DNA of 54,179 nt from a virus, in the IMG/VR virus record IMGVR_UViG_3300030102_004502, positions 1-54,179 of that record. One strand, 5' to 3'. Below the pieces are notes generated by a model. The model did not search any database. It saw only the letters and a list, made by a program, of their open reading frames with translations, and had not been told where the DNA came from. Below are positions 1 through 54,179 of the stretch, piece by piece; position 1 is the first letter of the stretch, and every line of letters starts with the position of its first letter. Both the position numbers and the translations under genes were made by a program.

Positions 1-115
1 AAATGGCAGCATCATCGCAATCAATTGTTTGCACCTGACCATCACACCCATGGATTTTTACTGATGCCCTTGGGATGTTGATTTCGATTTTACTGACGTA
101 TTCTTCAATGTTCAT
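1..115 (-). CDS. Unknown protein, N-terminal part only
   Basis: The reading frame starts with ATG at 115 and runs off the left edge of the window without a stop; about 38 residues are visible, beginning MNIEEYVSKIEINIPRAS. I do not recognise it. It follows tail-fibre-like genes in the same direction and has a promoter-like sequence just upstream at 137-165, so it may start a new transcription unit. The leader between that promoter and the ATG contains GGAGA and TCTCC separated by 8 nt, which could form a small hairpin over the possible ribosome-binding site. Confidence 0.6.
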   Translation of the reverse strand, partial: MNIEEYVSKIEINIPRASVKIHGCDGQVQTIDCDDAAI

Positions 116-136
116 GGGAGATTTGTAGTTCTCCTT

Positions 137-165
137 ACTATAACGCAGAAGACTAATTATGTCAA
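137..165 (-). promoter_or_regulatory. Sigma70-like promoter TTGACA-N17-TATAGT
   Basis: On the minus strand TTGACA (160-165) and TATAGT (137-142) are separated by exactly 17 nt. The -35 box contains the TGA stop codon of the upstream gene. Transcription would begin near 130 and read into the partial gene starting at 115. Inferred from consensus only. Confidence 0.6.
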
Positions 166-443
166 TCTGAAATGGTTTCTCCGTCTTTGACGTTTGCCAT
201 AGCGTTATACTGTCCTGCGATACCAGCACCTAGGTTGTTTTTGATTTGAACCTGTCTGCCATCATAAAGAATTGCTTCAATGTATAGTTCTTGCCATACA
301 CCATATGGTGTTACTTGCACAACTATTGATTCTGGTTTGATTTTGTTTGCCCATGCATCAGGAAGACATATGAGTCCATCGGGTGGAATCTTACCTTTGC
401 ATCTAATAGTGGCTTTGGTCGGTGAATACTCTTCTGCTGCCAT
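162..443 (-). CDS. Small virion or fibre-associated protein (single C-terminal-type domain)
   Basis: A 93-residue protein of unproven function. Its middle (ICLPDAW, then SIVVQVTPYG and QELYIEAI) resembles the end of the neighbouring 245-residue protein (IVLPDYW, SITVQTQPVG, QDIIVKEW), so it looks like a free-standing copy of that protein's terminal domain. Such LP-x-YW segments with Ile/Val-rich strands are common in phage fibre and baseplate appendage proteins. It lies in the tail module and is preceded by a perfect late promoter at 467-474, consistent with a late structural protein. Family assignment is by resemblance only. Confidence 0.6.
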   Translation of the reverse strand: MAAEEYSPTKATIRCKGKIPPDGLICLPDAWANKIKPESIVVQVTPYGVWQELYIEAILYDGRQVQIKNNLGAGIAGQYNAMANVKDGETISD

Positions 444-466
444 TTGCTGAGATATTATTACTACAG

Positions 467-474
467 TATTTATA
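467..474 (-). promoter_or_regulatory. T4-type late promoter TATAAATA
   Basis: TATAAATAC on the minus strand, in the gap between the stop at 477 and the ATG at 443. TATAAATA is the T4 late-promoter consensus recognised by the phage late sigma factor. It would drive the 93-residue gene. Confidence 0.65.
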
Positions 475-476
475 TA

Positions 477-1214
477 TTACCTAGAATAAGTAGGATCATC
501 ATACTTAGGATCTGGATAATCCTCCCAAGTTTCTCCTTGATACTCAACCACGAGTGGATTGACGTCCTTCCTCTCAGCATATACGTGGTAGAAGCAATCA
601 GTGACACCTTCAAGTGTTATCTTACTATCATCCCATTCCTTTACTATAATATCCTGTGCTGATCCAACTGGTTGTGTTTGAACCGTGATACTATCAGTCA
701 CCACAAGATCTTTCCAGTAATCTGGTAAGACAATCTCATTGTCCTGTGTTCTACCTCTGAAATATACACCAACCTCAGGTCCTTCAATACAAGCATATCT
801 GAGTCTGTGACCCTCACCTTTGCTAGGATGAACCATGTCAAACGGTTTAGGTAGACTATCAGCAACCGCATGTCTTGCTTCTAATCTTCCTGTTGATAAG
901 CAATCAACAGTTCCTGTGACGAATACATTACCGTCAATATAAACATGATTAGGTCCTTTCTCACCATTGACTCTTACATCTCCCTCTATATGTGCTGCTC
1001 TACCCTTGACGCCAGGTGAAAATCCACCTAAATCCGTTCCTACATTGAGAACTCCTTTAGCAAAACCCCCTGCATGCTTACCTATAAACGCAGGTCCTGA
1101 AGCAGCAAGTGTACCTACAAATGGTTTATCACCATCTAAAGTCTTTACTGATTGATCAACATGTGGTTCAGGTCCTATTACGATTTTACCTGAGAAAATA
1201 TCTGGTATATTCAT
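477..1214 (-). CDS. Putative tail fibre or baseplate appendage protein
   Basis: A 245-residue protein. The first 110 residues are rich in Gly, Val and Asp and carry short hydrophobic strands (HVYIDGNVFVTGTVD), as in beta-helical phage appendages. Around residue 135 it has YACIEGPEVGVYFRG, reminiscent of the S74-type intramolecular chaperone regions of phage fibres, followed by LPDYWKDL and a strand-rich end containing YHVYAERKD. The ATG overlaps the stop of the spike-like gene upstream by 4 nt. It probably belongs to the tail tip or a fibre; the exact role and any autoproteolysis are not established here. Confidence 0.6.
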   Translation of the reverse strand: MNIPDIFSGKIVIGPEPHVDQSVKTLDGDKPFVGTLAASGPAFIGKHAGGFAKGVLNVGTDLGGFSPGVKGRAAHIEGDVRVNGEKGPNHVYIDGNVFVTGTVDCLSTGRLEARHAVADSLPKPFDMVHPSKGEGHRLRYACIEGPEVGVYFRGRTQDNEIVLPDYWKDLVVTDSITVQTQPVGSAQDIIVKEWDDSKITLEGVTDCFYHVYAERKDVNPLVVEYQGETWEDYPDPKYDDPTYSR

Positions 1215-1759
1215 TTTTGTATTTTACTAATGAATTCTTTGAGTGATGGTGGTATGATCTTAGAGTTAGTTTCATGTACATGAACAAACCCTCCTTGCAA
1301 TACATGTGCAGCATCTGATCTTGCTATAAGATTCTGTGTTGCAATGACTTGCACGTTACTACCATTCAATTTAGCAGTTTTCTTTGCTTCTGCAAAGAAA
1401 TCCTGATTTGCATTTAGTTTTATATTACCATCCACAGCGTCATTTGCTGTCATAACTATCTTCGCAGCATTCACGTTGAACTCACCACCACATTCAATAT
1501 TGAAGTCTCCATCTACCTTTATACAAAGAGGTCCTGATCCTGACTGTATAATATTAGAACCAGGATTATCTACCTCTATACCTCTTTTAGATCTCAGTTC
1601 CCAACCACCATCTCTGAATAGACGTAAGACTGCATCTGATCCTGCTTTCAACTGGCAATCTGCTTTTCTTAATACATCTTTATCTTCCCTACCGAGCCTT
1701 AGTTCGCCATCATGGGGATGATGTATTATTATTGGTGGTACTTTATTCGGTTTTGACAT
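1211..1759 (-). CDS. Baseplate spike-like beta-helical protein
   Basis: 182 residues with a repetitive pattern of short hydrophobic strands separated by polar turns (IKVDGDFNIECGGEFNVNA, IKLNANQDFFAEA, VQVIATQNLIARS), as in the C-terminal beta-helix of T4 gp5 and other membrane-piercing spikes. An early HHPHDGELRLG segment and a late FVHVHE segment supply His residues that could bind metal. It directly follows the gp5-like hub gene (stop and start overlap at 1759), so in this phage the spike appears to be encoded separately from the hub OB domain. Confidence 0.6.
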   Translation of the reverse strand: MSKPNKVPPIIIHHPHDGELRLGREDKDVLRKADCQLKAGSDAVLRLFRDGGWELRSKRGIEVDNPGSNIIQSGSGPLCIKVDGDFNIECGGEFNVNAAKIVMTANDAVDGNIKLNANQDFFAEAKKTAKLNGSNVQVIATQNLIARSDAAHVLQGGFVHVHETNSKIIPPSLKEFISKIQK

Positions 1760-3753
1760 TACACACCTCTAGGACAATCTACTACAGTGAGGATACTTGT
1801 GCTTGGCACACTAGGTGATGCATATTCTTTCACTGGCACAAATTTTGTTCTAGGTCTTAGAACTGCACCATAACCAGTAGAACTATTCACAGCAAGAGCA
1901 GATAAACCACCTCCCATTGGGCAAGATCCTTTTAGTCCTACTATTCTACCATTGACTACCTCTGGTGTCATCACACAACCATCATCTGTTGATACTGTGT
2001 CTGTTGGTTGGTATCCTGTACCTGTGCTGATAACATCTGCACCATCAATAACGCCAACCACCTCTTCTCCTCCAGTACTACCAGATCCAAGATAACCATC
2101 ACCTGTTTCTATCATAATAACCTCTACAACTTTCTCATCCTCTACAACTGCTATACCAGTAGCACCTCTACCATTGTCACAATTATCTACAAACGATACA
2201 TATGGAGTCTCAGTATATCCAAAACCAAGATCTTTCATGTCTACACCCACAACTTGTCCTATTTCATTGACAACTGCCTGACCAAATGCTCCGATACCAC
2301 CTCCACCAAAGAACTGCACACTAGGTGGTTGACATGTCTCAGGGTCATATGGATTACAAGGACCTGCTAATTTCTCTAACTCGCTCATAGGTCCTGGATC
2401 TCCAGTCATACCAGGAAAAATATTCTCCATCATACCATCAATACCCTTATCAGTCTTATTCATAAGGTTTGTCATCCCAATCATCTTAGCAAAGTCCATA
2501 TCTTTCTTGCCTGTCTGTCCTTTGTTCAACTCAACATCTAAGTCTAACTTACACTCAGAATCTTCACAAGCAAGAAGATTCATAAGACCTTGAATAGCAC
2601 CTAATGCTTTACCTAACATTCCTCCGAAATCGGGTAAAGAAATACTTGGTATAAGACCTTTGATACCAGCCATCAGTGGAGCGATTGCTTTCTGTATATC
2701 ATTTGTTATCTTACCTAAGATGCCTGATAGGAAAGACTCAATAGCACATAAAGGAAAGTTCAACAACTTACCAATCAAACTCTTTATTGCTTTAGTAATA
2801 AGATTTTTCAATCCTTTCATTATATTTTGCAGTAAACAATAGATACCATCCTTTGCTTTTTCTATACCTATTTGTTTTGCTAAGAAGTTAGGATCAAGAA
2901 AATCCAATGAATCGCTTATGCCCTCGTCAATTTTATTGAATAACTTAGTTCTAGTATTTGCTATAACATTAGATAAACTTCCTGCCATCTTCTTGGCAGC
3001 ATAATCCACTAATTTGTCTATATTTACTACTGTGTTCAATACTGGATCTATGTACCCTGCTTTAGTCTTCTCTAATTTCTGTAGAACTTTCATCAAATCA
3101 CCAAGTGCTCCACCCATATCTTTCAATGCCTTGGATGGTGTGCTACACTCTGCTGCTTTGGTTAGTTTTACTACTTTATTGTTCTCTATCTTACTAATAG
3201 TGTCAACCTTCTGACCATTGGATGCTAAAATCTGATCATTATTGTCAGGAATTGTGCCACCTTCAAATGAAACATCACTTCCACCAACCTTAGTAGTTGT
3301 TCCCAAACCACCTGTTACGAAGGAGTCAACTCTGATTGGGGAAAATCCTGATGTAGCAGCAATTTCTACCTCATCCCAGTCAATGAAGTTCTTCATATTC
3401 TTATGCTGTGCTAAAGAACCGAATATGACTGGTTGCTGTGCCTCTATACCATCAAGGAAGAATCCAAAAACTGTCTCACCACCTTGGAGAAAATTACTGA
3501 ATCCATAGTGATTGACTCCTGATCCAAACGTGGGTGGTAATAAGAAATGTGCCCACGGTAATTCATCATCCTTTATGTCATTAGTTGCTGGATGCTTCCC
3601 TATTATTCTTACTTTTGCCCTATATCCGTAATCGTTTGTTTCTTTATTTTCTTCATTTCTCCACGCAGAGTCTATTACTACTTGTCCAATGAACCAGTAG
3701 AACCCATCTTGTCCAAGATGTTGCGATTTTATAGACTCTTGTTCAAGTACCAT
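1759..3753 (-). CDS. gp5: gp5-like baseplate hub protein without lysozyme domain
   Basis: 664 residues. Residues about 20-120 match the T4 gp5 OB-fold: RAKVRIIGKHPATNDIKDDE, LPWAHFLLPPTFGSG and GGETVFGFFLDG followed by QQPVIFGSL. In T4 a lysozyme domain follows; no catalytic lysozyme motif is visible here. Instead there is a long helical, Lys- and Leu-rich middle (about 190-440) and a Gly-rich strand-forming end with repeated phrases such as GFGYTETPYVSFVD and GTGYQPTDTVSTDDG. Its partner spike is the next gene. The role is the central needle of the baseplate; peptidoglycan cleavage must be done by another protein if needed. Confidence 0.8.
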   Translation of the reverse strand: MVLEQESIKSQHLGQDGFYWFIGQVVIDSAWRNEENKETNDYGYRAKVRIIGKHPATNDIKDDELPWAHFLLPPTFGSGVNHYGFSNFLQGGETVFGFFLDGIEAQQPVIFGSLAQHKNMKNFIDWDEVEIAATSGFSPIRVDSFVTGGLGTTTKVGGSDVSFEGGTIPDNNDQILASNGQKVDTISKIENNKVVKLTKAAECSTPSKALKDMGGALGDLMKVLQKLEKTKAGYIDPVLNTVVNIDKLVDYAAKKMAGSLSNVIANTRTKLFNKIDEGISDSLDFLDPNFLAKQIGIEKAKDGIYCLLQNIMKGLKNLITKAIKSLIGKLLNFPLCAIESFLSGILGKITNDIQKAIAPLMAGIKGLIPSISLPDFGGMLGKALGAIQGLMNLLACEDSECKLDLDVELNKGQTGKKDMDFAKMIGMTNLMNKTDKGIDGMMENIFPGMTGDPGPMSELEKLAGPCNPYDPETCQPPSVQFFGGGGIGAFGQAVVNEIGQVVGVDMKDLGFGYTETPYVSFVDNCDNGRGATGIAVVEDEKVVEVIMIETGDGYLGSGSTGGEEVVGVIDGADVISTGTGYQPTDTVSTDDGCVMTPEVVNGRIVGLKGSCPMGGGLSALAVNSSTGYGAVLRPRTKFVPVKEYASPSVPSTSILTVVDCPRGV

Positions 3754-3980
3754 TAGTCGTCATATACTAGACACTCTGGTTCGTCAGGGTGAACATCACA
3801 AAATACCTCTAATACATTAGGGTCATGGTGATCTCCCGCTTCGATTTCATCTTTATGATGCTCGACATACTCCTCCAAGTCATGCAACTCATCTTCAATA
3901 TGATGACGCATGGGTTCAGAAGTTTTAGGATCTTTTAGGATTTCCTTATCCTTTGCGATGTGGTCTTCAATTGATTTCAT
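3753..3980 (-). CDS. cp12: CP12-like Calvin cycle regulator
   Basis: 75 residues. The end, LEVFCDVHPDEPECLVYDD, matches the C-terminal CP12 motif with its Cys pair (C-x(3)-P-x(3)-EC); upstream ELHDLEEYVEHH corresponds to the AWDxVEEL core. CP12 bridges glyceraldehyde-3-phosphate dehydrogenase and phosphoribulokinase and switches the Calvin cycle off. The N-terminal Cys pair of many host CP12s is absent. Phage CP12 is known to accompany talC in cyanophages and to push carbon towards the pentose phosphate pathway; talC is present at 50289. Unusually, it is wedged between two baseplate hub genes, sharing stop/start overlaps with both. Confidence 0.85.
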   Translation of the reverse strand: MKSIEDHIAKDKEILKDPKTSEPMRHHIEDELHDLEEYVEHHKDEIEAGDHHDPNVLEVFCDVHPDEPECLVYDD

Positions 3981-5260
3981 TATTCCTCGTATGGTAGGTA
4001 GTGTTCTCTAACAAGTGTAAGTCCTGTAAAATCTCCTCTAGGATTACCAAACTCATGTGATAGTCTTGCGATAAGATATTTACCAGAACTTGGTGTGACG
4101 CCAGCAGTGGTGCCTTCGCCAGTATTTAGGTCGGGAAATTTGAAGTTTAGTGTCATACCAACTTCAAGGTTCAAGTTCATGGGAATAGTGACATCAAGCA
4201 TTTGAGAGTATAGCAATTGATACTGTGCAGCAGCATGTGATTGTCTCCAAGTCACTTTCTCCGCAAGTTCTGCTAACTCATTGTCTTTTGCAGTCGTTGA
4301 CCCAAGATCAAGAACACTTAGTATACGACGAGATGGAATTTCATCAGCTGAACTAGCAACCTCACCGTCTGTTTCCGACTTATAGATGTAGGAAGTTACA
4401 TTCCTATCCATTATATTATACACCACATTATGGGATTGGTATTGACCCATCCTAAGTTTTTTGATGAGATCTTGACTTTCTACAAATTTTGGTGTTGAAG
4501 CAAGTGTGAATGGATTAGTATTCATTGCATCTTTAGCTCCAACCTTTTCATAGACTGGGAAGACAGATTCTTCTTTCATCATATTCATTACAGACCTAAA
4601 ATTATATCCAGTTTTTTGTGTCTCAAAGAACATATAACCACATAAACCTTTCTCAGGTGAGTCTGGTTCAGCCTTAGGTGTTACTGATTTTGTTGCTAGT
4701 CTATTGATAAGGTTGATAGGTCTTGTAAAATTTCCACAAAAATCATATGTATTTGAAGTTTCATCTACAACCTGTCTAGACTCAGGAGCACTTAATAATT
4801 GTGAAAGTATACTTCTAACTGTAGAATCTATCTTACCAGTGTACTTATGATATGCTCTTGTTGTATGATTACTCAGAGTTGTTGGAGTAATGCACGTCAA
4901 AGTGTACATTTGTCTCTTGTCTTCATGATTTCCATCAATATTGACTATGATTAGATTATTATTGTTTGCCTGACTAAATTCAAAAACCTCCTCGTTTTCT
5001 AAACTTGCATGTCTGAATGACAATTCAATTGACATTCCAGTCCTTATAGGTAACTTATCTAAAAGACCATTAGTATCCACACAAGTTATCTTTACTATTA
5101 GAGTATTACCAAAACCCTCATAATACTTACAGAATAACATCTGTCCCATTAAAGATTGAGCTACATTAGTCTCCTCAGGCACCTTAATATCTCCAGCCAC
5201 ATCAAACTTTATCAGTTTGTGACTTCTTGTCCATAAACCAGCAGTTACTTCTTCTGACAT
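3980..5260 (-). CDS. gp27: Baseplate hub subunit, gp27-like
   Basis: 426 residues. Position just upstream of the gp5-like gene (separated only by cp12), length (T4 gp27 is 391 residues) and the strand-rich start (FDVAGDIKVPEET, LIVKITCVDTNGLLDKLPI) fit a gp27-type hub that forms the trimeric ring around the spike. The last 90 residues (MLDVTIPMNLNLEVGMTLNF, KYLIARLSHEF) look like the closing barrel found in hub proteins. No catalytic motif is seen. The assignment rests on context and general resemblance. Confidence 0.6.
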   Translation of the reverse strand: MSEEVTAGLWTRSHKLIKFDVAGDIKVPEETNVAQSLMGQMLFCKYYEGFGNTLIVKITCVDTNGLLDKLPIRTGMSIELSFRHASLENEEVFEFSQANNNNLIIVNIDGNHEDKRQMYTLTCITPTTLSNHTTRAYHKYTGKIDSTVRSILSQLLSAPESRQVVDETSNTYDFCGNFTRPINLINRLATKSVTPKAEPDSPEKGLCGYMFFETQKTGYNFRSVMNMMKEESVFPVYEKVGAKDAMNTNPFTLASTPKFVESQDLIKKLRMGQYQSHNVVYNIMDRNVTSYIYKSETDGEVASSADEIPSRRILSVLDLGSTTAKDNELAELAEKVTWRQSHAAAQYQLLYSQMLDVTIPMNLNLEVGMTLNFKFPDLNTGEGTTAGVTPSSGKYLIARLSHEFGNPRGDFTGLTLVREHYLPYEE

Positions 5261-7350
5261 TATACTGACATATACCCGTTTATCTCCATCATATTTATTG
5301 AGGAACCTCCACCAAACATTGCTATAGTACTACTATTATCAATTGAGACATTAGTTGTTTGATTACCTTCTTGAAGTACATTGAAGCTCGTATTGACTGG
5401 ATTGGTCTTATTATAAAATTTCTTTATTTTTCTGAATGCAGGACTATCAAAAAAGCCAGGATTCTTAGGATTTTGTGGATTTTTGAAAATGTTCTTCTTC
5501 CCGAAGTCAGTGCTACCTCCAGGAATGTCACCATCGAATATTCTTTCTCCATTAACATGTGTAGGACCTAAGTTGAAGAAGTCAATTATCTCAGTATTTA
5601 CCTTGAACTTGGGGTCAGATGCTCTCCTTTCTAAGAAATTTCTATATGACTTATAAAGTATCAACTCTGCATCAGTCATTGGATCACCAGTTACTATCTT
5701 TCTAAGCATATTACTTTGCATCAACTCAAATCTAGAAAACTCAATATCAGTTTGATTGATTATTTCCTCACCTTTACTCAGTCTGTCTATTTCTTGTAAT
5801 GAAATCTGTGTAATTTTATTCCTATACCTTTCAATTTGACTTGATATTCTTCTTTGAGATTTGAAGTAAGCATTGGTCAATTCTTTATTATTTTGGAACT
5901 TAGTTGCTTCTGCTGACATCTCTTTGGAGAACTTCATCAAATTTCTTATGGCTTTATCATATATGTCAACCTTATCTACTAAGAATTTCTTACTCCTAAC
6001 CTGTCTTACTAATCTTCTATTGTCATCCAATACCTTATTAGTCTTGAAATTTATTTTACGAATTTGTTTTCTAAGTTCTATGGTTTTAGTTACATTTTTG
6101 TTGATAAACTGAGGTTTAACAAAGAATGGTATATTATTTGGTTTTACGATGCTACCACTACTTGTATTTGGTATTGCAATTCTACTACTACCAAAATTTG
6201 GAAATGGATTGTTTATGCTACCAGGAGTAACATTGATCAAGTTTCTTGGTATTTTGACATTTCCCTTTGCTTTACCTCTCAATAATATGAGCAGTGCAAG
6301 ATTGAGAGGATTTGTAAAGGAATCTACGTATTCTTTTATTGTTTGATCTACACTTTCTTTTAGTATCTTTCCGTAAGGAAGTCTTTTTAGGATATACAAA
6401 TCCCTTTGAAGCCCCTCCTTAAGATTTCTTGGTTTTTGATTGAAATCTGCTACGTCAAATTCAGTTTCAGTAGTAGTTTCTCCACTACCTGATCCAGGTC
6501 GTTTTGGTCTAGCAAACCTATTGATAAAACCTCTTAAACCACCTTGTCTTGCTGGAATAACAAAATCACTATCTCTTGTTCTTGTGCGATCAAAGTCATC
6601 CTGTCTAAGTTTCTCAAATTTATCAAGAACTGTATCAAACTTGTCAAGTGCTGATCCAAAAAGTGTAGATCCTTTTTGCAAATCAACTTTCTTCAGTTCT
6701 AATTTCCTTCTAGTCTCCTCATTTGCACCTGTTATAGAGTCAGCAATGTTACCACCTGCCGTAGCACCAATAAAAGAACCTAAAAGACCACCTAACGCAC
6801 CACCAACAACAGTTCCAGCACCTGGTACAATAAAAGATCCTATGAGTGCACCTAACTTTGCACCAGCAGCTCCACCACCAATTGCACCTCCTGTTGTAGC
6901 AACAGCACCAGTCCCTGCCTGTACATTAGTTTGACCTGATGCCTTCCTATCTAAAAAATCATATCCAGTAAATGCTACTGTTAGAAGTGAATTTAGTTTT
7001 GATCCATTTCTTAAGATATTTGTATTGACTCTTCCACCTTGTGATATTCTTGGTTTAGTTCTGAATATGTTAAACCTTCTTGTACCACTCCCTGTGGTTG
7101 GAGTAGGTCTTCTAGGTCTAAACCTTCTTATAATACCAATACCAGCACCACCACCAGCTAATGCACCTATAATATTAGATCCTGTTTGTCTTCTTTGCTG
7201 TTGCCTATCAGCCTTATCCTTGAATGCTTTGTTTAGTTCTTCTCTTTCTTTTTGAAGTCTAGATTTTATCTTTAAATTTCTAAGACTGAGTAGTGACTCT
7301 CTTTCACTACCTATTTGCATCAACTTGGTTGTTGCTGTAAAATTACTCAT
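5260..7350 (-). CDS. Tail protein with Gly/Ala hydrophobic segments, tape-measure or hub candidate
   Basis: 696 residues. It starts with a basic, helical region (KSRLQKEREELNKAF), then two Gly/Ala-rich hydrophobic stretches (about 60-75 and 150-200; GAKLGALIGSFIVPGAGTVV) of the type seen in tape-measure proteins that later insert in the membrane. Basic, Asn-rich and helical segments follow, and the C terminus is strand-like (NVSIDNSSTIAMFGGG). It overlaps the next upstream gene by 4 nt and lies between the chaperone-like genes and the hub genes, the usual tape-measure position. T4 gp29 does this job in T4, but I cannot show homology by eye. Confidence 0.55.
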   Translation of the reverse strand: MSNFTATTKLMQIGSERESLLSLRNLKIKSRLQKEREELNKAFKDKADRQQQRRQTGSNIIGALAGGGAGIGIIRRFRPRRPTPTTGSGTRRFNIFRTKPRISQGGRVNTNILRNGSKLNSLLTVAFTGYDFLDRKASGQTNVQAGTGAVATTGGAIGGGAAGAKLGALIGSFIVPGAGTVVGGALGGLLGSFIGATAGGNIADSITGANEETRRKLELKKVDLQKGSTLFGSALDKFDTVLDKFEKLRQDDFDRTRTRDSDFVIPARQGGLRGFINRFARPKRPGSGSGETTTETEFDVADFNQKPRNLKEGLQRDLYILKRLPYGKILKESVDQTIKEYVDSFTNPLNLALLILLRGKAKGNVKIPRNLINVTPGSINNPFPNFGSSRIAIPNTSSGSIVKPNNIPFFVKPQFINKNVTKTIELRKQIRKINFKTNKVLDDNRRLVRQVRSKKFLVDKVDIYDKAIRNLMKFSKEMSAEATKFQNNKELTNAYFKSQRRISSQIERYRNKITQISLQEIDRLSKGEEIINQTDIEFSRFELMQSNMLRKIVTGDPMTDAELILYKSYRNFLERRASDPKFKVNTEIIDFFNLGPTHVNGERIFDGDIPGGSTDFGKKNIFKNPQNPKNPGFFDSPAFRKIKKFYNKTNPVNTSFNVLQEGNQTTNVSIDNSSTIAMFGGGSSINMMEINGYMSV

Positions 7351-8861
7351 GCAGTAACTCCACCGAAGATTGCTGGTGAGTCATACTGAATAATGTTGTG
7401 GAAGTTGTCTATGGTAACACCATCATTTGAACTATAGTCTGTTGATACAGTTACACTAGCAGCTGATGCGTTACCGTCTATCATCGCAACGTTGTTCTGA
7501 TTGCTTGGCATCACAAATGTATTAGAACTGATTTTATCATCACCAGTTCCACTTCCATCATCTTCTGTAATATCTTCAAATAGAGGTGATATATCAAATA
7601 ATTCATTCTCCGATGTATTTGGTCTTATGTTTGGCATATTATTTAAGAATCCACCTAATGTCTCCGCATTCATACCATTAAATGGTGTCAGATCACTTGC
7701 AGACAATTTTTTACCTTCTGGTAATGACTTGTTTATCTCGAATAATGCTAATTCTCTTTGCAACTGTTCAGTGAATAGTATCTTATCAGCATCAAACTTG
7801 AGACCTTTTGCGTTAAACATTTCTTCTACAGCACCCAATGGATCTTCAATATTGAACAAACCGACTCCAGATTCTGCCTCTGGGTCTAAATCAGCTTGGT
7901 ATTGATTGATTTGACTTAGAGTCATATCAGAAACTGGAACTGTCCTTCCACCTATTTGATCCAAACGTCCACCTGTTTGATCTTGAAGAATATTTTGTAA
8001 CTCTATCAATCTATCGTTCTTCATCAAATTAGGGAATAACCCTGAAGATGTTATTTTAGTACCATCAGCAGCACTTGTTGAAGTACGACTAGGTACGATA
8101 GGACTTACTCGATCAACTCTATCTGATTGTAATCTGTCAATTAGGAATGAAAATCTTTCTAACTGTAGTTTGAACCTGTCTACATCTGGTTGGTTTATAG
8201 TTTGTTCTGTTACTAACTGCTTTCTTACGAGTTCTCCTCTTACCTTATCAGCATCACCTTCGCTTCCTTTACCAGAAAGTGCTCCCAATCCCAATAAACC
8301 AAGAAGTGGTAACAAGAGTCCCAATTTACCAGCACCAGGTCTAGGAGATAGACCAGTTCTCATTCCAGCATTTGGTCTTACTGATCCTCTCTTACCAAAA
8401 CCTAACAGTTGTGATATTATAATCGCTGATCCTGTTATAACCTCAGGCAAGTATTGTGATAGTGCTGCTCCTGTGGCAAGAGTTAGATCTCTTGCACCAG
8501 CACCGAAATTACCTTGTTGAAAATTACTCACTGCTGATGCTAAACTAAGACCAGTTACAAGTGCTGCCACATTCATCAAACTTCCCTTCAGACTTTCTGT
8601 AGTCTTAAGTTCTTTCTTTAGTAACTTTACTTCTTCATTATAATATCTCTCTCTTGATCTTATATCTCTATTGAGTGACTTTCTTATGATTGACATACTT
8701 TCTTCCATTCTGTCCAAATTGGAGAACATGGAAGTTACCTTTGCTGACACTACATTTGTATTAGTCTCCTGTTGTGCCTGTGCATCCAGCAGAAGATTTA
8801 CCTTCTGAGAAACTTCTCCCGAAGAAGGCATCATTGATGATAATTTTGTAATATCAGCCAT
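7347..8861 (-). CDS. Tail protein with coiled coil and membrane-like segments, tape-measure candidate
   Basis: 504 residues. Residues 1-90 are predicted coiled coil (ERYYNEEVKLLKKELKTTES); hydrophobic stretches lie near 95-110 (VAALVTGLSLASAVS), 135-155 (PEVITGSAIIISQLLGFG) and 185-200 (LGLLLPLLGLLGLGAL). The C terminus ends in a Ser/Asn-rich, strand-like tail similar in flavour to the next gene (FHNIIQYDSPAIFGGV). Two consecutive proteins with this architecture suggest a divided tape-measure or inner-tail complex. Its ATG overlaps the stop of the 59-residue ORF upstream. No enzyme motif is seen. Confidence 0.55.
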   Translation of the reverse strand: MADITKLSSMMPSSGEVSQKVNLLLDAQAQQETNTNVVSAKVTSMFSNLDRMEESMSIIRKSLNRDIRSRERYYNEEVKLLKKELKTTESLKGSLMNVAALVTGLSLASAVSNFQQGNFGAGARDLTLATGAALSQYLPEVITGSAIIISQLLGFGKRGSVRPNAGMRTGLSPRPGAGKLGLLLPLLGLLGLGALSGKGSEGDADKVRGELVRKQLVTEQTINQPDVDRFKLQLERFSFLIDRLQSDRVDRVSPIVPSRTSTSAADGTKITSSGLFPNLMKNDRLIELQNILQDQTGGRLDQIGGRTVPVSDMTLSQINQYQADLDPEAESGVGLFNIEDPLGAVEEMFNAKGLKFDADKILFTEQLQRELALFEINKSLPEGKKLSASDLTPFNGMNAETLGGFLNNMPNIRPNTSENELFDISPLFEDITEDDGSGTGDDKISSNTFVMPSNQNNVAMIDGNASAASVTVSTDYSSNDGVTIDNFHNIIQYDSPAIFGGVTA

Positions 8862-9033
8862 TTGCTTGCTGTACTTCTAATCGTTGTTTTTCTAATGCAC
8901 TAGCTAGGTATTTTACATATACCTCTCGCTCCCATGGTATCATCGACTCTATATCACTCAAAGACCACTTATGGTGGTGAATCAAACTAAAGTTCGTCTC
9001 TAGAAAATTATCTATTGACGTGTGATATAGCAT
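8854..9033 (-). CDS. 59-residue tail-assembly ORF, possibly expressed by -1 frameshift
   Basis: A short frame from ATG at 9033 to TGA at 8854-8856, with residues such as SLIHHHKWSLSDIESMIPWE and a helical end. Its start codon overlaps the stop of the gp26-like gene (TAATG), and its own end overlaps the tape-measure candidate by 8 nt. A run of six T directly before the upstream stop (9039-9045) would allow a -1 shift that joins the upstream protein in frame to this ORF. A small helical downstream partner between a tail chaperone and a tape measure is the lambda G/GT arrangement. Free translation by reinitiation is equally possible. Confidence 0.65.
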   Translation of the reverse strand: MLYHTSIDNFLETNFSLIHHHKWSLSDIESMIPWEREVYVKYLASALEKQRLEVQQANG

Positions 9034-9758
9034 TATCCGAAAAAATTTGCCAAACCCTCAATTTCAACTTTAGTAGCAACCTGTGTATTAGGATTGATGA
9101 CCTCTCCTTCATACTTCAATTTTGGCATAGTAGAAAAGAACTGTTCAATTTTTTTGAATTGAGCACTGCTAAGTTGCTCTATGAAATTGACAATTTCCTT
9201 TAGTGTGCAATCATCCTGTGTCCATGCTTCTTCTTCTGTATAAACAGTGTCAACACATTTTGCTACAGAATTGAATGCTGCATCAACTCCACCATCATCA
9301 GTTTTGTCAGTGACTGTAAAGTTAGTTCTTAGGAATTCATCCATAGATGGATATTTCATAAGAATACTAATCCCACCACCAATATCAATTTTCTTATCAT
9401 GTCCTTCTGGTACATCTAATCCGATGTCAGATAGTCCAATAGTAAGTGGAACTTGTGTGTCTGGTTCATCATTACAATTGACAAGTAATTCTACTGTCTC
9501 ACCTACAGATTTACCTCTTATATTGAGAAAAAGGTATTCTAAATCAAATGATGGAAGTTCATCCACTTTGATTCTAGACTGCACACAAGATTTTATAACA
9601 TTTTTCACTGTGGCGATAATGTCTTTTTGTTTACCACTCTCAAGAGCGATAAGTAGTGCTTTTTCCTCTTTTACAAGAAAGGGTCTGTATTTTACTGGTT
9701 TACCAGTAGATAGTAGCGTCAACTCAAATGTGGGTGCTACAACTTTAGGTAATGGCAT
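9033..9758 (-). CDS. gp26: gp26/gp51-like baseplate protein
   Basis: 241 residues. The start (APTFELTLLSTGKPVKYRPF, then LVKEEKALLIALES) and the phrase IRGKSVGETVELLVNCND are characteristic of the T4 baseplate family that includes gp26 and gp51. This family is built like tail-assembly chaperones. T4 gp26 is 208 residues, so the length fits. It ends LANFFG just after a possible slippery sequence, and the next gene begins inside its stop codon. It probably acts in baseplate hub or tail-core assembly. Confidence 0.75.
   Translation of the reverse strand: MPLPKVVAPTFELTLLSTGKPVKYRPFLVKEEKALLIALESGKQKDIIATVKNVIKSCVQSRIKVDELPSFDLEYLFLNIRGKSVGETVELLVNCNDEPDTQVPLTIGLSDIGLDVPEGHDKKIDIGGGISILMKYPSMDEFLRTNFTVTDKTDDGGVDAAFNSVAKCVDTVYTEEEAWTQDDCTLKEIVNFIEQLSSAQFKKIEQFFSTMPKLKYEGEVINPNTQVATKVEIEGLANFFG
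9039..9045 (-). promoter_or_regulatory. Candidate -1 frameshift site T_TTT_TTC
   Basis: On the minus strand the gp26-like frame reads GCA AAT TTT TTC GGA TAA TGC. The heptamer T TTT TTC fits X XXY YYZ with zero-frame codons TTT and TTC, two codons before the stop. A -1 slip gives TTT TTT CGG ATA ATG CTA, which is the frame of the 59-residue ORF. Predicted fusion product is about 301 residues. No pseudoknot was modelled. Confidence 0.5.
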
Positions 9759-9793
9759 AATCTTTCAATTCAATCGTTTTATTTAGTATAGCA

Positions 9794-10741
9794 CTAACCA
9801 GGTCCTAATAATCCTTGATTATAAATTTTAAGTTGCTCAGAAGCAGAGGGTTGACCATCAGGACCCCATTCATGCTCTTCTGCCTCAATGAAGTAATCAT
9901 CATATTCTTTACCAGTTCCAATGTTACTAGACACAGGTTGTCTTACTGTTTTATCTATTATAGGATCTCTAGTCTTAAATTTGTCACTTGTAAGGAAACC
10001 GTTACCATTTGATGCAGTTCTGTCAATATAAAAGTACTCATATTTGAACGAGACTGTTGTTTTTATGAGTTCAGACTTACCATATGCTAATGGAGAAGCA
10101 ATAATATTGACTGGGAAGGCATTTTGAAGATAGTAAGTAATACTATTAGATCTGTTGAATGCAACATCAAAATTATCAGATTTATCTAGTCTCTTACCCT
10201 TATCATGCACCTCCTTACTAAATGCTGTAATTTCTATAGGGCATTTGTAAGTTCTTGGATATTGCAACCTTCTAAATGATGGAACATCATTGATACGGTC
10301 TGTGGTATTGAATCCATGTCCACCTCTGGATAAGTGAGTAGGTGATATAAACTCTAACCAAGCATTGAAGATATCATTGGTATAATAGTCTCTTTGACTA
10401 TACCATGTAAGGTTTATATCAGGATATCTCCTAAATGTAGCATAATTCTGCGAAACACCTTGTCTCAACCCATCTACCTGAGATGTTTGAATCTGTGAAC
10501 CAGGTAATAATGCTTCTGAGCAGAATAATGATAGAAATTGACCTGGTGATGCTTGTTTATCGTATAAAGTGCTTTGAGAAAGATAACTTGCTAGACTTTG
10601 AGAATTTTCAAAATTTATTGATACATCATATATGTTATTGAAGGCTGGTGCAATTCCACCATTTGCTACTCTTGATCTATATAATTCTTCCGTTGGCATG
10701 CGGTGCCTATCATTTCTATAGACACTTGGTACTCTAGCCAT
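9794..10741 (-). CDS. gp54: Baseplate tail tube initiator, gp54-like
   Basis: 315 residues, against 320 for T4 gp54. It has FNNIYDVSINF near the start, LFCSEALLPGSQ and TFRRYPDINLTWYSQRDYY, typical of the tube-like domain shared by gp54, gp48 and gp19. The following FNAWLEFI and a strand-rich end fit this fold. gp54 sits on gp48 and begins polymerisation of the tail tube. The partner gp48 is encoded divergently at 11612. Only 30 nt separate its ATG from that of gp4. Confidence 0.75.
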   Translation of the reverse strand: MARVPSVYRNDRHRMPTEELYRSRVANGGIAPAFNNIYDVSINFENSQSLASYLSQSTLYDKQASPGQFLSLFCSEALLPGSQIQTSQVDGLRQGVSQNYATFRRYPDINLTWYSQRDYYTNDIFNAWLEFISPTHLSRGGHGFNTTDRINDVPSFRRLQYPRTYKCPIEITAFSKEVHDKGKRLDKSDNFDVAFNRSNSITYYLQNAFPVNIIASPLAYGKSELIKTTVSFKYEYFYIDRTASNGNGFLTSDKFKTRDPIIDKTVRQPVSSNIGTGKEYDDYFIEAEEHEWGPDGQPSASEQLKIYNQGLLGPG

Positions 10742-10771
10742 CTAAATATAGCGTGAACGTGTATACTATGT
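10742..10771. promoter_or_regulatory. Divergent intergenic region between gp54 and gp4
   Basis: This 30-nt gap must contain the start signals of two diverging units. On the plus strand TCTAAATA at 10741-10748 is one base from the late consensus TATAAATA, and TATACT at 10761-10766 could be a -10 box. No equally clear motif is visible on the minus strand. Confidence 0.35.
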
Positions 10772-11203
10772 ATGTCATATCAGGGGAAGTTTCGTCCCAG
10801 AAACTCAAAAAAGTATAAAGGTAACCCCCAAAATATCATTTATAGATCACTTTGGGAAAGAAAGTTCATGGTGTATTGTGATGAGAAACCTCAAATTCTC
10901 ACATGGGCATCAGAAGAGTTCTTCATACCATACTATGACCCAACTACCAAAAAAGTGAAGAGATACTTTCCTGACTTCTATATCAAGTACAAGAATGTAC
11001 ATGGTAAGGTGGTGGAAAAGGTAATAGAAATCAAACCATTGAAGCAATGTAATCCACCCACTCAGAAGAAAAAAACAAAGAAATATATGTATGAAGCACT
11101 AGAATATGCAAAAAATCAAGCAAAATGGGAGGCAGCAAAAGATTTCTGTGCTGACCGTAAATGGGAATTTCAAGTAATGACGGAGAAGGAACTTGGCATA
11201 TAG
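10772..11203 (+). CDS. gp4: Head completion protein gp4 (nuclease-like)
   Basis: 143 residues. The start YQGKFRPRNSKKYKGNPQNI followed by YRSLWERKFMVYCDE closely follows T4 gp4 (also called gp50), and KRYFPDFYIKY with VIEIKPLKQ gives the D...EIK arrangement of a PD-(D/E)XK nuclease fold. gp4 acts after DNA packaging, together with gp2, to make the head competent to join the tail. It opens the plus-strand block and overlaps the next ORF by 11 nt. Confidence 0.9.
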   Translation: MSYQGKFRPRNSKKYKGNPQNIIYRSLWERKFMVYCDEKPQILTWASEEFFIPYYDPTTKKVKRYFPDFYIKYKNVHGKVVEKVIEIKPLKQCNPPTQKKKTKKYMYEALEYAKNQAKWEAAKDFCADRKWEFQVMTEKELGI

Positions 11204-11612
11204 CGACGAATTTCCAGACTCAACTTATAGTGGGAGTCCTAAACCTGGCACCCTTTCTATTTTCAGATATGGTGCAAAATATAAGAAAACACTCCCATAT
11301 TGGGATAGAAACCCACTATGCTACATTTTTGGAGCATCTGGTGGTGCATTCTATGGTCTAAACTTACACTACCAAACACCTACTAATAGGAAAGCAGTGC
11401 TGAATTATGTTGATGGTGGTGGAGATCCGACCAAGGTTCGTGGGTACCATAAATACCTAAAGTCTTATATGGATACCCCTTTCATTGTACTTGGTATGAG
11501 TGACTGGGATAAAGCGTTATCCTATGGTATGGAGGAATTCCGTAGAGTGATAGGTTCTGTAGAATTGGGTGTCGACGCAGCGACAGTACAAAAAGGTGGT
11601 TTTTACAAGTAA
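11193..11612 (+). CDS. Conserved T4-type phage protein of unknown role
   Basis: 139 residues. FRYGAKYKKTLPYWDRNPLC followed by FYGLNLHYQTP resembles a small protein that I associate with the head-completion or baseplate region of T4-like phages, but I cannot attach a name. It has no signal peptide or membrane segment. It overlaps gp4 by 11 nt and gp48 by 1 nt (TAATG), so it is probably translated with them and late. A DNA-end-protector-like role is a possibility I cannot support from the sequence. Confidence 0.6.
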   Translation: MAYSDEFPDSTYSGSPKPGTLSIFRYGAKYKKTLPYWDRNPLCYIFGASGGAFYGLNLHYQTPTNRKAVLNYVDGGGDPTKVRGYHKYLKSYMDTPFIVLGMSDWDKALSYGMEEFRRVIGSVELGVDAATVQKGGFYK

Positions 11613-13399
11613 TGTCATTAGAAGAAGAACAAAAAGAAGCAAGTAGGTACGCATTGAACAATTGTGTATTTGAAGGTGGATCTCTTATGGGAGGGGATTT
11701 AGGAGATACCTACTCATGTGAGATGGGTATAAATGGTGATATTGGCACAGATGCAGTACATGAAGATGGATATCATAGAATTGAAGTAGATATAACAGAG
11801 ACTGATGGAAGTGCTGGAACAGAAGAAGTATTTGTAAAACCAATATTATCAACAGATGTCACTAAAGATAATTTTGGATCAGTCATAAGAATTGAAACTT
11901 TAAGTGGTGAAGTAATAGATTTAGACTCAGAATTGGGTAAAAATTTAGTGAAAAATAATAATTTTAGTGAGTTATATACTAGATCATTAGCACAATTGAA
12001 GTGGGCGTCAGAAAGTTCTGGAACACAAAACTTCGTATTATCAAAAGATCAATGGCAAGCTGCAAATGAAGCAATTGCAAGAAATGATGACGGTGATCTA
12101 AAAGACTTATGGGATAAAATAAACACAGATGAACATGTAAGGAACTCAAGTTTTCCTTGGTTATTCAAATATAAAGACTTGAATACTAATGAGTATAGTG
12201 AGGATCAAGTTGGTGTTAGAATATCAACTTCAGAAGGGGAAACCACCGTCATAAATGAAAGAGAAGAAGAAGAACAAACAGTAGAGGATTTGGATGCAAA
12301 CAATGGATTAGGAGAAATATTCAAATTATTCCCTGTTCTAAAATATCCTGCTGATGCTGCATATGGGTCTGGTGGTCAAGATTATATCAGATTTGAGACT
12401 TTTAAGTATAAACCACCCAATGTAGGTTCTTTTGATAAAAAAACAAGACGTAACGATACACCAGCAATATTAGATTTTATAGCGGGTAAAGGTCCAACTA
12501 GATCTACAAATCTTGGAGATTATGGTAATACAATAAAATTACCTATTCCAAATGACCTAAGAGTAAGTAATGGTGTTGAATGGGGTGGTGGTAAAGCAAA
12601 TGCAATGGAGTTGGCAGCATTTCAAGGTGCTACAAACAAAATTGGTGATGTGGAAGATGGTGGTTTCGGAAATATATTCAAGGGTATGGATAATATTGGT
12701 AAATTCATAGGTGAAATTCAAAGGTTAGATAATGATGACCTAGGTAGTGGAACAGCAACGACAGCATTCCTTGCAAAGATGATGTTATCTTCTATCAATA
12801 TAAATGTAGACACTAATCAATTTGTTGCACGTTCGTTGGGAATAGCAATAAACCCAAATCTAGAATTATTATTCTCAAGTCCAAAGTTGAGAAATTTCAC
12901 ATTTAGATTTGATTTTGCACCAAATGATGAGCAAGACGCTCAAATGTCTAGACATATAATGAGAGTGTTTAGACAAGGCATGCAACCCACTGGGTATGCT
13001 GGTAGGCAGGCTGGTCAACGTATAGGAACAGCAAATATCTTTATTGGTGCACCTAGAGTGTTTAGAATAGGTTACTTCAATGGAACTAATAGGATTAGAG
13101 GTTTACCTATACATAAAATATGTGCTTTGACACAAGTATCAACAAACTTTACACCTGAAAATGTTTACCAGTCTTATGCAGATAGTAGAGCAGTGTCTAA
13201 CCCTGTTAGATCAACCATGGAATTAGCATTTACTGAGTTGACTCCAATATTTGCCGAGGATTACTTAGATCCAGATGGAGATGGTGGAACAAAACAACAG
13301 AAAGCTAATGCAAGTATAGCAGACTTGATGAGACCAGATGGTGAGGGAGGAATCCTTCAAGGGGATAATAAAATCAATGTGGAGGATATTGGATTCTAA
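11612..13399 (+). CDS. gp48: Baseplate tail tube cap, gp48-like
   Basis: 595 residues, longer than T4 gp48 (364). The C-terminal half carries the family signature: GIAINPNLELLFSSPKLRNF, FTFRFDFAPNDEQDA and MSRHIMRVFRQGM, then FIGAPRVFRIGYF and LTQVSTNFTPENVY. The first 300 residues are acidic and poorly conserved, an insertion typical of cyanophage versions. It caps the baseplate below gp54 before tube assembly. The ATG follows the preceding stop directly. Confidence 0.85.
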   Translation: MSLEEEQKEASRYALNNCVFEGGSLMGGDLGDTYSCEMGINGDIGTDAVHEDGYHRIEVDITETDGSAGTEEVFVKPILSTDVTKDNFGSVIRIETLSGEVIDLDSELGKNLVKNNNFSELYTRSLAQLKWASESSGTQNFVLSKDQWQAANEAIARNDDGDLKDLWDKINTDEHVRNSSFPWLFKYKDLNTNEYSEDQVGVRISTSEGETTVINEREEEEQTVEDLDANNGLGEIFKLFPVLKYPADAAYGSGGQDYIRFETFKYKPPNVGSFDKKTRRNDTPAILDFIAGKGPTRSTNLGDYGNTIKLPIPNDLRVSNGVEWGGGKANAMELAAFQGATNKIGDVEDGGFGNIFKGMDNIGKFIGEIQRLDNDDLGSGTATTAFLAKMMLSSININVDTNQFVARSLGIAINPNLELLFSSPKLRNFTFRFDFAPNDEQDAQMSRHIMRVFRQGMQPTGYAGRQAGQRIGTANIFIGAPRVFRIGYFNGTNRIRGLPIHKICALTQVSTNFTPENVYQSYADSRAVSNPVRSTMELAFTELTPIFAEDYLDPDGDGGTKQQKANASIADLMRPDGEGGILQGDNKINVEDIGF

Positions 13400-14055
13400 T
13401 GGCTTATTTTACAAACTTTCCGAAAGTATCACTTCCATCCTTTGCTGATAATAGGAGATCATCTCTTGATTTTGTCAATTCGACAAATTTATTCAAAAGA
13501 GGAAAAATAAGAGAAGAGATTATAGGTAGCATAGCTGCATTTGAAAGATTTTCTATAAATGGTGATGATAGACCTGATAATGTGGCATTTAGAGTATATG
13601 GAGATTCTTCATTAGATTGGGTAGTTCTGATAAGTAATAATATATTAAATGTGAGAGATGAGTGGCCAATGAATCAATATGACTTCAAAAGATATATTGA
13701 TAATAAGTACTCAACGACACTTCTTACACAAATTCACCATTATGAGTCAAAAGAAGTAAGAAACTCAAAAGGACTTATTTTACAACAGTCTGGAATATGG
13801 GTTGATGCAGATCACTCCTTCTCTTGGTCTGAGAATGGTAAGAAGTATACTCAAACTGGAACCACGTCAGTATCAAATTTACAGTTTGAAGAAGATAGAA
13901 ATAATAAGAAAAGATCAATCAATGTAGTAAGATCTAACTATCTTGAAGTTATAAAAGAAGATATGAGAGAATTACTCACATATACTGATAGTAGTCAATA
14001 TGTCAATAGAAAACTGAAAAAAGGATCTAATCTAAGAATTTTGTCTCCTCGCTAA
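13399..14055 (+). CDS. gp53: Baseplate wedge protein gp53
   Basis: 218 residues (T4 gp53: 196). Segments LFKRGKIREEI, FERFSINGDDRPDNVAFRVY and DWVVLISNNILNVRDEWPM are typical of gp53, whose N-terminal domain clamps adjacent wedges. Start and stop overlap gp48 at 13399 (TAATG). The 3' end overlaps the end of the opposite-strand oxygenase by 24 nt, so the two transcription units converge here with no obvious bidirectional terminator. Confidence 0.85.
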   Translation: MAYFTNFPKVSLPSFADNRRSSLDFVNSTNLFKRGKIREEIIGSIAAFERFSINGDDRPDNVAFRVYGDSSLDWVVLISNNILNVRDEWPMNQYDFKRYIDNKYSTTLLTQIHHYESKEVRNSKGLILQQSGIWVDADHSFSWSENGKKYTQTGTTSVSNLQFEEDRNNKKRSINVVRSNYLEVIKEDMRELLTYTDSSQYVNRKLKKGSNLRILSPR

Positions 14056-14583
14056 ATGGTGAGGATTGTTCTCACTATGAGGAACATCCCAAACTAGAGT
14101 ATATCTGTCCACATCGCTTACGTTGACAGCACCATGTGGTATCTTGTTGTTGAACCAAAAGAAAGTGCCAGGTGCGACATAGAATTCTTGATTACCGACT
14201 TGATATAAGTATATTCCTTGTAATGATAAGTGATATCTATCTTTGTCTAAGTAATATGACCCTTTATCAATATGCCTCAAAACCTTATCGCCTGGTTTTA
14301 GTCGGAAGAATGCTGCTCTACCTGTTTCCTTTATATTATGTCTTTCCCAAAATTTGTGCACATTTTTGTACTTATCGTATAATGGTGTTTTTCTTTGTCC
14401 CATCGCATTTTTTGGATCTTCACCTTTTTCGACTTTTGCCCAAACTAACGGTAAAAACCCATATGGGCTCTTATCGCCACCTACACCTTTTTGCTTAGAT
14501 ACCCAATTCCAGTCTTCTAAGTCCATTTCGTCTAAAAACGGTTTTACGTCAATATTCTCTTCTATGATAATAATGTTGTCCAT
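14032..14583 (-). CDS. 2OG-Fe(II) oxygenase, aspartyl/asparaginyl beta-hydroxylase type
   Basis: 183 residues. H104-x-D106 in RHIDKGSY and H150 in NKIPHGAVN give the HxD...H iron triad, and R160 in DRYTLVWDV is placed to bind 2-oxoglutarate; this is the layout of the aspartyl beta-hydroxylase family (PF05118). The substrate is unknown: protein side chains or a small molecule are both possible. It converges with gp53. It is one of seven 2OG oxygenases in this window. Confidence 0.75.
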   Translation of the reverse strand: MDNIIIIEENIDVKPFLDEMDLEDWNWVSKQKGVGGDKSPYGFLPLVWAKVEKGEDPKNAMGQRKTPLYDKYKNVHKFWERHNIKETGRAAFFRLKPGDKVLRHIDKGSYYLDKDRYHLSLQGIYLYQVGNQEFYVAPGTFFWFNNKIPHGAVNVSDVDRYTLVWDVPHSENNPHHLARRQNS

Positions 14584-14657
14584 GAAAAAACCTTAAGGGT
14601 CATTTTTTGGTCAGAGTTTTTTTTGCCCTTTTCTGAAAACAAAAAGTCGTTTTTGGT
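14584..14657 (-). other. A/T-rich intergenic stretch with T-runs
   Basis: Reading the minus strand, AAAAACGACTTTTTG, AAGGGCAAAAAAAACTC and the palindrome CCTTAAGG followed by T6 occur in 74 nt. They may act as a weak terminator or leader for the oxygenase gene at 14583, but no strong GC stem is present. Confidence 0.25.
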
Positions 14658-15224
14658 TTAGGCATGAATTAAGATGTGAAAAGCAACAGACACTCTGTCC
14701 TTGTTCGACCTGTTGATGTCAACGTAGTGTGTTAGATTACTGTTGAAAAATACACCTTGGTTTGCTTTTGGTTTCAATTGAAGAGCATTGTAGTCTGTCT
14801 TGGGAATACATGATGTATTGAGGTATCTGTTTGTAAATGGACTCATGATGACTAGATCTCCACTATTGAGTGGTGCTTTCAACCAATACACCCCACTGAT
14901 TTGACCGTAAGTATGATGATGCATACTATTAGATGCACCTTTAGGATTTATGTTAGCAAATAAATGGACACACTCTAGTCCTCTTGGTCTACTTATACCA
15001 TGCTCCCCCAAGTAATCATAACATCTATTGATAATCATTTCTTTCAATGGATTGAACTGTGGCATCTTATGTAATCCAATCTTCTGCCATCCATTTATGT
15101 TAGAGTATCCATCTGACTTAGGATCTTTTTCATGTAGATCCATCACATGCCTAAGAGAAAGGTCTAGGACGGTAAGATTACCATCCCAGACCCCTACATG
15201 TTCCTTGAAGGATAAGATATCCAC
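14658..15224 (-). CDS. 2OG-Fe(II) oxygenase (2OG-FeII_Oxy_5-like)
   Basis: 188 residues. MHHHTYGQISGVYWLKAP followed by GDLVIMSPF, and later NLTHYVDINRS with RVSVAFHI, are the signature strands of the small phage oxygenase family in which the first His cluster (residues 102-104) and the H near 166 hold iron and the Arg binds 2-oxoglutarate. The substrate is unknown. The gene begins immediately after the gp32 stop, so it is likely co-transcribed with gp32. Confidence 0.75.
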   Translation of the reverse strand: MDILSFKEHVGVWDGNLTVLDLSLRHVMDLHEKDPKSDGYSNINGWQKIGLHKMPQFNPLKEMIINRCYDYLGEHGISRPRGLECVHLFANINPKGASNSMHHHTYGQISGVYWLKAPLNSGDLVIMSPFTNRYLNTSCIPKTDYNALQLKPKANQGVFFNSNLTHYVDINRSNKDRVSVAFHILIHA

Positions 15225-16109
15225 TTACTCTTCTGCTAGTTTCTGAAAGTAACTTAGTGCATCATCATCTTCATTGACTGATGTTGGTGCAGATGCAACA
15301 ACAGGTTCTGGTGTTGCAGTTACGATCTCTTCCTCTTCATTAGCAACTTCTGCTGCTACAGGTGCTCTCTTGTTGTTTAGAACTGCATTCAATCTGGTTT
15401 CTAAATCTTGATATGATTTGAACTCAGATGGACTTGTAAATTCTTTGAGAGAATACTGCTTCTTCCATAGTGCTTCAAGTGCATCATCATCGTCAAGTAA
15501 TGCAGAAGATGCAGCAAACTCAGAACTATCATAGTTTCTGTATCCTGCTACGTTCTTTGCCTTCAACTTGAAGTTAGCACCCTGCCAGAAATCGAATGGA
15601 TCGATTGCTTCCTCATCCTCAAACTCAGGTTGCATTGCTGCTGTAATTTTGTCAAAGATTTTCTTACCAAATTTATATAAGAATGTTTGACCTTCATTCT
15701 GAGGATTGGTTGGATCTTTTACAACATAGATGTTTGCAATGTAAGTAAGTTTTCTCTTCTGCTTACGTGCAAGGTCTTTGTCTGCATCTATGCCACTGTT
15801 CCATAGTAGTCTGTTGTACTCTGACACAGGATCTTTTTGACCAAGTGTAGTTAGACTATTCTCTATGTACCAACCACCAGGTCCTTGGAAAGCATGTGAC
15901 CATACCTTTGCCCATGGTAGTTCTTCTCCGTCAGGTGCAGGGAGGAATCTGATTACAGCATAACCGTTTCCTGCTTTGTCTACTTCTAATTTCCATAGAC
16001 GGTCATCAACATTAGATGAACCAGTCGTATTCATTTTCTCTATCTCCTTGGTCAACTTAGAAGTAAGATTTCCCAAGCGAGATTGTTTTTTTAGATTTGC
16101 AAATGTCAT
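15225..16109 (-). CDS. gp32: Single-stranded DNA-binding protein gp32
   Basis: I chose the ATG at 16109 (294 residues) because the protein then starts MTFANLKKQSRLG, the LAST-type basic motif of T4 gp32; a longer in-frame start at 16172 would add 21 unlikely residues overlapping the promoter. The core (IRFLPAPDGEELPWAKVWSH, GPGGWYIENSLTTLG, YIANIYVVKDPTNPQNEGQ, YKFGKKIFDKI) is clear gp32, and the acidic tail ends DDDALSYFQKLAEE. It has no cysteine: where T4 has its zinc-binding CPVC, this protein has DPVS. gp32 coats single-stranded DNA in replication and recombination and recruits gp59. Confidence 0.92.
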   Translation of the reverse strand: MTFANLKKQSRLGNLTSKLTKEIEKMNTTGSSNVDDRLWKLEVDKAGNGYAVIRFLPAPDGEELPWAKVWSHAFQGPGGWYIENSLTTLGQKDPVSEYNRLLWNSGIDADKDLARKQKRKLTYIANIYVVKDPTNPQNEGQTFLYKFGKKIFDKITAAMQPEFEDEEAIDPFDFWQGANFKLKAKNVAGYRNYDSSEFAASSALLDDDDALEALWKKQYSLKEFTSPSEFKSYQDLETRLNAVLNNKRAPVAAEVANEEEEIVTATPEPVVASAPTSVNEDDDALSYFQKLAEE

Positions 16110-16176
16110 AAGTTTGACTCGTAGTATTCGTCGTATTGAATGGATTGGTGGATTAACACCTTGCATACGCAAGTTT

Positions 16177-16205
16177 AGTATAGTATACTATTTAGGTGTC
16201 GTCAA
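16177..16205 (-). promoter_or_regulatory. Sigma70-like promoter TTGACG-N17-TATACT for gp32
   Basis: TTGACG (16200-16205) and TATACT (16177-16182) on the minus strand are 17 nt apart. The -35 box lies in the last codons of the upstream membrane-protein gene and its stop at 16188 lies in the spacer. A hairpin CTTGC-GTAT-GCAAG follows in the gp32 leader. Confidence 0.65.
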
Positions 16206-16427
16206 GTATAGAAATATCAATCCTGGTATGATGATAAAGAACTGTGGAAAGAAGTTCAAAACCAAGGCACGTTCTCCTGTTTTCCTACCAACGTAGACCC
16301 ATCCAGCAGCACCAAACATCTGTAAGATACTGTTCCATGGTGTCCAACCCATCACATGAAACACCATAGCAATGGGTATGATTGTGGCACTACACCATTT
16401 TACTATTATAACCTTATTCTTTGTCAA
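16188..16427 (-). CDS. Small membrane protein, two transmembrane segments
   Basis: 79 residues with two hydrophobic stretches: about residues 8-38 (ATIIPIAMVFHVMGWTPW and onward) and 57-76 (FFPQFFIIIPGLIFLYL), joined by a basic loop VGRKTGER. No catalytic motif. It sits between gp32 and gp59 genes and overlaps its upstream neighbour by 14 nt. It resembles small conserved cyanophage membrane proteins of unknown function. Confidence 0.6.
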   Translation of the reverse strand: MTKNKVIIVKWCSATIIPIAMVFHVMGWTPWNSILQMFGAAGWVYVGRKTGERALVLNFFPQFFIIIPGLIFLYLTTPK

Positions 16428-16647
16428 GTTTTTGGAACCACTCCTTCAAGGTAGTTTGATACCCTGACTCACGGGAAGGTGGTTCTTTGATACCCATAAT
16501 TTTTTTGTAGTCAATATACATTGCTTGAAGTAACCAACTCTGAGATAGACTATGAGGTCCTTCCTCAAGTAATTCTACTTGACGTTTGTTGAGTCCTGCC
16601 TTACGTGCTAGGTACTCTTTTCTCCATGCATGGGGGTTTTCGTTCAT
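16414..16647 (-). CDS. Small unknown protein
   Basis: 77 residues, highly charged and mostly helical (WRKEYLARKAGLNKRQVELL). The pattern around residues 10-40 loosely recalls a helix-turn-helix, which is too weak to name. It overlaps its upstream neighbour by 4 nt (ATGA) and its downstream neighbour by 14 nt, so it is part of the replication-region operon. Confidence 0.5.
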   Translation of the reverse strand: MNENPHAWRKEYLARKAGLNKRQVELLEEGPHSLSQSWLLQAMYIDYKKIMGIKEPPSRESGYQTTLKEWFQKLDKE

Positions 16648-17336
16648 GTTTCTGGTGTTGGTTGGAAATGATGAGCATACTGATCATCAATGTCTGCTAA
16701 CTCATGTTTAGTTTTATATGCCCACTCTGTAGTGTGTCCGACACTCCACTTCTCTGTGTTCTCTACCTGATAGTTTTGAGAGCACACCTCAAAGTCTGGT
16801 GTCTGCTTGTCCTCTGGTATCAAACTCATGTCTCTCCACTGTATTCTATTGTTAGGTTGAGCAGCAAACTGACCGTTATCTAATGCAATAATATTGAATG
16901 ATTTATGTTCTGGATCATCTTGACTGTAGTTTGTGTTCAGAGTTGATGACTGAGCATGACAATTATCAATCGTAAAACAATACTGTCCATCATGCATCTG
17001 TCTGTCCTTACCAAAGAAGGAACAGCGATTGAGTAAGGGTTTCTCTATCACAGTCACATCATAGTCAAAGCAATCCCACAACTGTAAGGTATCAAGTGGT
17101 AGTAACTCATCAGGATTGTAGTCTTTCTTCCATACGAATGCACTGATCGGTAACTTGTCAAACAATGCACCATAGTCTGTCAATAGTGTCTCAAAGTACA
17201 ATGCTTTGTGCTGCACACTCTTGACTGAGATCCATGTGCCAGGTGTTATCTCACCGTGACCTTTCTGATGGTCGTATAAGAATTCTTTTCTCACATACAC
17301 CGAGTATGGTGGTAAATTATGAATCAAAAATGACAT
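16644..17336 (-). CDS. Unknown protein of the gp32-gp59 region
   Basis: 230 residues, soluble, rich in aromatic residues and His, with alternating short strands (PPYSVYVRKEFLYDH, HKALYFETLLTDYG, DVTVIEKPLL). I do not recognise a family. Cysteines at scattered positions do not form a metal motif. It is linked to both neighbours by 1-4 nt overlaps. Confidence 0.55.
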   Translation of the reverse strand: MSFLIHNLPPYSVYVRKEFLYDHQKGHGEITPGTWISVKSVQHKALYFETLLTDYGALFDKLPISAFVWKKDYNPDELLPLDTLQLWDCFDYDVTVIEKPLLNRCSFFGKDRQMHDGQYCFTIDNCHAQSSTLNTNYSQDDPEHKSFNIIALDNGQFAAQPNNRIQWRDMSLIPEDKQTPDFEVCSQNYQVENTEKWSVGHTTEWAYKTKHELADIDDQYAHHFQPTPET

Positions 17337-17665
17337 TATCTTTTTAGTTGCGATTGCATCTTATCTAATGTGTCTTTCATGTTCTTAAATATGGTGGTCA
17401 TATCTGTAGTTCCGAACCCTAACATATGAGTTTGATCTTTTAATTTATTCTTCATCTTCACTGCCTCTGGATCTTCAGACAAACACATCCTAGTCCACAT
17501 TATCTGTTGCTTCTCTAATAGTTCCTTCAATGTTTCAATGTGTTCCCACTTTGCATCGGGACTCATGTATGGAAACTTTAGTATGACTGAGTAGAGATCT
17601 TTCTGTAGGTCATAGATGTTTTTCATCTCTTCCTTCACTGTCTCCGACTCAAAAAAATCTGCCAT
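17336..17665 (-). CDS. DUF1825-like protein
   Basis: 109 residues. The start ADFFESETVKEEMKNIYDLQ and the later LKELLEKQQIMWTRMCLSED resemble DUF1825, a small helical family present in essentially all cyanobacteria (FF-SE-V-EE, then E-L...W..F..R..LSED). The function of the family is not known to me. It is the first gene after a good promoter (17687-17715) and sits where T4 keeps its gp59-gp33 transcription genes, but the better gp33 match is at 19348. A host-derived regulator is a reasonable guess. Confidence 0.65.
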   Translation of the reverse strand: MADFFESETVKEEMKNIYDLQKDLYSVILKFPYMSPDAKWEHIETLKELLEKQQIMWTRMCLSEDPEAVKMKNKLKDQTHMLGFGTTDMTTIFKNMKDTLDKMQSQLKR

Positions 17666-17686
17666 CTTTGATTTACTTCTTCTAAT

Positions 17687-17715
17687 ATTTTATATAGTTT
17701 TCATTCACATGTCAA
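17687..17715 (-). promoter_or_regulatory. Sigma70-like promoter TTGACA-N17-TAAAAT
   Basis: TTGACA (17710-17715) and TAAAAT (17687-17692) on the minus strand with a 17-nt spacer. TTG ACA are codons near the end of gp59 (Leu-Thr). It would start transcription near 17680, ahead of the DUF1825-like gene at 17665. Confidence 0.6.
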
Positions 17716-18300
17716 TAGCCAACTTCTATATTTTGTGCGATCTATCTTCATAAATGGTAAGTACTTTCTGATCTTCATACCAACTGATCTCCAAACAGGG
17801 TCGTCTAGTTTCTTATCAAACTCATCACAGAATTTAAACAGTCTTTCGTAGATACACATGTTCTCTACACTAAATCTACCAGCAAGATGTTCCTTTAGTA
17901 ATGGTGGATGACCCTCTGAGGTGTCAAACAAATCGTCAATCTTATATGTCTCAAGTAATGTATTAGTCTGAGACTTGAAATCATAGAACAAACTCTCTGA
18001 TCTCCTCATCCAATCCTTATATACTACCTCTCCTGATCTGATTATATTTCCTATCCACACACCCTCAGGATTATCTGTCGCTACAAAGTTAGCAAGGAAG
18101 AAATTATGTATCTCATTGTCCTTATACTTCCTTGATGTTTTCTCAAAGAAATATCGATCCTTCCTCTTGTAGAATGATTCTATCTTTGCTTTCGATCTAC
18201 CACCATACTTATGGTAGTCATACTTCTCTCTCGTAAAGTGGTTCTTGAATGCAAGATACTCTTTGTAAGTATCAAACGGTGTCATAGGTCTCTTCAGCAT
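17701..18300 (-). CDS. gp59: Helicase loader gp59
   Basis: 199 residues (T4 gp59: 217). YKEYLAFKNHFTREKYDYHK, KRKDRYFFEKTSRKYKD and FFLANFVATDNPEGVWIGNI follow T4 gp59 in order, and the start MLKRPMTPFDTYKEY resembles the T4 start, which supports the ATG at 18300 although it overlaps the upstream radical SAM gene by 29 nt. gp59 loads the gp41 helicase onto gp32-covered DNA at forks. Confidence 0.85.
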   Translation of the reverse strand: MLKRPMTPFDTYKEYLAFKNHFTREKYDYHKYGGRSKAKIESFYKRKDRYFFEKTSRKYKDNEIHNFFLANFVATDNPEGVWIGNIIRSGEVVYKDWMRRSESLFYDFKSQTNTLLETYKIDDLFDTSEGHPPLLKEHLAGRFSVENMCIYERLFKFCDEFDKKLDDPVWRSVGMKIRKYLPFMKIDRTKYRSWLLTCE

Positions 18301-19348
18301 ACATCGGTACGTTTTTCTTCATTGTAGCATCTAATTGCTGCGTTGCAGTAAACCAAACTGGATTACGTGGACACATCGTACAAATGTCATGAGGTTTCAA
18401 CACCTCATCAAATGATTTCCTTATGTTTTCTTCGGTATCATTTATGCTTGTGGGTTTATAGTCAAGGTACTTCTTCCATGCAGGATCATCTACCTGATCT
18501 GTAGCATGCAAAGACTCCCTGAGATATGATATCATAGGGCACTTCCATAGATGTCCATTATATAACTGACTGTTAGGGCAAGAGCAGTGCTTGAAACTCT
18601 CTTCAGGATCACCCTCCTCAAAAGGATAGTACTTTATACTATCATCATTGAATTCATACTTGACAATGTCAAACCACTGTCTTGGTTTACCATCAAGTAA
18701 TCTAAATGCTTCACTAAACTCTAGTAGATTCTCTGTGTCCACACCTCTGGACTTGAGATACCTCACAAACTTTGCTGCGTTTTCCCAATTCATAGATCCC
18801 TGTGGTGTATACCATGGTTTGTGGAAGGTAAGTCTAAACACCACACCTTTCAACATCTCATCAGCAATCCATTCTTGTTCCTGTATTAGTCTAGATCCAT
18901 TACTGAATAGTTTTATATTACATTTCTGTCCTGTTGCTTCTGCCACTTCTCTTGTGACTGTGACAACTTCTTTAGTCCTTGGTTCTAATAATGGTTCACC
19001 ACCTATGATACTGATGTGACTCCACACATGTATCTTTGGTAGTATGTTCTTTATATCTTCTTTCAGTGCATCAATATCTACCCTACTGTTCACACCCAAC
19101 AGACTACTGTTATGATTACATGCTCTGCATGCTAGGTTGCACCCATTGATAACATGTATGCTGAGTAACCTAGTGGTAGGTCTCTCCTTTTCTAGTTCTA
19201 CAATCTCTTCTGGAGTGCACTGTCTGAAATTACTTATCCAAAAACCACGTTGTTCTCTCACGTAGTCGACACTAACCGCTACCTCTCTGAGTCTTTCCTC
19301 AGGTAATTGGTTGTGGATCTTTCCAAATGTCCACTCCTTGATCTTCAT
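18272..19348 (-). CDS. Radical SAM enzyme A
   Basis: 358 residues. C70-x3-C74-x2-C77 in NGCNLACRACNHN binds the SAM-cleaving 4Fe-4S cluster; IIGGEPLLEPR is the SAM-binding GGE motif. The C-terminal part carries further cysteines (CSCPNSQLYNGHLWKCPM near 255-270 and ICTMCPRNP near 330), suggesting an auxiliary cluster as in SPASM/Twitch enzymes. It is a paralogue of the enzyme at 21284, sharing NSQLYNG-LWKCP. The substrate is unknown; peptide or sugar modification is typical. Placed between gp33 and gp59. Confidence 0.8.
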   Translation of the reverse strand: MKIKEWTFGKIHNQLPEERLREVAVSVDYVREQRGFWISNFRQCTPEEIVELEKERPTTRLLSIHVINGCNLACRACNHNSSLLGVNSRVDIDALKEDIKNILPKIHVWSHISIIGGEPLLEPRTKEVVTVTREVAEATGQKCNIKLFSNGSRLIQEQEWIADEMLKGVVFRLTFHKPWYTPQGSMNWENAAKFVRYLKSRGVDTENLLEFSEAFRLLDGKPRQWFDIVKYEFNDDSIKYYPFEEGDPEESFKHCSCPNSQLYNGHLWKCPMISYLRESLHATDQVDDPAWKKYLDYKPTSINDTEENIRKSFDEVLKPHDICTMCPRNPVWFTATQQLDATMKKNVPMYAEETYDTV

Positions 19349-19632
19349 TAGATGCTAAAGAATTTTGCCTTAGATGTTCTCTTTAGATAATTTAGGTCAG
19401 TAGCATTGCCTTTGAGTTTTTCTTTCAAAGGTTTGGTAATGAGTTTAGAAACAGATTCTACCTCGATGTTATTCACATCACAGTAGTGACAGATTGCCTC
19501 GATGTAATTCATCTCGTTGTTGTTACTAACAAGATTCTCAATGTCATTAGTAAACTTGTCCTGACAGAGCAATCTGTTCTTCAGGATCTCACGCATCTTT
19601 GTTTTGGCACTCATTGATTTTTTCTTCGACAA
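19348..19632 (-). CDS. gp33: Late transcription coactivator gp33
   Basis: 94 residues. EMNYIEAICHYCDVNNIEVE, then VSKLITKPLKEKL and a hydrophobic end KAKFFSI align in order with T4 gp33 (SYLEATTAFLEENSI ... IPSGIIEKI ... DFLL). gp33 bridges RNA polymerase and the sliding clamp to activate late promoters; several TATAAATA late promoters in this window are its likely targets. It overlaps the nuclease gene by 44 nt. Confidence 0.75.
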   Translation of the reverse strand: MSKKKSMSAKTKMREILKNRLLCQDKFTNDIENLVSNNNEMNYIEAICHYCDVNNIEVESVSKLITKPLKEKLKGNATDLNYLKRTSKAKFFSI

Positions 19633-20263
19633 ATTTTTGAATGTAAAGGACTAATTTTTTCATATACTTTATCTTATCATACTCCTCGTACACTGTCACC
19701 TCTCCGTTCTCACATGTCATAATAATGACAAGTTTCTTGACAGGTATTCCTGTACGTTCAAAGAACATACAAGCATACGCTGCTGCCTGTACAAAATAGT
19801 TCTCTATCCAATCCCTAGGTTTGGGTTTCTCTGCTGTCTTGAAATCAATTATTGATAACTCTCCATTATATTCTGCGATGCAGTCGACTGTACCGGCAAC
19901 ACCTAACTCTTCACTAAAAAGACTTTTCTCAAGAGCGTATATATTATTTATATTTTTTAGAGTCTCCTTCGCTTGGAGGAACAACATCTTAGGACTAGGT
20001 TTATCAAACTCTACCTCCTTGTTGAGTAGATGATTCTCTATCAACTCATGTGTAGCAGTACCTCTGGAGGTTGCACGTTTAGTAATTCTATTTGCTTCTG
20101 CTTCACCTATCCTCTTCCTCCAGTCAACAAAGATTTGTTTATTCCAGTGTGAGGTAACTGAAGTGATTGAGACCATGGGTCTACCATTGACAGTGTAATA
20201 CCTAGCACCATCTATATTCTGCCTCTTTAGTTTAGGCAGTTCGCATTCAACATGAGTGAACAT
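19589..20263 (-). CDS. PD-(D/E)XK exonuclease, RecB-like
   Basis: 224 residues. RGTATHELIE (H72), AGTVDCIA (D127), LSIIDFKTA (D140, K142) and QAAAYA (Q159) form the RecB/Cas4/MGME1-type nuclease core. No zinc or iron-sulphur cysteine cluster is present. Likely a single-strand exonuclease acting in replication or recombination. It lies between phoH and gp33, with overlaps on both sides. Confidence 0.8.
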   Translation of the reverse strand: MFTHVECELPKLKRQNIDGARYYTVNGRPMVSITSVTSHWNKQIFVDWRKRIGEAEANRITKRATSRGTATHELIENHLLNKEVEFDKPSPKMLFLQAKETLKNINNIYALEKSLFSEELGVAGTVDCIAEYNGELSIIDFKTAEKPKPRDWIENYFVQAAAYACMFFERTGIPVKKLVIIMTCENGEVTVYEEYDKIKYMKKLVLYIQKFVEEKINECQNKDA

Positions 20264-21015
20264 TACAAACCTAAGGTGTGTTTACTGGTGATATAACTCT
20301 TGACTAATCCAGACCTTACTATATCATCAACACCAAACTCAACCAAAGCAAACTCAGGCATCATAGTGATGATCTTTTGAAAGTCTAAGATACCATTCTT
20401 CTCATTGGTTCTAATGAGATCGGTTTGTGCTACGTCACCGCAGAACATAATCTTAGTGTCTTCACCTACTCTTGTTATTATACTATCTAACTCGTGAAAA
20501 TTCAAGTTTTGTGACTCATCCACAATGACTATAGAGTTATCAAGTGTTGTACCTCTGATAAATGAGGTAGACCAGAAGGTCACACTCTCCTGTGCCTTGA
20601 GATTACCCCACAACATTTCAAATTCATTGTCAGTTGCCAACTCAAACATATACTTGACCATATTCTTGTATGGTATCTGGTATAGTGCTGACTTGTCCTC
20701 GTGATCACCAGGTAAGAAACCTATCTCTCTGGTTGACACAAGTGATCGTACCAAGACTACCTTTTGGTATGGTGTCAAAGGATCTAGCACCTGTTTCAGT
20801 GCCATGTAGAGGGTGATAAATGTCTTACCTGTTCCTGCTGCACCATAAAGGAATAGGTTCTTGCCCTCATTATAGTGAGCAAATGCAGTAGTCTGATTAG
20901 GTGTGATGGGTTCGATAGGAACCATCATATCAGAGTTATATGGTTTCTTCCTACGTAATTGCTTTGCTGTCATGCCAGCACCTACACTGACTGACATTTT
21001 CTTTTTGCGTGGCAT
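20263..21015 (-). CDS. phoH: PhoH-like ATPase
   Basis: Start chosen at 21015 (250 residues), where the ATG overlaps the upstream stop as TAATG; a longer frame to 21090 would run through the upstream gene. Walker A is GAAGTGKT (residues 58-65), followed by DEYQ-like Walker B IVIVDESQNL near 150 and MFCGDVAQTD (sensor). PhoH is common in marine phages; the family are ATPases, possibly RNA helicases, and the phosphate-stress role is inferred from the host name rather than shown. The upstream late promoter at 21285 suggests late transcription. Confidence 0.9.
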   Translation of the reverse strand: MPRKKKMSVSVGAGMTAKQLRRKKPYNSDMMVPIEPITPNQTTAFAHYNEGKNLFLYGAAGTGKTFITLYMALKQVLDPLTPYQKVVLVRSLVSTREIGFLPGDHEDKSALYQIPYKNMVKYMFELATDNEFEMLWGNLKAQESVTFWSTSFIRGTTLDNSIVIVDESQNLNFHELDSIITRVGEDTKIMFCGDVAQTDLIRTNEKNGILDFQKIITMMPEFALVEFGVDDIVRSGLVKSYITSKHTLGL

Positions 21016-21266
21016 TAGAAGTGTACTGTCTTTTGTGGTTTTACTTTTGATCCTGGTACTTGTGCTACCTTTGATAACACCTCGTTCCATCCACCATCTG
21101 TTCTACTGTAAGCATCTCCTGTGCCACTAACGGTACCTGCTGCACCCTGTGACCAATCTTTATCCCAATCAGGGTTGTCCTTTCTCCACTGATCATACTC
21201 TTTCATAGACATGATGATTTCTTTAGTCTCACCTGTCTTCAAATTCTTTATTGGGTATGTTGGCAT
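21015..21266 (-). CDS. Conserved small protein upstream of phoH
   Basis: 83 residues. YPIKNLKTGETKEIIMSMKE, YDQWRKDNPDWDKDW and PGSKVKP resemble a small protein I associate with phoH in T4-like marine phages; the start resembles FmdB-type regulators but lacks their zinc-ribbon cysteines. The function is unknown. It follows a perfect late promoter and is coupled to phoH by TAATG. Confidence 0.65.
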   Translation of the reverse strand: MPTYPIKNLKTGETKEIIMSMKEYDQWRKDNPDWDKDWSQGAAGTVSGTGDAYSRTDGGWNEVLSKVAQVPGSKVKPQKTVHF

Positions 21267-21283
21267 GTGTTTTTGTAAGTGAT

Positions 21284-22081
21284 TTATTTATAGGTATTAA
21301 TTACCTTTCGTTTAGTCTGTTCTTGAATGGCAGCACTGAAATGAAGAGGTTTACAAGTACACATATTGCATACTCTTTCAGGTAGTGTACTCTTTGCACA
21401 GAACTTTGTCAACTCATCATCAGAACAATCTACTGGTAGACCATCTACAATATATTCCTGCCACTCATCTGCATTTTCCTGCTCTGTAACTGACAAAAGT
21501 TCCTTTAGGAAGGCAGTGTTAGGACACTTCCATAGTTTACCATTGTATAATTGAGAGTTAGAACAAGAACAAACTTTGAAACTTTTTGCAGGGTTATTTT
21601 GATTGTAAGGATATACTTTACCATCTCTCTTCTTTATACTATTGAACCACCTATCCTGTCCAGTATGGTGTTCGGTGACCAATACCTTAGGGTGATTGAA
21701 TTCTCTTATAATATCTACAATGTGCGGTAAGTGCACACTGACTCTAAGATATACTCTTGGATCTTCTAACGCTTTTCTAATCCAGCTTTCATTTTGTAGG
21801 AGAAGTAAAGCATTGGTGTAAAGATAGACAGGAGAATCAGTATATGATCTGCATGCATTGACAATTTCCTCGCATCTAGGATTGAGTAAAGGTTCACCAC
21901 CTATGATGGATACTCTACCTATATTTACTCTTGGTAATATAACCTCTATATCTTTTAGTAACAAATCTGTATCTAATTTACTGGTAGGTGCAAAATAATT
22001 ACTAAAATGATTACATCCTTTACATTGTAAGTTACATCCTATGGTAGAACTGATGTCTAATATGTCTAGTTTAGGTCTCAT
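21284..22081 (-). CDS. Radical SAM enzyme B
   Basis: 265 residues. C16-x3-C20-x2-C23 (IGCNLQCKGCNHF) and IIGGEPLLNPR are the radical SAM cluster and SAM-binding motifs. C-terminal cysteines occur in CSCSNSQLYNGKLWKCPN and VCNMCTCKP. It is shorter than, but clearly paralogous to, the enzyme at 18272. Its start overlaps the carbamoyltransferase N-domain gene by 11 nt, so the two may act on the same product. The last codons, TAT AAA TAA, also form a late promoter. Confidence 0.8.
   Translation of the reverse strand: MRPKLDILDISSTIGCNLQCKGCNHFSNYFAPTSKLDTDLLLKDIEVILPRVNIGRVSIIGGEPLLNPRCEEIVNACRSYTDSPVYLYTNALLLLQNESWIRKALEDPRVYLRVSVHLPHIVDIIREFNHPKVLVTEHHTGQDRWFNSIKKRDGKVYPYNQNNPAKSFKVCSCSNSQLYNGKLWKCPNTAFLKELLSVTEQENADEWQEYIVDGLPVDCSDDELTKFCAKSTLPERVCNMCTCKPLHFSAAIQEQTKRKVINTYK
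21285..21292 (-). promoter_or_regulatory. T4-type late promoter TATAAATA inside a stop context
   Basis: CCTATAAATAAATC on the minus strand. The motif is made of the last codons TAT AAA and stop TAA of the radical SAM gene. It precedes the 83-residue gene and phoH by about 20 nt. Confidence 0.65.
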
Positions 22082-22880
22082 AATACGCTAGATATGCTGC
22101 ACCCATTGCAGTGCCACCATCATGAGCAACAGGTTCGACATAGAAATTTATATGAGGGTACATCTTTTGTATCTTATAGTTAGCAACACAGTTCAAGAAG
22201 CAACCACCTGACAAACATACATCTCCTGTTGTCATTTCTATTAGTTCTCTGTATCTTCTCTCCCATCTTTTTTGTATGGTAGAAGCAGGGTCATGATTGT
22301 ATGCACTCAGACCCATGACCTTCCCTGCATCTCTGTAGTCCCATTCATATGTCTTAGCAGTCTCTTCAAATAATCTACCAATACCTACGAACTCAGGTGA
22401 GAAGTATCTCTTGTGTGTCTCTACGAATGTGGGTGCTACGAAAATAGATTCTATCTCTAGTCCTTCGCTTGTCTTAGAACCATTAGAGTCTACAACCACA
22501 CAAGATGCTTCAGTAAACCCAGAGTTATAGAAAGCACATGCAGCATGAGTTAGATGATGCATAGATCTATAGTCATACAATCTAGCGTTAGGATATTTCT
22601 TTTTTATATTTGATATGTCTTTTATATTATCTAATCTCTTATCACCTTGAGTCCAGAATGAGTCAGTCAAGGCTACGTGTTCAATTCCTTCTGGTAGATA
22701 TGGTAACAAGGAACTGATCTTATGATCCCACTTGTTCCTTGTTACTCTCTCCGACTCCAGATATAATTTTGGTTTACCATACTCCAATAAACATACCGAC
22801 CCATTGTTTGATAGGTTGAACCCTACAACCCATTTTTTTGCCGGAGTTTTTTTTCCAGTTTCTGGTAAATTAAAAGTCAT
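22071..22880 (-). CDS. Carbamoyltransferase N-terminal domain protein (NodU/TobZ type), copy 1
   Basis: 269 residues. VVGFNLSNNGSVCLLEYG, YRSMHHLTHAACAFYNSGF, CVVVDSNG and GGCFLNCVANYKI with AHDGGTAMGAAYLAYY are the kinase-fold (ASKHA) motifs of the O-carbamoyltransferase N-terminal domain that transfers carbamoyl from carbamoyl-adenylate to a hydroxyl. The C-terminal domain is encoded by the separate gene just upstream (ATGA overlap), so the enzyme is split and in reversed gene order. The acceptor (sugar or other) is unknown. Confidence 0.85.
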   Translation of the reverse strand: MTFNLPETGKKTPAKKWVVGFNLSNNGSVCLLEYGKPKLYLESERVTRNKWDHKISSLLPYLPEGIEHVALTDSFWTQGDKRLDNIKDISNIKKKYPNARLYDYRSMHHLTHAACAFYNSGFTEASCVVVDSNGSKTSEGLEIESIFVAPTFVETHKRYFSPEFVGIGRLFEETAKTYEWDYRDAGKVMGLSAYNHDPASTIQKRWERRYRELIEMTTGDVCLSGGCFLNCVANYKIQKMYPHINFYVEPVAHDGGTAMGAAYLAYYET

Positions 22881-23476
22881 TTTTGCCTGAGCTTATGCAC
22901 CTCAGGGAAGTAAAGATAATCTATTGCACTATCCTCAAAAGTTCTGATTGCATCCTCAGGTGTCTCCACTAGAGGTTCTCCTGCCATGTTGAATGATGTG
23001 TTGAATAGCATAGGCACATCAGTAATCTGATAGAAAGCATCAATCAATTGATAGTAATTTAGATTGTCTTTCATGTCAACAGTTTGTACCCTACAAGTCT
23101 TGTCAATGTGTAGCACCGCAGGGATTTTATCATGTGTATGTGGTAAAGCATCCACAGCATACATCATGTACGGAGACTCTACAAGTCCTGCCATGTCAAA
23201 CCACTTGTGTGCATGAGGTAGTAGTACACTGCCAGCGAATGGTCTGAAGGACTCTCTTCTTTTGATTAAATTAATCTTGTCTTTACCTTCAGGGTCTCTT
23301 GGATCATACAAAATAGATCTATTACCTAGTGCTCTAGGTCCTGCCTCTGACCGTCCTTGAAAGATGGCAACGCTATTTCTATCCGCCAAAAGCTCTGCTA
23401 CTTGGTGGGAAGTAACGGTGTCACCCTCTATATCTTGAAGGTCGTAAGTAGGTCCTAAGTAAAGTGTTTCAATCAT
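22877..23476 (-). CDS. Carbamoyltransferase C-terminal domain protein
   Basis: 199 residues. IFQGRSEAGPRALGNRSIL, RRESFRPFAGSVL and LFNTSFNMAGEPLVETPEDA are the YrdC-like/C-terminal motifs of NodU-type carbamoyltransferases, which form carbamoyl-adenylate from carbamoyl phosphate and ATP. It is complete as a domain but lacks any N-terminal domain, and is translated before it. It could pair with either N-domain protein (22071 or 24326). Confidence 0.85.
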   Translation of the reverse strand: MIETLYLGPTYDLQDIEGDTVTSHQVAELLADRNSVAIFQGRSEAGPRALGNRSILYDPRDPEGKDKINLIKRRESFRPFAGSVLLPHAHKWFDMAGLVESPYMMYAVDALPHTHDKIPAVLHIDKTCRVQTVDMKDNLNYYQLIDAFYQITDVPMLFNTSFNMAGEPLVETPEDAIRTFEDSAIDYLYFPEVHKLRQK

Positions 23477-23705
23477 CGTGGTCGTCCCAAGGGTCTGCTA
23501 GTTCTTTGTTATCAAAGAAGGATTTATACAGACCGTACCCTGAGAGGAGCAATAATATTACAAGGACAGAGATGCCAAAAGTAATGTTTGGATTCAATGT
23601 CAAGTGTGGTATGAGAGTTTCATTACACTTAGCGATCTTCTCAGGATCATTCCATGTACCAGGTAATGTGTACACTGGTGGACATGCTAGAAATAATTTT
23701 ACCAT
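23469..23705 (-). CDS. Small single-pass membrane protein
   Basis: 78 residues: a variable, Cys-containing first half, one transmembrane segment (about 42-60, ITFGISVLVILLLLSGYGLY) and an acidic tail ending DPWDDHDD. No known family. It overlaps the carbamoyltransferase C-domain gene by 8 nt and the 50-residue gene upstream by 7 nt. Confidence 0.6.
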   Translation of the reverse strand: MVKLFLACPPVYTLPGTWNDPEKIAKCNETLIPHLTLNPNITFGISVLVILLLLSGYGLYKSFFDNKELADPWDDHDD

Positions 23706-23851
23706 GTTTTAGCGTGAGTGTTTATGTCACCTTCAATATGATTGTGATCTATCTCATCTATGTGAGCATGATCAATCGATTCTATGTGAAGGTGTTCTAG
23801 AGAAATAGCAATTCTCTCAAGTGCATCAGCGATGCGTTCAGATGTTTTCAT
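23699..23851 (-). CDS. 50-residue His-rich small protein
   Basis: ATG at 23851 overlaps the stop of the upstream gene (ATGA) and TAA is at 23699-23701. The sequence is an amphipathic helix (SERIADALERIAISLEHLH) followed by a short repeat in which His and acidic residues alternate (IESIDHAHIDEIDHNHIEG). The regular spacing of H and D/E could bind metal or form a coiled coil. Coding is supported by the tight coupling on both sides. The function is unknown. Confidence 0.6.
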   Translation of the reverse strand: MKTSERIADALERIAISLEHLHIESIDHAHIDEIDHNHIEGDINTHAKTW

Positions 23852-24345
23852 AACCAAGCGGGTTTGCGGGATGGGTCACGTAGATAATTAGATGCAACCC
23901 AAGGTTTGCTGCTAATGTAATTCTTGTAAGCAGTAAAAGTGTCAATGCTTGTGTCATGTTTATACTCATCAGGCATTGCACGGGTAAAGGACGTGGGTGG
24001 TGGGCAGTCGTCAAAGATAATATCAGCACACTCTATTGTGTACTGACAACTATGAGTCTTGTTGTATCTATGCGTGTATTCTGCACACAATGCTAGACCA
24101 TGTTCAATCAACCATCTGTAGTTAGTCTGTGCCCAGATAGTACATGGATGATTACGGAAAGCACCTTTGTCTGTCTTATATGGTGAACCATCTACCTTAG
24201 GTAGTATGCCAAAACCATGACCCCACTTGTCTGACGCTACGATAGAGAGCATTTGACATGTCTCTAGTGGCATCTTGACTATGTGTTTGTCGGGTAAAAC
24301 TTGAGCAGACTTGACAGGTGATGGATCAGTTACAAAAATGTTCAT
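23848..24345 (-). CDS. Conserved phage protein of unknown function
   Basis: 165 residues. MNIFVTDPSPVKSAQVLPDK followed by HIVKMPLETCQMLS is an N-terminal pattern I associate with a widespread phage family; the rest has FRNHPCTIWAQTNYRWLIEH and a CP-P cluster. Some databases group similar proteins with DNA-repair glycosylases, but no catalytic residue can be pointed out here, so I leave it unnamed. It overlaps the second carbamoyltransferase gene by 20 nt. Confidence 0.6.
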   Translation of the reverse strand: MNIFVTDPSPVKSAQVLPDKHIVKMPLETCQMLSIVASDKWGHGFGILPKVDGSPYKTDKGAFRNHPCTIWAQTNYRWLIEHGLALCAEYTHRYNKTHSCQYTIECADIIFDDCPPPTSFTRAMPDEYKHDTSIDTFTAYKNYISSKPWVASNYLRDPSRKPAWL

Positions 24346-25360
24346 AATATGCTAGTAAAGCTGAACCTATTGCTAGACCACCATCATAAGAAAGTGGGTC
24401 AGCATATAGATTTACATCTACATTCTTTATGATAGCGTAGTTTGCTACACAATTCAAGAAGAATCCACCAGTTACACATACATTTTTATTATTTGTTAAG
24501 TTTATTGCCATCGCTACCATGTATATTGCATGTTTTTCTGCTGATTTTTGTAAATTATATGCTAGGTCTACTGGTTTTTGATTACCATAGTATCCTGTGC
24601 TATCTTCCTTCGCATATAATTCTTTGCTACAAAGACTATGACCATACTCTTCATTGAATAAATCAACACGTCCAGATCCATATGCTGACAGTCCCATTGT
24701 CTTCCCTGCATCTAACTCATCAAACCCACACTCTCTTGAGACCCTTCTATATGCCTGTCCAACGCTAGTCCTATCACTATAGAGTATAAAACCATCTGTA
24801 TTCTCACTATGACAGTCCTCACCCTCCATGAATAGTTCCTGTGTATTCATTGATTCCCAATATGGTTTCCCTAATTTTTTACATTCATCTTCACTCCAGA
24901 AGGTAGAGTAGTGTTTGAACACAGGATTAAAGTTATCAAATATACTTTCAATCTCACAAAATCTAAGGTTATTGTGATCATGAACTGATCCTTTACCGTC
25001 CATTACTAAGACAGCACAGTCATCAAATGGTGATCCGTAACGTGCGTTAGCAGCATGACACTCATGATGTCTCTGTCTGTAATCTAATATCGGTATGTTC
25101 TTATTTCTTATGACTTTACAAACTGCTTCCTTCTCCTTAGTTCTCTGTAAAAACTTCTTAGGATAATACTTTGTATAACAATCACATATAGCAACAGCAT
25201 CTACTCCATCAAGGTATTTTTCTACCAAAAATTTTGCACCACGATCTCTCTTGATTCTACTGAGTCTTTCTTCTTCTAGATAAAACTCAACCTCACCGTC
25301 ATTTATGATAGCGAGAGAACCATTCTTGGATAAATTTATACCAGCGATCCGTGTTCCCAA
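24326..25360 (-). CDS. Carbamoyltransferase N-terminal domain protein, copy 2
   Basis: 344 residues if translation starts at TTG 25358-25360, which I prefer: the preceding sequence has AGAGG at suitable spacing and the protein then starts just before RIAGINLSKNG, as in copy 1; an ATG at 25411 would add 17 residues encoded within thyX. Motifs: RQRHHECHAANARYGS, VLVMDGKGS, GGFFLNCVANYAII, YDGGLAIGSALLAYYE. It is larger than copy 1 and has no C-terminal partner of its own in the window. It overlaps thyX by 25 nt. Confidence 0.8.
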   Translation of the reverse strand: MGTRIAGINLSKNGSLAIINDGEVEFYLEEERLSRIKRDRGAKFLVEKYLDGVDAVAICDCYTKYYPKKFLQRTKEKEAVCKVIRNKNIPILDYRQRHHECHAANARYGSPFDDCAVLVMDGKGSVHDHNNLRFCEIESIFDNFNPVFKHYSTFWSEDECKKLGKPYWESMNTQELFMEGEDCHSENTDGFILYSDRTSVGQAYRRVSRECGFDELDAGKTMGLSAYGSGRVDLFNEEYGHSLCSKELYAKEDSTGYYGNQKPVDLAYNLQKSAEKHAIYMVAMAINLTNNKNVCVTGGFFLNCVANYAIIKNVDVNLYADPLSYDGGLAIGSALLAYYEHFCN

Positions 25361-25983
25361 CCTAGTGCCTCTGCGACAGCAGGGAATTGTCCCGCAAAAA
25401 TACAGGCACATTCCCTAGCGATCTCCATGTGTTCCTTTTGAGTTCCGTGAGCAGATCTTAAATTTATGTAGTGTATCCAAGACCGACATGACCCTGTCAT
25501 GTAAAGTTTTGTAGGTGTCGCTAGTGGTAAGACAAACCTTGCACACTCCTTCGCAACACCCTCCTCTAGCATCTGATGATACAATGCCTCTGCTGAACTG
25601 AACAAAGTTTTTATCTGCAATTCTAACTTCTGTTTTACAAACTCATCCAAGTCATCAGTAGAGTTCTGACGATTCTTTTCGTCCTGTCTTCTGAGATCTG
25701 GTATAGGAATCTCTCCTAGATGATCAGTGCTTGCATAGCGTTGACTGAACTCTTGGAATGTAAATGATCTATGTCTTAGTATCTGTGCAGCGATAGCACG
25801 AGTTGTCTCTATCTCTAGAGTCATGGTCGCTTGCTCAAATACTGACCAGTGATTGTGCTTGATACAATACTTCAGCAAACCAGCGTACTTCTCGTTCTCC
25901 TGATTGTTAGGGTTAGATACTCTGGCAATGTATGCCATCATCTTCTCAGCATCAGGAGTGATGGTTACTAACTTGACGTTCAT
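25336..25983 (-). CDS. thyX: Flavin-dependent thymidylate synthase ThyX
   Basis: 215 residues. RHRSFTFQEFS (residues 70-80) is the diagnostic ThyX motif RHR-x7-S; SWIHYINLRSAHGTQKE near the end is also typical. It makes dTMP from dUMP using methylene-tetrahydrofolate and FAD, supplying thymidine for phage DNA. A TATAAATA at 26035-26042 lies about 50 nt upstream, inside the preceding small gene. Confidence 0.95.
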   Translation of the reverse strand: MNVKLVTITPDAEKMMAYIARVSNPNNQENEKYAGLLKYCIKHNHWSVFEQATMTLEIETTRAIAAQILRHRSFTFQEFSQRYASTDHLGEIPIPDLRRQDEKNRQNSTDDLDEFVKQKLELQIKTLFSSAEALYHQMLEEGVAKECARFVLPLATPTKLYMTGSCRSWIHYINLRSAHGTQKEHMEIARECACIFAGQFPAVAEALGWEHGSLV

Positions 25984-26132
25984 ATGTCCTCTATTTGATC
26001 ACCATAATCCACTTCAACTGGATCTAGGTCATCATATTTATAGGACTGTTCGTCACTCCATACCTCTGCCTTGAGTGCAGACAGTAGCATTTCTAAGTCA
26101 GTGACGATGACTTTTAGTTTGTCTCTATCCAT
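25980..26132 (-). CDS. 50-residue acidic protein upstream of thyX
   Basis: ATG at 26132, stop at 25980-25982 overlapping the thyX start (ATGA). The first half is helical (LKVIVTDLEMLLSALKAEVW) and the second acidic (DDLDPVEVDYGDQIEDI). Preceded by a terminator/extended -10 junction that would give an almost leaderless mRNA. Unknown function. Confidence 0.6.
   Translation of the reverse strand: MDRDKLKVIVTDLEMLLSALKAEVWSDEQSYKYDDLDPVEVDYGDQIEDI
26035..26042 (-). promoter_or_regulatory. TATAAATA late-promoter match within small gene
   Basis: CCTATAAATATG on the minus strand, encoded by codons for Ser-Tyr-Lys-Tyr of the 50-residue gene. It lies about 52 nt upstream of the thyX ATG. It may be a real late promoter for thyX or a coding coincidence. 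Confidence 0.35.
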
Positions 26133-26138
26133 GGCAAA

Positions 26139-26147
26139 ATTATAGCA
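26139..26147 (-). promoter_or_regulatory. Extended -10 promoter TGC-TATAAT, leaderless type
   Basis: Directly after a T7 terminator tract the minus strand reads ATGCTATAAT, then 6 nt (TTTGCC), then ATG of the 50-residue gene. TG-N-TATAAT is an extended -10. Initiation 6-7 nt downstream would fall on the ATG. Confidence 0.5.
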
Positions 26148-26148
26148 T

Positions 26149-26174
26149 AAAAAAAGGAGGGTGCAATACCCTCC
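26149..26174 (-). terminator. Intrinsic terminator after the DUF4278 gene
   Basis: Minus strand GGAGGGT-ATTGC-ACCCTCC (stem 7 bp, 26156-26174) followed by T7 (26149-26155). Ends transcription of the DUF4278-like gene. Its T-tract abuts the next promoter. Confidence 0.85.
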
Positions 26175-26194
26175 AAATAATATAAGAACAAAGT

Positions 26195-26338
26195 TTAACT
26201 CTTAGATGCAAACTTTCTCTTAACCTTGATACCACGGTACATTAGATCGTGGTTACGGTTCTGGTCTGCTTCTGCAAGTACCTTTGCTTTATACTCGTTA
26301 GCGTCATACTGAACGCCACGGTAAGTGACTGTTGCCAT
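26195..26338 (-). CDS. DUF4278-like small protein
   Basis: 47 residues, ATG at 26338, preceded by a good Shine-Dalgarno sequence (AGGAG, 6-7 nt upstream). VTYRGVQYDANEY near the start and MYRGIKVKRKF near the end carry the YRG motif of DUF4278, a short family in cyanobacteria and their phages. The rest is basic and helical. Function unknown. It is followed directly by a strong terminator. Confidence 0.7.
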   Translation of the reverse strand: MATVTYRGVQYDANEYKAKVLAEADQNRNHDLMYRGIKVKRKFASKS

Positions 26339-26381
26339 TTGTTTTCTCCTGATAGTAGTAGGGATTTTTAGCCCCGTTCCT

Positions 26382-26564
26382 TCAGTCGTCTTTTGCGTCC
26401 TTAGATTTGAAACATACTGGATCAGTATGTGTTACAACAACCCTTGCTATCTCTAATTGCTCAGTTATATCTGGGTTATTTCTTGAAGAGTCTATTAGTT
26501 CAGCAGCAGTCTCACAATCAAGTGGTGCTCCCAACACTATTAAACTAAGAAGAAGTTGATACAT
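26382..26564 (-). CDS. Small secreted or periplasmic protein
   Basis: 60 residues. The start MYQLLLSLIVLGAPLDC is a short signal-like hydrophobic segment; the remainder is acidic and helical with two Cys (DCETAAELIDSSRNNPD, HTDPVCFKSKD) that could form a disulphide. It matches a type of short conserved cyanophage protein of unknown function. It is preceded by a structured leader and a sigma70-like promoter. Confidence 0.6.
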   Translation of the reverse strand: MYQLLLSLIVLGAPLDCETAAELIDSSRNNPDITEQLEIARVVVTHTDPVCFKSKDAKDD

Positions 26565-26625
26565 ATCGAAGGATGAACGAACCCGTTCCGAGTCGGCTTA
26601 CTTGCGTCCCTTGCGGGATGAACGT
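26565..26625 (-). promoter_or_regulatory. Structured 5' leader
   Basis: The expected leader (minus strand) contains CCC-GCAA-GGG, a hairpin with a GNRA tetraloop, then CCGA-C-TCGG, and two copies of GTTCATCC flanking them. No open reading frame and no clear ribosome-binding site precede the ATG at 26564. A regulatory RNA element is possible. Confidence 0.4.
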
Positions 26626-26631
26626 ATGGGT

Positions 26632-26660
26632 ATGCTAACATACCATCCATATTTAGTCAA
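26632..26660 (-). promoter_or_regulatory. Sigma70-like promoter TTGACT-N17-TAGCAT
   Basis: TTGACT (26655-26660) lies in the last codons of the radical SAM gene; TAGCAT (26632-26637) is 17 nt downstream. The -10 box sits within the inverted repeat GGTATG-TTAG-CATACC, which could be an operator. Confidence 0.5.
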
Positions 26661-27783
26661 CCCCTTTAGTATCAACGGATACATTTTTTCTTTTGACACC
26701 ACAGTAATCCGAACATATATGTGGTCTCTTATCCCATGACTCTACAAGTGTACACTGGAATAATGGGGTGTTCAATATCTCTTCAAGTGAATTATGTTTT
26801 AAAGATAAAGATTTCAATCCACCCTGATTCTCTATGAGTGGAATCATACTATCGTAGAACACCTTCTGCATATACTCAGCACCCACACCTTTATTGGGAT
26901 TGTTTATGTCCCTATAGATAGCAGGGGAATCTATATCACCACGGACATAGTAGTCAGGATAGAAGAAGCGTAGTCTACTCTGGTGGAAGCAGCAAGCATG
27001 AACGATACCACGACTGTCTATCCTAAGTTGACCAGGACTCTTTATACCATGACCATACCTACAATCAATTTCTGTGTCCTCTGCTGCGGGTGGCTGCTGG
27101 AACACATGACCATCAACACCCTCTAGTTTATGTACCACTCCCTTGTATTCATATGTAAATGTACCATCTCCCTTACCACTAGCATCATATAGATCGTTTA
27201 CATTAGTATGTCTGAAGTCTTTGAACCCCATCAGTCTACTAAGATTTCTACATCGTTTGATTTGATGTTGGTTGTGTTTGAATACTAGCATCCTCCAGAC
27301 AGCAGGACCTCCTGCCTTTATAAATGCTCTAGCACTGTCTATAACTTTGTTATAATCTACACCTACTCTGTACTGTTGTAGAGTATCTGTCAAACCATCT
27401 ATGGAAAAGATAAGAAAACTATCTCTGTGTGATGATGCCATGAGAGCACCCAGTCTACCCCAGAACTCTTGGTCTCGTGTACCACCATTGGTACTCATCT
27501 GGAAGACTATATTACTGTTAGCATTGAGAGTGTAAGAATATATGTCTAACAAATCCTCATTCAATGATGGTTCACCGAATGATCCTTGAAAATATATCAG
27601 TTCTGTCTTTCTAAGAGTCTCAATAGGAAACCATCTCTTCCAATCAGCGAGTGATATGGAAGAGCGATTCATAGATGGGTCTGGTTTCAAGACCGCTACC
27701 TCATCATTGTATGAGGTCTTATGTCTAGCACATAAAGGACACTTGGAGTTGCAATGATCTGTTAGATCAATTAGGAACTTCAC
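26653..27783 (-). CDS. Radical SAM enzyme C
   Basis: 376 residues. C11-x3-C15-x2-C18 (DHCNSKCPLCARH) binds the radical SAM cluster; FQGSFGEPSLNEDL replaces the usual GGEP motif. The C-terminal half has paired Cys (VHACCFHQS, CTLVESWDKRPHICSDYC) suggesting a SPASM-like auxiliary cluster. It is not closely similar to enzymes A and B. Substrate unknown. The start overlaps its upstream neighbour by 4 nt. Confidence 0.75.
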   Translation of the reverse strand: MKFLIDLTDHCNSKCPLCARHKTSYNDEVAVLKPDPSMNRSSISLADWKRWFPIETLRKTELIYFQGSFGEPSLNEDLLDIYSYTLNANSNIVFQMSTNGGTRDQEFWGRLGALMASSHRDSFLIFSIDGLTDTLQQYRVGVDYNKVIDSARAFIKAGGPAVWRMLVFKHNQHQIKRCRNLSRLMGFKDFRHTNVNDLYDASGKGDGTFTYEYKGVVHKLEGVDGHVFQQPPAAEDTEIDCRYGHGIKSPGQLRIDSRGIVHACCFHQSRLRFFYPDYYVRGDIDSPAIYRDINNPNKGVGAEYMQKVFYDSMIPLIENQGGLKSLSLKHNSLEEILNTPLFQCTLVESWDKRPHICSDYCGVKRKNVSVDTKGVD

Positions 27784-28232
27784 CTATCCTTCCAAACTAT
27801 CTCCGGATATGCTTTCTCTACTACGTTTCTAGTGATACGATACTTGCTTTGTAGTTCTTTATCTTTCACTAGAACTAATACTTCTGCCTCGTCCTTATGT
27901 AATGACTCTAACATCTGGACTAGCATTGTCTCACGTTTCATCTGAGATAGTCTATTGTTACCACCTCTTATAAAATTGTAGAGTGATCTCCACTCATGAA
28001 TCAAACGTGTATGTCCTCCATCAACTCCTATGGGAGCATCATTTGGTTTGTAAGGGACATCTCCCTCAGGAATAGCACTTCTGATTGCTTTATCAAAGTT
28101 CCAAATCAAACATGCTTTTACATCATCTCTCTTGTACTTTGTAAGTACTTCTACTTTTTTCTCAACAGTTTTAGCACCATGAGCTGCTCTGAGTATCTCA
28201 GAAACAAGAGGATTAGGTGGTAGTTTTGCCAT
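27780..28232 (-). CDS. Conserved T4-like cyanophage protein
   Basis: 150 residues. KLPPNPLVSEILRAAHGAK, LIWNFDKAIRSAIPEGDVPY and FIRGGNNRLSQMKRE..MLVQML followed by EAEVLVLVKDK are familiar from a conserved small protein of T4-like marine phages (I recall a DUF6433-type annotation). No catalytic motif stands out; it is helical and basic. Function unknown. Confidence 0.65.
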   Translation of the reverse strand: MAKLPPNPLVSEILRAAHGAKTVEKKVEVLTKYKRDDVKACLIWNFDKAIRSAIPEGDVPYKPNDAPIGVDGGHTRLIHEWRSLYNFIRGGNNRLSQMKRETMLVQMLESLHKDEAEVLVLVKDKELQSKYRITRNVVEKAYPEIVWKDR

Positions 28233-28234
28233 AA

Positions 28235-28465
28235 TTAGTCTTCAAGATCATCTAGTTCGGGTTTGCCATTCTCAAATCGAAAGGCGATCAATTCATCAGC
28301 AATGGGGTTACCATTCTCGTCAAACATCTCAGGATGAGTGTACTGAGGTGTCACGTCATGTATATATGCACGTAACAAGTAACCAATCACAAGAGATACT
28401 CCTATCGCTAGGAGGAGCACAGTCACACTGAGGGCAATGATAACTGCTGTAATGTTTAGATCCAT
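28235..28465 (-). CDS. Small single-pass membrane protein
   Basis: 76 residues: one long transmembrane helix at about 5-33 (TAVIIALSVTVLLLAIGVSL), a short His/Pro-rich region and an acidic cytoplasmic-type tail (PELDDLED). A conserved type in cyanophages; function unknown. It has a 110-nt leader with an inverted repeat and a possible extended -10 at 28511. Confidence 0.6.
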   Translation of the reverse strand: MDLNITAVIIALSVTVLLLAIGVSLVIGYLLRAYIHDVTPQYTHPEMFDENGNPIADELIAFRFENGKPELDDLED

Positions 28466-28474
28466 TTGTTTATG

Positions 28475-28498
28475 TCTCCCTGTGTATATGTAGGGAGA
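28475..28498 (-). promoter_or_regulatory. Leader hairpin before the membrane-protein gene
   Basis: Minus strand TCTCCCT-N10-AGGGAGA, a perfect 7-bp stem ending 9 nt before the ATG at 28465. The purine arm GGGAGA is the only ribosome-binding-like sequence, so folding would hide it. Confidence 0.4.
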
Positions 28499-28510
28499 TT
28501 CTTATACCCC

Positions 28511-28519
28511 ATAATAGCA
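28511..28519 (-). promoter_or_regulatory. Possible extended -10 (TGC-TATTAT)
   Basis: Minus strand TGTGCTATTATGG within the 28466-28576 gap, with no good -35 box. An imperfect inverted repeat (GGTTTTTCTTCTC and GAAGAGAAAAAGAAAACC) just upstream may terminate the glutaredoxin transcript. Confidence 0.3.
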
Positions 28520-28576
28520 CAGAAAATACAGGTTTTCTTTTTCTCTTCCTTGTGAGAAGAAAAACCGACCCTTTGT

Positions 28577-28813
28577 TCAGATCATCTTTAGTCTTTGGAG
28601 ATGATGTAGTGTGTCTTTGCATCCGCCTATGTGTTTGTTATCAATTTGAACTTGTGGAAAGGTAGCACCCTCCTCAAACTCCTCATAAAACTGGCGACGA
28701 GTAAAGTCTTTGTCCAGTTTGTACTCTAGGTATTCTATCTTCACAGCAGCGAAGAGTTGTCTGACTCTTTCGCACCACTGACAGTTATCTCTAGACCATA
28801 GAACTGCTTTCAT
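28577..28813 (-). CDS. nrdC: Glutaredoxin
   Basis: 78 residues. Redox motif CQWC at residues 10-13 (RDNCQWCERV), cis-proline motif TFPQVQID and glutathione-site IGGCKD are all present. The family reduces ribonucleotide reductase and other disulphides; in T4 NrdC serves the phage reductase, hence the symbol. The ATG overlaps the upstream oxygenase stop by 4 nt. Confidence 0.88.
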   Translation of the reverse strand: MKAVLWSRDNCQWCERVRQLFAAVKIEYLEYKLDKDFTRRQFYEEFEEGATFPQVQIDNKHIGGCKDTLHHLQRLKMI

Positions 28814-29400
28814 AAATCTTTCAGTATTTTTGGGTCAATGAATTTACGCTCGAAACGTTTACTCATTTGTACTATGTTTCCTGCAACAACAAACCTGTCA
28901 TTGCCTTCTACCATCTTATCAACACCATGTAGTGCATAGGATGGATAAAATATTATATCATTTGTTCTTTGTGTATCAGGGTATACTTTCTGATCTCCTA
29001 ACATAAAGTAGAAGCACTTTTGTTTCGGAACATCAACGAAATGCACCCATGAAACCAGTTGACTAGGATGTTTATAATGATTATGAACATCAATAATCGC
29101 ACTGAGTTCCCTTGTATATAGTTGACCCCAAATGCTGCTGTAACTGAATATAGATTTACTATTATACACTCCAATTTTTTGTAAAACTTCCTTCAATTTT
29201 GGTATGTAAAGTTGAAGTAGTTCTTTATCTACAAAGTTACCATCCACTGTGTTAGCAGTGTTGTTAGGGTTCCTATGGTAACCTGTGTAATGTTGACCCC
29301 AATCAGGATCACCCTTCAAAAAGTAAGGGTCTCTGTATTTGTTCTTCAAATTTTTGACAGTACTGTCCGTCAGGACAAACTGTTCCGTCCATAATATCAT
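28810..29400 (-). CDS. 2OG-Fe(II) oxygenase-like protein
   Basis: 196 residues. VHNHYKHPSQLVSWVHFVD (H106 or H108), DIIFYPSYALHGVDKM (H158) and NDRFVVAGNIV (R169) reproduce the H...H...R order of small phage 2OG oxygenases, in which the acidic ligand position is variable. Substrate unknown. It is coupled to the glutaredoxin gene. Confidence 0.7.
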   Translation of the reverse strand: MILWTEQFVLTDSTVKNLKNKYRDPYFLKGDPDWGQHYTGYHRNPNNTANTVDGNFVDKELLQLYIPKLKEVLQKIGVYNSKSIFSYSSIWGQLYTRELSAIIDVHNHYKHPSQLVSWVHFVDVPKQKCFYFMLGDQKVYPDTQRTNDIIFYPSYALHGVDKMVEGNDRFVVAGNIVQMSKRFERKFIDPKILKDL

Positions 29401-29417
29401 AACAAAGTTTTATTATC

Positions 29418-29702
29418 TTAGCTCGATGGATAAGAACCAGTGATGGTCTTCTGCTTCTCCATATAATCTCTGTCTGCTAGGACTGCTTTCTTCGCTAACT
29501 CCTGCTTTCTCCAGTAGTCGATCCTCTCATCAAATGCAGTTCTATCAATCTTTTTTAGAATTCTCTCTCTAAATCTCCACTGTGGATTAGACCCTGATGT
29601 ATCAAGAGCAGTAGCATCAGCAGCATCGGAAAGTACACCGTCCTTTTCTTTAAGTGTGTTGCTAACAGAGCTATCAAACTCTGCGTTTCTTGCTATAGGC
29701 AT
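29418..29702 (-). CDS. Unknown small protein
   Basis: 94 residues, polar and helical (RFRERILKKIDRTAFDERID). No recognised domain. It is the first gene after a perfect late promoter at 29727-29734, so it is likely expressed late; a virion or assembly role is possible but unproven. Confidence 0.55.
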   Translation of the reverse strand: MPIARNAEFDSSVSNTLKEKDGVLSDAADATALDTSGSNPQWRFRERILKKIDRTAFDERIDYWRKQELAKKAVLADRDYMEKQKTITGSYPSS

Positions 29703-29725
29703 CTGTTATCTGTGTGTTTCTACAC

Positions 29726-29929
29726 TTATTTATAAGATTTATCATAAGATGGAGGAATGTGATGATCATTCCAGTGCCTGATATTACCACCAACAATAAA
29801 ACAGTTGGTGATTACAAGTTGAACCATGATTAAGGTTCTTATAATACAGATCCAGTTGTCATACTTCTTTGTTGTCTCATCATTGAAAGAACCTAAAGCA
29901 TACTTCCAGACCTTCCAGAACTCTTTCAT
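29726..29929 (-). CDS. Small membrane protein
   Basis: 67 residues with one hydrophobic segment at about 27-48 (ICIIRTLIMVQLVITNCFIVGG) and Trp- and His-containing flanks. Similar short proteins occur in cyanophages; function unknown. The start overlaps the 36-residue gene upstream (ATGA) and its last codons TAT AAA TAA form a late promoter. Confidence 0.6.
   Translation of the reverse strand: MKEFWKVWKYALGSFNDETTKKYDNWICIIRTLIMVQLVITNCFIVGGNIRHWNDHHIPPSYDKSYK
29727..29734 (-). promoter_or_regulatory. T4-type late promoter TATAAATA inside a stop context
   Basis: CTTATAAATAAGTG on the minus strand: codons TAT AAA and stop TAA of the membrane-protein gene. It precedes the 94-residue gene by about 25 nt, as at 21285. 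Confidence 0.65.
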
Positions 29930-30036
29930 CCGTACGTCGCTACGTTGTAGTGCCTACGGACAGGAGGATAAGGATCCTTCTTTACTCTTGCCTTCATGTA
30001 TATGCGAAGGAGTTGTTCGGTAGTTAGTGTCATCAT
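29926..30036 (-). CDS. 36-residue small protein
   Basis: Starts with two ATG codons at 30036 and 30033 and ends at 29926 overlapping the next start (ATGA). The sequence is MTLTTEQLLRIYMKARVKK followed by DPYPPVRRHYNVATYG: a short basic helix and a Pro/Tyr tail. Coding is supported by the overlap and by the promoter-like junction directly upstream (30040-30048). Function unknown. Confidence 0.55.
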   Translation of the reverse strand: MMTLTTEQLLRIYMKARVKKDPYPPVRRHYNVATYG

Positions 30037-30039
30037 GAT

Positions 30040-30048
30040 AATTTAGCA
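30040..30048 (-). promoter_or_regulatory. Extended -10 promoter TGC-TAAATT, leaderless type
   Basis: After T7 of the terminator the minus strand reads ATGCTAAATT, then 6 nt to the ATG at 30033 (3 nt to the one at 30036). Same architecture as at 26139 and 30547. Confidence 0.45.
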
Positions 30049-30049
30049 T

Positions 30050-30075
30050 AAAAAAAGACCCCTGTAAAGAGGTCT
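30050..30075 (-). terminator. Intrinsic terminator
   Basis: Minus strand AGACCTCT-TTAC-AGGGGTCT, an 8-bp stem with one mismatch, followed by T7 (30050-30056). The second arm, T7 and following ATGCTAA are repeated at 30551-30572. Confidence 0.8.
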
Positions 30076-30103
30076 AACATATCGAAGCAATAACAAAAGG
30101 AGA

Positions 30104-30123
30104 GAAGACCCAGAAGGGTCTTC
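30104..30123 (-). terminator. Perfect 8-bp hairpin, possible first terminator
   Basis: Minus strand GAAGACCC-TTCT-GGGTCTTC followed by TCTCCTTTTG. The T-tract is interrupted, so termination would be partial; it may instead stabilise the 3' end of the candidate RNA. Confidence 0.45.
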
Positions 30124-30343
30124 CTATGTTATAACGAAAAGGGGAAGGAAGGATTACTTATCGTACCGACATGAACAGGGAATCGCTAAAGCGAAAATTT
30201 GTACTGCTCAACTCAAGTTCCTCTGGTAAAGGTTCACCTCCTTTAGGGAGGGCGAGTACCACCTCTAACTTGATGCATTACCCCGCCAAATTCCAACAGG
30301 GTTATTCTGCCACTTCCATGAGCGATGATCAGTCACTCATCTT

Positions 30344-30351
30344 TATTTATA
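30344..30351 (-). promoter_or_regulatory. T4-type late promoter TATAAATA
   Basis: ATTATAAATAAAG on the minus strand, 4-11 nt beyond the stop of the 61-residue gene. No clear gene follows before the terminator at 30050. Confidence 0.6.
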
Positions 30352-30354
30352 ATA

Positions 30355-30540
30355 CTACCAGTCTTCTTCCATGTCAAGTGTTTCATCTTTAAAGTTAGCA
30401 TTTGCACAATATCCATGAACATCAATCTCCATTTTATAGTGAGCATGAGTATGAACTACCTGTATAAGAACAAGAGAACCCACCAGTATAAAATTACATA
30501 CAGTCAATGGGTGAGTGATTGCATTGATTATTTTTTTCAT
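30355..30540 (-). CDS. Small membrane protein next to psbA
   Basis: 61 residues: basic start (MKKIINAITHPLT), one transmembrane segment (about 14-32, VCNFILVGSLVLIQVVHTHA), then a His/Asp-containing acidic tail (DMEEDW). It begins 6 nt after an extended -10 box that follows the psbA terminator, so it would be transcribed separately from psbA. Function unknown. Confidence 0.6.
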   Translation of the reverse strand: MKKIINAITHPLTVCNFILVGSLVLIQVVHTHAHYKMEIDVHGYCANANFKDETLDMEEDW

Positions 30541-30546
30541 AGAGAT

Positions 30547-30555
30547 ATATTAGCA
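30547..30555 (-). promoter_or_regulatory. Extended -10 promoter TGC-TAATAT, leaderless type
   Basis: Minus strand T7-ATGCTAATAT, 6 nt (ATCTCT), then ATG of the 61-residue gene. Third example of the terminator/-10/6 nt/ATG arrangement. Confidence 0.5.
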
Positions 30556-30556
30556 T

Positions 30557-30585
30557 AAAAAAAGACCCCTGCAATGCAGAGGTCT
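30557..30585 (-). terminator. psbA intrinsic terminator
   Basis: Minus strand AGACCTCTGC-ATT-GCAGGGGTCT: 9 pairs with one mismatch and a 3-nt loop, followed by T7 (30557-30563). It lies 23 nt beyond the psbA stop. Confidence 0.88.
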
Positions 30586-30607
30586 GATCCATCTCGAACA
30601 AATATAT

Positions 30608-31690
30608 TTATCCGATTGAAGGTGCAACAAGTGCAACAGTTGAAGACTCTGCACATGCTAAGTCTAGTGGGAAGTTGTGTGCATTTCTTTCATGCATTAC
30701 TTCCATACCTAGGTTAGCTCTGTTTAGAACATCTCCCCATGTAGGAACGATCTTTCCGTTAGCATCAACTACAGACTGGTTAAAGTTGAAACCGTTGAGG
30801 TTGAATGCCATTGTACAGATGCCCATAGAGGTCAACCATACGCATACTACTGGGAACACAGCAAGGAAGAAGTGTAAACTTCTTGAGTTATTGAAAGAAG
30901 CATATTGGAATATGAGTCTTCCGAAGTAACCGTGTGCAGCAACGATGTTGTATGTTTCCTCTTCTTGTCCAAATTTATAACCGTAGTTCTGGGACTCAAC
31001 TTCTGTAGTTTCTCTGATAAGAGATGATGTAACTAAAGAACCGTGCATTGCACTAAAGAGTGCTCCCCCAAACATACCTGCTACACCTGCCATGTGGAAA
31101 GGATGCATCAAGATGTTATGCTCAGCTTGGAACACGAACATGAAGTTAAATGTACCACTGATACCTAAAGGCATACCGTCTGAGAATGAACCCTGACCGA
31201 ATGGGTATACAAGGAACACAGCGAAAGCAGCAGATACAGGAGCTGAGTATGCTACGCAGATCCATGGTCTCATACCTAAACGATATGATAGTTCCCACTG
31301 TCTTCCCATGTATGCAGAGATACCAATTAGGAAGTGGAAGATTACCAACTGATAAGGACCACCGTTATACAACCACTCATCTAGAGTAGCAGCTTCCCAT
31401 ATGGGATAGAAGTGTAATCCAATAGCGTTGGATGATGGAACGACAGCACCAGAGATGATGTTGTTACCAAAGAGTAGAGATCCAGCAACTGGTTCTCTGA
31501 TTCCGTCGATGTCGACAGGAGGTGCAGCGATGAATGCTACGATGAAACAAGCAGCAGCAGTTAGTAAGCATGGGATCATTAGAACACCAAACCAACCAAC
31601 GTACAAGCGATTGTCAGTGGAGGTTACCCACTCACAAAACTCGTCCCATCCAGATAGCAAACCACCACGCTTACGTGAAATAGTTGTCAT
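30608..31690 (-). CDS. psbA: Photosystem II D1 protein
   Basis: 360 residues, full length. The first helix region ([17 protein letters not shown]), the [16 protein letters not shown] loop, [12 protein letters not shown] and the oxygen-evolving ligands near the end ([14 protein letters not shown]) are all present, followed by the 16-residue C-terminal extension removed by CtpA. Gln is present in MGRQWELSY at the position called 130, as in the low-light D1:1 form. Phage psbA replaces damaged host D1 so photosynthesis continues during infection. No intron is seen. It has its own promoter (31803-31831) and terminator, isolating it from the neighbours. Confidence 0.98.
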
Positions 31691-31796
31691 TTGAAAATGA
31701 GTGCGGGTATATGAAGGGTATAAAAAGACTTGATTTATTCTCCCTATAGGTCTTGGTTTGAGGGGAGCATGATAGGTGAGGAAATCATCACCTGTG
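31691..31796 (-). promoter_or_regulatory. psbA 5' untranslated leader
   Basis: About 105 nt between the predicted start site and the ATG. The minus strand can form AGGTGA-N8-TCACCT and CTCCC...GGGAG pairings, and there is no Shine-Dalgarno sequence before the ATG (CACTCATTTTCAA). Structured leaders (PhotoRC motifs) have been described upstream of psbA in cyanobacteria and marine phages; whether this is one cannot be settled by eye. Confidence 0.45.
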
Positions 31797-31802
31797 TTAT
31801 TT

Positions 31803-31831
31803 ATTATAACAAAATGTTACGGGTATGTCAA
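31803..31831 (-). promoter_or_regulatory. Consensus sigma70 promoter of psbA, TTGACA-N17-TATAAT
   Basis: TTGACA (31826-31831) and TATAAT (31803-31808) with a 17-nt spacer, a perfect consensus. The -35 box includes the TGA stop of the upstream glycosyltransferase gene. AATAAATAAC overlapping the -10 is also close to a late-promoter motif, so psbA could be read early and late. Confidence 0.8.
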
Positions 31832-32712
31832 CTCTGTATTGGTAATTTGGGTTGAAGTACATTTCTATCCACAAACTCATTGAAGTTGAAGCGAGCAATG
31901 ATTGGATGCAACCCAGTTATAGGGCGTAAGGCATTGAGTAACTCCTTCTTCTGTCTCCATTGTTGTCTATGTCCATTCTGTGGATGAAGTTTCTTTCTAT
32001 ACTTCTTTCCTCTACTACCAAATAGTATTCCACATGAACCAGGATAATGATTGGTTCTTTTCATATTATTTTCATCAATGTATAATTCCTTTCTTATCCA
32101 TCCATCCTCAATAATATTCAGTTCAGTCTGATTCAACTGTCTTGCTGTGTCAAATGATATCTGATCTCTGTTAGTTCCTATGAGAGAATACTTCCACCAC
32201 AAATCACCGAAGGTATACATGTCCTGATCTAATACTCTCCATATAGATGCTAATACAGGACTACAATACTCCTTGAAGTTATATCCCACGTCCCTTATAG
32301 TTTTTGATATCTCTATCGCCTCATCAAAAGTACACATTGATGGTAAGAAACTTTCAAGTATTTCCTCATAGTAATTGAACTTCTCACAGTGTCTCATGAT
32401 AGTGAACCTATGCTCACTCAGATATTCCTTACACTTTTTGACATACTCAGGTGTCATTACATAGCAACCATCTAACCATACAGTCTTAGTACCATAAGGA
32501 AATACTTTATGAGGATTGATCTTAACATATGCTGACCTTCTCCTATGACATGGGTGATCACATGGTATCTCTCTAAACTCCCAAGGTCCTTTCCTCTTTA
32601 CAGTATTGTCAGTGAACATAACATACTTGATATCAGGATCATAGTAATGCTCATCAGGTATCTCATCATACCCATTGGTTATGCAACTGTATATTACTAT
32701 CCTAGAATCCAT
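31828..32712 (-). CDS. DUF616 (TOD1/MUCI70-like) glycosyltransferase
   Basis: 294 residues. YSCITNGYDEIPDEHYYDPD, KYVMFTDN, KTVWLDGCYVMTPEYV and GTNRDQISFDTAR are the ordered motifs of the DUF616 family, related to plant TOD1 and MUCI70 glycosyltransferases; the Asp in VWLDG is a likely nucleotide-sugar or metal ligand. The end, NGHRQQWRQKKELLNALRPI, is shared with the C domain of the 525-residue paralogue. The donor is unknown. It is the last gene of the glycan cluster before psbA. Confidence 0.75.
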   Translation of the reverse strand: MDSRIVIYSCITNGYDEIPDEHYYDPDIKYVMFTDNTVKRKGPWEFREIPCDHPCHRRRSAYVKINPHKVFPYGTKTVWLDGCYVMTPEYVKKCKEYLSEHRFTIMRHCEKFNYYEEILESFLPSMCTFDEAIEISKTIRDVGYNFKEYCSPVLASIWRVLDQDMYTFGDLWWKYSLIGTNRDQISFDTARQLNQTELNIIEDGWIRKELYIDENNMKRTNHYPGSCGILFGSRGKKYRKKLHPQNGHRQQWRQKKELLNALRPITGLHPIIARFNFNEFVDRNVLQPKLPIQS

Positions 32713-33553
32713 TCACTATCACTAACTTAGGGTCATTCTTTTCCCAATAACCTGTCCTATCTCCAAACAACCAGTCTCCTGTCTCCTTCATAATAGCAGC
32801 ACGGTATCTCATCCTCATGCTGAGTCCTGTAATCTTTGCTAGTTGCTCCACTGTATCAGTAGGATCAATTCTTTTACCACCATATCTACCACCTTTATTC
32901 TTCCACCATTTACCATCAACAGGGTTAGCATCAGACCACCAACCAACACAATGTCTACACTCATCCCAACCATACTCCACTCCTGATGTCTGTAGTGCTA
33001 CAGATAAAGATACTTGATCTCTCTTACCACCTCTCATGTACCACTTCCACCACACCATGTTAGGCATCCATGCTTCAGAGTTCCTCCACAATACTGTACC
33101 TAATGGTGAGAAAAATTTAGAGAAGTCGAACTCAGTCTCTTGTTTTACTTCTCTTGTAAAGTTTATAATGTCAAATGGTTCCATGAATCCTCTATGAATA
33201 TACTCAGCACACTCCTCAAGATAGTAATACTTATGTGGATGCTGCATCAAGAAGAAGTTATGGTCATTCAATATATTCTCACTCAACTCAAAGAAATTTA
33301 CAGAGGTATGTCTTGCAGATATAACAGTATGAAGTTTAGATGCATCAATATAAACACTTTTACCTTCTATAGGACACAATATTTTTGGATGACGTGACAT
33401 TCTGACAGGATCATCATGAGAATATTGTATCTCTCTTAGTTCCCAACCTTCTTGCTCTTCTACAGTGCCATCATGGTAACATATAAAATGTTCACCTGAT
33501 TTATTAGGTGGTAGTTCATGGTATGCGTTGGTGATTGCTGTATAATACTTCAT
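32702..33553 (-). CDS. DUF616-type glycosyltransferase, second copy
   Basis: 283 residues. Same order of motifs, more diverged: YYTAITNAYHELPPNKSGEH, FICYHDGTVEEQEGW, KSVYIDASKLHTV and GGKRDQVSLSVALQ. It keeps the Asp after the VYI/VWL strand and the RDQ motif. It is a paralogue of the flanking genes and overlaps both (11 and 4 nt), consistent with tandem duplication followed by divergence in specificity. Confidence 0.7.
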   Translation of the reverse strand: MKYYTAITNAYHELPPNKSGEHFICYHDGTVEEQEGWELREIQYSHDDPVRMSRHPKILCPIEGKSVYIDASKLHTVISARHTSVNFFELSENILNDHNFFLMQHPHKYYYLEECAEYIHRGFMEPFDIINFTREVKQETEFDFSKFFSPLGTVLWRNSEAWMPNMVWWKWYMRGGKRDQVSLSVALQTSGVEYGWDECRHCVGWWSDANPVDGKWWKNKGGRYGGKRIDPTDTVEQLAKITGLSMRMRYRAAIMKETGDWLFGDRTGYWEKNDPKLVIVNGF

Positions 33554-35127
33554 ATAATATTGAAATACTTCATGTAAAAATCATGGTGTTTATATTTTAA
33601 ATATAACTTAGGAATTAGTCCAGTAATTTCATAGAGTTTAGATAGTAATTGATCAACCCTTTGGTATTGTTTTTTATCTCCATGTTGTGGATGCTTTCCT
33701 CTTCTTCCTATCTTATTATAAAAACCTAATTTGATACCACTTGCATTTCTGTCATCATAAAATAATGGATCAATTCCAGTGTCTTGTATGGCAGCATCAA
33801 AAGGTATATTGTCACGATTTATTTTCTCTCCCCAATAATACCATCTCTCATTGAATATCTTAATATCATCCGTAAGTTTTCTCCAAACAATAGTACATTG
33901 AGGACTAGAATATTTCTTAAAATCATAACCATGTTCTTTCAAGTCCTCAAGGAGATTAATCAAAGTATGTTCTGAGAAAAAAGCACAGGTATAACCCTCT
34001 AATATCTCATCGTATAATGAAAATTTACCACCATGTCTTAGCACAGAGAATGGGAATGATTTCATACTATTGGTAATGAAATCTTCAGTCAATACAAAAC
34101 ATCCATCAATCCATACTGTGTAAGAATTATCTGGAAAAAATTCATGAGCATTTGCTTTTACATAGAATGCAAAATCTCTGGGATCTTTTATATCTAAATC
34201 TAATTCTACATATATCCATGGTTTTACTGTAGTATCAATAGTGCCATCATGGAAACAGACATACTTTACATTAGGATCGTAGTATGATTCCTTAGGGAAT
34301 ACATCATACTTATCAGTAATACATGTGAATACTATTAGTTCTGTATCAATATCAATCCCAAATTCAAACGGTAATGTATCTGTTGCAGATTTTATAATGA
34401 TACTACTTATATCTTTGAAGTTAAAAATTTCATTCAACTCTGTCTGTAAATCTACAATAGATCTATTAGTTGGTTTGTCTATACAAAATGAATGATTGTA
34501 TGGTTTGATTCTATTTGGTTTTGATAGATCCACCATGGGTGTAGGATTTCTATCTGCCTTGACTACAAGATACTCTGCCATTGAACTAGAGACTTGATCT
34601 CTATTCACTCCACCCATATACCATTCTCTCCATACCTTACCCCATTCAATAACCTCTGGTGTAAGTCTCCTCCATATCACACAGTTTATAGTTTGATCGT
34701 AGTCTTTAGGATCATATCCTCTACTCTGCATGAGACGTGCCATGTCTATGATCTCATCTTTGGTAGAGAATCCATAAGCATGTAGTTTATTAAACTCAGC
34801 AGTCAATGATCTCTTATCAGGATGTGTTGGTAACATAAAGTCACCTTCATATTCTTTAGAGAACTCTACAAGTTCTTGTGTGATATTATATGCAGCGTCA
34901 ACCCATACAACATACTCACCCTCATCAAAATATAAATGAGGACAATGTTTAGGATGATATGATCTTCTGACTGGACACTCTTCTTCTACATCTATCTTGA
35001 TATATTTCCATAGTGGTTTAGTAGTCTCTATAGTACCATCATGGAAACAAATATACTGACAATCTTTATCGTAATATACGTCAGGAACTGTATCATAACC
35101 ATTCGTAATGCACGTATAGAATATCAT
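33550..35127 (-). CDS. Two-domain DUF616 glycosyltransferase
   Basis: 525 residues with two copies of the domain. Domain 1 (about 1-250): YTCITNGYDTVPDVYYDKD, YVVWVDAAYNIT, GVNRDQVSSSMAEY. Domain 2 (about 265-525): FTCITDKYDVFPKESYYDPN, YTVWIDGCFVLT, INRDNIPFDAAIQ. Each retains the Asp and RD-Q/N motifs, so both may be active, allowing addition of two sugars or a processive role. Together with the next two genes it makes four tandem domains. Confidence 0.75.
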   Translation of the reverse strand: MIFYTCITNGYDTVPDVYYDKDCQYICFHDGTIETTKPLWKYIKIDVEEECPVRRSYHPKHCPHLYFDEGEYVVWVDAAYNITQELVEFSKEYEGDFMLPTHPDKRSLTAEFNKLHAYGFSTKDEIIDMARLMQSRGYDPKDYDQTINCVIWRRLTPEVIEWGKVWREWYMGGVNRDQVSSSMAEYLVVKADRNPTPMVDLSKPNRIKPYNHSFCIDKPTNRSIVDLQTELNEIFNFKDISSIIIKSATDTLPFEFGIDIDTELIVFTCITDKYDVFPKESYYDPNVKYVCFHDGTIDTTVKPWIYVELDLDIKDPRDFAFYVKANAHEFFPDNSYTVWIDGCFVLTEDFITNSMKSFPFSVLRHGGKFSLYDEILEGYTCAFFSEHTLINLLEDLKEHGYDFKKYSSPQCTIVWRKLTDDIKIFNERWYYWGEKINRDNIPFDAAIQDTGIDPLFYDDRNASGIKLGFYNKIGRRGKHPQHGDKKQYQRVDQLLSKLYEITGLIPKLYLKYKHHDFYMKYFNII

Positions 35128-35888
35128 TTTTGCTGTGCTGCTTGACTCAGTGTCTTCTCTGTTACGTTACCAGGTTCTCTAATGAACCAACCTGTTGCAA
35201 TATACTTTGACTTTTCACCTGTTAGAAATGCACCACGATGCATGTGAGTATATGCTGCTGGCCACAATACTACTGTACCTTTCTTTGGTTGGAAGGATAT
35301 CTCTTGATGATAGAAGTCTGTTGCTCCACCATTCTCATATGGAATATCATTTAGATATATCATCCATGTTAGAACTCTATCTCTATACAAGAAGTTACCA
35401 TTCTCACAATGCCATACATGATAACCACCACCAGGATCAGTACGTTGTAACTTACATGTCCATGATGATACAGGGTCACTTGCATCTACAAGACCTGAGT
35501 ACTTCTTGACATACATTTCAAATGCCATACCTACAGACTGGTTGACTTGCATAGTCATAGTCTGATCACATATCTCTAGGTATAGTTGATGATCCTTTCT
35601 ACCCATTCCACCCTGTGGAAACTGAGTCTTACCATCATTGAAATGATCCAATGTAAATGTATCGTCACCCATCTTAGTCACATCATGTGTTGATGGTATG
35701 TTCTTGAAATATTTTTTCGTGTACCAGAACTCAAAAAGATCTACAAGTGAGTCACAAAATTCTGGTTTGACAAAGTTCTCAAAGACACCTATGGCACCAT
35801 AGTCTTTCATCTCTGTGAATACTGGTTGTGGTACCTTGATAATAGGATCGTACTCGTCACTCTCAAGTGGTGTAATAGATGTGTTCAT
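35124..35888 (-). CDS. 2OG-Fe(II) oxygenase, prolyl 4-hydroxylase-like
   Basis: 254 residues. GGGYHVWHCENG (H160, E162), TWMIYLNDIPYENGGATDFY, TVVLWPAAYTHMHRGAFL (H215/H217) and SKYIATGWF (K228, 2-oxoglutarate) are the P4H-type core; the usual HxD is HxE here. The family hydroxylates Pro or Lys in proteins, or small molecules. It is coupled by a 4-nt overlap to a GT25 gene, the family that glycosylates hydroxylysine in collagen, suggesting hydroxylation then glycosylation of a virion protein. That link is inference. Confidence 0.78.
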   Translation of the reverse strand: MNTSITPLESDEYDPIIKVPQPVFTEMKDYGAIGVFENFVKPEFCDSLVDLFEFWYTKKYFKNIPSTHDVTKMGDDTFTLDHFNDGKTQFPQGGMGRKDHQLYLEICDQTMTMQVNQSVGMAFEMYVKKYSGLVDASDPVSSWTCKLQRTDPGGGYHVWHCENGNFLYRDRVLTWMIYLNDIPYENGGATDFYHQEISFQPKKGTVVLWPAAYTHMHRGAFLTGEKSKYIATGWFIREPGNVTEKTLSQAAQQK

Positions 35889-36685
35889 TGTTCTTTCAAT
35901 TGATTTAGGTATACTGATGGCGGAACTCTACCAACGTACTCATCAAGTTCCATGATTTGATCAATGGTATGATCCACTGCTTGGTATTCCCAGAACTCCT
36001 TTAATGCATTATTGCTTCCTTTGTGAAAAATGTCAAGGTGTTCTTCATGTATGTTAGAACCCAAGTCCATCCTGTAATTGAACAAGGGTGTAGCATATGT
36101 CTTACCACTATCTAATATTAGGTCTTCGGAGACTGCTCTTGGTCTGATGTTTTGATCGATCTTCCACTGCGTTCCTCTTTGGTGTAGACGGATGCACTTA
36201 GTTGCATGATGACGAGTAATAAGGTAGCAAGCAGCAGAAAAGTCATTGATAAACCTATGATGTAGTTTTAAAGTTATCCCATTAGGATTTATAATAGTAA
36301 GTTGAAGACAATCAAAGTTTATGGGCAGTCTCTTACGAACTTCCTTCCAATTGAAAGTCCAACTAGATGCAGTAGATAAATCTGCATCATCTTCCATGAT
36401 GATAACCTCATCTAAATCTGTCTCTTCTACAAAATATTTGAGGGCACTTAAGTGTGACATAACACAAGCACACTCACCCGTATTCATTTGATCAGGAACT
36501 GTTCCTTTTAGGTACTCTTCAAACTCCTCACCATCTATACCTGAGATACGATGATGATCTTTTATTCCCCAATAGGATAGATGATCTTCCATATACTTCC
36601 TTCTCTCTGTGCAGCGATCAAGATTGATCCACAACACTTTAGGAAAACCATCTAATTTTTTTATCGATTTATTTTTGTCGGGCAT
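35885..36685 (-). CDS. Glycosyltransferase family 25
   Basis: 266 residues. VLWINLDRCTERRKYMEDHL near residue 18, ECACVMSHLSALKYF and VIIMEDDADLS (EDD at 98-100, metal and donor binding) are the GT25 signature. GT25 includes LPS galactosyltransferases and collagen beta-galactosyltransferase. Acceptor unknown; see the adjacent hydroxylase. It overlaps the upstream GT by 17 nt. Confidence 0.85.
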   Translation of the reverse strand: MPDKNKSIKKLDGFPKVLWINLDRCTERRKYMEDHLSYWGIKDHHRISGIDGEEFEEYLKGTVPDQMNTGECACVMSHLSALKYFVEETDLDEVIIMEDDADLSTASSWTFNWKEVRKRLPINFDCLQLTIINPNGITLKLHHRFINDFSAACYLITRHHATKCIRLHQRGTQWKIDQNIRPRAVSEDLILDSGKTYATPLFNYRMDLGSNIHEEHLDIFHKGSNNALKEFWEYQAVDHTIDQIMELDEYVGRVPPSVYLNQLKEQ

Positions 36686-37577
36686 TTAAGTAATCAGGGT
36701 TAGCATAATATTCTTCAAGTTGTTTGCGAGTCATCTTACTCAACTTCTGCCACAGTTCCCTGTTACTTTCTATGTGTGGGTTATTGAACCATGAATTAGG
36801 TGTCCTACCATGCTCCATATGGAACACATGATCATTCAATCTCAATACCTTAGAACAAGTATTGAATCTATGATAGCGTTCGTCATCTTCATAACCATAT
36901 GCTACAAACCCTTCGTTCTCTGCACCTAGTCTACGGTATTCTTTCGTGTCGAAGAATTGACAGAAACCAAACTTGGCATCATATAAGTTTGCCTTTCCTT
37001 GGAACGCTCCGAAATTGAAATTAGAATTAATGAAACGAGTAACATCTTCATCATTTATAAACAACTGGTATTGGAATTCACCTATTCCATAAGGGTATAC
37101 ACATTTTATATCTTCACCATTGTAACCTTTGAGTATTGTATTCTGTGCAAGTATGTAACTGTTTAGTGGGAGTAGTATATCTGCATCATAGTTACATACA
37201 ACAGGTGTCTCAACCAACTCCAACATATCATTGAGTAGTTTGGTACGATGAAATATTACATCGTCTGTCTCCTCAAATATGTGGTGTATATTATGCATCT
37301 TGATAGGAGGTACTACCTCATCAAGCATAGGAACAACTTGCTTTAGGAATACAGATTCCTTATCATGTTCTTTTATTATTATTTGAGTGTCAAAATTCTT
37401 TAGAAGATATACCAATGAGGTAGTTATATTTCTAATTCTATCTGCTGTCTCACACCTAAGAGGTATGATAAATGTAGTGCTTGTTAGATCCCACGAATTT
37501 ATAGGTTGAATTTGTAGGTCTTCGTACATACCAAGATCAGGAATCTCTACTCCCTCTTGTACGATTTTATCTGCCAT
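36669..37577 (-). CDS. GT-A glycosyltransferase (GT2/GT7-like)
   Basis: 302 residues. TTFIIPLRCETADRIRNI at the start is a GT2-type nucleotide-binding strand; VVCNYDADILLP supplies the DxD; GAFQGKANLYDAKFGFCQFF and EGFVAYGYEDDERYHRF resemble the GT7 C-terminal acceptor-site motif (W/YGxEDDE). Predicted to transfer a hexose or N-acetylhexosamine. No membrane segment, so cytoplasmic. Confidence 0.75.
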   Translation of the reverse strand: MADKIVQEGVEIPDLGMYEDLQIQPINSWDLTSTTFIIPLRCETADRIRNITTSLVYLLKNFDTQIIIKEHDKESVFLKQVVPMLDEVVPPIKMHNIHHIFEETDDVIFHRTKLLNDMLELVETPVVCNYDADILLPLNSYILAQNTILKGYNGEDIKCVYPYGIGEFQYQLFINDEDVTRFINSNFNFGAFQGKANLYDAKFGFCQFFDTKEYRRLGAENEGFVAYGYEDDERYHRFNTCSKVLRLNDHVFHMEHGRTPNSWFNNPHIESNRELWQKLSKMTRKQLEEYYANPDYLNARQK

Positions 37578-38365
37578 TACTTTAATACCTCCCAGTTGCT
37601 ACAGTATAGATCAGATGTAATATGATTCTTAGTATACCCTATTCCGAACCATTTGTCAGGTGCTATTATCCTTTTGTTAGGATTCTTACTCAACCATGAT
37701 CCCCACCAACTGAATGATGAGTTAGCGATAATAAAATCAGAACACAGACTCATCATGCACAGGTCTGCAAGATTGTCTCCACCTTCTGAGATAAGGAACC
37801 TATCATCAGGGAACTCAGTGCCACACCATTCAGGATCGTCAGAAAAAATAATAACATTACGTTTAGCATCAAACTTTGATAGGGCAGCGTCATAGTATTC
37901 CTTTGGACATGGTGGATGATTATCACAGTTCTGTATATAGTCACCTCTGCGAACGTGTAATGCAATAGGATCACTCACTGTTGAAATCATGTCCTCACAT
38001 GGTACTCTGATTTCATTCTTGAACTCAAAGTCCTCACGTATATCATCTTCTATATGCTCAAAGTATTTTGTACTCTGTAAGTATGCATATACATTATGAT
38101 TGTCAGGCATATTGTTGAACAAGTTTGCATCATAATGGAAGTGTGCTTCTCCTACGTAGGTGCCAGGACACATTCCTATGTTAGTCAAACCTTTTAGTTT
38201 GAATGCCTCAAAGAGTTGATGGTCTGTCCACTCGTCTTTAAAGTCACTATCTGGAATCATAAAATCAAAACCACGATGTGCTGCTATGCCTCGTAGTCCT
38301 GCATACTGGAACATTTGATTACCCAGTCTGCCATGTCTTCCTAAATGGTTGAATCCTATAGTCAT
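37577..38365 (-). CDS. GT11 alpha-1,2-fucosyltransferase family protein
   Basis: 262 residues. HGRLGNQMFQYAGLRGIA (12-22), ALHVRRGDY near 128 and FIIANSSFSWWGSWLS with KRIIAPDKWF are the GT11 motifs, HxRRxDY binding GDP-fucose. GDP-sugar supply in the cluster (epimerase at 44166) fits this donor class. Start and stop overlap the neighbours by 1-4 nt. Confidence 0.85.
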   Translation of the reverse strand: MTIGFNHLGRHGRLGNQMFQYAGLRGIAAHRGFDFMIPDSDFKDEWTDHQLFEAFKLKGLTNIGMCPGTYVGEAHFHYDANLFNNMPDNHNVYAYLQSTKYFEHIEDDIREDFEFKNEIRVPCEDMISTVSDPIALHVRRGDYIQNCDNHPPCPKEYYDAALSKFDAKRNVIIFSDDPEWCGTEFPDDRFLISEGGDNLADLCMMSLCSDFIIANSSFSWWGSWLSKNPNKRIIAPDKWFGIGYTKNHITSDLYCSNWEVLK

Positions 38366-39048
38366 GATGAATGTTTTTCTTTCAAGTATTCAATCTCTTT
38401 TGGTAAGAGATCTTCGTATTGTCTTTGTGTTTGATTGGGGTGTTCTCTATTAGAGATGTGATAAGTTTTTATCACTGCTGGTTGTCCATGATCTCTGTAC
38501 AGTCTATAGTACATGTCACAGTCCATCAACATAACAAGTTCCTCATCAAAATACTCTTCAATACCTTTTCTCAGTGCGAGAATAGATGGTGAACTAAGAG
38601 TATTTACCCCTTCTAATAAACGGTCATTCCAGACAGGCACCTTTGGATTGTAATGTGTCTGTCCATTATCTAGGGTGTGAGCAAACCCTGTAACCGCCCA
38701 GTCAACATTCAATTTGAATGCCTTATGTAAATCTTCTGTGAGGGTTTTGGTTAGTATGAAATCATCAGAGAAGAGAACCTTTAGTATGTCACCATCTGCG
38801 TGACGAAGAGCATGATTAGTGTTAGCAGAAATGTTCCCGTAATTAGTCTTATTTCTAACATAGTTTATGTGAAATAGATCAGAGTATTCTTTACAAGCGT
38901 TTAGAACTTTATCTGTCTTTCCATGATCGGAAATCCACACGTTGAAGTCCTTGTCAGTTTGTTCTGACAGAGCATAGAAAATATCAAACAAGTAGGATTG
39001 ACATTTTGGATTGCTATCATGGGTCGGTATACAATAACTGACCGTCAT
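38362..39048 (-). CDS. GT2 glycosyltransferase
   Basis: 228 residues. TVSYCIPTHDSNPKCQSYLF, VWISDHGKTDK and GDILKVLFSDDF (DD as the metal-binding pair) form a short GT2/GT-A fold; the terminal part is helical and charged. Sugar unknown. Coupled at both ends by 4-nt overlaps. Confidence 0.78.
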   Translation of the reverse strand: MTVSYCIPTHDSNPKCQSYLFDIFYALSEQTDKDFNVWISDHGKTDKVLNACKEYSDLFHINYVRNKTNYGNISANTNHALRHADGDILKVLFSDDFILTKTLTEDLHKAFKLNVDWAVTGFAHTLDNGQTHYNPKVPVWNDRLLEGVNTLSSPSILALRKGIEEYFDEELVMLMDCDMYYRLYRDHGQPAVIKTYHISNREHPNQTQRQYEDLLPKEIEYLKEKHSS

Positions 39049-39833
39049 CCATTTACCTCTTTGACTATCCTATCAGTGAGTCTAGGCACGACATCATTGT
39101 CGCTATGAAATTTCTTTGCCCTCTCATAGTTATCTTGAACAGCGTCTAATCTGACATCATATTTCTTGGCATCAAGATTTGATAATATATTCTCTAGTTC
39201 ATCTATTGTATTGAATGTTATTATACCATCCATGTTGAACCACTCATTGATGTTAGGACATCCATAGTATATTGGCACGGTCTTAGACGCAAAACAATCT
39301 ATTACTTTTTCTGTGAAGTAGTTCTTCTGTCTGGAATTTTCAACAGCGATGTGGAACTTAGCAGACTCAAAGAAGTCATTCCTTCTGTCATGGAATGGTG
39401 GTGACTTATGTGCATAGTATTGTAGACCATTAGACACATCAATACTCTTGAGTAACTCGTATATATCCAGACGTAACTTGTGTCCTAGTGTCTGATACTT
39501 TTCACTGGTAACAAAGGTGACATTATTACCCTTGTTTAGTTTCAAATCTTTGAAGTCTAACCAACTACTACCCCACTCAAATAGTTCTGCCTGTGGATAG
39601 TGATCTAATATCTTCTGTGTAAATGTGTATATCTTATCAAACTTCATTGCACCACGAAGTGCTCCCTCTGTAACAGTAGGGAGAATAGAATATGGTTCTG
39701 CTAAAAATAATATCTTATAGTCTGCTCTCTCATCACAATCTAAATTATCGATTGAGATACTTACATTCTTTTTGAAGTCAAGTCCTTTGTCACCCCACGG
39801 ATTCCACCATAGTGGATAGAATTTTGTAGTCAT
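39045..39833 (-). CDS. GT10 alpha-1,3/4-fucosyltransferase family protein
   Basis: 262 residues. FHIAVENSRQKNYFTEKV followed by FASKTVPIYYGCPNINEWF (residues 160-200) is the donor-binding signature of GT10 fucosyltransferases (ENS...EK...PVYYG). It needs GDP-fucose or a similar GDP-6-deoxyhexose or GDP-L-galactose. Acceptor unknown. Confidence 0.85.
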   Translation of the reverse strand: MTTKFYPLWWNPWGDKGLDFKKNVSISIDNLDCDERADYKILFLAEPYSILPTVTEGALRGAMKFDKIYTFTQKILDHYPQAELFEWGSSWLDFKDLKLNKGNNVTFVTSEKYQTLGHKLRLDIYELLKSIDVSNGLQYYAHKSPPFHDRRNDFFESAKFHIAVENSRQKNYFTEKVIDCFASKTVPIYYGCPNINEWFNMDGIITFNTIDELENILSNLDAKKYDVRLDAVQDNYERAKKFHSDNDVVPRLTDRIVKEVNG

Positions 39834-40495
39834 CGTATTTCTTGAAAATGATAATGGAAACCAAAGGTTTCTTGTTCACTGTCTGGTAGCATCTCTTCTC
39901 TAGAGAACCTACTCGCCACCGAGACGGGAGCATACACACATCCCTGTCCCTCAAAGATGTGCCTGTTGTGTACGCATATGTTCCCGTCCTCATTATATAG
40001 ACCGGCATTCATATGCTTATAAAAAGTACCTACATTTACTTCCCAAGGGACGGTGACTTTAGTGGGGACGTCGAGTAGACGCTTGGAGCGTAAGGAAAAT
40101 CCTCCATTCCCGACACGTTGGTTCCTTCCCCACGGGTCAAGGTACGCTGTTGGGTCATCTCTCCACGGTGCACCGATGTAGTCATACTCAAGAAATTTAT
40201 TGTCCCAAAGATGAGGACGAATAACGTAGCCGTCCGGATGTATGAGAAGGCAATGCGAGGTCCTGACGTGATTAGTAAGATTGTAAATACAATAAAAATT
40301 AAAGTCATTGATACTTTCTATGGGATAGGTTTCTTCATACTCAACCTGATCACATAGTCCTTCTGGTTTTTTACTGCCTAAAAACTTTGCTCGACCCCAT
40401 TGAATCTTTTCGCATGATTTATTTATTGCATACACTGCATCTGGAAGGTCTAAATCTGCCAGTATTATCAGTGTGACATCAGGTATTTTTAGCAC
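39830..40495 (-). CDS. DUF5672-type glycosyltransferase
   Basis: 221 residues. LLIHPDGYVIRPHLWDNKFL, YDYIGAPWRDD and VGNGGFSLRSKRLL are the ordered DUF5672 motifs, a GT-A-like family found in phage and bacterial surface-glycan loci. Unusually, codons in its middle (about 39890-40260) contain many CG dinucleotides compared with neighbours, which may mark recombination. Confidence 0.75.
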   Translation of the reverse strand: MLKIPDVTLIILADLDLPDAVYAINKSCEKIQWGRAKFLGSKKPEGLCDQVEYEETYPIESINDFNFYCIYNLTNHVRTSHCLLIHPDGYVIRPHLWDNKFLEYDYIGAPWRDDPTAYLDPWGRNQRVGNGGFSLRSKRLLDVPTKVTVPWEVNVGTFYKHMNAGLYNEDGNICVHNRHIFEGQGCVYAPVSVASRFSREEMLPDSEQETFGFHYHFQEIR

Positions 40496-41396
40496 GGTTT
40501 ACCGCCCTATTGAATATACTGTGTAAGTGTAGCATATTTACGTCAAGATTTCTAGCTTCTATAAACAGATCATCATGCTCTGCTAACATTGTTTTTGTTA
40601 TAGTACCATAATCATTTACCCATAACACAGGATAGTTATCGTATAACCTCTCTAAGTATGGGTTTCTTTTCATGATAGGAACTCGTTTCATATACAAAAC
40701 CTCCCAGTTCCTATGGCAATCCACAGCATTCCCTTCAGGACATATCATAAACTTATGATCCTGAATGTCTTTTAGATAATATCTGTATTCTTTTCTTTCT
40801 CCGACAGTTGCAAATGACTTATTGGAAAACATATCTCTGATGTTTCCACGAACCGATAGGTTGGTATGCTCAGAGTGATTAATGTAGAGAAGTTTTCTAG
40901 GTTTGGGATCGTCTCCCATCGCATGGATGAGAACATCTTGTCTATTATCGTGGACATGTAACCTCCTTCCCACCCCGTAAGGGAATGGATGTAATTTTTT
41001 ATGAGTCCCTATCGCATTAGCACCATAGACCCCCAATACGTTAGGAGGTATATCAATATCACTGTCGATAGGAGTATCTTCATTGTTACAAAAGACTATA
41101 AATTTTTTGTCTAGTGAAGCACATAACTTCATTAGATCGTTTCTAGACTGTAGACCATCTACCCAACGTTGATCAGCATCGTTATTGCATTTGATCTGTC
41201 TATTATATAATCTAATATTATCTATGAATAGAGTCAAGACATCCTTATCACTTTGGTTTACAAATGTAATAAACTCTATGTTATCACTGTTAGCATCCTT
41301 CATGAATGCATTTAACACCTGACCTACGACTCCTGCCTGATCACCAAAGTCATAGTCACAGTGGTCTGCTATTGCAGTTCCTGATATAACTTTCAT
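40479..41396 (-). CDS. Exostosin/GT47-like glycosyltransferase
   Basis: 305 residues. The second half, IQDHKFMICPEGNAVDCHRN followed by WEVLYMKRVPIMKRNPYLER and PVLWVNDYG, follows the exostosin-type (GT47/GT-B) C-terminal motif in which a conserved E-W-E region binds the donor. The N-terminal half is poorly conserved. Probable cytosolic glycosyltransferase. Confidence 0.65.
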   Translation of the reverse strand: MKVISGTAIADHCDYDFGDQAGVVGQVLNAFMKDANSDNIEFITFVNQSDKDVLTLFIDNIRLYNRQIKCNNDADQRWVDGLQSRNDLMKLCASLDKKFIVFCNNEDTPIDSDIDIPPNVLGVYGANAIGTHKKLHPFPYGVGRRLHVHDNRQDVLIHAMGDDPKPRKLLYINHSEHTNLSVRGNIRDMFSNKSFATVGERKEYRYYLKDIQDHKFMICPEGNAVDCHRNWEVLYMKRVPIMKRNPYLERLYDNYPVLWVNDYGTITKTMLAEHDDLFIEARNLDVNMLHLHSIFNRAVNRAKNT

Positions 41397-42241
41397 GATG
41401 TTTTTACAAACTTCTTCAACTTACGATTTTTCTGTGCTCTTACATAAGCAGGGAATGAATCGTCTATAGGTACAGTTGTGGGTGTATACAAATAACTTCT
41501 ACCATAAGGATCTTGATTATTTTTTATCCTGTCCTCCATGGTATCTCTGAACTCTGCTTTATTATTTTCTTGATGTTCATATGCATCCATCTTCTCCCTA
41601 ACAGTATCAGCATCACCAAAGAAACTCCAGTGCCATGATGCATCAGCAATCTTGTATGCAAATTCATGTGACTGTCTTAGTTTATCTACACTCATAGTCT
41701 TCAGTGTTTTCATATCACATACTCTTGTTCCCATCCACTGATCCTCACACTTTACATTGAGGTAATAGTAATATAAAGGACCTGTCAATACATAATGATT
41801 CTTGGGATCAAACCAACTGCCTATACATTTTATCGCTTCTGGGTTTGCAATCTCATCTGCATCACTTGTTAGTATGATATCATTGTCCTCTGCTATATCA
41901 AGGAACCCATAGATTGCTGAGTCCTTATGGAAGCATGCTCTCTGATAATGTATTGGTAAATCTTTTATACCCTCTTCTATCATACTACGATGGTAAGGGA
42001 CACCCTCATAGTACTGCTCGTATGTTTTATTATTGTCCTCTGTCAGATGATATATTATTTTATCTTCCCACTTTTTAAATCTCTTTCTATTCTCTGCAAA
42101 GTATAGTGGTTTTGGTTTACCTGTGAAGGTTATGTTTGCCTCATTGATAACAAAATAATCTACTGAGTTACCTAAGATATTCATTCTTAGTTCTAACAGA
42201 TCTAGTTCATTATAAAAAGTAAAAACGTCAAAAATTTTCAT
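41393..42241 (-). CDS. Glycosyltransferase family 17
   Basis: 282 residues. MKIFDVFTFYNELDLLELRM, YFVINEANITFTGKPKPL, HYQRACFHKDSA and IILTSDADEIANPEAI (DAD as metal site) match the GT17 family, named for beta-1,4-N-acetylglucosaminyltransferase III. Both neighbours overlap by 4 nt. Bacterial and phage members act in surface glycans. Confidence 0.82.
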   Translation of the reverse strand: MKIFDVFTFYNELDLLELRMNILGNSVDYFVINEANITFTGKPKPLYFAENRKRFKKWEDKIIYHLTEDNNKTYEQYYEGVPYHRSMIEEGIKDLPIHYQRACFHKDSAIYGFLDIAEDNDIILTSDADEIANPEAIKCIGSWFDPKNHYVLTGPLYYYYLNVKCEDQWMGTRVCDMKTLKTMSVDKLRQSHEFAYKIADASWHWSFFGDADTVREKMDAYEHQENNKAEFRDTMEDRIKNNQDPYGRSYLYTPTTVPIDDSFPAYVRAQKNRKLKKFVKTS

Positions 42242-42780
42242 GGGTAATAATTTATATTGAGGGTGAATCTAGTAGTCTTAGATGGTGAAGAACTTGAGTG
42301 ATACTGTGACCCTTCAAAGACTACAACCTTCCCTCTTTCAGGTGCTTCTCTATGTATAATGTTTTGATCAGAGTCAAAAAAGAATGTGTCACCGTCTGCT
42401 TTATTAGGATAATATAGTGCCACAATATGTTTTCTATCAGGTTGATCTATATGTGAGTTATGAGGTACACCAAAGACATCAGGTCTAGGGTATTGTAATG
42501 TCATGTGTGCTCTCATCATTTTATTATTAGGCATACCTATTGCTTCACCGATTGGAATCCATGGGAACTTACGGAAGTGTTCTGACTTCTCTCCTTCTTC
42601 GTTCAATAATGTATGACTGAAGTACGGATGCATATCAGTCTTTAGATCATGCTCAAAATTACCATAAGCACAATCATCAAAGTAATAGTATGGTAACTTC
42701 TTACACAGAATCTCTATGAGTTTCTGATGTGTGAGTTTAAGTTTGTGCCTTGTAATCGAAAAGGAATTGTCGTTGCTCAT
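42238..42780 (-). CDS. 2OG-Fe(II) oxygenase
   Basis: 180 residues. VPHNSHIDQPDRKHIVALYY (H110, D112), VVVFEGSQYHSSSSP (H161) and TTRFTLNINYY (R171) give HxD...H...R. DGDTFFFDSDQNII lies between. A P4H-like small hydroxylase; substrate could be an enzyme product of the glycan cluster or a virion protein. Confidence 0.75.
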   Translation of the reverse strand: MSNDNSFSITRHKLKLTHQKLIEILCKKLPYYYFDDCAYGNFEHDLKTDMHPYFSHTLLNEEGEKSEHFRKFPWIPIGEAIGMPNNKMMRAHMTLQYPRPDVFGVPHNSHIDQPDRKHIVALYYPNKADGDTFFFDSDQNIIHREAPERGKVVVFEGSQYHSSSSPSKTTRFTLNINYYP

Positions 42781-43516
42781 CAGAGTTAGTCCATTCTCCT
42801 ATACCTATGTAATCAGGTAGTTCCATAAGGTTGATCCTGACATCAGTATTATAGAACATCTTATAATTTAGGTGCTCTGTAATATGGAGGTCAGTACAAT
42901 ATAATTCTTCTATCTTTCTACTACACAATGCAGCAGCAGTACCAAATGTTCCTACACCTGATGTTGCTACATGTTTTGCATTCATCAAAGTAGCAAAGTC
43001 TTCTTCAACACTCTTGGATTGTACCTTTACTTTAGGACATTGATTCCTCAACTCCTCTATCAATGGATTGTAATCGTCTGGTTCTGTTACTACTATGACC
43101 TTTTCAAAGGCTTCAAGCAAAGTAAAATAAAAAACATAGGGATTAGGAACATATTGATTAGGGTTAGTGACGTTCTTGTCAAAAACATCTCCACTGCGAA
43201 GATGGATGACAAGAGTGTCATCAGGAACATCAACACTGGGGAGTGCCAACTGAGGGTATATAAACTCCTTACAAAACGCTCGTATCTGTGTGTAGACCAA
43301 CGAAGAATCAATCGTAACCTCTTTGTACGGTCCTTGATAATAGAAAAATTTGGACTGATGGTCACTACGACCATCCCCAAATTTAACCGAAAATTGTTTG
43401 ATGACATCATGTGGTATTGATTCAAATGTTGTTTTGTATGCTTGTGCCATCATCAAACCAACAGCACATTGTTGTATGTTATTACCTAGTCTACCATACC
43501 AATGAGAAATTTTCAT
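42737..43516 (-). CDS. GT11-like glycosyltransferase, diverged
   Basis: Start chosen at 43516 (259 residues), where ATG overlaps the upstream stop as ATATGA. WYGRLGNNIQQCAVGLMMAQ resembles the GT11 GRLGNQMFQ motif; VIHLRSGDVF resembles HxRRGD; a GVGTFGTAAALCS segment replaces NSSFSWW. A fucosyltransferase-fold enzyme with altered donor or acceptor binding. It overlaps the oxygenase by 44 nt. Confidence 0.7.
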   Translation of the reverse strand: MKISHWYGRLGNNIQQCAVGLMMAQAYKTTFESIPHDVIKQFSVKFGDGRSDHQSKFFYYQGPYKEVTIDSSLVYTQIRAFCKEFIYPQLALPSVDVPDDTLVIHLRSGDVFDKNVTNPNQYVPNPYVFYFTLLEAFEKVIVVTEPDDYNPLIEELRNQCPKVKVQSKSVEEDFATLMNAKHVATSGVGTFGTAAALCSRKIEELYCTDLHITEHLNYKMFYNTDVRINLMELPDYIGIGEWTNSDEQRQFLFDYKAQT

Positions 43517-44169
43517 ATGAAAATGTTTCTTGCTTCGGAACCCATACATTCAAATGGTTTGTATGTTTCCTCTTTGACTACGTATGGATCAATCCACCAG
43601 TCTTCGTATGGATTTGATCCGTTACATACACTTGAACATACTAACACATATCCTTTTTCTGTCAAGTATTTTCTTGACGCATCCATGATACCAAAACCAT
43701 CTTTGTATGCATCATGTTCAAAGGTTATAACACTACATCTGTACTCATCTAATGGAAACTTTTTGAGTACATCAAATGTTATGTTGGGTGGTTCACAATC
43801 AAGAGAAAGGTAATCTATTCTACCTTGCCACTTCTCTTTCTTGATTGCTGTCTCATAATCAAACACTGTACCATCTGCTTCATAACAATGGTTCTGTCTT
43901 GCCATGTCTCCATTGAAAACTTCACACATTGATTTCTCTATTTCAATAGAGAATCCTCTCCAACCAAACACAGTCTCTAATAAGAATGTGTTACTCATAC
44001 TTTGAGGATGGTTTGCACCAACCTCAACGTACTTACCATTCTTCTTACCCTTCAGCATAGAGAGAACAAACAAATCCTGATATGCTTGAGAGTAATTTTC
44101 AAATACTTTAGTGTGTCCACTGAAAGGATGCTTTAGAGTATCCTTTTCATAATTATAGGTTGTATTCAT
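43513..44169 (-). CDS. FkbM-family methyltransferase
   Basis: 218 residues. YSQAYQDLFVLSMLKGKKNG, KYVEVGANHPQSMSNTFLLE (SAM-binding motif I), GWRGFSIEIEKSM and IDYLSLDCEPPN are FkbM-type. Members O-methylate sugars or lipids. In this cluster it probably methylates a glycan hydroxyl. Confidence 0.8.
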   Translation of the reverse strand: MNTTYNYEKDTLKHPFSGHTKVFENYSQAYQDLFVLSMLKGKKNGKYVEVGANHPQSMSNTFLLETVFGWRGFSIEIEKSMCEVFNGDMARQNHCYEADGTVFDYETAIKKEKWQGRIDYLSLDCEPPNITFDVLKKFPLDEYRCSVITFEHDAYKDGFGIMDASRKYLTEKGYVLVCSSVCNGSNPYEDWWIDPYVVKEETYKPFECMGSEARNIFI

Positions 44170-45299
44170 TTGTTACAGTTACCATAAGACAAATACTTCT
44201 TACCAGTTATATCACGTTCTGCATCAACAGGGAACATATCCTTAGTAATCTGTGACATGATCCAGTTGTATGTCTTACTCATTCCCTCTTCAAGTGTTGT
44301 ACTATAATCCCAACCTAACTTCTCTCTGATAAGATCGTTGTTAGAGTTTCTACCTCTTACACCTGTGTGTGGCACGTCAATATGATCTTTACCAATTTCT
44401 TTCTTGGCAACTTTAGCAGCAGTATCTACTAACTGATCAATGGTTACCATCTCTTCTGACCCTATGTTTATGGGAGCAGTCCACGTTCCTTCCATGAGTC
44501 TACGTGTTGCTTCAATACATTCATCGATGAAGAGGAAGCTTCGTGTTTGAAGTCCATCTCCCCATACTTCAATGGAGTCTCCATCTGAGGCGTATGCGAC
44601 CTTTCTACAGATAGCTGCGGGAGCTTTTTCTCTTCCACCGTACCAAGTTCCTTCTGGTCCGTAGATGTTATGATACCTCGCAATCCTAACATCGAAATTA
44701 TGATTACGACTGTAAGCGAGATATAACCTCTCGCTGAATAATTTTTCCCATCCATATTCAGAATCAGGTGCAGCAGGGTAAGCGGAATCCTCACGACAAT
44801 CAGGATTATCTGGATCAAGTTGGTTGTACTCAGGGTACATACAGGCAGAACTTGAATAGAATATTTTAGTTTTACCCACTATGTCAGGTACGGGTTGTAA
44901 AAGACGTGGGTAACTTTCATTCATCTCCTTTTGACATGATAGAAGATTAATATTAATAAGAGCAGAGTTATGCATCAAGTCAGCATCATGCTCACCAGTA
45001 AAGATATATCCTGCACCACCCATGTCAGCAGCAAATTGATATATCTCATCAAATGGTTCCTCATACTGAAAAGGAACACTAGCATAGAAGTTTCCACTCT
45101 CTCCTCTAAAGTGAATGACTCTTCTCATGAAGTCTCTATCTGTGAGATCTCCTGTTACAAACTCATTGGCAGCAGTATCAGAAAAGTCAGGGTGCTTGAG
45201 GTCAACACCTCTTACCCAATAACCTTCGCTAATCAATCTTTTGACCATATGTGAACCGATGAACCCACCGGCACCGAGCACTAATGCTGTCTTCTTCAT
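44166..45299 (-). CDS. GDP-mannose 3,5-epimerase-like protein
   Basis: Start at 45299 (377 residues) because ATG overlaps the upstream stop and is directly before KKTALVLGAGGFIGSHM (NAD-binding GxxGxxG). AADMGGAGYIFTGEHDADL, YSSSACMYPEYNQL (catalytic C153), EYGWEKL (Y182, K186) and RYHNIYGPEGTWYGGREKAP are the hallmarks of plant-type GDP-D-mannose 3',5'-epimerase, which makes GDP-L-galactose. ATRRLMEGTWTAPINIGSEEM completes the match. It would give an L-sugar donor for the GT10/GT11 enzymes. Confidence 0.82.
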   Translation of the reverse strand: MKKTALVLGAGGFIGSHMVKRLISEGYWVRGVDLKHPDFSDTAANEFVTGDLTDRDFMRRVIHFRGESGNFYASVPFQYEEPFDEIYQFAADMGGAGYIFTGEHDADLMHNSALININLLSCQKEMNESYPRLLQPVPDIVGKTKIFYSSSACMYPEYNQLDPDNPDCREDSAYPAAPDSEYGWEKLFSERLYLAYSRNHNFDVRIARYHNIYGPEGTWYGGREKAPAAICRKVAYASDGDSIEVWGDGLQTRSFLFIDECIEATRRLMEGTWTAPINIGSEEMVTIDQLVDTAAKVAKKEIGKDHIDVPHTGVRGRNSNNDLIREKLGWDYSTTLEEGMSKTYNWIMSQITKDMFPVDAERDITGKKYLSYGNCNK

Positions 45300-46600
45300 T
45301 TGTTTTCTTTGATATATTTTATTATAACATGATCTATGTAGTCTAGCATGTCCATCGTAATAACTGGTGAACATCCTATAAAGAACACGTTGTCTAGAAC
45401 TTCTGAAGCTCTGGGATAGTTTGATGCAGGTTCGATATGCCTATAAGCAGGATGCATAAGAATATTACCAGCAAAATAATTCCTCGTTTGGATTCCATGA
45501 TCTTCTAGATACTTTACAAGGTGGTGTTTACCGTCCTTATATATTATCGGAACTCCAAACCAAGAGGTCTCAGCATGTTCTTTCTCTTCAACAACCCTGC
45601 AACCAGGAATTTGGTTGAAGACTTGAGTGAGTGCTCCTTTATTCATACGACGGACACAATGTATCTCTGTCTGCTTCTCCAACTGCACAAGTCCAATAGA
45701 CCCTTGCAGATCGGCAGGCTTGAGGTTGTATCCTTGGACGCCAAAGACATACTTATGATCGACATCCTTGTCGTACCCTTCCAACCAACGATCAAATCTC
45801 TTTCCACAGACACCGTTGGGCAATTTATTTTGGGCACCTACACAGTAACATCCACGACCCCACCAAGCAAACGATCTGGCGATCTGAACTATCTCCTCGA
45901 TGTCAGAGGAGATCATTCCACCTTCAATCGTGCAGATATGATGTGCTGGATAGAAAGAACAAGACGCTGCGACGGCTTTTTTAGTCAGCAACTCACCTCT
46001 CCACTTGCTACCCAAGGAGTCACAGTTGTCAGCGATGTAATGCAATCTGTTCCTATCAAGAATCTTAAAAAACTTATCGAAGTCATAGGGATTACCAAGA
46101 ACAGGTGAAGAGAAAACAGCAACAGTTCTAGGTGTAAGTTTATCTTCTATCTGTTGTAGGTTCCAGTTCAAATCTTCCATGTCTATGTCTACAAAGACAG
46201 GTTTCAATCCATTCTGAATGATAGGATTGATAGTAGTAGGAAAACCACATGCACATACTATAATTTCATCTCCATCATGCCAATCAAAATATTTTTTCAA
46301 CGCAGCAATCATCACTAGGTTAGCAGACGAACCACTGTTTACCATCACAGAGTGCTTGAAGTCAAACTTCTTAGAGAATGCACGTTCAAACTTGTTGACA
46401 TTCTCTCCTGCTGGCAACCACTTACCACCTAGTAATGTTGTAATAGCAGCAGTAACTTCTCTATTGTCCCAGTAAGGACCTGAGTAATAAATGGGATCGC
46501 CTGGTTTCCAATTCTTGTTTGGAAGATAAGGCATGATATCATATCCACCTTTCTCAAGACTGAATATGAAGTTGTCGACCTGTTCTCCTAGGTTATACAT
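45296..46600 (-). CDS. E1-type PLP/iron-sulphur 3-dehydrase (RfbH/DdhC-like)
   Basis: 434 residues of the DegT aminotransferase fold. SFYPAHHICTIEGGM has His (H220) where aminotransferases have the PLP-binding Lys, and RGCYCVG...VCGKRF with C193 (DNCDSLG) gives a four-cysteine set like the cluster site of CDP-6-deoxy-hexulose 3-dehydrase. Such enzymes remove the C3 hydroxyl on the way to 3,6-dideoxy sugars and need an electron donor. No dedicated reductase gene is seen here; host ferredoxin could serve. It lies beside a sugar 4,6-dehydratase. Confidence 0.85.
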   Translation of the reverse strand: MYNLGEQVDNFIFSLEKGGYDIMPYLPNKNWKPGDPIYYSGPYWDNREVTAAITTLLGGKWLPAGENVNKFERAFSKKFDFKHSVMVNSGSSANLVMIAALKKYFDWHDGDEIIVCACGFPTTINPIIQNGLKPVFVDIDMEDLNWNLQQIEDKLTPRTVAVFSSPVLGNPYDFDKFFKILDRNRLHYIADNCDSLGSKWRGELLTKKAVAASCSFYPAHHICTIEGGMISSDIEEIVQIARSFAWWGRGCYCVGAQNKLPNGVCGKRFDRWLEGYDKDVDHKYVFGVQGYNLKPADLQGSIGLVQLEKQTEIHCVRRMNKGALTQVFNQIPGCRVVEEKEHAETSWFGVPIIYKDGKHHLVKYLEDHGIQTRNYFAGNILMHPAYRHIEPASNYPRASEVLDNVFFIGCSPVITMDMLDYIDHVIIKYIKENK

Positions 46601-47406
46601 AAATCCTTTACTATGAATTCGTTTGTTATATGTTGAGCAAAACCTAACTTCCTCAACTTAGATGTATCTAACCAGAAGTGTTGTGTCTGCACGTTGTTAT
46701 GGAACTCTGGTGGATCAATGTTTATAATCTCACCACGAGATCTTGTGAAGTGTTTAGCGAGTTCTACAATCTCACTAACCTTAGTGGGTTGTCCTGACCC
46801 TATGTTGTAGATTTCATTCAACTCACCCTTGTCCATAACAAGTTTCATTGCTCTACATACATCCTTGACATGCATTATATCACGACAATGAGATCCATTA
46901 TCATATACTTTGATATCACGATCTTGTTTCAATTCATTTACCATCCATTGGATAGCATTCTTTTTCCTACTGGCATTAGTATCTCCCTCACCCATGACAT
47001 TGCATAGTCTCAGGATTCTATACTTCATCCCTGTCGTTTGAGCGAAAGAAATGATAAGATCTTCTGCACACTTTTTGGTAATAGAATAAAATCCTGTTGG
47101 TTTGCAATCCGATACCTCTGTGGCGGGAAGTGCTCCCCCTTTGCCATAGACAAACCATGAGGAAACGAAATTGAATGTGATGTCTTCTGATCTACAGAAG
47201 TCGAGTGTTTCACAAAGGACTCGAAGATTTGTTTCGACATCCAAAGTGATCTTATCATGTACATTGTAATTGTGGGTGGTAGAGATCATGTACAGGATTT
47301 CATTGTGCCTTGGCACTCTATCATCTCTCTCCTGTACTTCAACTTGTTCCTTGTATAGGTTTTTGAAATGCTTACCTATGAAACCGTGACCGTAAAGTGA
47401 AATCAT
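46588..47406 (-). CDS. NAD-dependent epimerase/dehydratase
   Basis: 272 residues. Short glycine motif (MISLYGHGFIGKHF), FVSSWFVYGKG (catalytic Ser/Thr region), YSITKKCAED (Y and K of YxxxK) and YNIGSGQPTKVSEIV are short-chain dehydrogenase features. Probably the reductase or epimerase step after the dehydratase and E1 enzyme. Exact reaction unknown. Confidence 0.75.
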   Translation of the reverse strand: MISLYGHGFIGKHFKNLYKEQVEVQERDDRVPRHNEILYMISTTHNYNVHDKITLDVETNLRVLCETLDFCRSEDITFNFVSSWFVYGKGGALPATEVSDCKPTGFYSITKKCAEDLIISFAQTTGMKYRILRLCNVMGEGDTNASRKKNAIQWMVNELKQDRDIKVYDNGSHCRDIMHVKDVCRAMKLVMDKGELNEIYNIGSGQPTKVSEIVELAKHFTRSRGEIINIDPPEFHNNVQTQHFWLDTSKLRKLGFAQHITNEFIVKDLCIT

Positions 47407-48347
47407 ACTAACTTTTCAAGATACCATGTGATAGTAGCACGAATACCTACTTCAAAATCTGTAGTAGGTCTCCATCCTGTGCGTTGTGTAATCTTACTAT
47501 GATCCATTCCATATCGTTTGTCAATACCAGGTCTTTCATTGCTGATACCAATCAGATCATGTGGTTTCTTCAGCATATCTAATATCATTATAGTAACATC
47601 TATATTTCTCTTCTCACATGAACCACCTACGTTGAAGTGATCGTTGATTATATTCTTCTCTTCCAGTTTCCATATTGCAGAACAATGATCGTAAACATAT
47701 AACCAATCTCTTACTTGATGTCCACCTTGATGCATATATGTAATCTTATTTCTAAACGCATTGTATATAACTTTAGGTATCAACTTCTCTACATGTTGAT
47801 GAGGACCATAGTTGTTAGAGCAGTTAGTAATAAGATAAGGTAGACCATAAGTGTTATGCCACGTCTTGACAAAATGGTCAGACGCTGCTTTGCTTGCTGA
47901 GTACGGATTTCTAGGGTCATATGGTGTTGTCTCCTTGAATAATACCTTGTCATAATATTCTAAAGAACCATACACTTCATCAGTAGATATGTGATGGAAC
48001 TTCTCTACGTTATGTCTTAGACTGGCATTCAATAAATTGATTGTACCAATTACATTTGCTTCTAAGAAAGGTCTGTAATTAGTTATACTATTATCAACAT
48101 GTGACTCAGCAGCAAAGTGAAATACTTTCTTGATCTTATACTTGTCAAAGATATAATTTACATTCTCCTCCTGTGATATGTCACAGTACTCAAATACAAA
48201 CTGATCATTGAGTGGCATGTATTGTTTGTCAGCAGCATAAGATAGGTTGTCAATGATGATAACCTGATCATCTACACCAGTATATTTTTTGAGATAGTGT
48301 AGGAAGTTACTGCCAATAAATCCTGCACCACCTGTAACTAGGAACAT
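47403..48347 (-). CDS. rmlB: dTDP-glucose 4,6-dehydratase
   Basis: 314 residues. VTGGAGFIGSNFLHYL (NAD site), FHFAAESHVDNSI, HISTDEVYGSLE (catalytic Thr-Asp-Glu), NPYSASKAASDHFV (YxxxK) and NCSNNYGPHQHVEKLIPKVI are full RmlB motifs. It converts dTDP-glucose to dTDP-4-keto-6-deoxyglucose. No RmlA is present in the window, so the nucleotide sugar must come from the host. Confidence 0.92.
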   Translation of the reverse strand: MFLVTGGAGFIGSNFLHYLKKYTGVDDQVIIIDNLSYAADKQYMPLNDQFVFEYCDISQEENVNYIFDKYKIKKVFHFAAESHVDNSITNYRPFLEANVIGTINLLNASLRHNVEKFHHISTDEVYGSLEYYDKVLFKETTPYDPRNPYSASKAASDHFVKTWHNTYGLPYLITNCSNNYGPHQHVEKLIPKVIYNAFRNKITYMHQGGHQVRDWLYVYDHCSAIWKLEEKNIINDHFNVGGSCEKRNIDVTIMILDMLKKPHDLIGISNERPGIDKRYGMDHSKITQRTGWRPTTDFEVGIRATITWYLEKLV

Positions 48348-48577
48348 AAGTCTATAAGTTTATCAATGTATGCTTTTGCCTTCTTCAAATCTTGGACTTT
48401 ATCGTCCTTGTGTCCTGCACGACAGACATACTTCACTACATTACCAGCGAAGAAATCAAGTCCTTGATCTGCTATGAAATCCCAAACTTGTATATTACCA
48501 CGTTGGTAATGTGCAGGGTCTTCTGGAGAGAAAGCACTTGAAGCAGTGATGGGAAATTTTAAATCATCTTGATTCAT
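48338..48577 (-). CDS. DUF3310 protein
   Basis: Start chosen at 48577 (79 residues), overlapping the cupin stop as TAATG; an in-frame ATG at 48592 lies inside the cupin gene. HYQRGNIQVWDFIADQGLDF and VVKYVCRAGHKDD with KKAKAYIDKLI match DUF3310, related to the T7 gp1.7 nucleotide-kinase region. It is out of place functionally in a sugar cluster and may serve nucleotide metabolism. Confidence 0.8.
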   Translation of the reverse strand: MNQDDLKFPITASSAFSPEDPAHYQRGNIQVWDFIADQGLDFFAGNVVKYVCRAGHKDDKVQDLKKAKAYIDKLIDLCS

Positions 48578-48939
48578 TAGTAGTGACCCCATGCAAAATG
48601 ATCTACACGATTATAATCATCTTGTAGTCTTACAATATCATCTTCCTGACAGTCACCTCTTTGTACTTCTATAATTCTTATTCCCTTTTTACCACCCTGT
48701 ATACGATGTCGTTGTTCTATTTGTATAAAAAATGTATCACCAACTTTACATGGTGTCTCAAGATTACCTTGAGTTATTACACCATCACCTTCTACAACAA
48801 CCCAGTCCTCAGTGCGATACCGATGGAATTGTAGAGAGATCCTCATCTCTGGTTCTATGAAGAGTTCTTTGACACAATAATTGTCACCTCTTTGTAAGAC
48901 AGTGAAGTAACCCCATGGTCTTCTTTCTTTTTCAATCAT
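48577..48939 (-). CDS. Cupin, mannose-6-phosphate isomerase type II-like
   Basis: 120 residues. RRPWGYFTVLQRGDNYCVKE, LQFHRYRTEDWVVVEG and GDTFFIQIEQRHRI (metal His residues) match the C-terminal isomerase domain of bifunctional AlgA/ManC enzymes, here free-standing. It would convert fructose-6-phosphate to mannose-6-phosphate and feed GDP-mannose to the epimerase at 44166. Confidence 0.82.
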   Translation of the reverse strand: MIEKERRPWGYFTVLQRGDNYCVKELFIEPEMRISLQFHRYRTEDWVVVEGDGVITQGNLETPCKVGDTFFIQIEQRHRIQGGKKGIRIIEVQRGDCQEDDIVRLQDDYNRVDHFAWGHY

Positions 48940-49166
48940 CCAATAAACCCCGTATTCAATAGATCATACTCTAAGTTCTCCATAATAACATCGTAATCTC
49001 TATCTTTATCATTGTAAAAATAAATGTCTTGTGACTGATAGAAAGACTTTAGAGAATCATAAAGATTAGGATGATCATACTCTAAGTCTATCTTATTTTC
49101 AACAGCAGATACAAGTAGTTGAGATTTGTTTTTGAATCTCGAAAGAAAAGATCCCTTCTTCGACAT
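48936..49166 (-). CDS. Unknown small protein, first gene after a promoter
   Basis: I prefer the ATG at 49166 (76 residues, MSKKGSFLSRFKNKSQLL): the promoter at 49189-49218 would start transcription near 49182, downstream of the ATGs at 49202 and 49187. The protein is acidic in its second half (DKDRDYDVIMENLEYDLLN) with no recognised domain. It leads the sugar-nucleotide operon. Confidence 0.55.
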   Translation of the reverse strand: MSKKGSFLSRFKNKSQLLVSAVENKIDLEYDHPNLYDSLKSFYQSQDIYFYNDKDRDYDVIMENLEYDLLNTGFIG

Positions 49167-49188
49167 TGTTTTTTGAACTAACGACATA

Positions 49189-49218
49189 ATTATACTGTTC
49201 ATTCACCTCAGTTGTCAA
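49189..49218 (-). promoter_or_regulatory. Consensus sigma70 promoter TTGACA-N18-TATAAT
   Basis: TTGACA (49213-49218) in the last codons of the 177-residue oxygenase gene and TATAAT (49189-49194), both perfect, spacer 18 nt. Starts the operon that reads through the cupin, sugar-nucleotide and glycosyltransferase genes. Confidence 0.72.
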
Positions 49219-49741
49219 GGAAGTAATCATACTCATTTAGAGTCATTACATTGACGTTGATTGCTATCCGATATTCCTTTGTTTTTGATGGCAAAGGTGA
49301 GTGATAGTATGTAGCAGGGAAGATAAGGAGTTCACCTTCCACTGGTTTATGTATATACTCTTCTCCACCCAATAAAAACATGATGTCACCTGACTGTGGT
49401 GGTTTCCGTAGGTAGAAGACAGTAGATATATCTTTCTTTACTTTCTCAGGCATGTGGTTGTGCATAAAACTCACAGTCCTATCCTGATTAGATACGTACG
49501 CCCAACTCTTATTGAATATTCTATCTGGTATATCTGCCTTAGGATATAGTGTTATAACTTCTTGTTTTATTATATCAAATAGGGGTTGAAAGAATCCTAG
49601 ATTATTAGGTGCTATATCAAATACATACTCACCTCTCTTATAGTTTTTACTACTCCATTTATGTTGTAGTATAAGTTTATTGCAGAGCAGTTCTACATCA
49701 TCTGCCCAATCAAGACCAATATGTTTAGAGTGAAGATGCAT
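49208..49741 (-). CDS. 2OG-Fe(II) oxygenase
   Basis: 177 residues. VSFMHNHMPEKVKKDISTVF (H94, H96), LIFPATYYHSPLPS (H147) and EYRIAINVNV (R158) mark a small phage 2OG oxygenase. YLRKPPQSGDIMFLLG is the typical central strand pair. It is next to another oxygenase upstream; substrate unknown. Confidence 0.75.
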   Translation of the reverse strand: MHLHSKHIGLDWADDVELLCNKLILQHKWSSKNYKRGEYVFDIAPNNLGFFQPLFDIIKQEVITLYPKADIPDRIFNKSWAYVSNQDRTVSFMHNHMPEKVKKDISTVFYLRKPPQSGDIMFLLGGEEYIHKPVEGELLIFPATYYHSPLPSKTKEYRIAINVNVMTLNEYDYFLDN

Positions 49742-50305
49742 TTAATCGTAATGTCCTTCTGGTGGTACAGGTGCTGATGGTTGACCTCGATTCAACTCTT
49801 CATTAGGGTATGCACAGAATATCTGCACAGACAATCTCAATCCTGCTCCCTCATTTACCATGATAGGGGTGACAGCATGATCTTCTCCATACTCATTTAT
49901 CATGAGCATATTTCTTTGAGGATGCATGCACTTCAATTCTTCAGTATCTTTTTCTCTCCACATGAATACACCACCCTTTTCTGGTACCCAATCATTCAAA
50001 TATAATGTAGCACCGTAGATGTTCATGTTGTCATCATGCCAGTTGATACCAGAACCTGGTAACCACAAATGATAGTTTATATTTGTAGGTACTCTGTCAA
50101 AGTATTGTGTGAGTTGATTCCTAAGATCATTGAATTGATATACCTCAGGTCTAGAAGAGAAACAAAATTGTTTGAAACCTTTAGTTAGTGGAGCATTCCA
50201 TTTCCATTTGGATATACCCCAAACATCTTGCGTCTTCTTCTTTTGTATTTCATCGAGACATCTATCGATGAGTTCATCTGATACTGCGTTATGAATGATT
50301 CGCAT
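49742..50305 (-). CDS. 2OG-Fe(II) oxygenase
   Basis: 187 residues. GSGINWHDDNMNIYGATLYL (H90, D91/D92), EYGEDHAVTPIMVNEGAGLR (H143, R157) and LSVQIFCAYPNEE define the core; GGVFMWREKD lies between. It is less like the previous oxygenase than its position suggests, so the two are not a recent duplication. It overlaps talC by 17 nt. Confidence 0.75.
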   Translation of the reverse strand: MRIIHNAVSDELIDRCLDEIQKKKTQDVWGISKWKWNAPLTKGFKQFCFSSRPEVYQFNDLRNQLTQYFDRVPTNINYHLWLPGSGINWHDDNMNIYGATLYLNDWVPEKGGVFMWREKDTEELKCMHPQRNMLMINEYGEDHAVTPIMVNEGAGLRLSVQIFCAYPNEELNRGQPSAPVPPEGHYD

Positions 50306-50948
50306 TTGCTATGCTCTCTAAATCTGCATTGAAAAGTTCTAACCCCTTGTCAGTCAAGATGTGGTTGTACATCTTTTCAAATACTGATGGTGGCATTGTA
50401 ACTATGTCGGCACCTCTAGCGAATGAACCAGACACACCAGACACATCTCTAATAGATGCAGATAGTATCTCTGTCTCATGAACACCTTGCATTGTGAATA
50501 TACTATTGATTTCTTGAATCAAATCTAATCCATTTACAGAGTTGTCATTCAATCTGCCCACAAAAGGAGAAACATACTTTGCTCCTGCCTTTGCTGCAAG
50601 GATTGCCTGTGCTGCTGAGAATATCAAAGTTACATTTACATTTATAAGATTTCTTTTCAACTCTCTGCATACCCATAGACCTTCAACAGTACATGGAACC
50701 TTGATGGTTGCAACCTTTCCAAACAAAGTAGCAAGTCTCTTGCCTTCTTCTACCATCTCCATGGCATTACCACCAACCTCCATACTGATGTCAGTGAGTC
50801 CTAACTCTGCTAACTCTTCGTAGACTTTGATGGGATCTCTACCACTCTTACGTATAAGTGTTGGGTTTGTTGTGACACCGTCTATAAGACCAGTGACATA
50901 GTGCTTGTTGATCACTTCTGTATCGGCAGTGTCAAGAAAAATTCTCAT
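50289..50948 (-). CDS. talC: Transaldolase, FSA/TalC type
   Basis: 219 residues. MRIFLDTADTEVINKH, GVTTNPTLIRKSGRD, ATIKVPCTVEG (Schiff-base K83) and NVTLIFSAAQAILAAKAGA are the short TalC transaldolase family. Phage TalC speeds the pentose phosphate pathway for NADPH and ribose; cyanophages carry it with cp12, which is also present here. A divergent gene starts 66 nt upstream. Confidence 0.95.
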   Translation of the reverse strand: MRIFLDTADTEVINKHYVTGLIDGVTTNPTLIRKSGRDPIKVYEELAELGLTDISMEVGGNAMEMVEEGKRLATLFGKVATIKVPCTVEGLWVCRELKRNLINVNVTLIFSAAQAILAAKAGAKYVSPFVGRLNDNSVNGLDLIQEINSIFTMQGVHETEILSASIRDVSGVSGSFARGADIVTMPPSVFEKMYNHILTDKGLELFNADLESIANANHS

Positions 50949-50983
50949 GTTTCTAGGTATTTTTATCGTTGGATATATATTAT

Positions 50984-50991
50984 CATAAATA
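50984..50991 (+). promoter_or_regulatory. Late-promoter-like CATAAATA
   Basis: ATCATAAATACGG, one mismatch from TATAAATA, 24 nt before the ATG at 51015. It fits a late unit encoding exported or structural proteins on the plus strand. Confidence 0.5.
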
Positions 50992-51014
50992 CGGCTAGAA
51001 TGCTACGTATAAGA

Positions 51015-51506
51015 ATGAAAAAACTTATTCCTTTTATTATGTTAGCGTTAGCTGCTCCGATGACTGCTCGTGCAGACATTACTCACAGACTGTCATCAAG
51101 TGTTCAGTTACAAGTGAACGCAGCAGCAACACAGGTTGAGAGGATCGGATCCTCATTCTCTATCACTGGCAACGGTGTCGATACAACAGATGGTACAACA
51201 GCTGGTACTGTTTCTGTTGGTACTATAACTTCAGGTGTTTATGCTCCTGGTACTATAGCAGCAACTCAGGATGTACCTGGTGCAGCTTTCAGCTTTACCC
51301 AGTCATACACCCAAGCAGACGCTGTTCCAACATCAGCTCCAACAGTAGGTGCTGTAGGAAACTTCAGTAATCAAACTTCTACTGCTGCTGGTACAAAAGA
51401 CACACTCGCTGGAACTATAACCAGTGCAGGTGCTATGACAATAACTGCTGGTGGTGCAGGTACTTCAGCTACAGGACAGCATGTCACTGAACTTACTATA
51501 AAATAA
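51015..51506 (+). CDS. Secreted virion-type protein, Thr/Gly/Ala-rich
   Basis: 163 residues from the ATG at 51015, chosen because it gives a signal peptide (MKKLIPFIMLALAAPMTARA) directly. An ATG at 51000 would add five basic residues. The rest is Ala/Thr/Gly/Ser-rich with repeats such as GTVSVGTITSGVYAPGT and AGTITSAGAMTITAGG, typical of extended phage surface proteins. Export by phage proteins of this kind suggests envelope localisation or virion association. No enzyme motif. Confidence 0.65.
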   Translation: MKKLIPFIMLALAAPMTARADITHRLSSSVQLQVNAAATQVERIGSSFSITGNGVDTTDGTTAGTVSVGTITSGVYAPGTIAATQDVPGAAFSFTQSYTQADAVPTSAPTVGAVGNFSNQTSTAAGTKDTLAGTITSAGAMTITAGGAGTSATGQHVTELTIK

Positions 51507-51512
51507 GGAGTT

Positions 51513-51605
51513 ATGGTAACAAATGAAACTGTATCGTGCGATAACTGTCAGTGCACTTGTCCTTGCGACTGCACCGACTGCGATTGCAGTCCCTGTGGTC
51601 CCTAA
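51513..51605 (+). CDS. Possible overlapping 30-residue Cys-rich ORF
   Basis: From ATG at 51513 in the +1 frame relative to the next gene, with nine Cys in 30 residues (VSCDNCQCTCPCDCTDCDCS then PCGP), a metallothionein-like spacing. AAGGAG lies only 2 nt upstream of this ATG but 12 nt from the ATG of the next gene. It may simply arise because the Ala codons of the overlapping signal peptide become TGC in this frame. Reported as uncertain. Confidence 0.3.
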   Translation: MVTNETVSCDNCQCTCPCDCTDCDCSPCGP

Positions 51606-51966
51606 CTTCACACAGGGCTCGATGACCAGCCACACGGAAACGACTTCCACCGTGACAGAGACGATTAATTCTATGGATTACTCGACAGGCTGGACATACT
51701 CGGTAACGGGGACAAACGTACAACACGATGGCACGAGCATGTCACCCGATGTGGGGACTGCTCAATCTAATACTTTGAATGGAGTGACTTCATCATGGAC
51801 TGGTTTAGACTTAGAACAAAAACCAAACTGGACACAGCAAAACGTAGGACAATCGTTCCAATTCACGGAGCACTACAATGGCCCAGGCTTACAGACACAG
51901 ACAATAATACAAAGAACAACAACAATACAAAGCGTCACAGATACAACCTCAATCTTCAGTCAATAA
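51523..51966 (+). CDS. Secreted virion-type protein, Ser/Thr-rich
   Basis: 147 residues. Signal peptide MKLYRAITVSALVLATAPTA, then Thr/Ser-rich sequence (SHTETTSTVTETINSMDYS) and aromatic strand segments (TGWTYSVTGTNVQHDG, SFQFTEHYNGPG). I associate this type with cyanophage structural or surface proteins. Codons in its first 230 nt contain many CG pairs, unlike most of the window, perhaps because of an overlapping frame. Its 3' end overlaps the next gene by 172 nt if that gene starts at 51795. Confidence 0.65.
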   Translation: MKLYRAITVSALVLATAPTAIAVPVVPNFTQGSMTSHTETTSTVTETINSMDYSTGWTYSVTGTNVQHDGTSMSPDVGTAQSNTLNGVTSSWTGLDLEQKPNWTQQNVGQSFQFTEHYNGPGLQTQTIIQRTTTIQSVTDTTSIFSQ

Positions 51967-52817
51967 GTACATCAGTACTATCCGTCCTTAGTCTTTTTAC
52001 CATAACTACCCCAGTCTTAGCAAACACAGACGTGGGGGGAGTTTCTGCTACCGCTAATCCAGTCGCCAACTCTTCAGGATCAGTAACCAATCAAGCTATA
52101 CAGGTGTTACAAGGACCTTATATTACCAACACTTATAGTAATGGTATACAGTGTCAAGGTGCTACCATGAACCTTACTCCGTTCTTCACTGGGAGTCTCA
52201 GCGAGCAGCATCCTTACGAAGATTATTGGATGGATCCAGTGTACAACATGCTAGACGCCAATGATGACGGTGTACCCGATAATCCAGGTGAAATTTTATT
52301 TTATAAACCAACAAGAACAGGTCAGAAGAACAACCAGAATATATCAATAGGTATCAGTGGTACTATAAGTTGGCCACTTGATAGGAAATTGACTCAGTTA
52401 TGTAAAGAGGCAGCAACACAGCAGATAGCATTCATCGAGCAGACAAATGCCAACAAGAGATTGGACTTTGAGATAGCTCGTTTAAAAAATTGTGGAGAAC
52501 TAATGAAGGCTGGAATTATGTTCCATCCAAAGTCTCCTTACTACTCTGTATGTGCTGATGTTGTATTGGTAAACCCACCAAATACATTACCAAATCATAC
52601 TCACTCTATCCCTTCAACTTCTTATTCTTTTTCGGAGCCTTCAAAGGAGGTAGACCCCTCTTCTCCCGATACTTATTTGATCTCACCTCCTGAGGAGACA
52701 AAGTCCGATGACGTCCCAGTTTCTTCTTCACAGTATCAGTTGCCTTCTTTATTAGAGGTTTCACAGCCCTCAGAATCAAATCCGCTAGGGGTTTTGCAAA
52801 TAGGGCAGACGCAGTAG
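51795..52817 (+). CDS. Secreted virion-type protein with Pro/Ser-rich end
   Basis: 340 residues if the only ATG in frame (51795) is used; GGAG lies 10 nt upstream. A hydrophobic signal-like stretch (SVLSVLSLFTITTPVLA) appears only near residue 60, so a start further in by a non-ATG codon is possible. The conserved core is FTGSLSEQHPYEDYWMDPVY, DANDDGVPDNPGEILFYKPT and WPLDRKLTQLCKEAATQQIA. The last 75 residues are Pro/Ser-rich and overlap the converging virion gene by 212 nt. Confidence 0.6.
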   Translation: MDWFRLRTKTKLDTAKRRTIVPIHGALQWPRLTDTDNNTKNNNNTKRHRYNLNLQSISTSVLSVLSLFTITTPVLANTDVGGVSATANPVANSSGSVTNQAIQVLQGPYITNTYSNGIQCQGATMNLTPFFTGSLSEQHPYEDYWMDPVYNMLDANDDGVPDNPGEILFYKPTRTGQKNNQNISIGISGTISWPLDRKLTQLCKEAATQQIAFIEQTNANKRLDFEIARLKNCGELMKAGIMFHPKSPYYSVCADVVLVNPPNTLPNHTHSIPSTSYSFSEPSKEVDPSSPDTYLISPPEETKSDDVPVSSSQYQLPSLLEVSQPSESNPLGVLQIGQTQ

Positions 52818-53406
52818 CAACAGTTGCTATGACTGCTGTAGTCGTAACCACGTTTGTAGTTGGTAAATATTTTTCAATAGCAGTAGTAGGTTCATATAAT
52901 ACTACACAGGTCGTGCCTTGGAGTTCATGACCTATAACCTTCTCATCTCCACTTTGAGATAGATCACCCACTCTTGGTTGACCTGGTGCAGGACATGGTT
53001 GTTCCTCTGTACCTAGATCAGTAGTCTCAGGAACCTCTGGTGCACCTGGTGGATCTGGTGGAGGTACAACATCAGGTGGGGGTGCTTCTGTCGTTATTAT
53101 TATATCTTCTGGTACATAGTCCATCGCATCAAAGGATGGATACTGACCGTCACATAAAACAACAGTCCCATCACTGTCATCCGTGACAAGTGAGGGACTT
53201 TTTCCTTCGTCTTCTGGGTGTGCTTCTACACAACCTGGTAAATCTACTATTGGTTTCCCAATGTACACTGTAACTGGGACTGTTACGTTAGGTACAGAGG
53301 GTGCATTGAATACTTTTATATTTGGCACGTTGAGAACTCTGATAGGAGGTATAGTTACCTCTATCTTATTCACACTTGGAGAGTGTATGAAGTCAAGTTC
53401 TTCCAT
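52606..53406 (-). CDS. Pro-rich virion-type protein
   Basis: 266 residues. The first part is strand-rich (TIPPIRVLNVPNIKVFNAP) with a Pro/Thr/Glu-rich middle (PPPDVVPPPDPPGAPEVPE), one hydrophobic segment at about 185-205 (NVVTTTAVIATVATASALFA) and a basic end (KAPKKNKKLKG). It has the composition of membrane-active or tail-tip structural proteins. It converges with the plus-strand gene ending at 52817 and overlaps the gene upstream by 14 nt. Confidence 0.65.
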   Translation of the reverse strand: MEELDFIHSPSVNKIEVTIPPIRVLNVPNIKVFNAPSVPNVTVPVTVYIGKPIVDLPGCVEAHPEDEGKSPSLVTDDSDGTVVLCDGQYPSFDAMDYVPEDIIITTEAPPPDVVPPPDPPGAPEVPETTDLGTEEQPCPAPGQPRVGDLSQSGDEKVIGHELQGTTCVVLYEPTTAIEKYLPTTNVVTTTAVIATVATASALFAKPLADLILRAVKPLIKKATDTVKKKLGRHRTLSPQEVRSNKYREKRGLPPLKAPKKNKKLKG

Positions 53407-53563
53407 CTTCTAAGTAACAATACTCACATGCATTTGGGTGACCTATGAGTTCTGGGATGTCATGCTTTGCTTGCTGTAGTGCTTGGAAAGCATCATCAGC
53501 GTACTCACAGATCTCTATAACGTTGTTCATCATGTCATGATAACCTACGACATAGTGTTTCAT
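53393..53563 (-). CDS. 56-residue conserved-type small protein
   Basis: ATG at 53563, stop at 53393-53395. The sequence (KHYVVGYHDMMNNVIEICEY, ADDAFQALQQAKHDIPE and a CEYC motif near the end) resembles a small protein I have seen in cyanophages. It is helical; the Cys pair could bind a metal. It overlaps the Pro-rich gene by 14 nt, which supports coding. Confidence 0.65.
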   Translation of the reverse strand: MKHYVVGYHDMMNNVIEICEYADDAFQALQQAKHDIPELIGHPNACEYCYLEDGRT

Positions 53564-53610
53564 AGTTCTGTATTATTTACTACATTACTATGTACTATAC
53601 CACAGGTATC

Positions 53611-54015
53611 TTATGATGACTTTTTATTTGGACTCGCTGATATTGTCACGGGACCCTGTTCTAACCTGATTGTTTGAGTGGGTGCTGCTTCTGCTGCTTT
53701 GGCGATGAGCATCTCCATATCCTTCTTGGTTATGTTAACACCTCCACCATTTTCACCGTTCTTTTTCTTACCACCGGTCTGGATTCCGAACGTAGCTGTA
53801 ACTCCCGTAAACACCGAAGCTATAAAGGTCGGATCGATCTTGTCTTGTTCCCAACCTGGTATTGTGACGTAATTCAATGTTAATATTGCACCAGACCACA
53901 CCAGAATACCAAGGCGAACAAATGTACTAAGGATTAATAACTGTTCTTCTTTATCTTCAGCAAACTCTTGTAGTTTACCTATAGGACCTTTAGGTTTGTC
54001 CTTCTTATCTTCCAT
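53611..54015 (-). CDS. Small membrane protein, holin candidate
   Basis: 134 residues. Two hydrophobic segments: 25-48 (LLILSTFVRLGILVWSGAIL) and 63-80 (PTFIASVFTGVTATFGIQTG), with charged ends at both sides and a Gly/Asn/Lys-rich linker. The architecture fits a phage holin or membrane anchor. A perfect late promoter precedes it (54037-54044). Lysis function is a guess; no endolysin is seen nearby. Confidence 0.55.
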   Translation of the reverse strand: MEDKKDKPKGPIGKLQEFAEDKEEQLLILSTFVRLGILVWSGAILTLNYVTIPGWEQDKIDPTFIASVFTGVTATFGIQTGGKKKNGENGGGVNITKKDMEMLIAKAAEAAPTQTIRLEQGPVTISASPNKKSS

Positions 54016-54019
54016 CTAG

Positions 54020-54036
54020 AAACTGCTAGGCAGTTT
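54020..54036 (-). promoter_or_regulatory. Leader hairpin of the membrane-protein gene
   Basis: Minus strand AAACTGC-CTA-GCAGTTT, a 7-bp stem with 3-nt loop, between the late promoter and the ATG at 54015. It could protect the 5' end of the late mRNA. Confidence 0.4.
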
Positions 54037-54044
54037 TATTTATA
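54037..54044 (-). promoter_or_regulatory. T4-type late promoter TATAAATA
   Basis: CTATAAATAAAAC on the minus strand, about 22 nt before the ATG at 54015. It overlaps the TAA stop of the upstream partial gene. Confidence 0.65.
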
Positions 54045-54179
54045 GTGCTGGAGGTGTAGGTAGTGAAGGTATTGCAGGTCCTGTAGCATCAGGTAGATCA
54101 ACACTAGGTAGTGACTCAGTAACGCTTCCCATCACTGCTTCAAGTGCTTTCTCTTTGACACTCTCAATGATAGCGTCTA
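54040..54179 (-). CDS. Unknown protein, C-terminal part only
   Basis: The frame enters from the right edge and ends with TAA at 54040-54042; about 45 residues are seen, helical and acidic (IIESVKEKALEAVMGSVTE) and then a Pro-rich end (DATGPAIPSLPTPPAL). Composition resembles the neighbouring virion-type proteins. Confidence 0.6.
   Translation of the reverse strand, partial: DAIIESVKEKALEAVMGSVTESLPSVDLPDATGPAIPSLPTPPAL

Follow-up and report, generated by a model that had tools for sequence, protein, structure and literature searches.

The 54 kb window analysed here is a fragment of a T4-like marine cyanophage, with psbA, talC, gp32-type and baseplate genes present. The interval from talC to psbA accommodates 24 genes, all on the minus strand, and the 23 junctions between them range from −79 to +5 nt. 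The open reading frames lie where the sequence-only reading had placed a coupled run of glycan genes (31828–50305), which is thereby borne out. The genes and promoters are as follows.

49742–50305, minus: 2OG oxygenase of the talC unit, over the Pfam cut-off
49208–49741, minus: 2OG oxygenase of the talC unit, over the Pfam cut-off
49189–49218, minus: sigma-70 promoter at the operon start, 12/12 consensus, 18-nt spacer
48936–49166, minus: small protein, phrog_552, function unknown; start probably 49166
48577–48939, minus: mannose-6-phosphate-isomerase-type cupin (PF01050, E 2e-23)
48338–48592, minus: DUF3310 protein (E 1e-16)
47403–48347, minus: dTDP-glucose 4,6-dehydratase, RmlB (TIGR01181, 374.5 bits, cut-off 365.1; PDB 1g1a, 1e-81)
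46588–47406, minus: short-chain sugar-nucleotide reductase or epimerase, N-terminus shortened (PF01370, 6e-30)
45296–46600, minus: PLP 3-dehydratase, RfbH/ColD-like (PDB 3bcx, 5e-67; RfbH model 346.8 bits, below its cut-off of 423)
44166–45374, minus: predicted GDP-mannose 3',5'-epimerase, GME (PDB 2c59, 4e-77)
43513–44169, minus: FkbM-type methyltransferase, weak (no FkbM match of its own; PF05050 in 7/20 relatives)
42737–43549, minus: GT11-like transferase, weak (no GT11 match of its own; PF01531 in 1/16 relatives)
42238–42780, minus: 2OG oxygenase, prolyl-hydroxylase-like fold (PF13640 25.5 bits, just below 27)
41393–42241, minus: GT17 (4e-28)
40479–41396, minus: GT47-like, weak (E 0.013, under the cut-off)
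39830–40495, minus: DUF5672 protein, taken as a transferase (2.5e-17)
39045–39833, minus: GT10 (1.5e-9)
38362–39048, minus: GT2 (3.8e-14)
37577–38365, minus: GT11 (4e-27)
36669–37577, minus: GT7-like, weak, phrog_15655 (E 0.0098, under the cut-off)
35885–36685, minus: GT25 (1.8e-11)
35124–35888, minus: 2OG oxygenase, prolyl 4-hydroxylase-like (5e-12, over the Pfam cut-off)
33550–35127, minus: two-domain DUF616/TOD1_MUCI70 transferase (21.8 bits, cut-off 21.4)
32702–33553, minus: diverged DUF616-type transferase, recognized by similarity to the other DUF616 copies only
31828–32712, minus: DUF616-type transferase, phrog_26101 (5e-4, 19.9 bits, under the cut-off)
31803–31831, minus: sigma-70 promoter before psbA, marking the operon end, 12/12, extended −10

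Pfam and TIGR profiles reveal nucleotide-sugar enzymes and several glycosyltransferases in a single run. The Pfam cut-off is passed by oxygenases 49742, 49208 and 35124, by the GT17, DUF5672, GT10, GT2, GT11 and GT25 proteins, and by the DUF616/TOD1_MUCI70 protein 33550, the isomerase-type cupin and the four sugar-nucleotide enzymes. Most of the enzyme families listed from sequence at the outset are upheld on this measure, the weaker assignments being the GT47-like, GT7-like, second GT11-type and methyltransferase genes and the DUF616 domains of 31828 and 32702. PDB profile searches returned no matches for methyltransferase 43513 or for DUF616, and only matches at E 0.06 or worse for the second GT11-type protein (42737). 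By eye, the latter displays an HxRxGD motif. The four DUF616 copies are mutually similar (E 1e-12 to 1e-53), and six are present in a 192 kb relative. The GT25 profile matches, in order, mimivirus R655, procollagen galactosyltransferase 1 (COLGALT1) and bacterial GT25.

A 22-gene unit spans 49166 to 31828 on the minus strand and starts from the sigma-70 promoter, which is perfect at the same place in 11 of 17 related contigs and retains 10–11 of 12 positions in four more. As the first open reading frame begins at 49202, on the upstream side of the −10 box, its start is probably 49166. The conserved promoter splits the region and leaves just two 2OG oxygenases inside the glycan operon; the other two of the four, 49742 and 49208, lie upstream of that promoter and are part of the talC unit. 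The four oxygenase genes once counted within the glycan cluster do exist, but two of them lie in a different unit. The T4-late promoter motif TATAAATA is uninformative, its seven occurrences in the window being matched by 20 of 100 shuffles; none falls within 31828–50305.

The enzymes of the operon, judged by homology, point to GDP-L-galactose and a deoxyhexose as donors. The putative GME is similar to the solved enzyme 2c59 over nearly its full length (residues 29–380 of 402), and its relatives occur in cyanophage records at 58–72% identity. Among 300 host-family genomes, GME was found in one, RmlB in 200 and the two-domain DUF616 protein in none. The two-domain form occurs in one phage record out of 50,697, and that record is a single-cell amplicon. 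Sequence comparison supports the earlier proposal of a coupled glycan pathway encoded by the phage, in which a methyltransferase and an enzyme for an L-sugar donor take part. The operon should make an unusual branched sugar chain, which the host seems unable to produce.

A 2010 comparison, in the portion of its text that was available, did not settle whether the 'LPS' clusters of cyanophages have a function or serve as stuffer DNA (PMC3037559), that is, DNA that fills the head during headful packaging. Such a role is extremely improbable here: dN/dS is 0.27 or lower wherever computable, within the range of psbA, talC and thyX, which argues that the cluster is not stuffer DNA, and both promoter and gene order are conserved. 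The window order is kept without exception among the genes held in 13 of 19 tabulated contigs (27 loci in all); the remaining six depart from it only in where DUF616 copies or a diverged FkbM relative lie.

The two operon oxygenases resemble prolyl 4-hydroxylases in sequence. The profile of 35124 matches six PDB sequences, all prolyl 4-hydroxylases, and its predicted model is nearest the PBCV-1 collagen prolyl hydroxylase, a fold match that lends weak support because the predicted structure is poor (pLDDT 64). Genome contigs searched for a cellular source of 35124 yielded six weak relatives (27–52%, partial). The predicted model of 42238 is nearest P4H and PHD2 in Foldseek; in VIA, which covers the families in its list, the AlkB score nearly equals that of PHD2, and the profile of 42238 found no match in the PDB. 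The candidate iron and 2OG ligands, roles that we take these residues to have, are invariant in the cassette oxygenases.

The hydroxylases had been described as interleaved with transferases, and indeed both are fixed in place among relatives. GT25 immediately precedes 35124 in 78/78 relatives with room and the two-domain DUF616 gene immediately follows it in 77/79; the GT11-like gene precedes 42238 in 17/17 relatives and GT17 follows it in 19/20. These neighbours hold over 57–99% and 48–100% identity; one cassette contig has no oxygenase 42238. Together with selection, the conserved promoter and the scarcity of key enzymes among host genomes, the fixed oxygenase–transferase neighbours indicate that the cluster is a working, phage-specific pathway.

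It is conceivable, if rather unlikely, that the glycan is made, on virion or host, and that the oxygenases are separate additions that do not prime it, for instance by acting on host proteins or by lowering 2-oxoglutarate, the latter being the NtcA proposal in the accessible part of PMC3037559. Sister clusters mostly without oxygenases are in keeping with this view: any 2OG gene occurs in only 10 of 61 other GME loci, a density comparison that is partly circular because the cassette definition takes in oxygenase 42238. Its unbiased points are the individual layouts without 2OG genes, obtained by phmmer with seeds, from which diverged ones can escape. No 2OG gene lies within 1.5 kb of 12 GT25 relatives at 43–51% identity (five cut near the gene), and a 2OG gene adjoins GT17 relatives in 0/10 cases below 60% identity and in 30/32 at 60% or above. 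Furthermore, 2OG genes are scattered throughout cyanophage genomes, and P-RSM6 has three in its psbA–talC interval, where no glycosyltransferase is annotated. The fixed neighbours, the overlapping gene junctions and the invariant candidate ligands speak against such independence. The suggestion that hydroxylation primes glycosylation is weakened by the sister clusters, the P-RSM6 trio and the location of two oxygenases in another unit.

Relatives of 35124 are also found at tail loci. In 40 of the 60 records listed, among 76 found, the gene stands immediately before a tail-fibre assembly chaperone; in 16 of the 60 it is elsewhere or its context was not looked at. It is downstream of tail-fibre or structural genes in 4/4 loci looked at. 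This adjacency is one inherited arrangement, repeated in many near-identical isolates. In the oxygenase tree, built without six of nine further candidate rows, the cassette rows form one clade (93/98) with its sister group unresolved. A specific tie of the cassette oxygenases to those of tail loci is not supported by this tree.

The three families that characterize a Wzx/Wzy-type O-antigen or capsule locus were absent from the phage records searched: flippase Wzx (PF01943) was found in 0/18, with 13/14 control genomes positive, and polymerase/ligase (PF04932) and initiating sugar-phosphate transferase (PF02397) each in 0/22, with 10/14 controls positive. For the window itself, the flippase search consisted of Pfam scans of its cluster genes; the export test is confined to these three families, an ABC-type route being outside its coverage. 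No membrane segments were detected in operon proteins by a simple hydropathy scan, which undercounts (psbA scored 3). The earlier idea of a virion-protein acceptor that is hydroxylated first retains support from this lack of export families, from the P4H likeness, from the GT25 likeness to R655 and COLGALT1 and from the tail-fibre context.

The glycan could instead reach the host surface. On the cytoplasmic side, the transferases would add to lipid A-core or to some other lipid carrier of the host, host transport would export the product, adsorption of competing phages or grazers would be blocked, and the oxygenases would tailor sugar or lipid. This possibility is a serious one, tentative as it remains. 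LPS core assembly requires no phage flippase, and surface polysaccharides commonly involve deoxyhexose and GDP-L-Gal enzymes. The operon promoter is early-type, which suits superinfection exclusion at least as well as virion glycosylation, and other cyanophage clusters contain heptose genes. The missing export families weigh against a surface destination, although host genes could serve. Also on the opposing side, Wzx was found in 50/300 host-family genomes (one family only), and the interleaved oxygenases find their matches in PF13640 and among prolyl hydroxylases, presumably a family distinct from that to which the hydroxylases LpxO (lipid A) and KdoO (Kdo) belong. Host-surface remodelling is the published reading for such clusters in the available parts of PMC3037559 and PMC9602691.

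The locus is a variant of the already known sugar or 'LPS' clusters of T4-like cyanophages of the same group (P-SSM2, S-SSM7, S-SM2, S-SCSM1, Bellamy, P-TIM68), which likewise combine epimerases with several transferases, some near talC, hli or psbA. GME is common to the window and S-SSM7, S-SM2, S-SCSM1, Bellamy and P-TIM68; P-SSM2 also places a 2OG gene between transferases, and S-SCSM1, whose virion proteome comprises 45 phage proteins (PMC9602691), unites GME, cupin isomerase, fucosyltransferases and 2OG genes. Unlike these clusters, which are hypervariable, the cassette has a conserved order, DUF616 transferases, RmlB and RfbH-like genes and two oxygenases in invariant positions. A 2OG hydroxylase beside a GT25 relative is also seen in collagen-type systems (mimivirus L230/R655, animal PLOD/COLGALT1). 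However, 35124 is prolyl- rather than lysyl-hydroxylase-like, the GT25 similarity is remote and shared by bacterial GT25, and no collagen-like protein was found in the near-complete 192 kb relative G001 (230 ORFs, 191 of 192.35 kb, the window's own incomplete genome lying outside the scan; longest Gly-X-X run 6). According to the available parts of PMC9546862 and PMC9614988, the original annotation of L230 and R655 made them enzymes of LPS, and L230 both hydroxylates viral collagen and attaches glucose to it. Virus-encoded transferases are shared with mycobacteriophage virion glycosylation and, alongside donor pathways, with PBCV-1, as far as the accessible portions of those accounts go; for the window, a virion glycan is a prediction.

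Virion-protein glycosylation is favoured, with host-surface remodelling close behind. A host-type (sigma-70) promoter would drive the 22-gene operon, which would make its own donors, by homology GDP-L-galactose or L-gulose from GDP-mannose and a dTDP-linked deoxyhexose. Soluble cytoplasmic transferases and the methyltransferase would assemble a branched glycan not native to the host, to be joined directly to a soluble protein of the virion, most likely an adhesin of the tail-fibre type. That protein would be hydroxylated by the two embedded oxygenases that resemble prolyl 4-hydroxylases, one of them beside the GT25 step. Direct attachment coupled to hydroxylation in this manner is assigned a probability of roughly 40%. 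The glycan coat would alter particle adsorption, stability or recognition. DNA as the acceptor, with an oxygenase placing a hydroxyl on a base for transferases to glycosylate, is very improbable: other systems do pair 2OG enzymes with transferases on DNA, yet 35124 is P4H-like by profile and about twelve transferase genes are, to our knowledge, far more than DNA hypermodification systems use.

A more ambitious version, unlikely in its entirety, envisages an uncultured ocean cyanophage lineage with O-glycosylation in the bacterial cytoplasm primed by prolyl hydroxylation of tail fibres. Some twelve transferases would build a glycan beyond the host's own capacity, methylated and containing L-galactose and dideoxyhexose, and the tandemly amplified DUF616 genes would perform a fast-changing outer step that determines recognition. 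Should the particle bear the glycan, protein glycosylation linked to hydroxylation would be extended to phages; the results reduce the question to a direct test of whether particle or cell carries the glycan. Two more 2OG genes, at 28810 and 14658, lie in the window beyond the cluster, and inspection by eye picked out 14032 as a possible third.

The window, a complete IMG/VR record of 54,179 bases, covers part of the genome of a T4-like marine cyanophage: it harbours psbA, the transaldolase gene talC and genes for a gp32-type single-strand binding protein, a PhoH-like protein and thymidylate synthase, as well as genes for the T4-type tube, baseplate and hub. The closest DNA matches in the phage collection are single-cell amplified contigs (AG-345-D19) and T4-like cyanophages. 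Every gene named at the glycan locus by the sequence-only reading is present, some through weak or family-level matches only. The operon comprises 22 ORFs from 49166 to 31828 that overlap at all 21 junctions; the next gap, of 137 nt, precedes psbA. Two sigma-70 promoters match the consensus at 12/12 positions:

49218-49189, minus strand, operon promoter
31831-31803, minus strand, second promoter, before psbA

The first was compared across 17 related contigs carrying RfbH-like and GT11-like genes plus either the cupin or the small gene (48936..49166, phrog_552), which 16 of them hold. It is perfect in 11 of the 17, where it lies 15-29 nt ahead of the small gene's matched part, and retains 10 or 11 of 12 matches in four more, at 40-56 nt; it was not found at that place in L086 or in L004, the contig without the small gene. 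Because the promoter and the overlapping ORFs delimit a 22-gene unit, the 2OG oxygenases at 49742 and 49208 are grouped with talC. This placement agrees with phage P-RSM6, whose psbA-talC interval contains three 2OG genes and no annotated transferase. The proposed interleaving of hydroxylases with transferases holds for the operon oxygenases 35124 (35124..35888) and 42238 (42238..42780), but not for the pair that the promoter position assigns to talC. The same promoter, again perfect, precedes the small gene of L020 (9104), a sister glycan cluster that lacks the oxygenases.

Homology establishes a predicted capacity for donor synthesis: the operon encodes a dTDP-glucose 4,6-dehydratase scoring above the curated cut-off of its model and, by similarity, a short reductase or epimerase, a PLP 3-dehydratase of RfbH/ColD type, a GDP-mannose 3',5'-epimerase and a mannose-6-phosphate-isomerase-type cupin. 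Relatives of the GDP-mannose epimerase occur in many cyanophage records, usually filed (records H52-H87) as UDP-glucose 4-epimerase, nucleotide-sugar epimerase or NAD-dependent epimerase; that of S-SCSM1 is annotated as GDP-mannose-3',5'-epimerase, also in PMC9602691. A manA cis-regulatory RNA (RF01745, 108 bits; 30138-30339, minus strand) lies between psbA and a small ORF (29418-29702); the phage's own operon should yield mannose-derived donors.

In a set of 300 genomes belonging to the same family as a Prochlorococcus single-cell genome, the GDP-mannose epimerase occurs in one and RmlB in 200, both at E up to 1e-60, a threshold that leaves more distant epimerases uncounted. GT17 occurs in four (E up to 1e-10) and Wzx in 50; the two-domain DUF616 protein was found in none, in a search without a positive control. 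Judged from these counts, the L-galactose donor and several transferases are not ordinary host functions, and the dehydratase is one. Wzx was not found in 18 phage records (control positive in 13/14 genomes), nor were PF04932 and PF02397 in 22 (control positive in 10/14 for each). These searches covered G008, the phage record of locus L169 and a close relative of the window (most cassette proteins 93-100% identical), with the window's own record outside the set. A simple hydropathy scan detected no membrane segment in any operon protein, and the transferases are accordingly predicted to be soluble; among the 230 ORFs of the 192 kb relative G001, eight have at least two segments, and the only three with at least three cluster at psbA. 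That the operon remodels the host surface is a real possibility, if short of even odds: Wang et al. 2022 (PMC9602691) read their cyanophage cluster as cell-wall modification.

The window's proteins served as tblastn queries against 186 loci. Gene order is identical to the window without exception in 13 of 19 tabulated contigs; in the other six, a 38-51% FkbM relative or DUF616 copies sit elsewhere. Nei-Gojobori dN/dS (own script, up to four pairs per gene) is at most 0.27 in all computable comparisons, two being saturated, which points to purifying selection. The DUF616 genes rank with the fastest to change, and their copy number varies, with four domains in the window versus six in G001; tandem amplification is seen at the cassette's psbA end in L103 (12424-15800) and L107 (12415-15800).

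The oxygenases hold fixed positions. Among the best 80 of at least 595 loci with a 35124 relative (57-99% identity), GT25 lies directly upstream in 78/78 with room and the two-domain DUF616 gene (33550..35127) directly downstream in 77/79. In all 20 loci confirmed by scan for 42238 (48-100% identity), a GT11-like gene lies upstream in 17/17 with room, and GT17 downstream in 19, GT47 in the remaining one; in one contig GT11-like and GT17 genes overlap without the oxygenase between them. The epimerase, by contrast, has neighbours of many kinds (80 loci, 68-91% identity). Every PDB sequence matched by the 35124 profile (23 rows) at E up to 0.1, six in number, is a prolyl 4-hydroxylase; H160, E162, H217 and K228 do not vary across the alignment, and the weak AlphaFold model (pLDDT 64) is nearest to the PBCV-1 viral collagen prolyl hydroxylase (4e-4). 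For 42238 a good model was obtained (pLDDT 85); Foldseek places P. putida P4H and PHD2 on top, and VIA-align gives Z scores of 15.1 for a Burkholderia 2OG oxygenase, 14.3 for PHD2 and 14.0 for AlkB. The GT25 profile matches mimivirus R655 (8e-9), procollagen galactosyltransferase 1 (~7e-6) and bacterial GT25 (1e-4).

We infer a product glycan that would go onto a virion protein, possibly a tail fibre, on which the oxygenases would also act, with hydroxylation first; a probability of roughly 40% is given to virion-protein glycosylation with oxygenases acting on the same protein. The earlier suggestion that the hydroxyl precedes glycosylation is favoured by the fixed oxygenase-transferase neighbours in this lineage, but weakened by sister clusters. 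Any 2OG gene occurs in only 10 of 61 other epimerase loci, some carrying relatives of GT17, GT11-like, FkbM, GT47, DUF5672, GT2 and GT7. None lies within 1.5 kb of 12 scanned GT25 relatives (43-51% identity; five cut near the gene), none adjoins ten GT17 relatives below 60% identity, and S-SSM7 has one 0.6 kb past an intervening gene. Sister clusters mostly lack 2OG genes, so transferases in general do not need oxygenases; the coupling is a trait of the window's lineage. Glycan synthesis beside unrelated oxygenases is unlikely. Sullivan et al. 2010 (PMC3037559) called such clusters LPS, did not decide between function and stuffer, and proposed that 2OG oxygenases shift 2-oxoglutarate. Among the titles and abstract openings listed, none described glycosylation or hydroxylation of cyanophage virion proteins, a scope that leaves subscription journals mostly outside and absence unproven.

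In Syn1, S-RSM4, Sf-CH1b and S-H9-1 the 35124 relative is flanked by tail-fibre or structural genes on one side and, on the other, by a tail assembly chaperone or its relative. Among the 60 listed of 76 phage records with a 35124 relative (E up to 1e-25), many of them isolates of one species, a Syn1-type chaperone lies directly downstream in 40; annotation places a chaperone in S-RSM4 (two records), S-H9-1 and ACG-2014h as well. The remaining 16 include P-SSM2, P-SSM5, S-SSM7, S-SSM6a, S-SSM4 and the AG-345-D19 cassette, without that neighbour; surroundings were inspected directly in P-SSM2, S-SSM7 and S-SSM4, a set outside which S-CAM8, S-SCSM1 and S-PRM1 fall. In the oxygenase tree the cassette rows form one clade, whose sister group comes out without resolution. 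A further weak 2OG match in G001 (175738-176556; 25.3 bits against a cut-off of 27) lies between tail-fibre and structural-protein matches, a single case possibly due to chance. Three G001 ORFs (locus L194, 4732-9189) adjoining structural genes share a KPKFI start and look possibly sulfotransferase-like by eye; the two scanned gave no Pfam match over cut-off.

Elsewhere in the window, a carbamoyltransferase (Nol/NodU-like; 22071-25411, minus strand) appears split, and three radical SAM proteins of unclear family are encoded:

24326-25411, minus strand, carbamoyltransferase N-half
23848-24345, minus strand, DNA-binding-protein ORF between the halves
22877-23476, minus strand, carbamoyltransferase C-half
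22071-22880, minus strand, further N-half-like ORF, after the C-half
18272-19348, minus strand, radical SAM protein
21284-22081, minus strand, radical SAM protein
26653-27783, minus strand, radical SAM protein

An ORF resembling Asp/Asn beta-hydroxylase by eye (14032-14583, minus strand; phrog_32420, of unknown function) adjoins a 2OG gene at 14658, and their counterparts are adjacent in G001 too.
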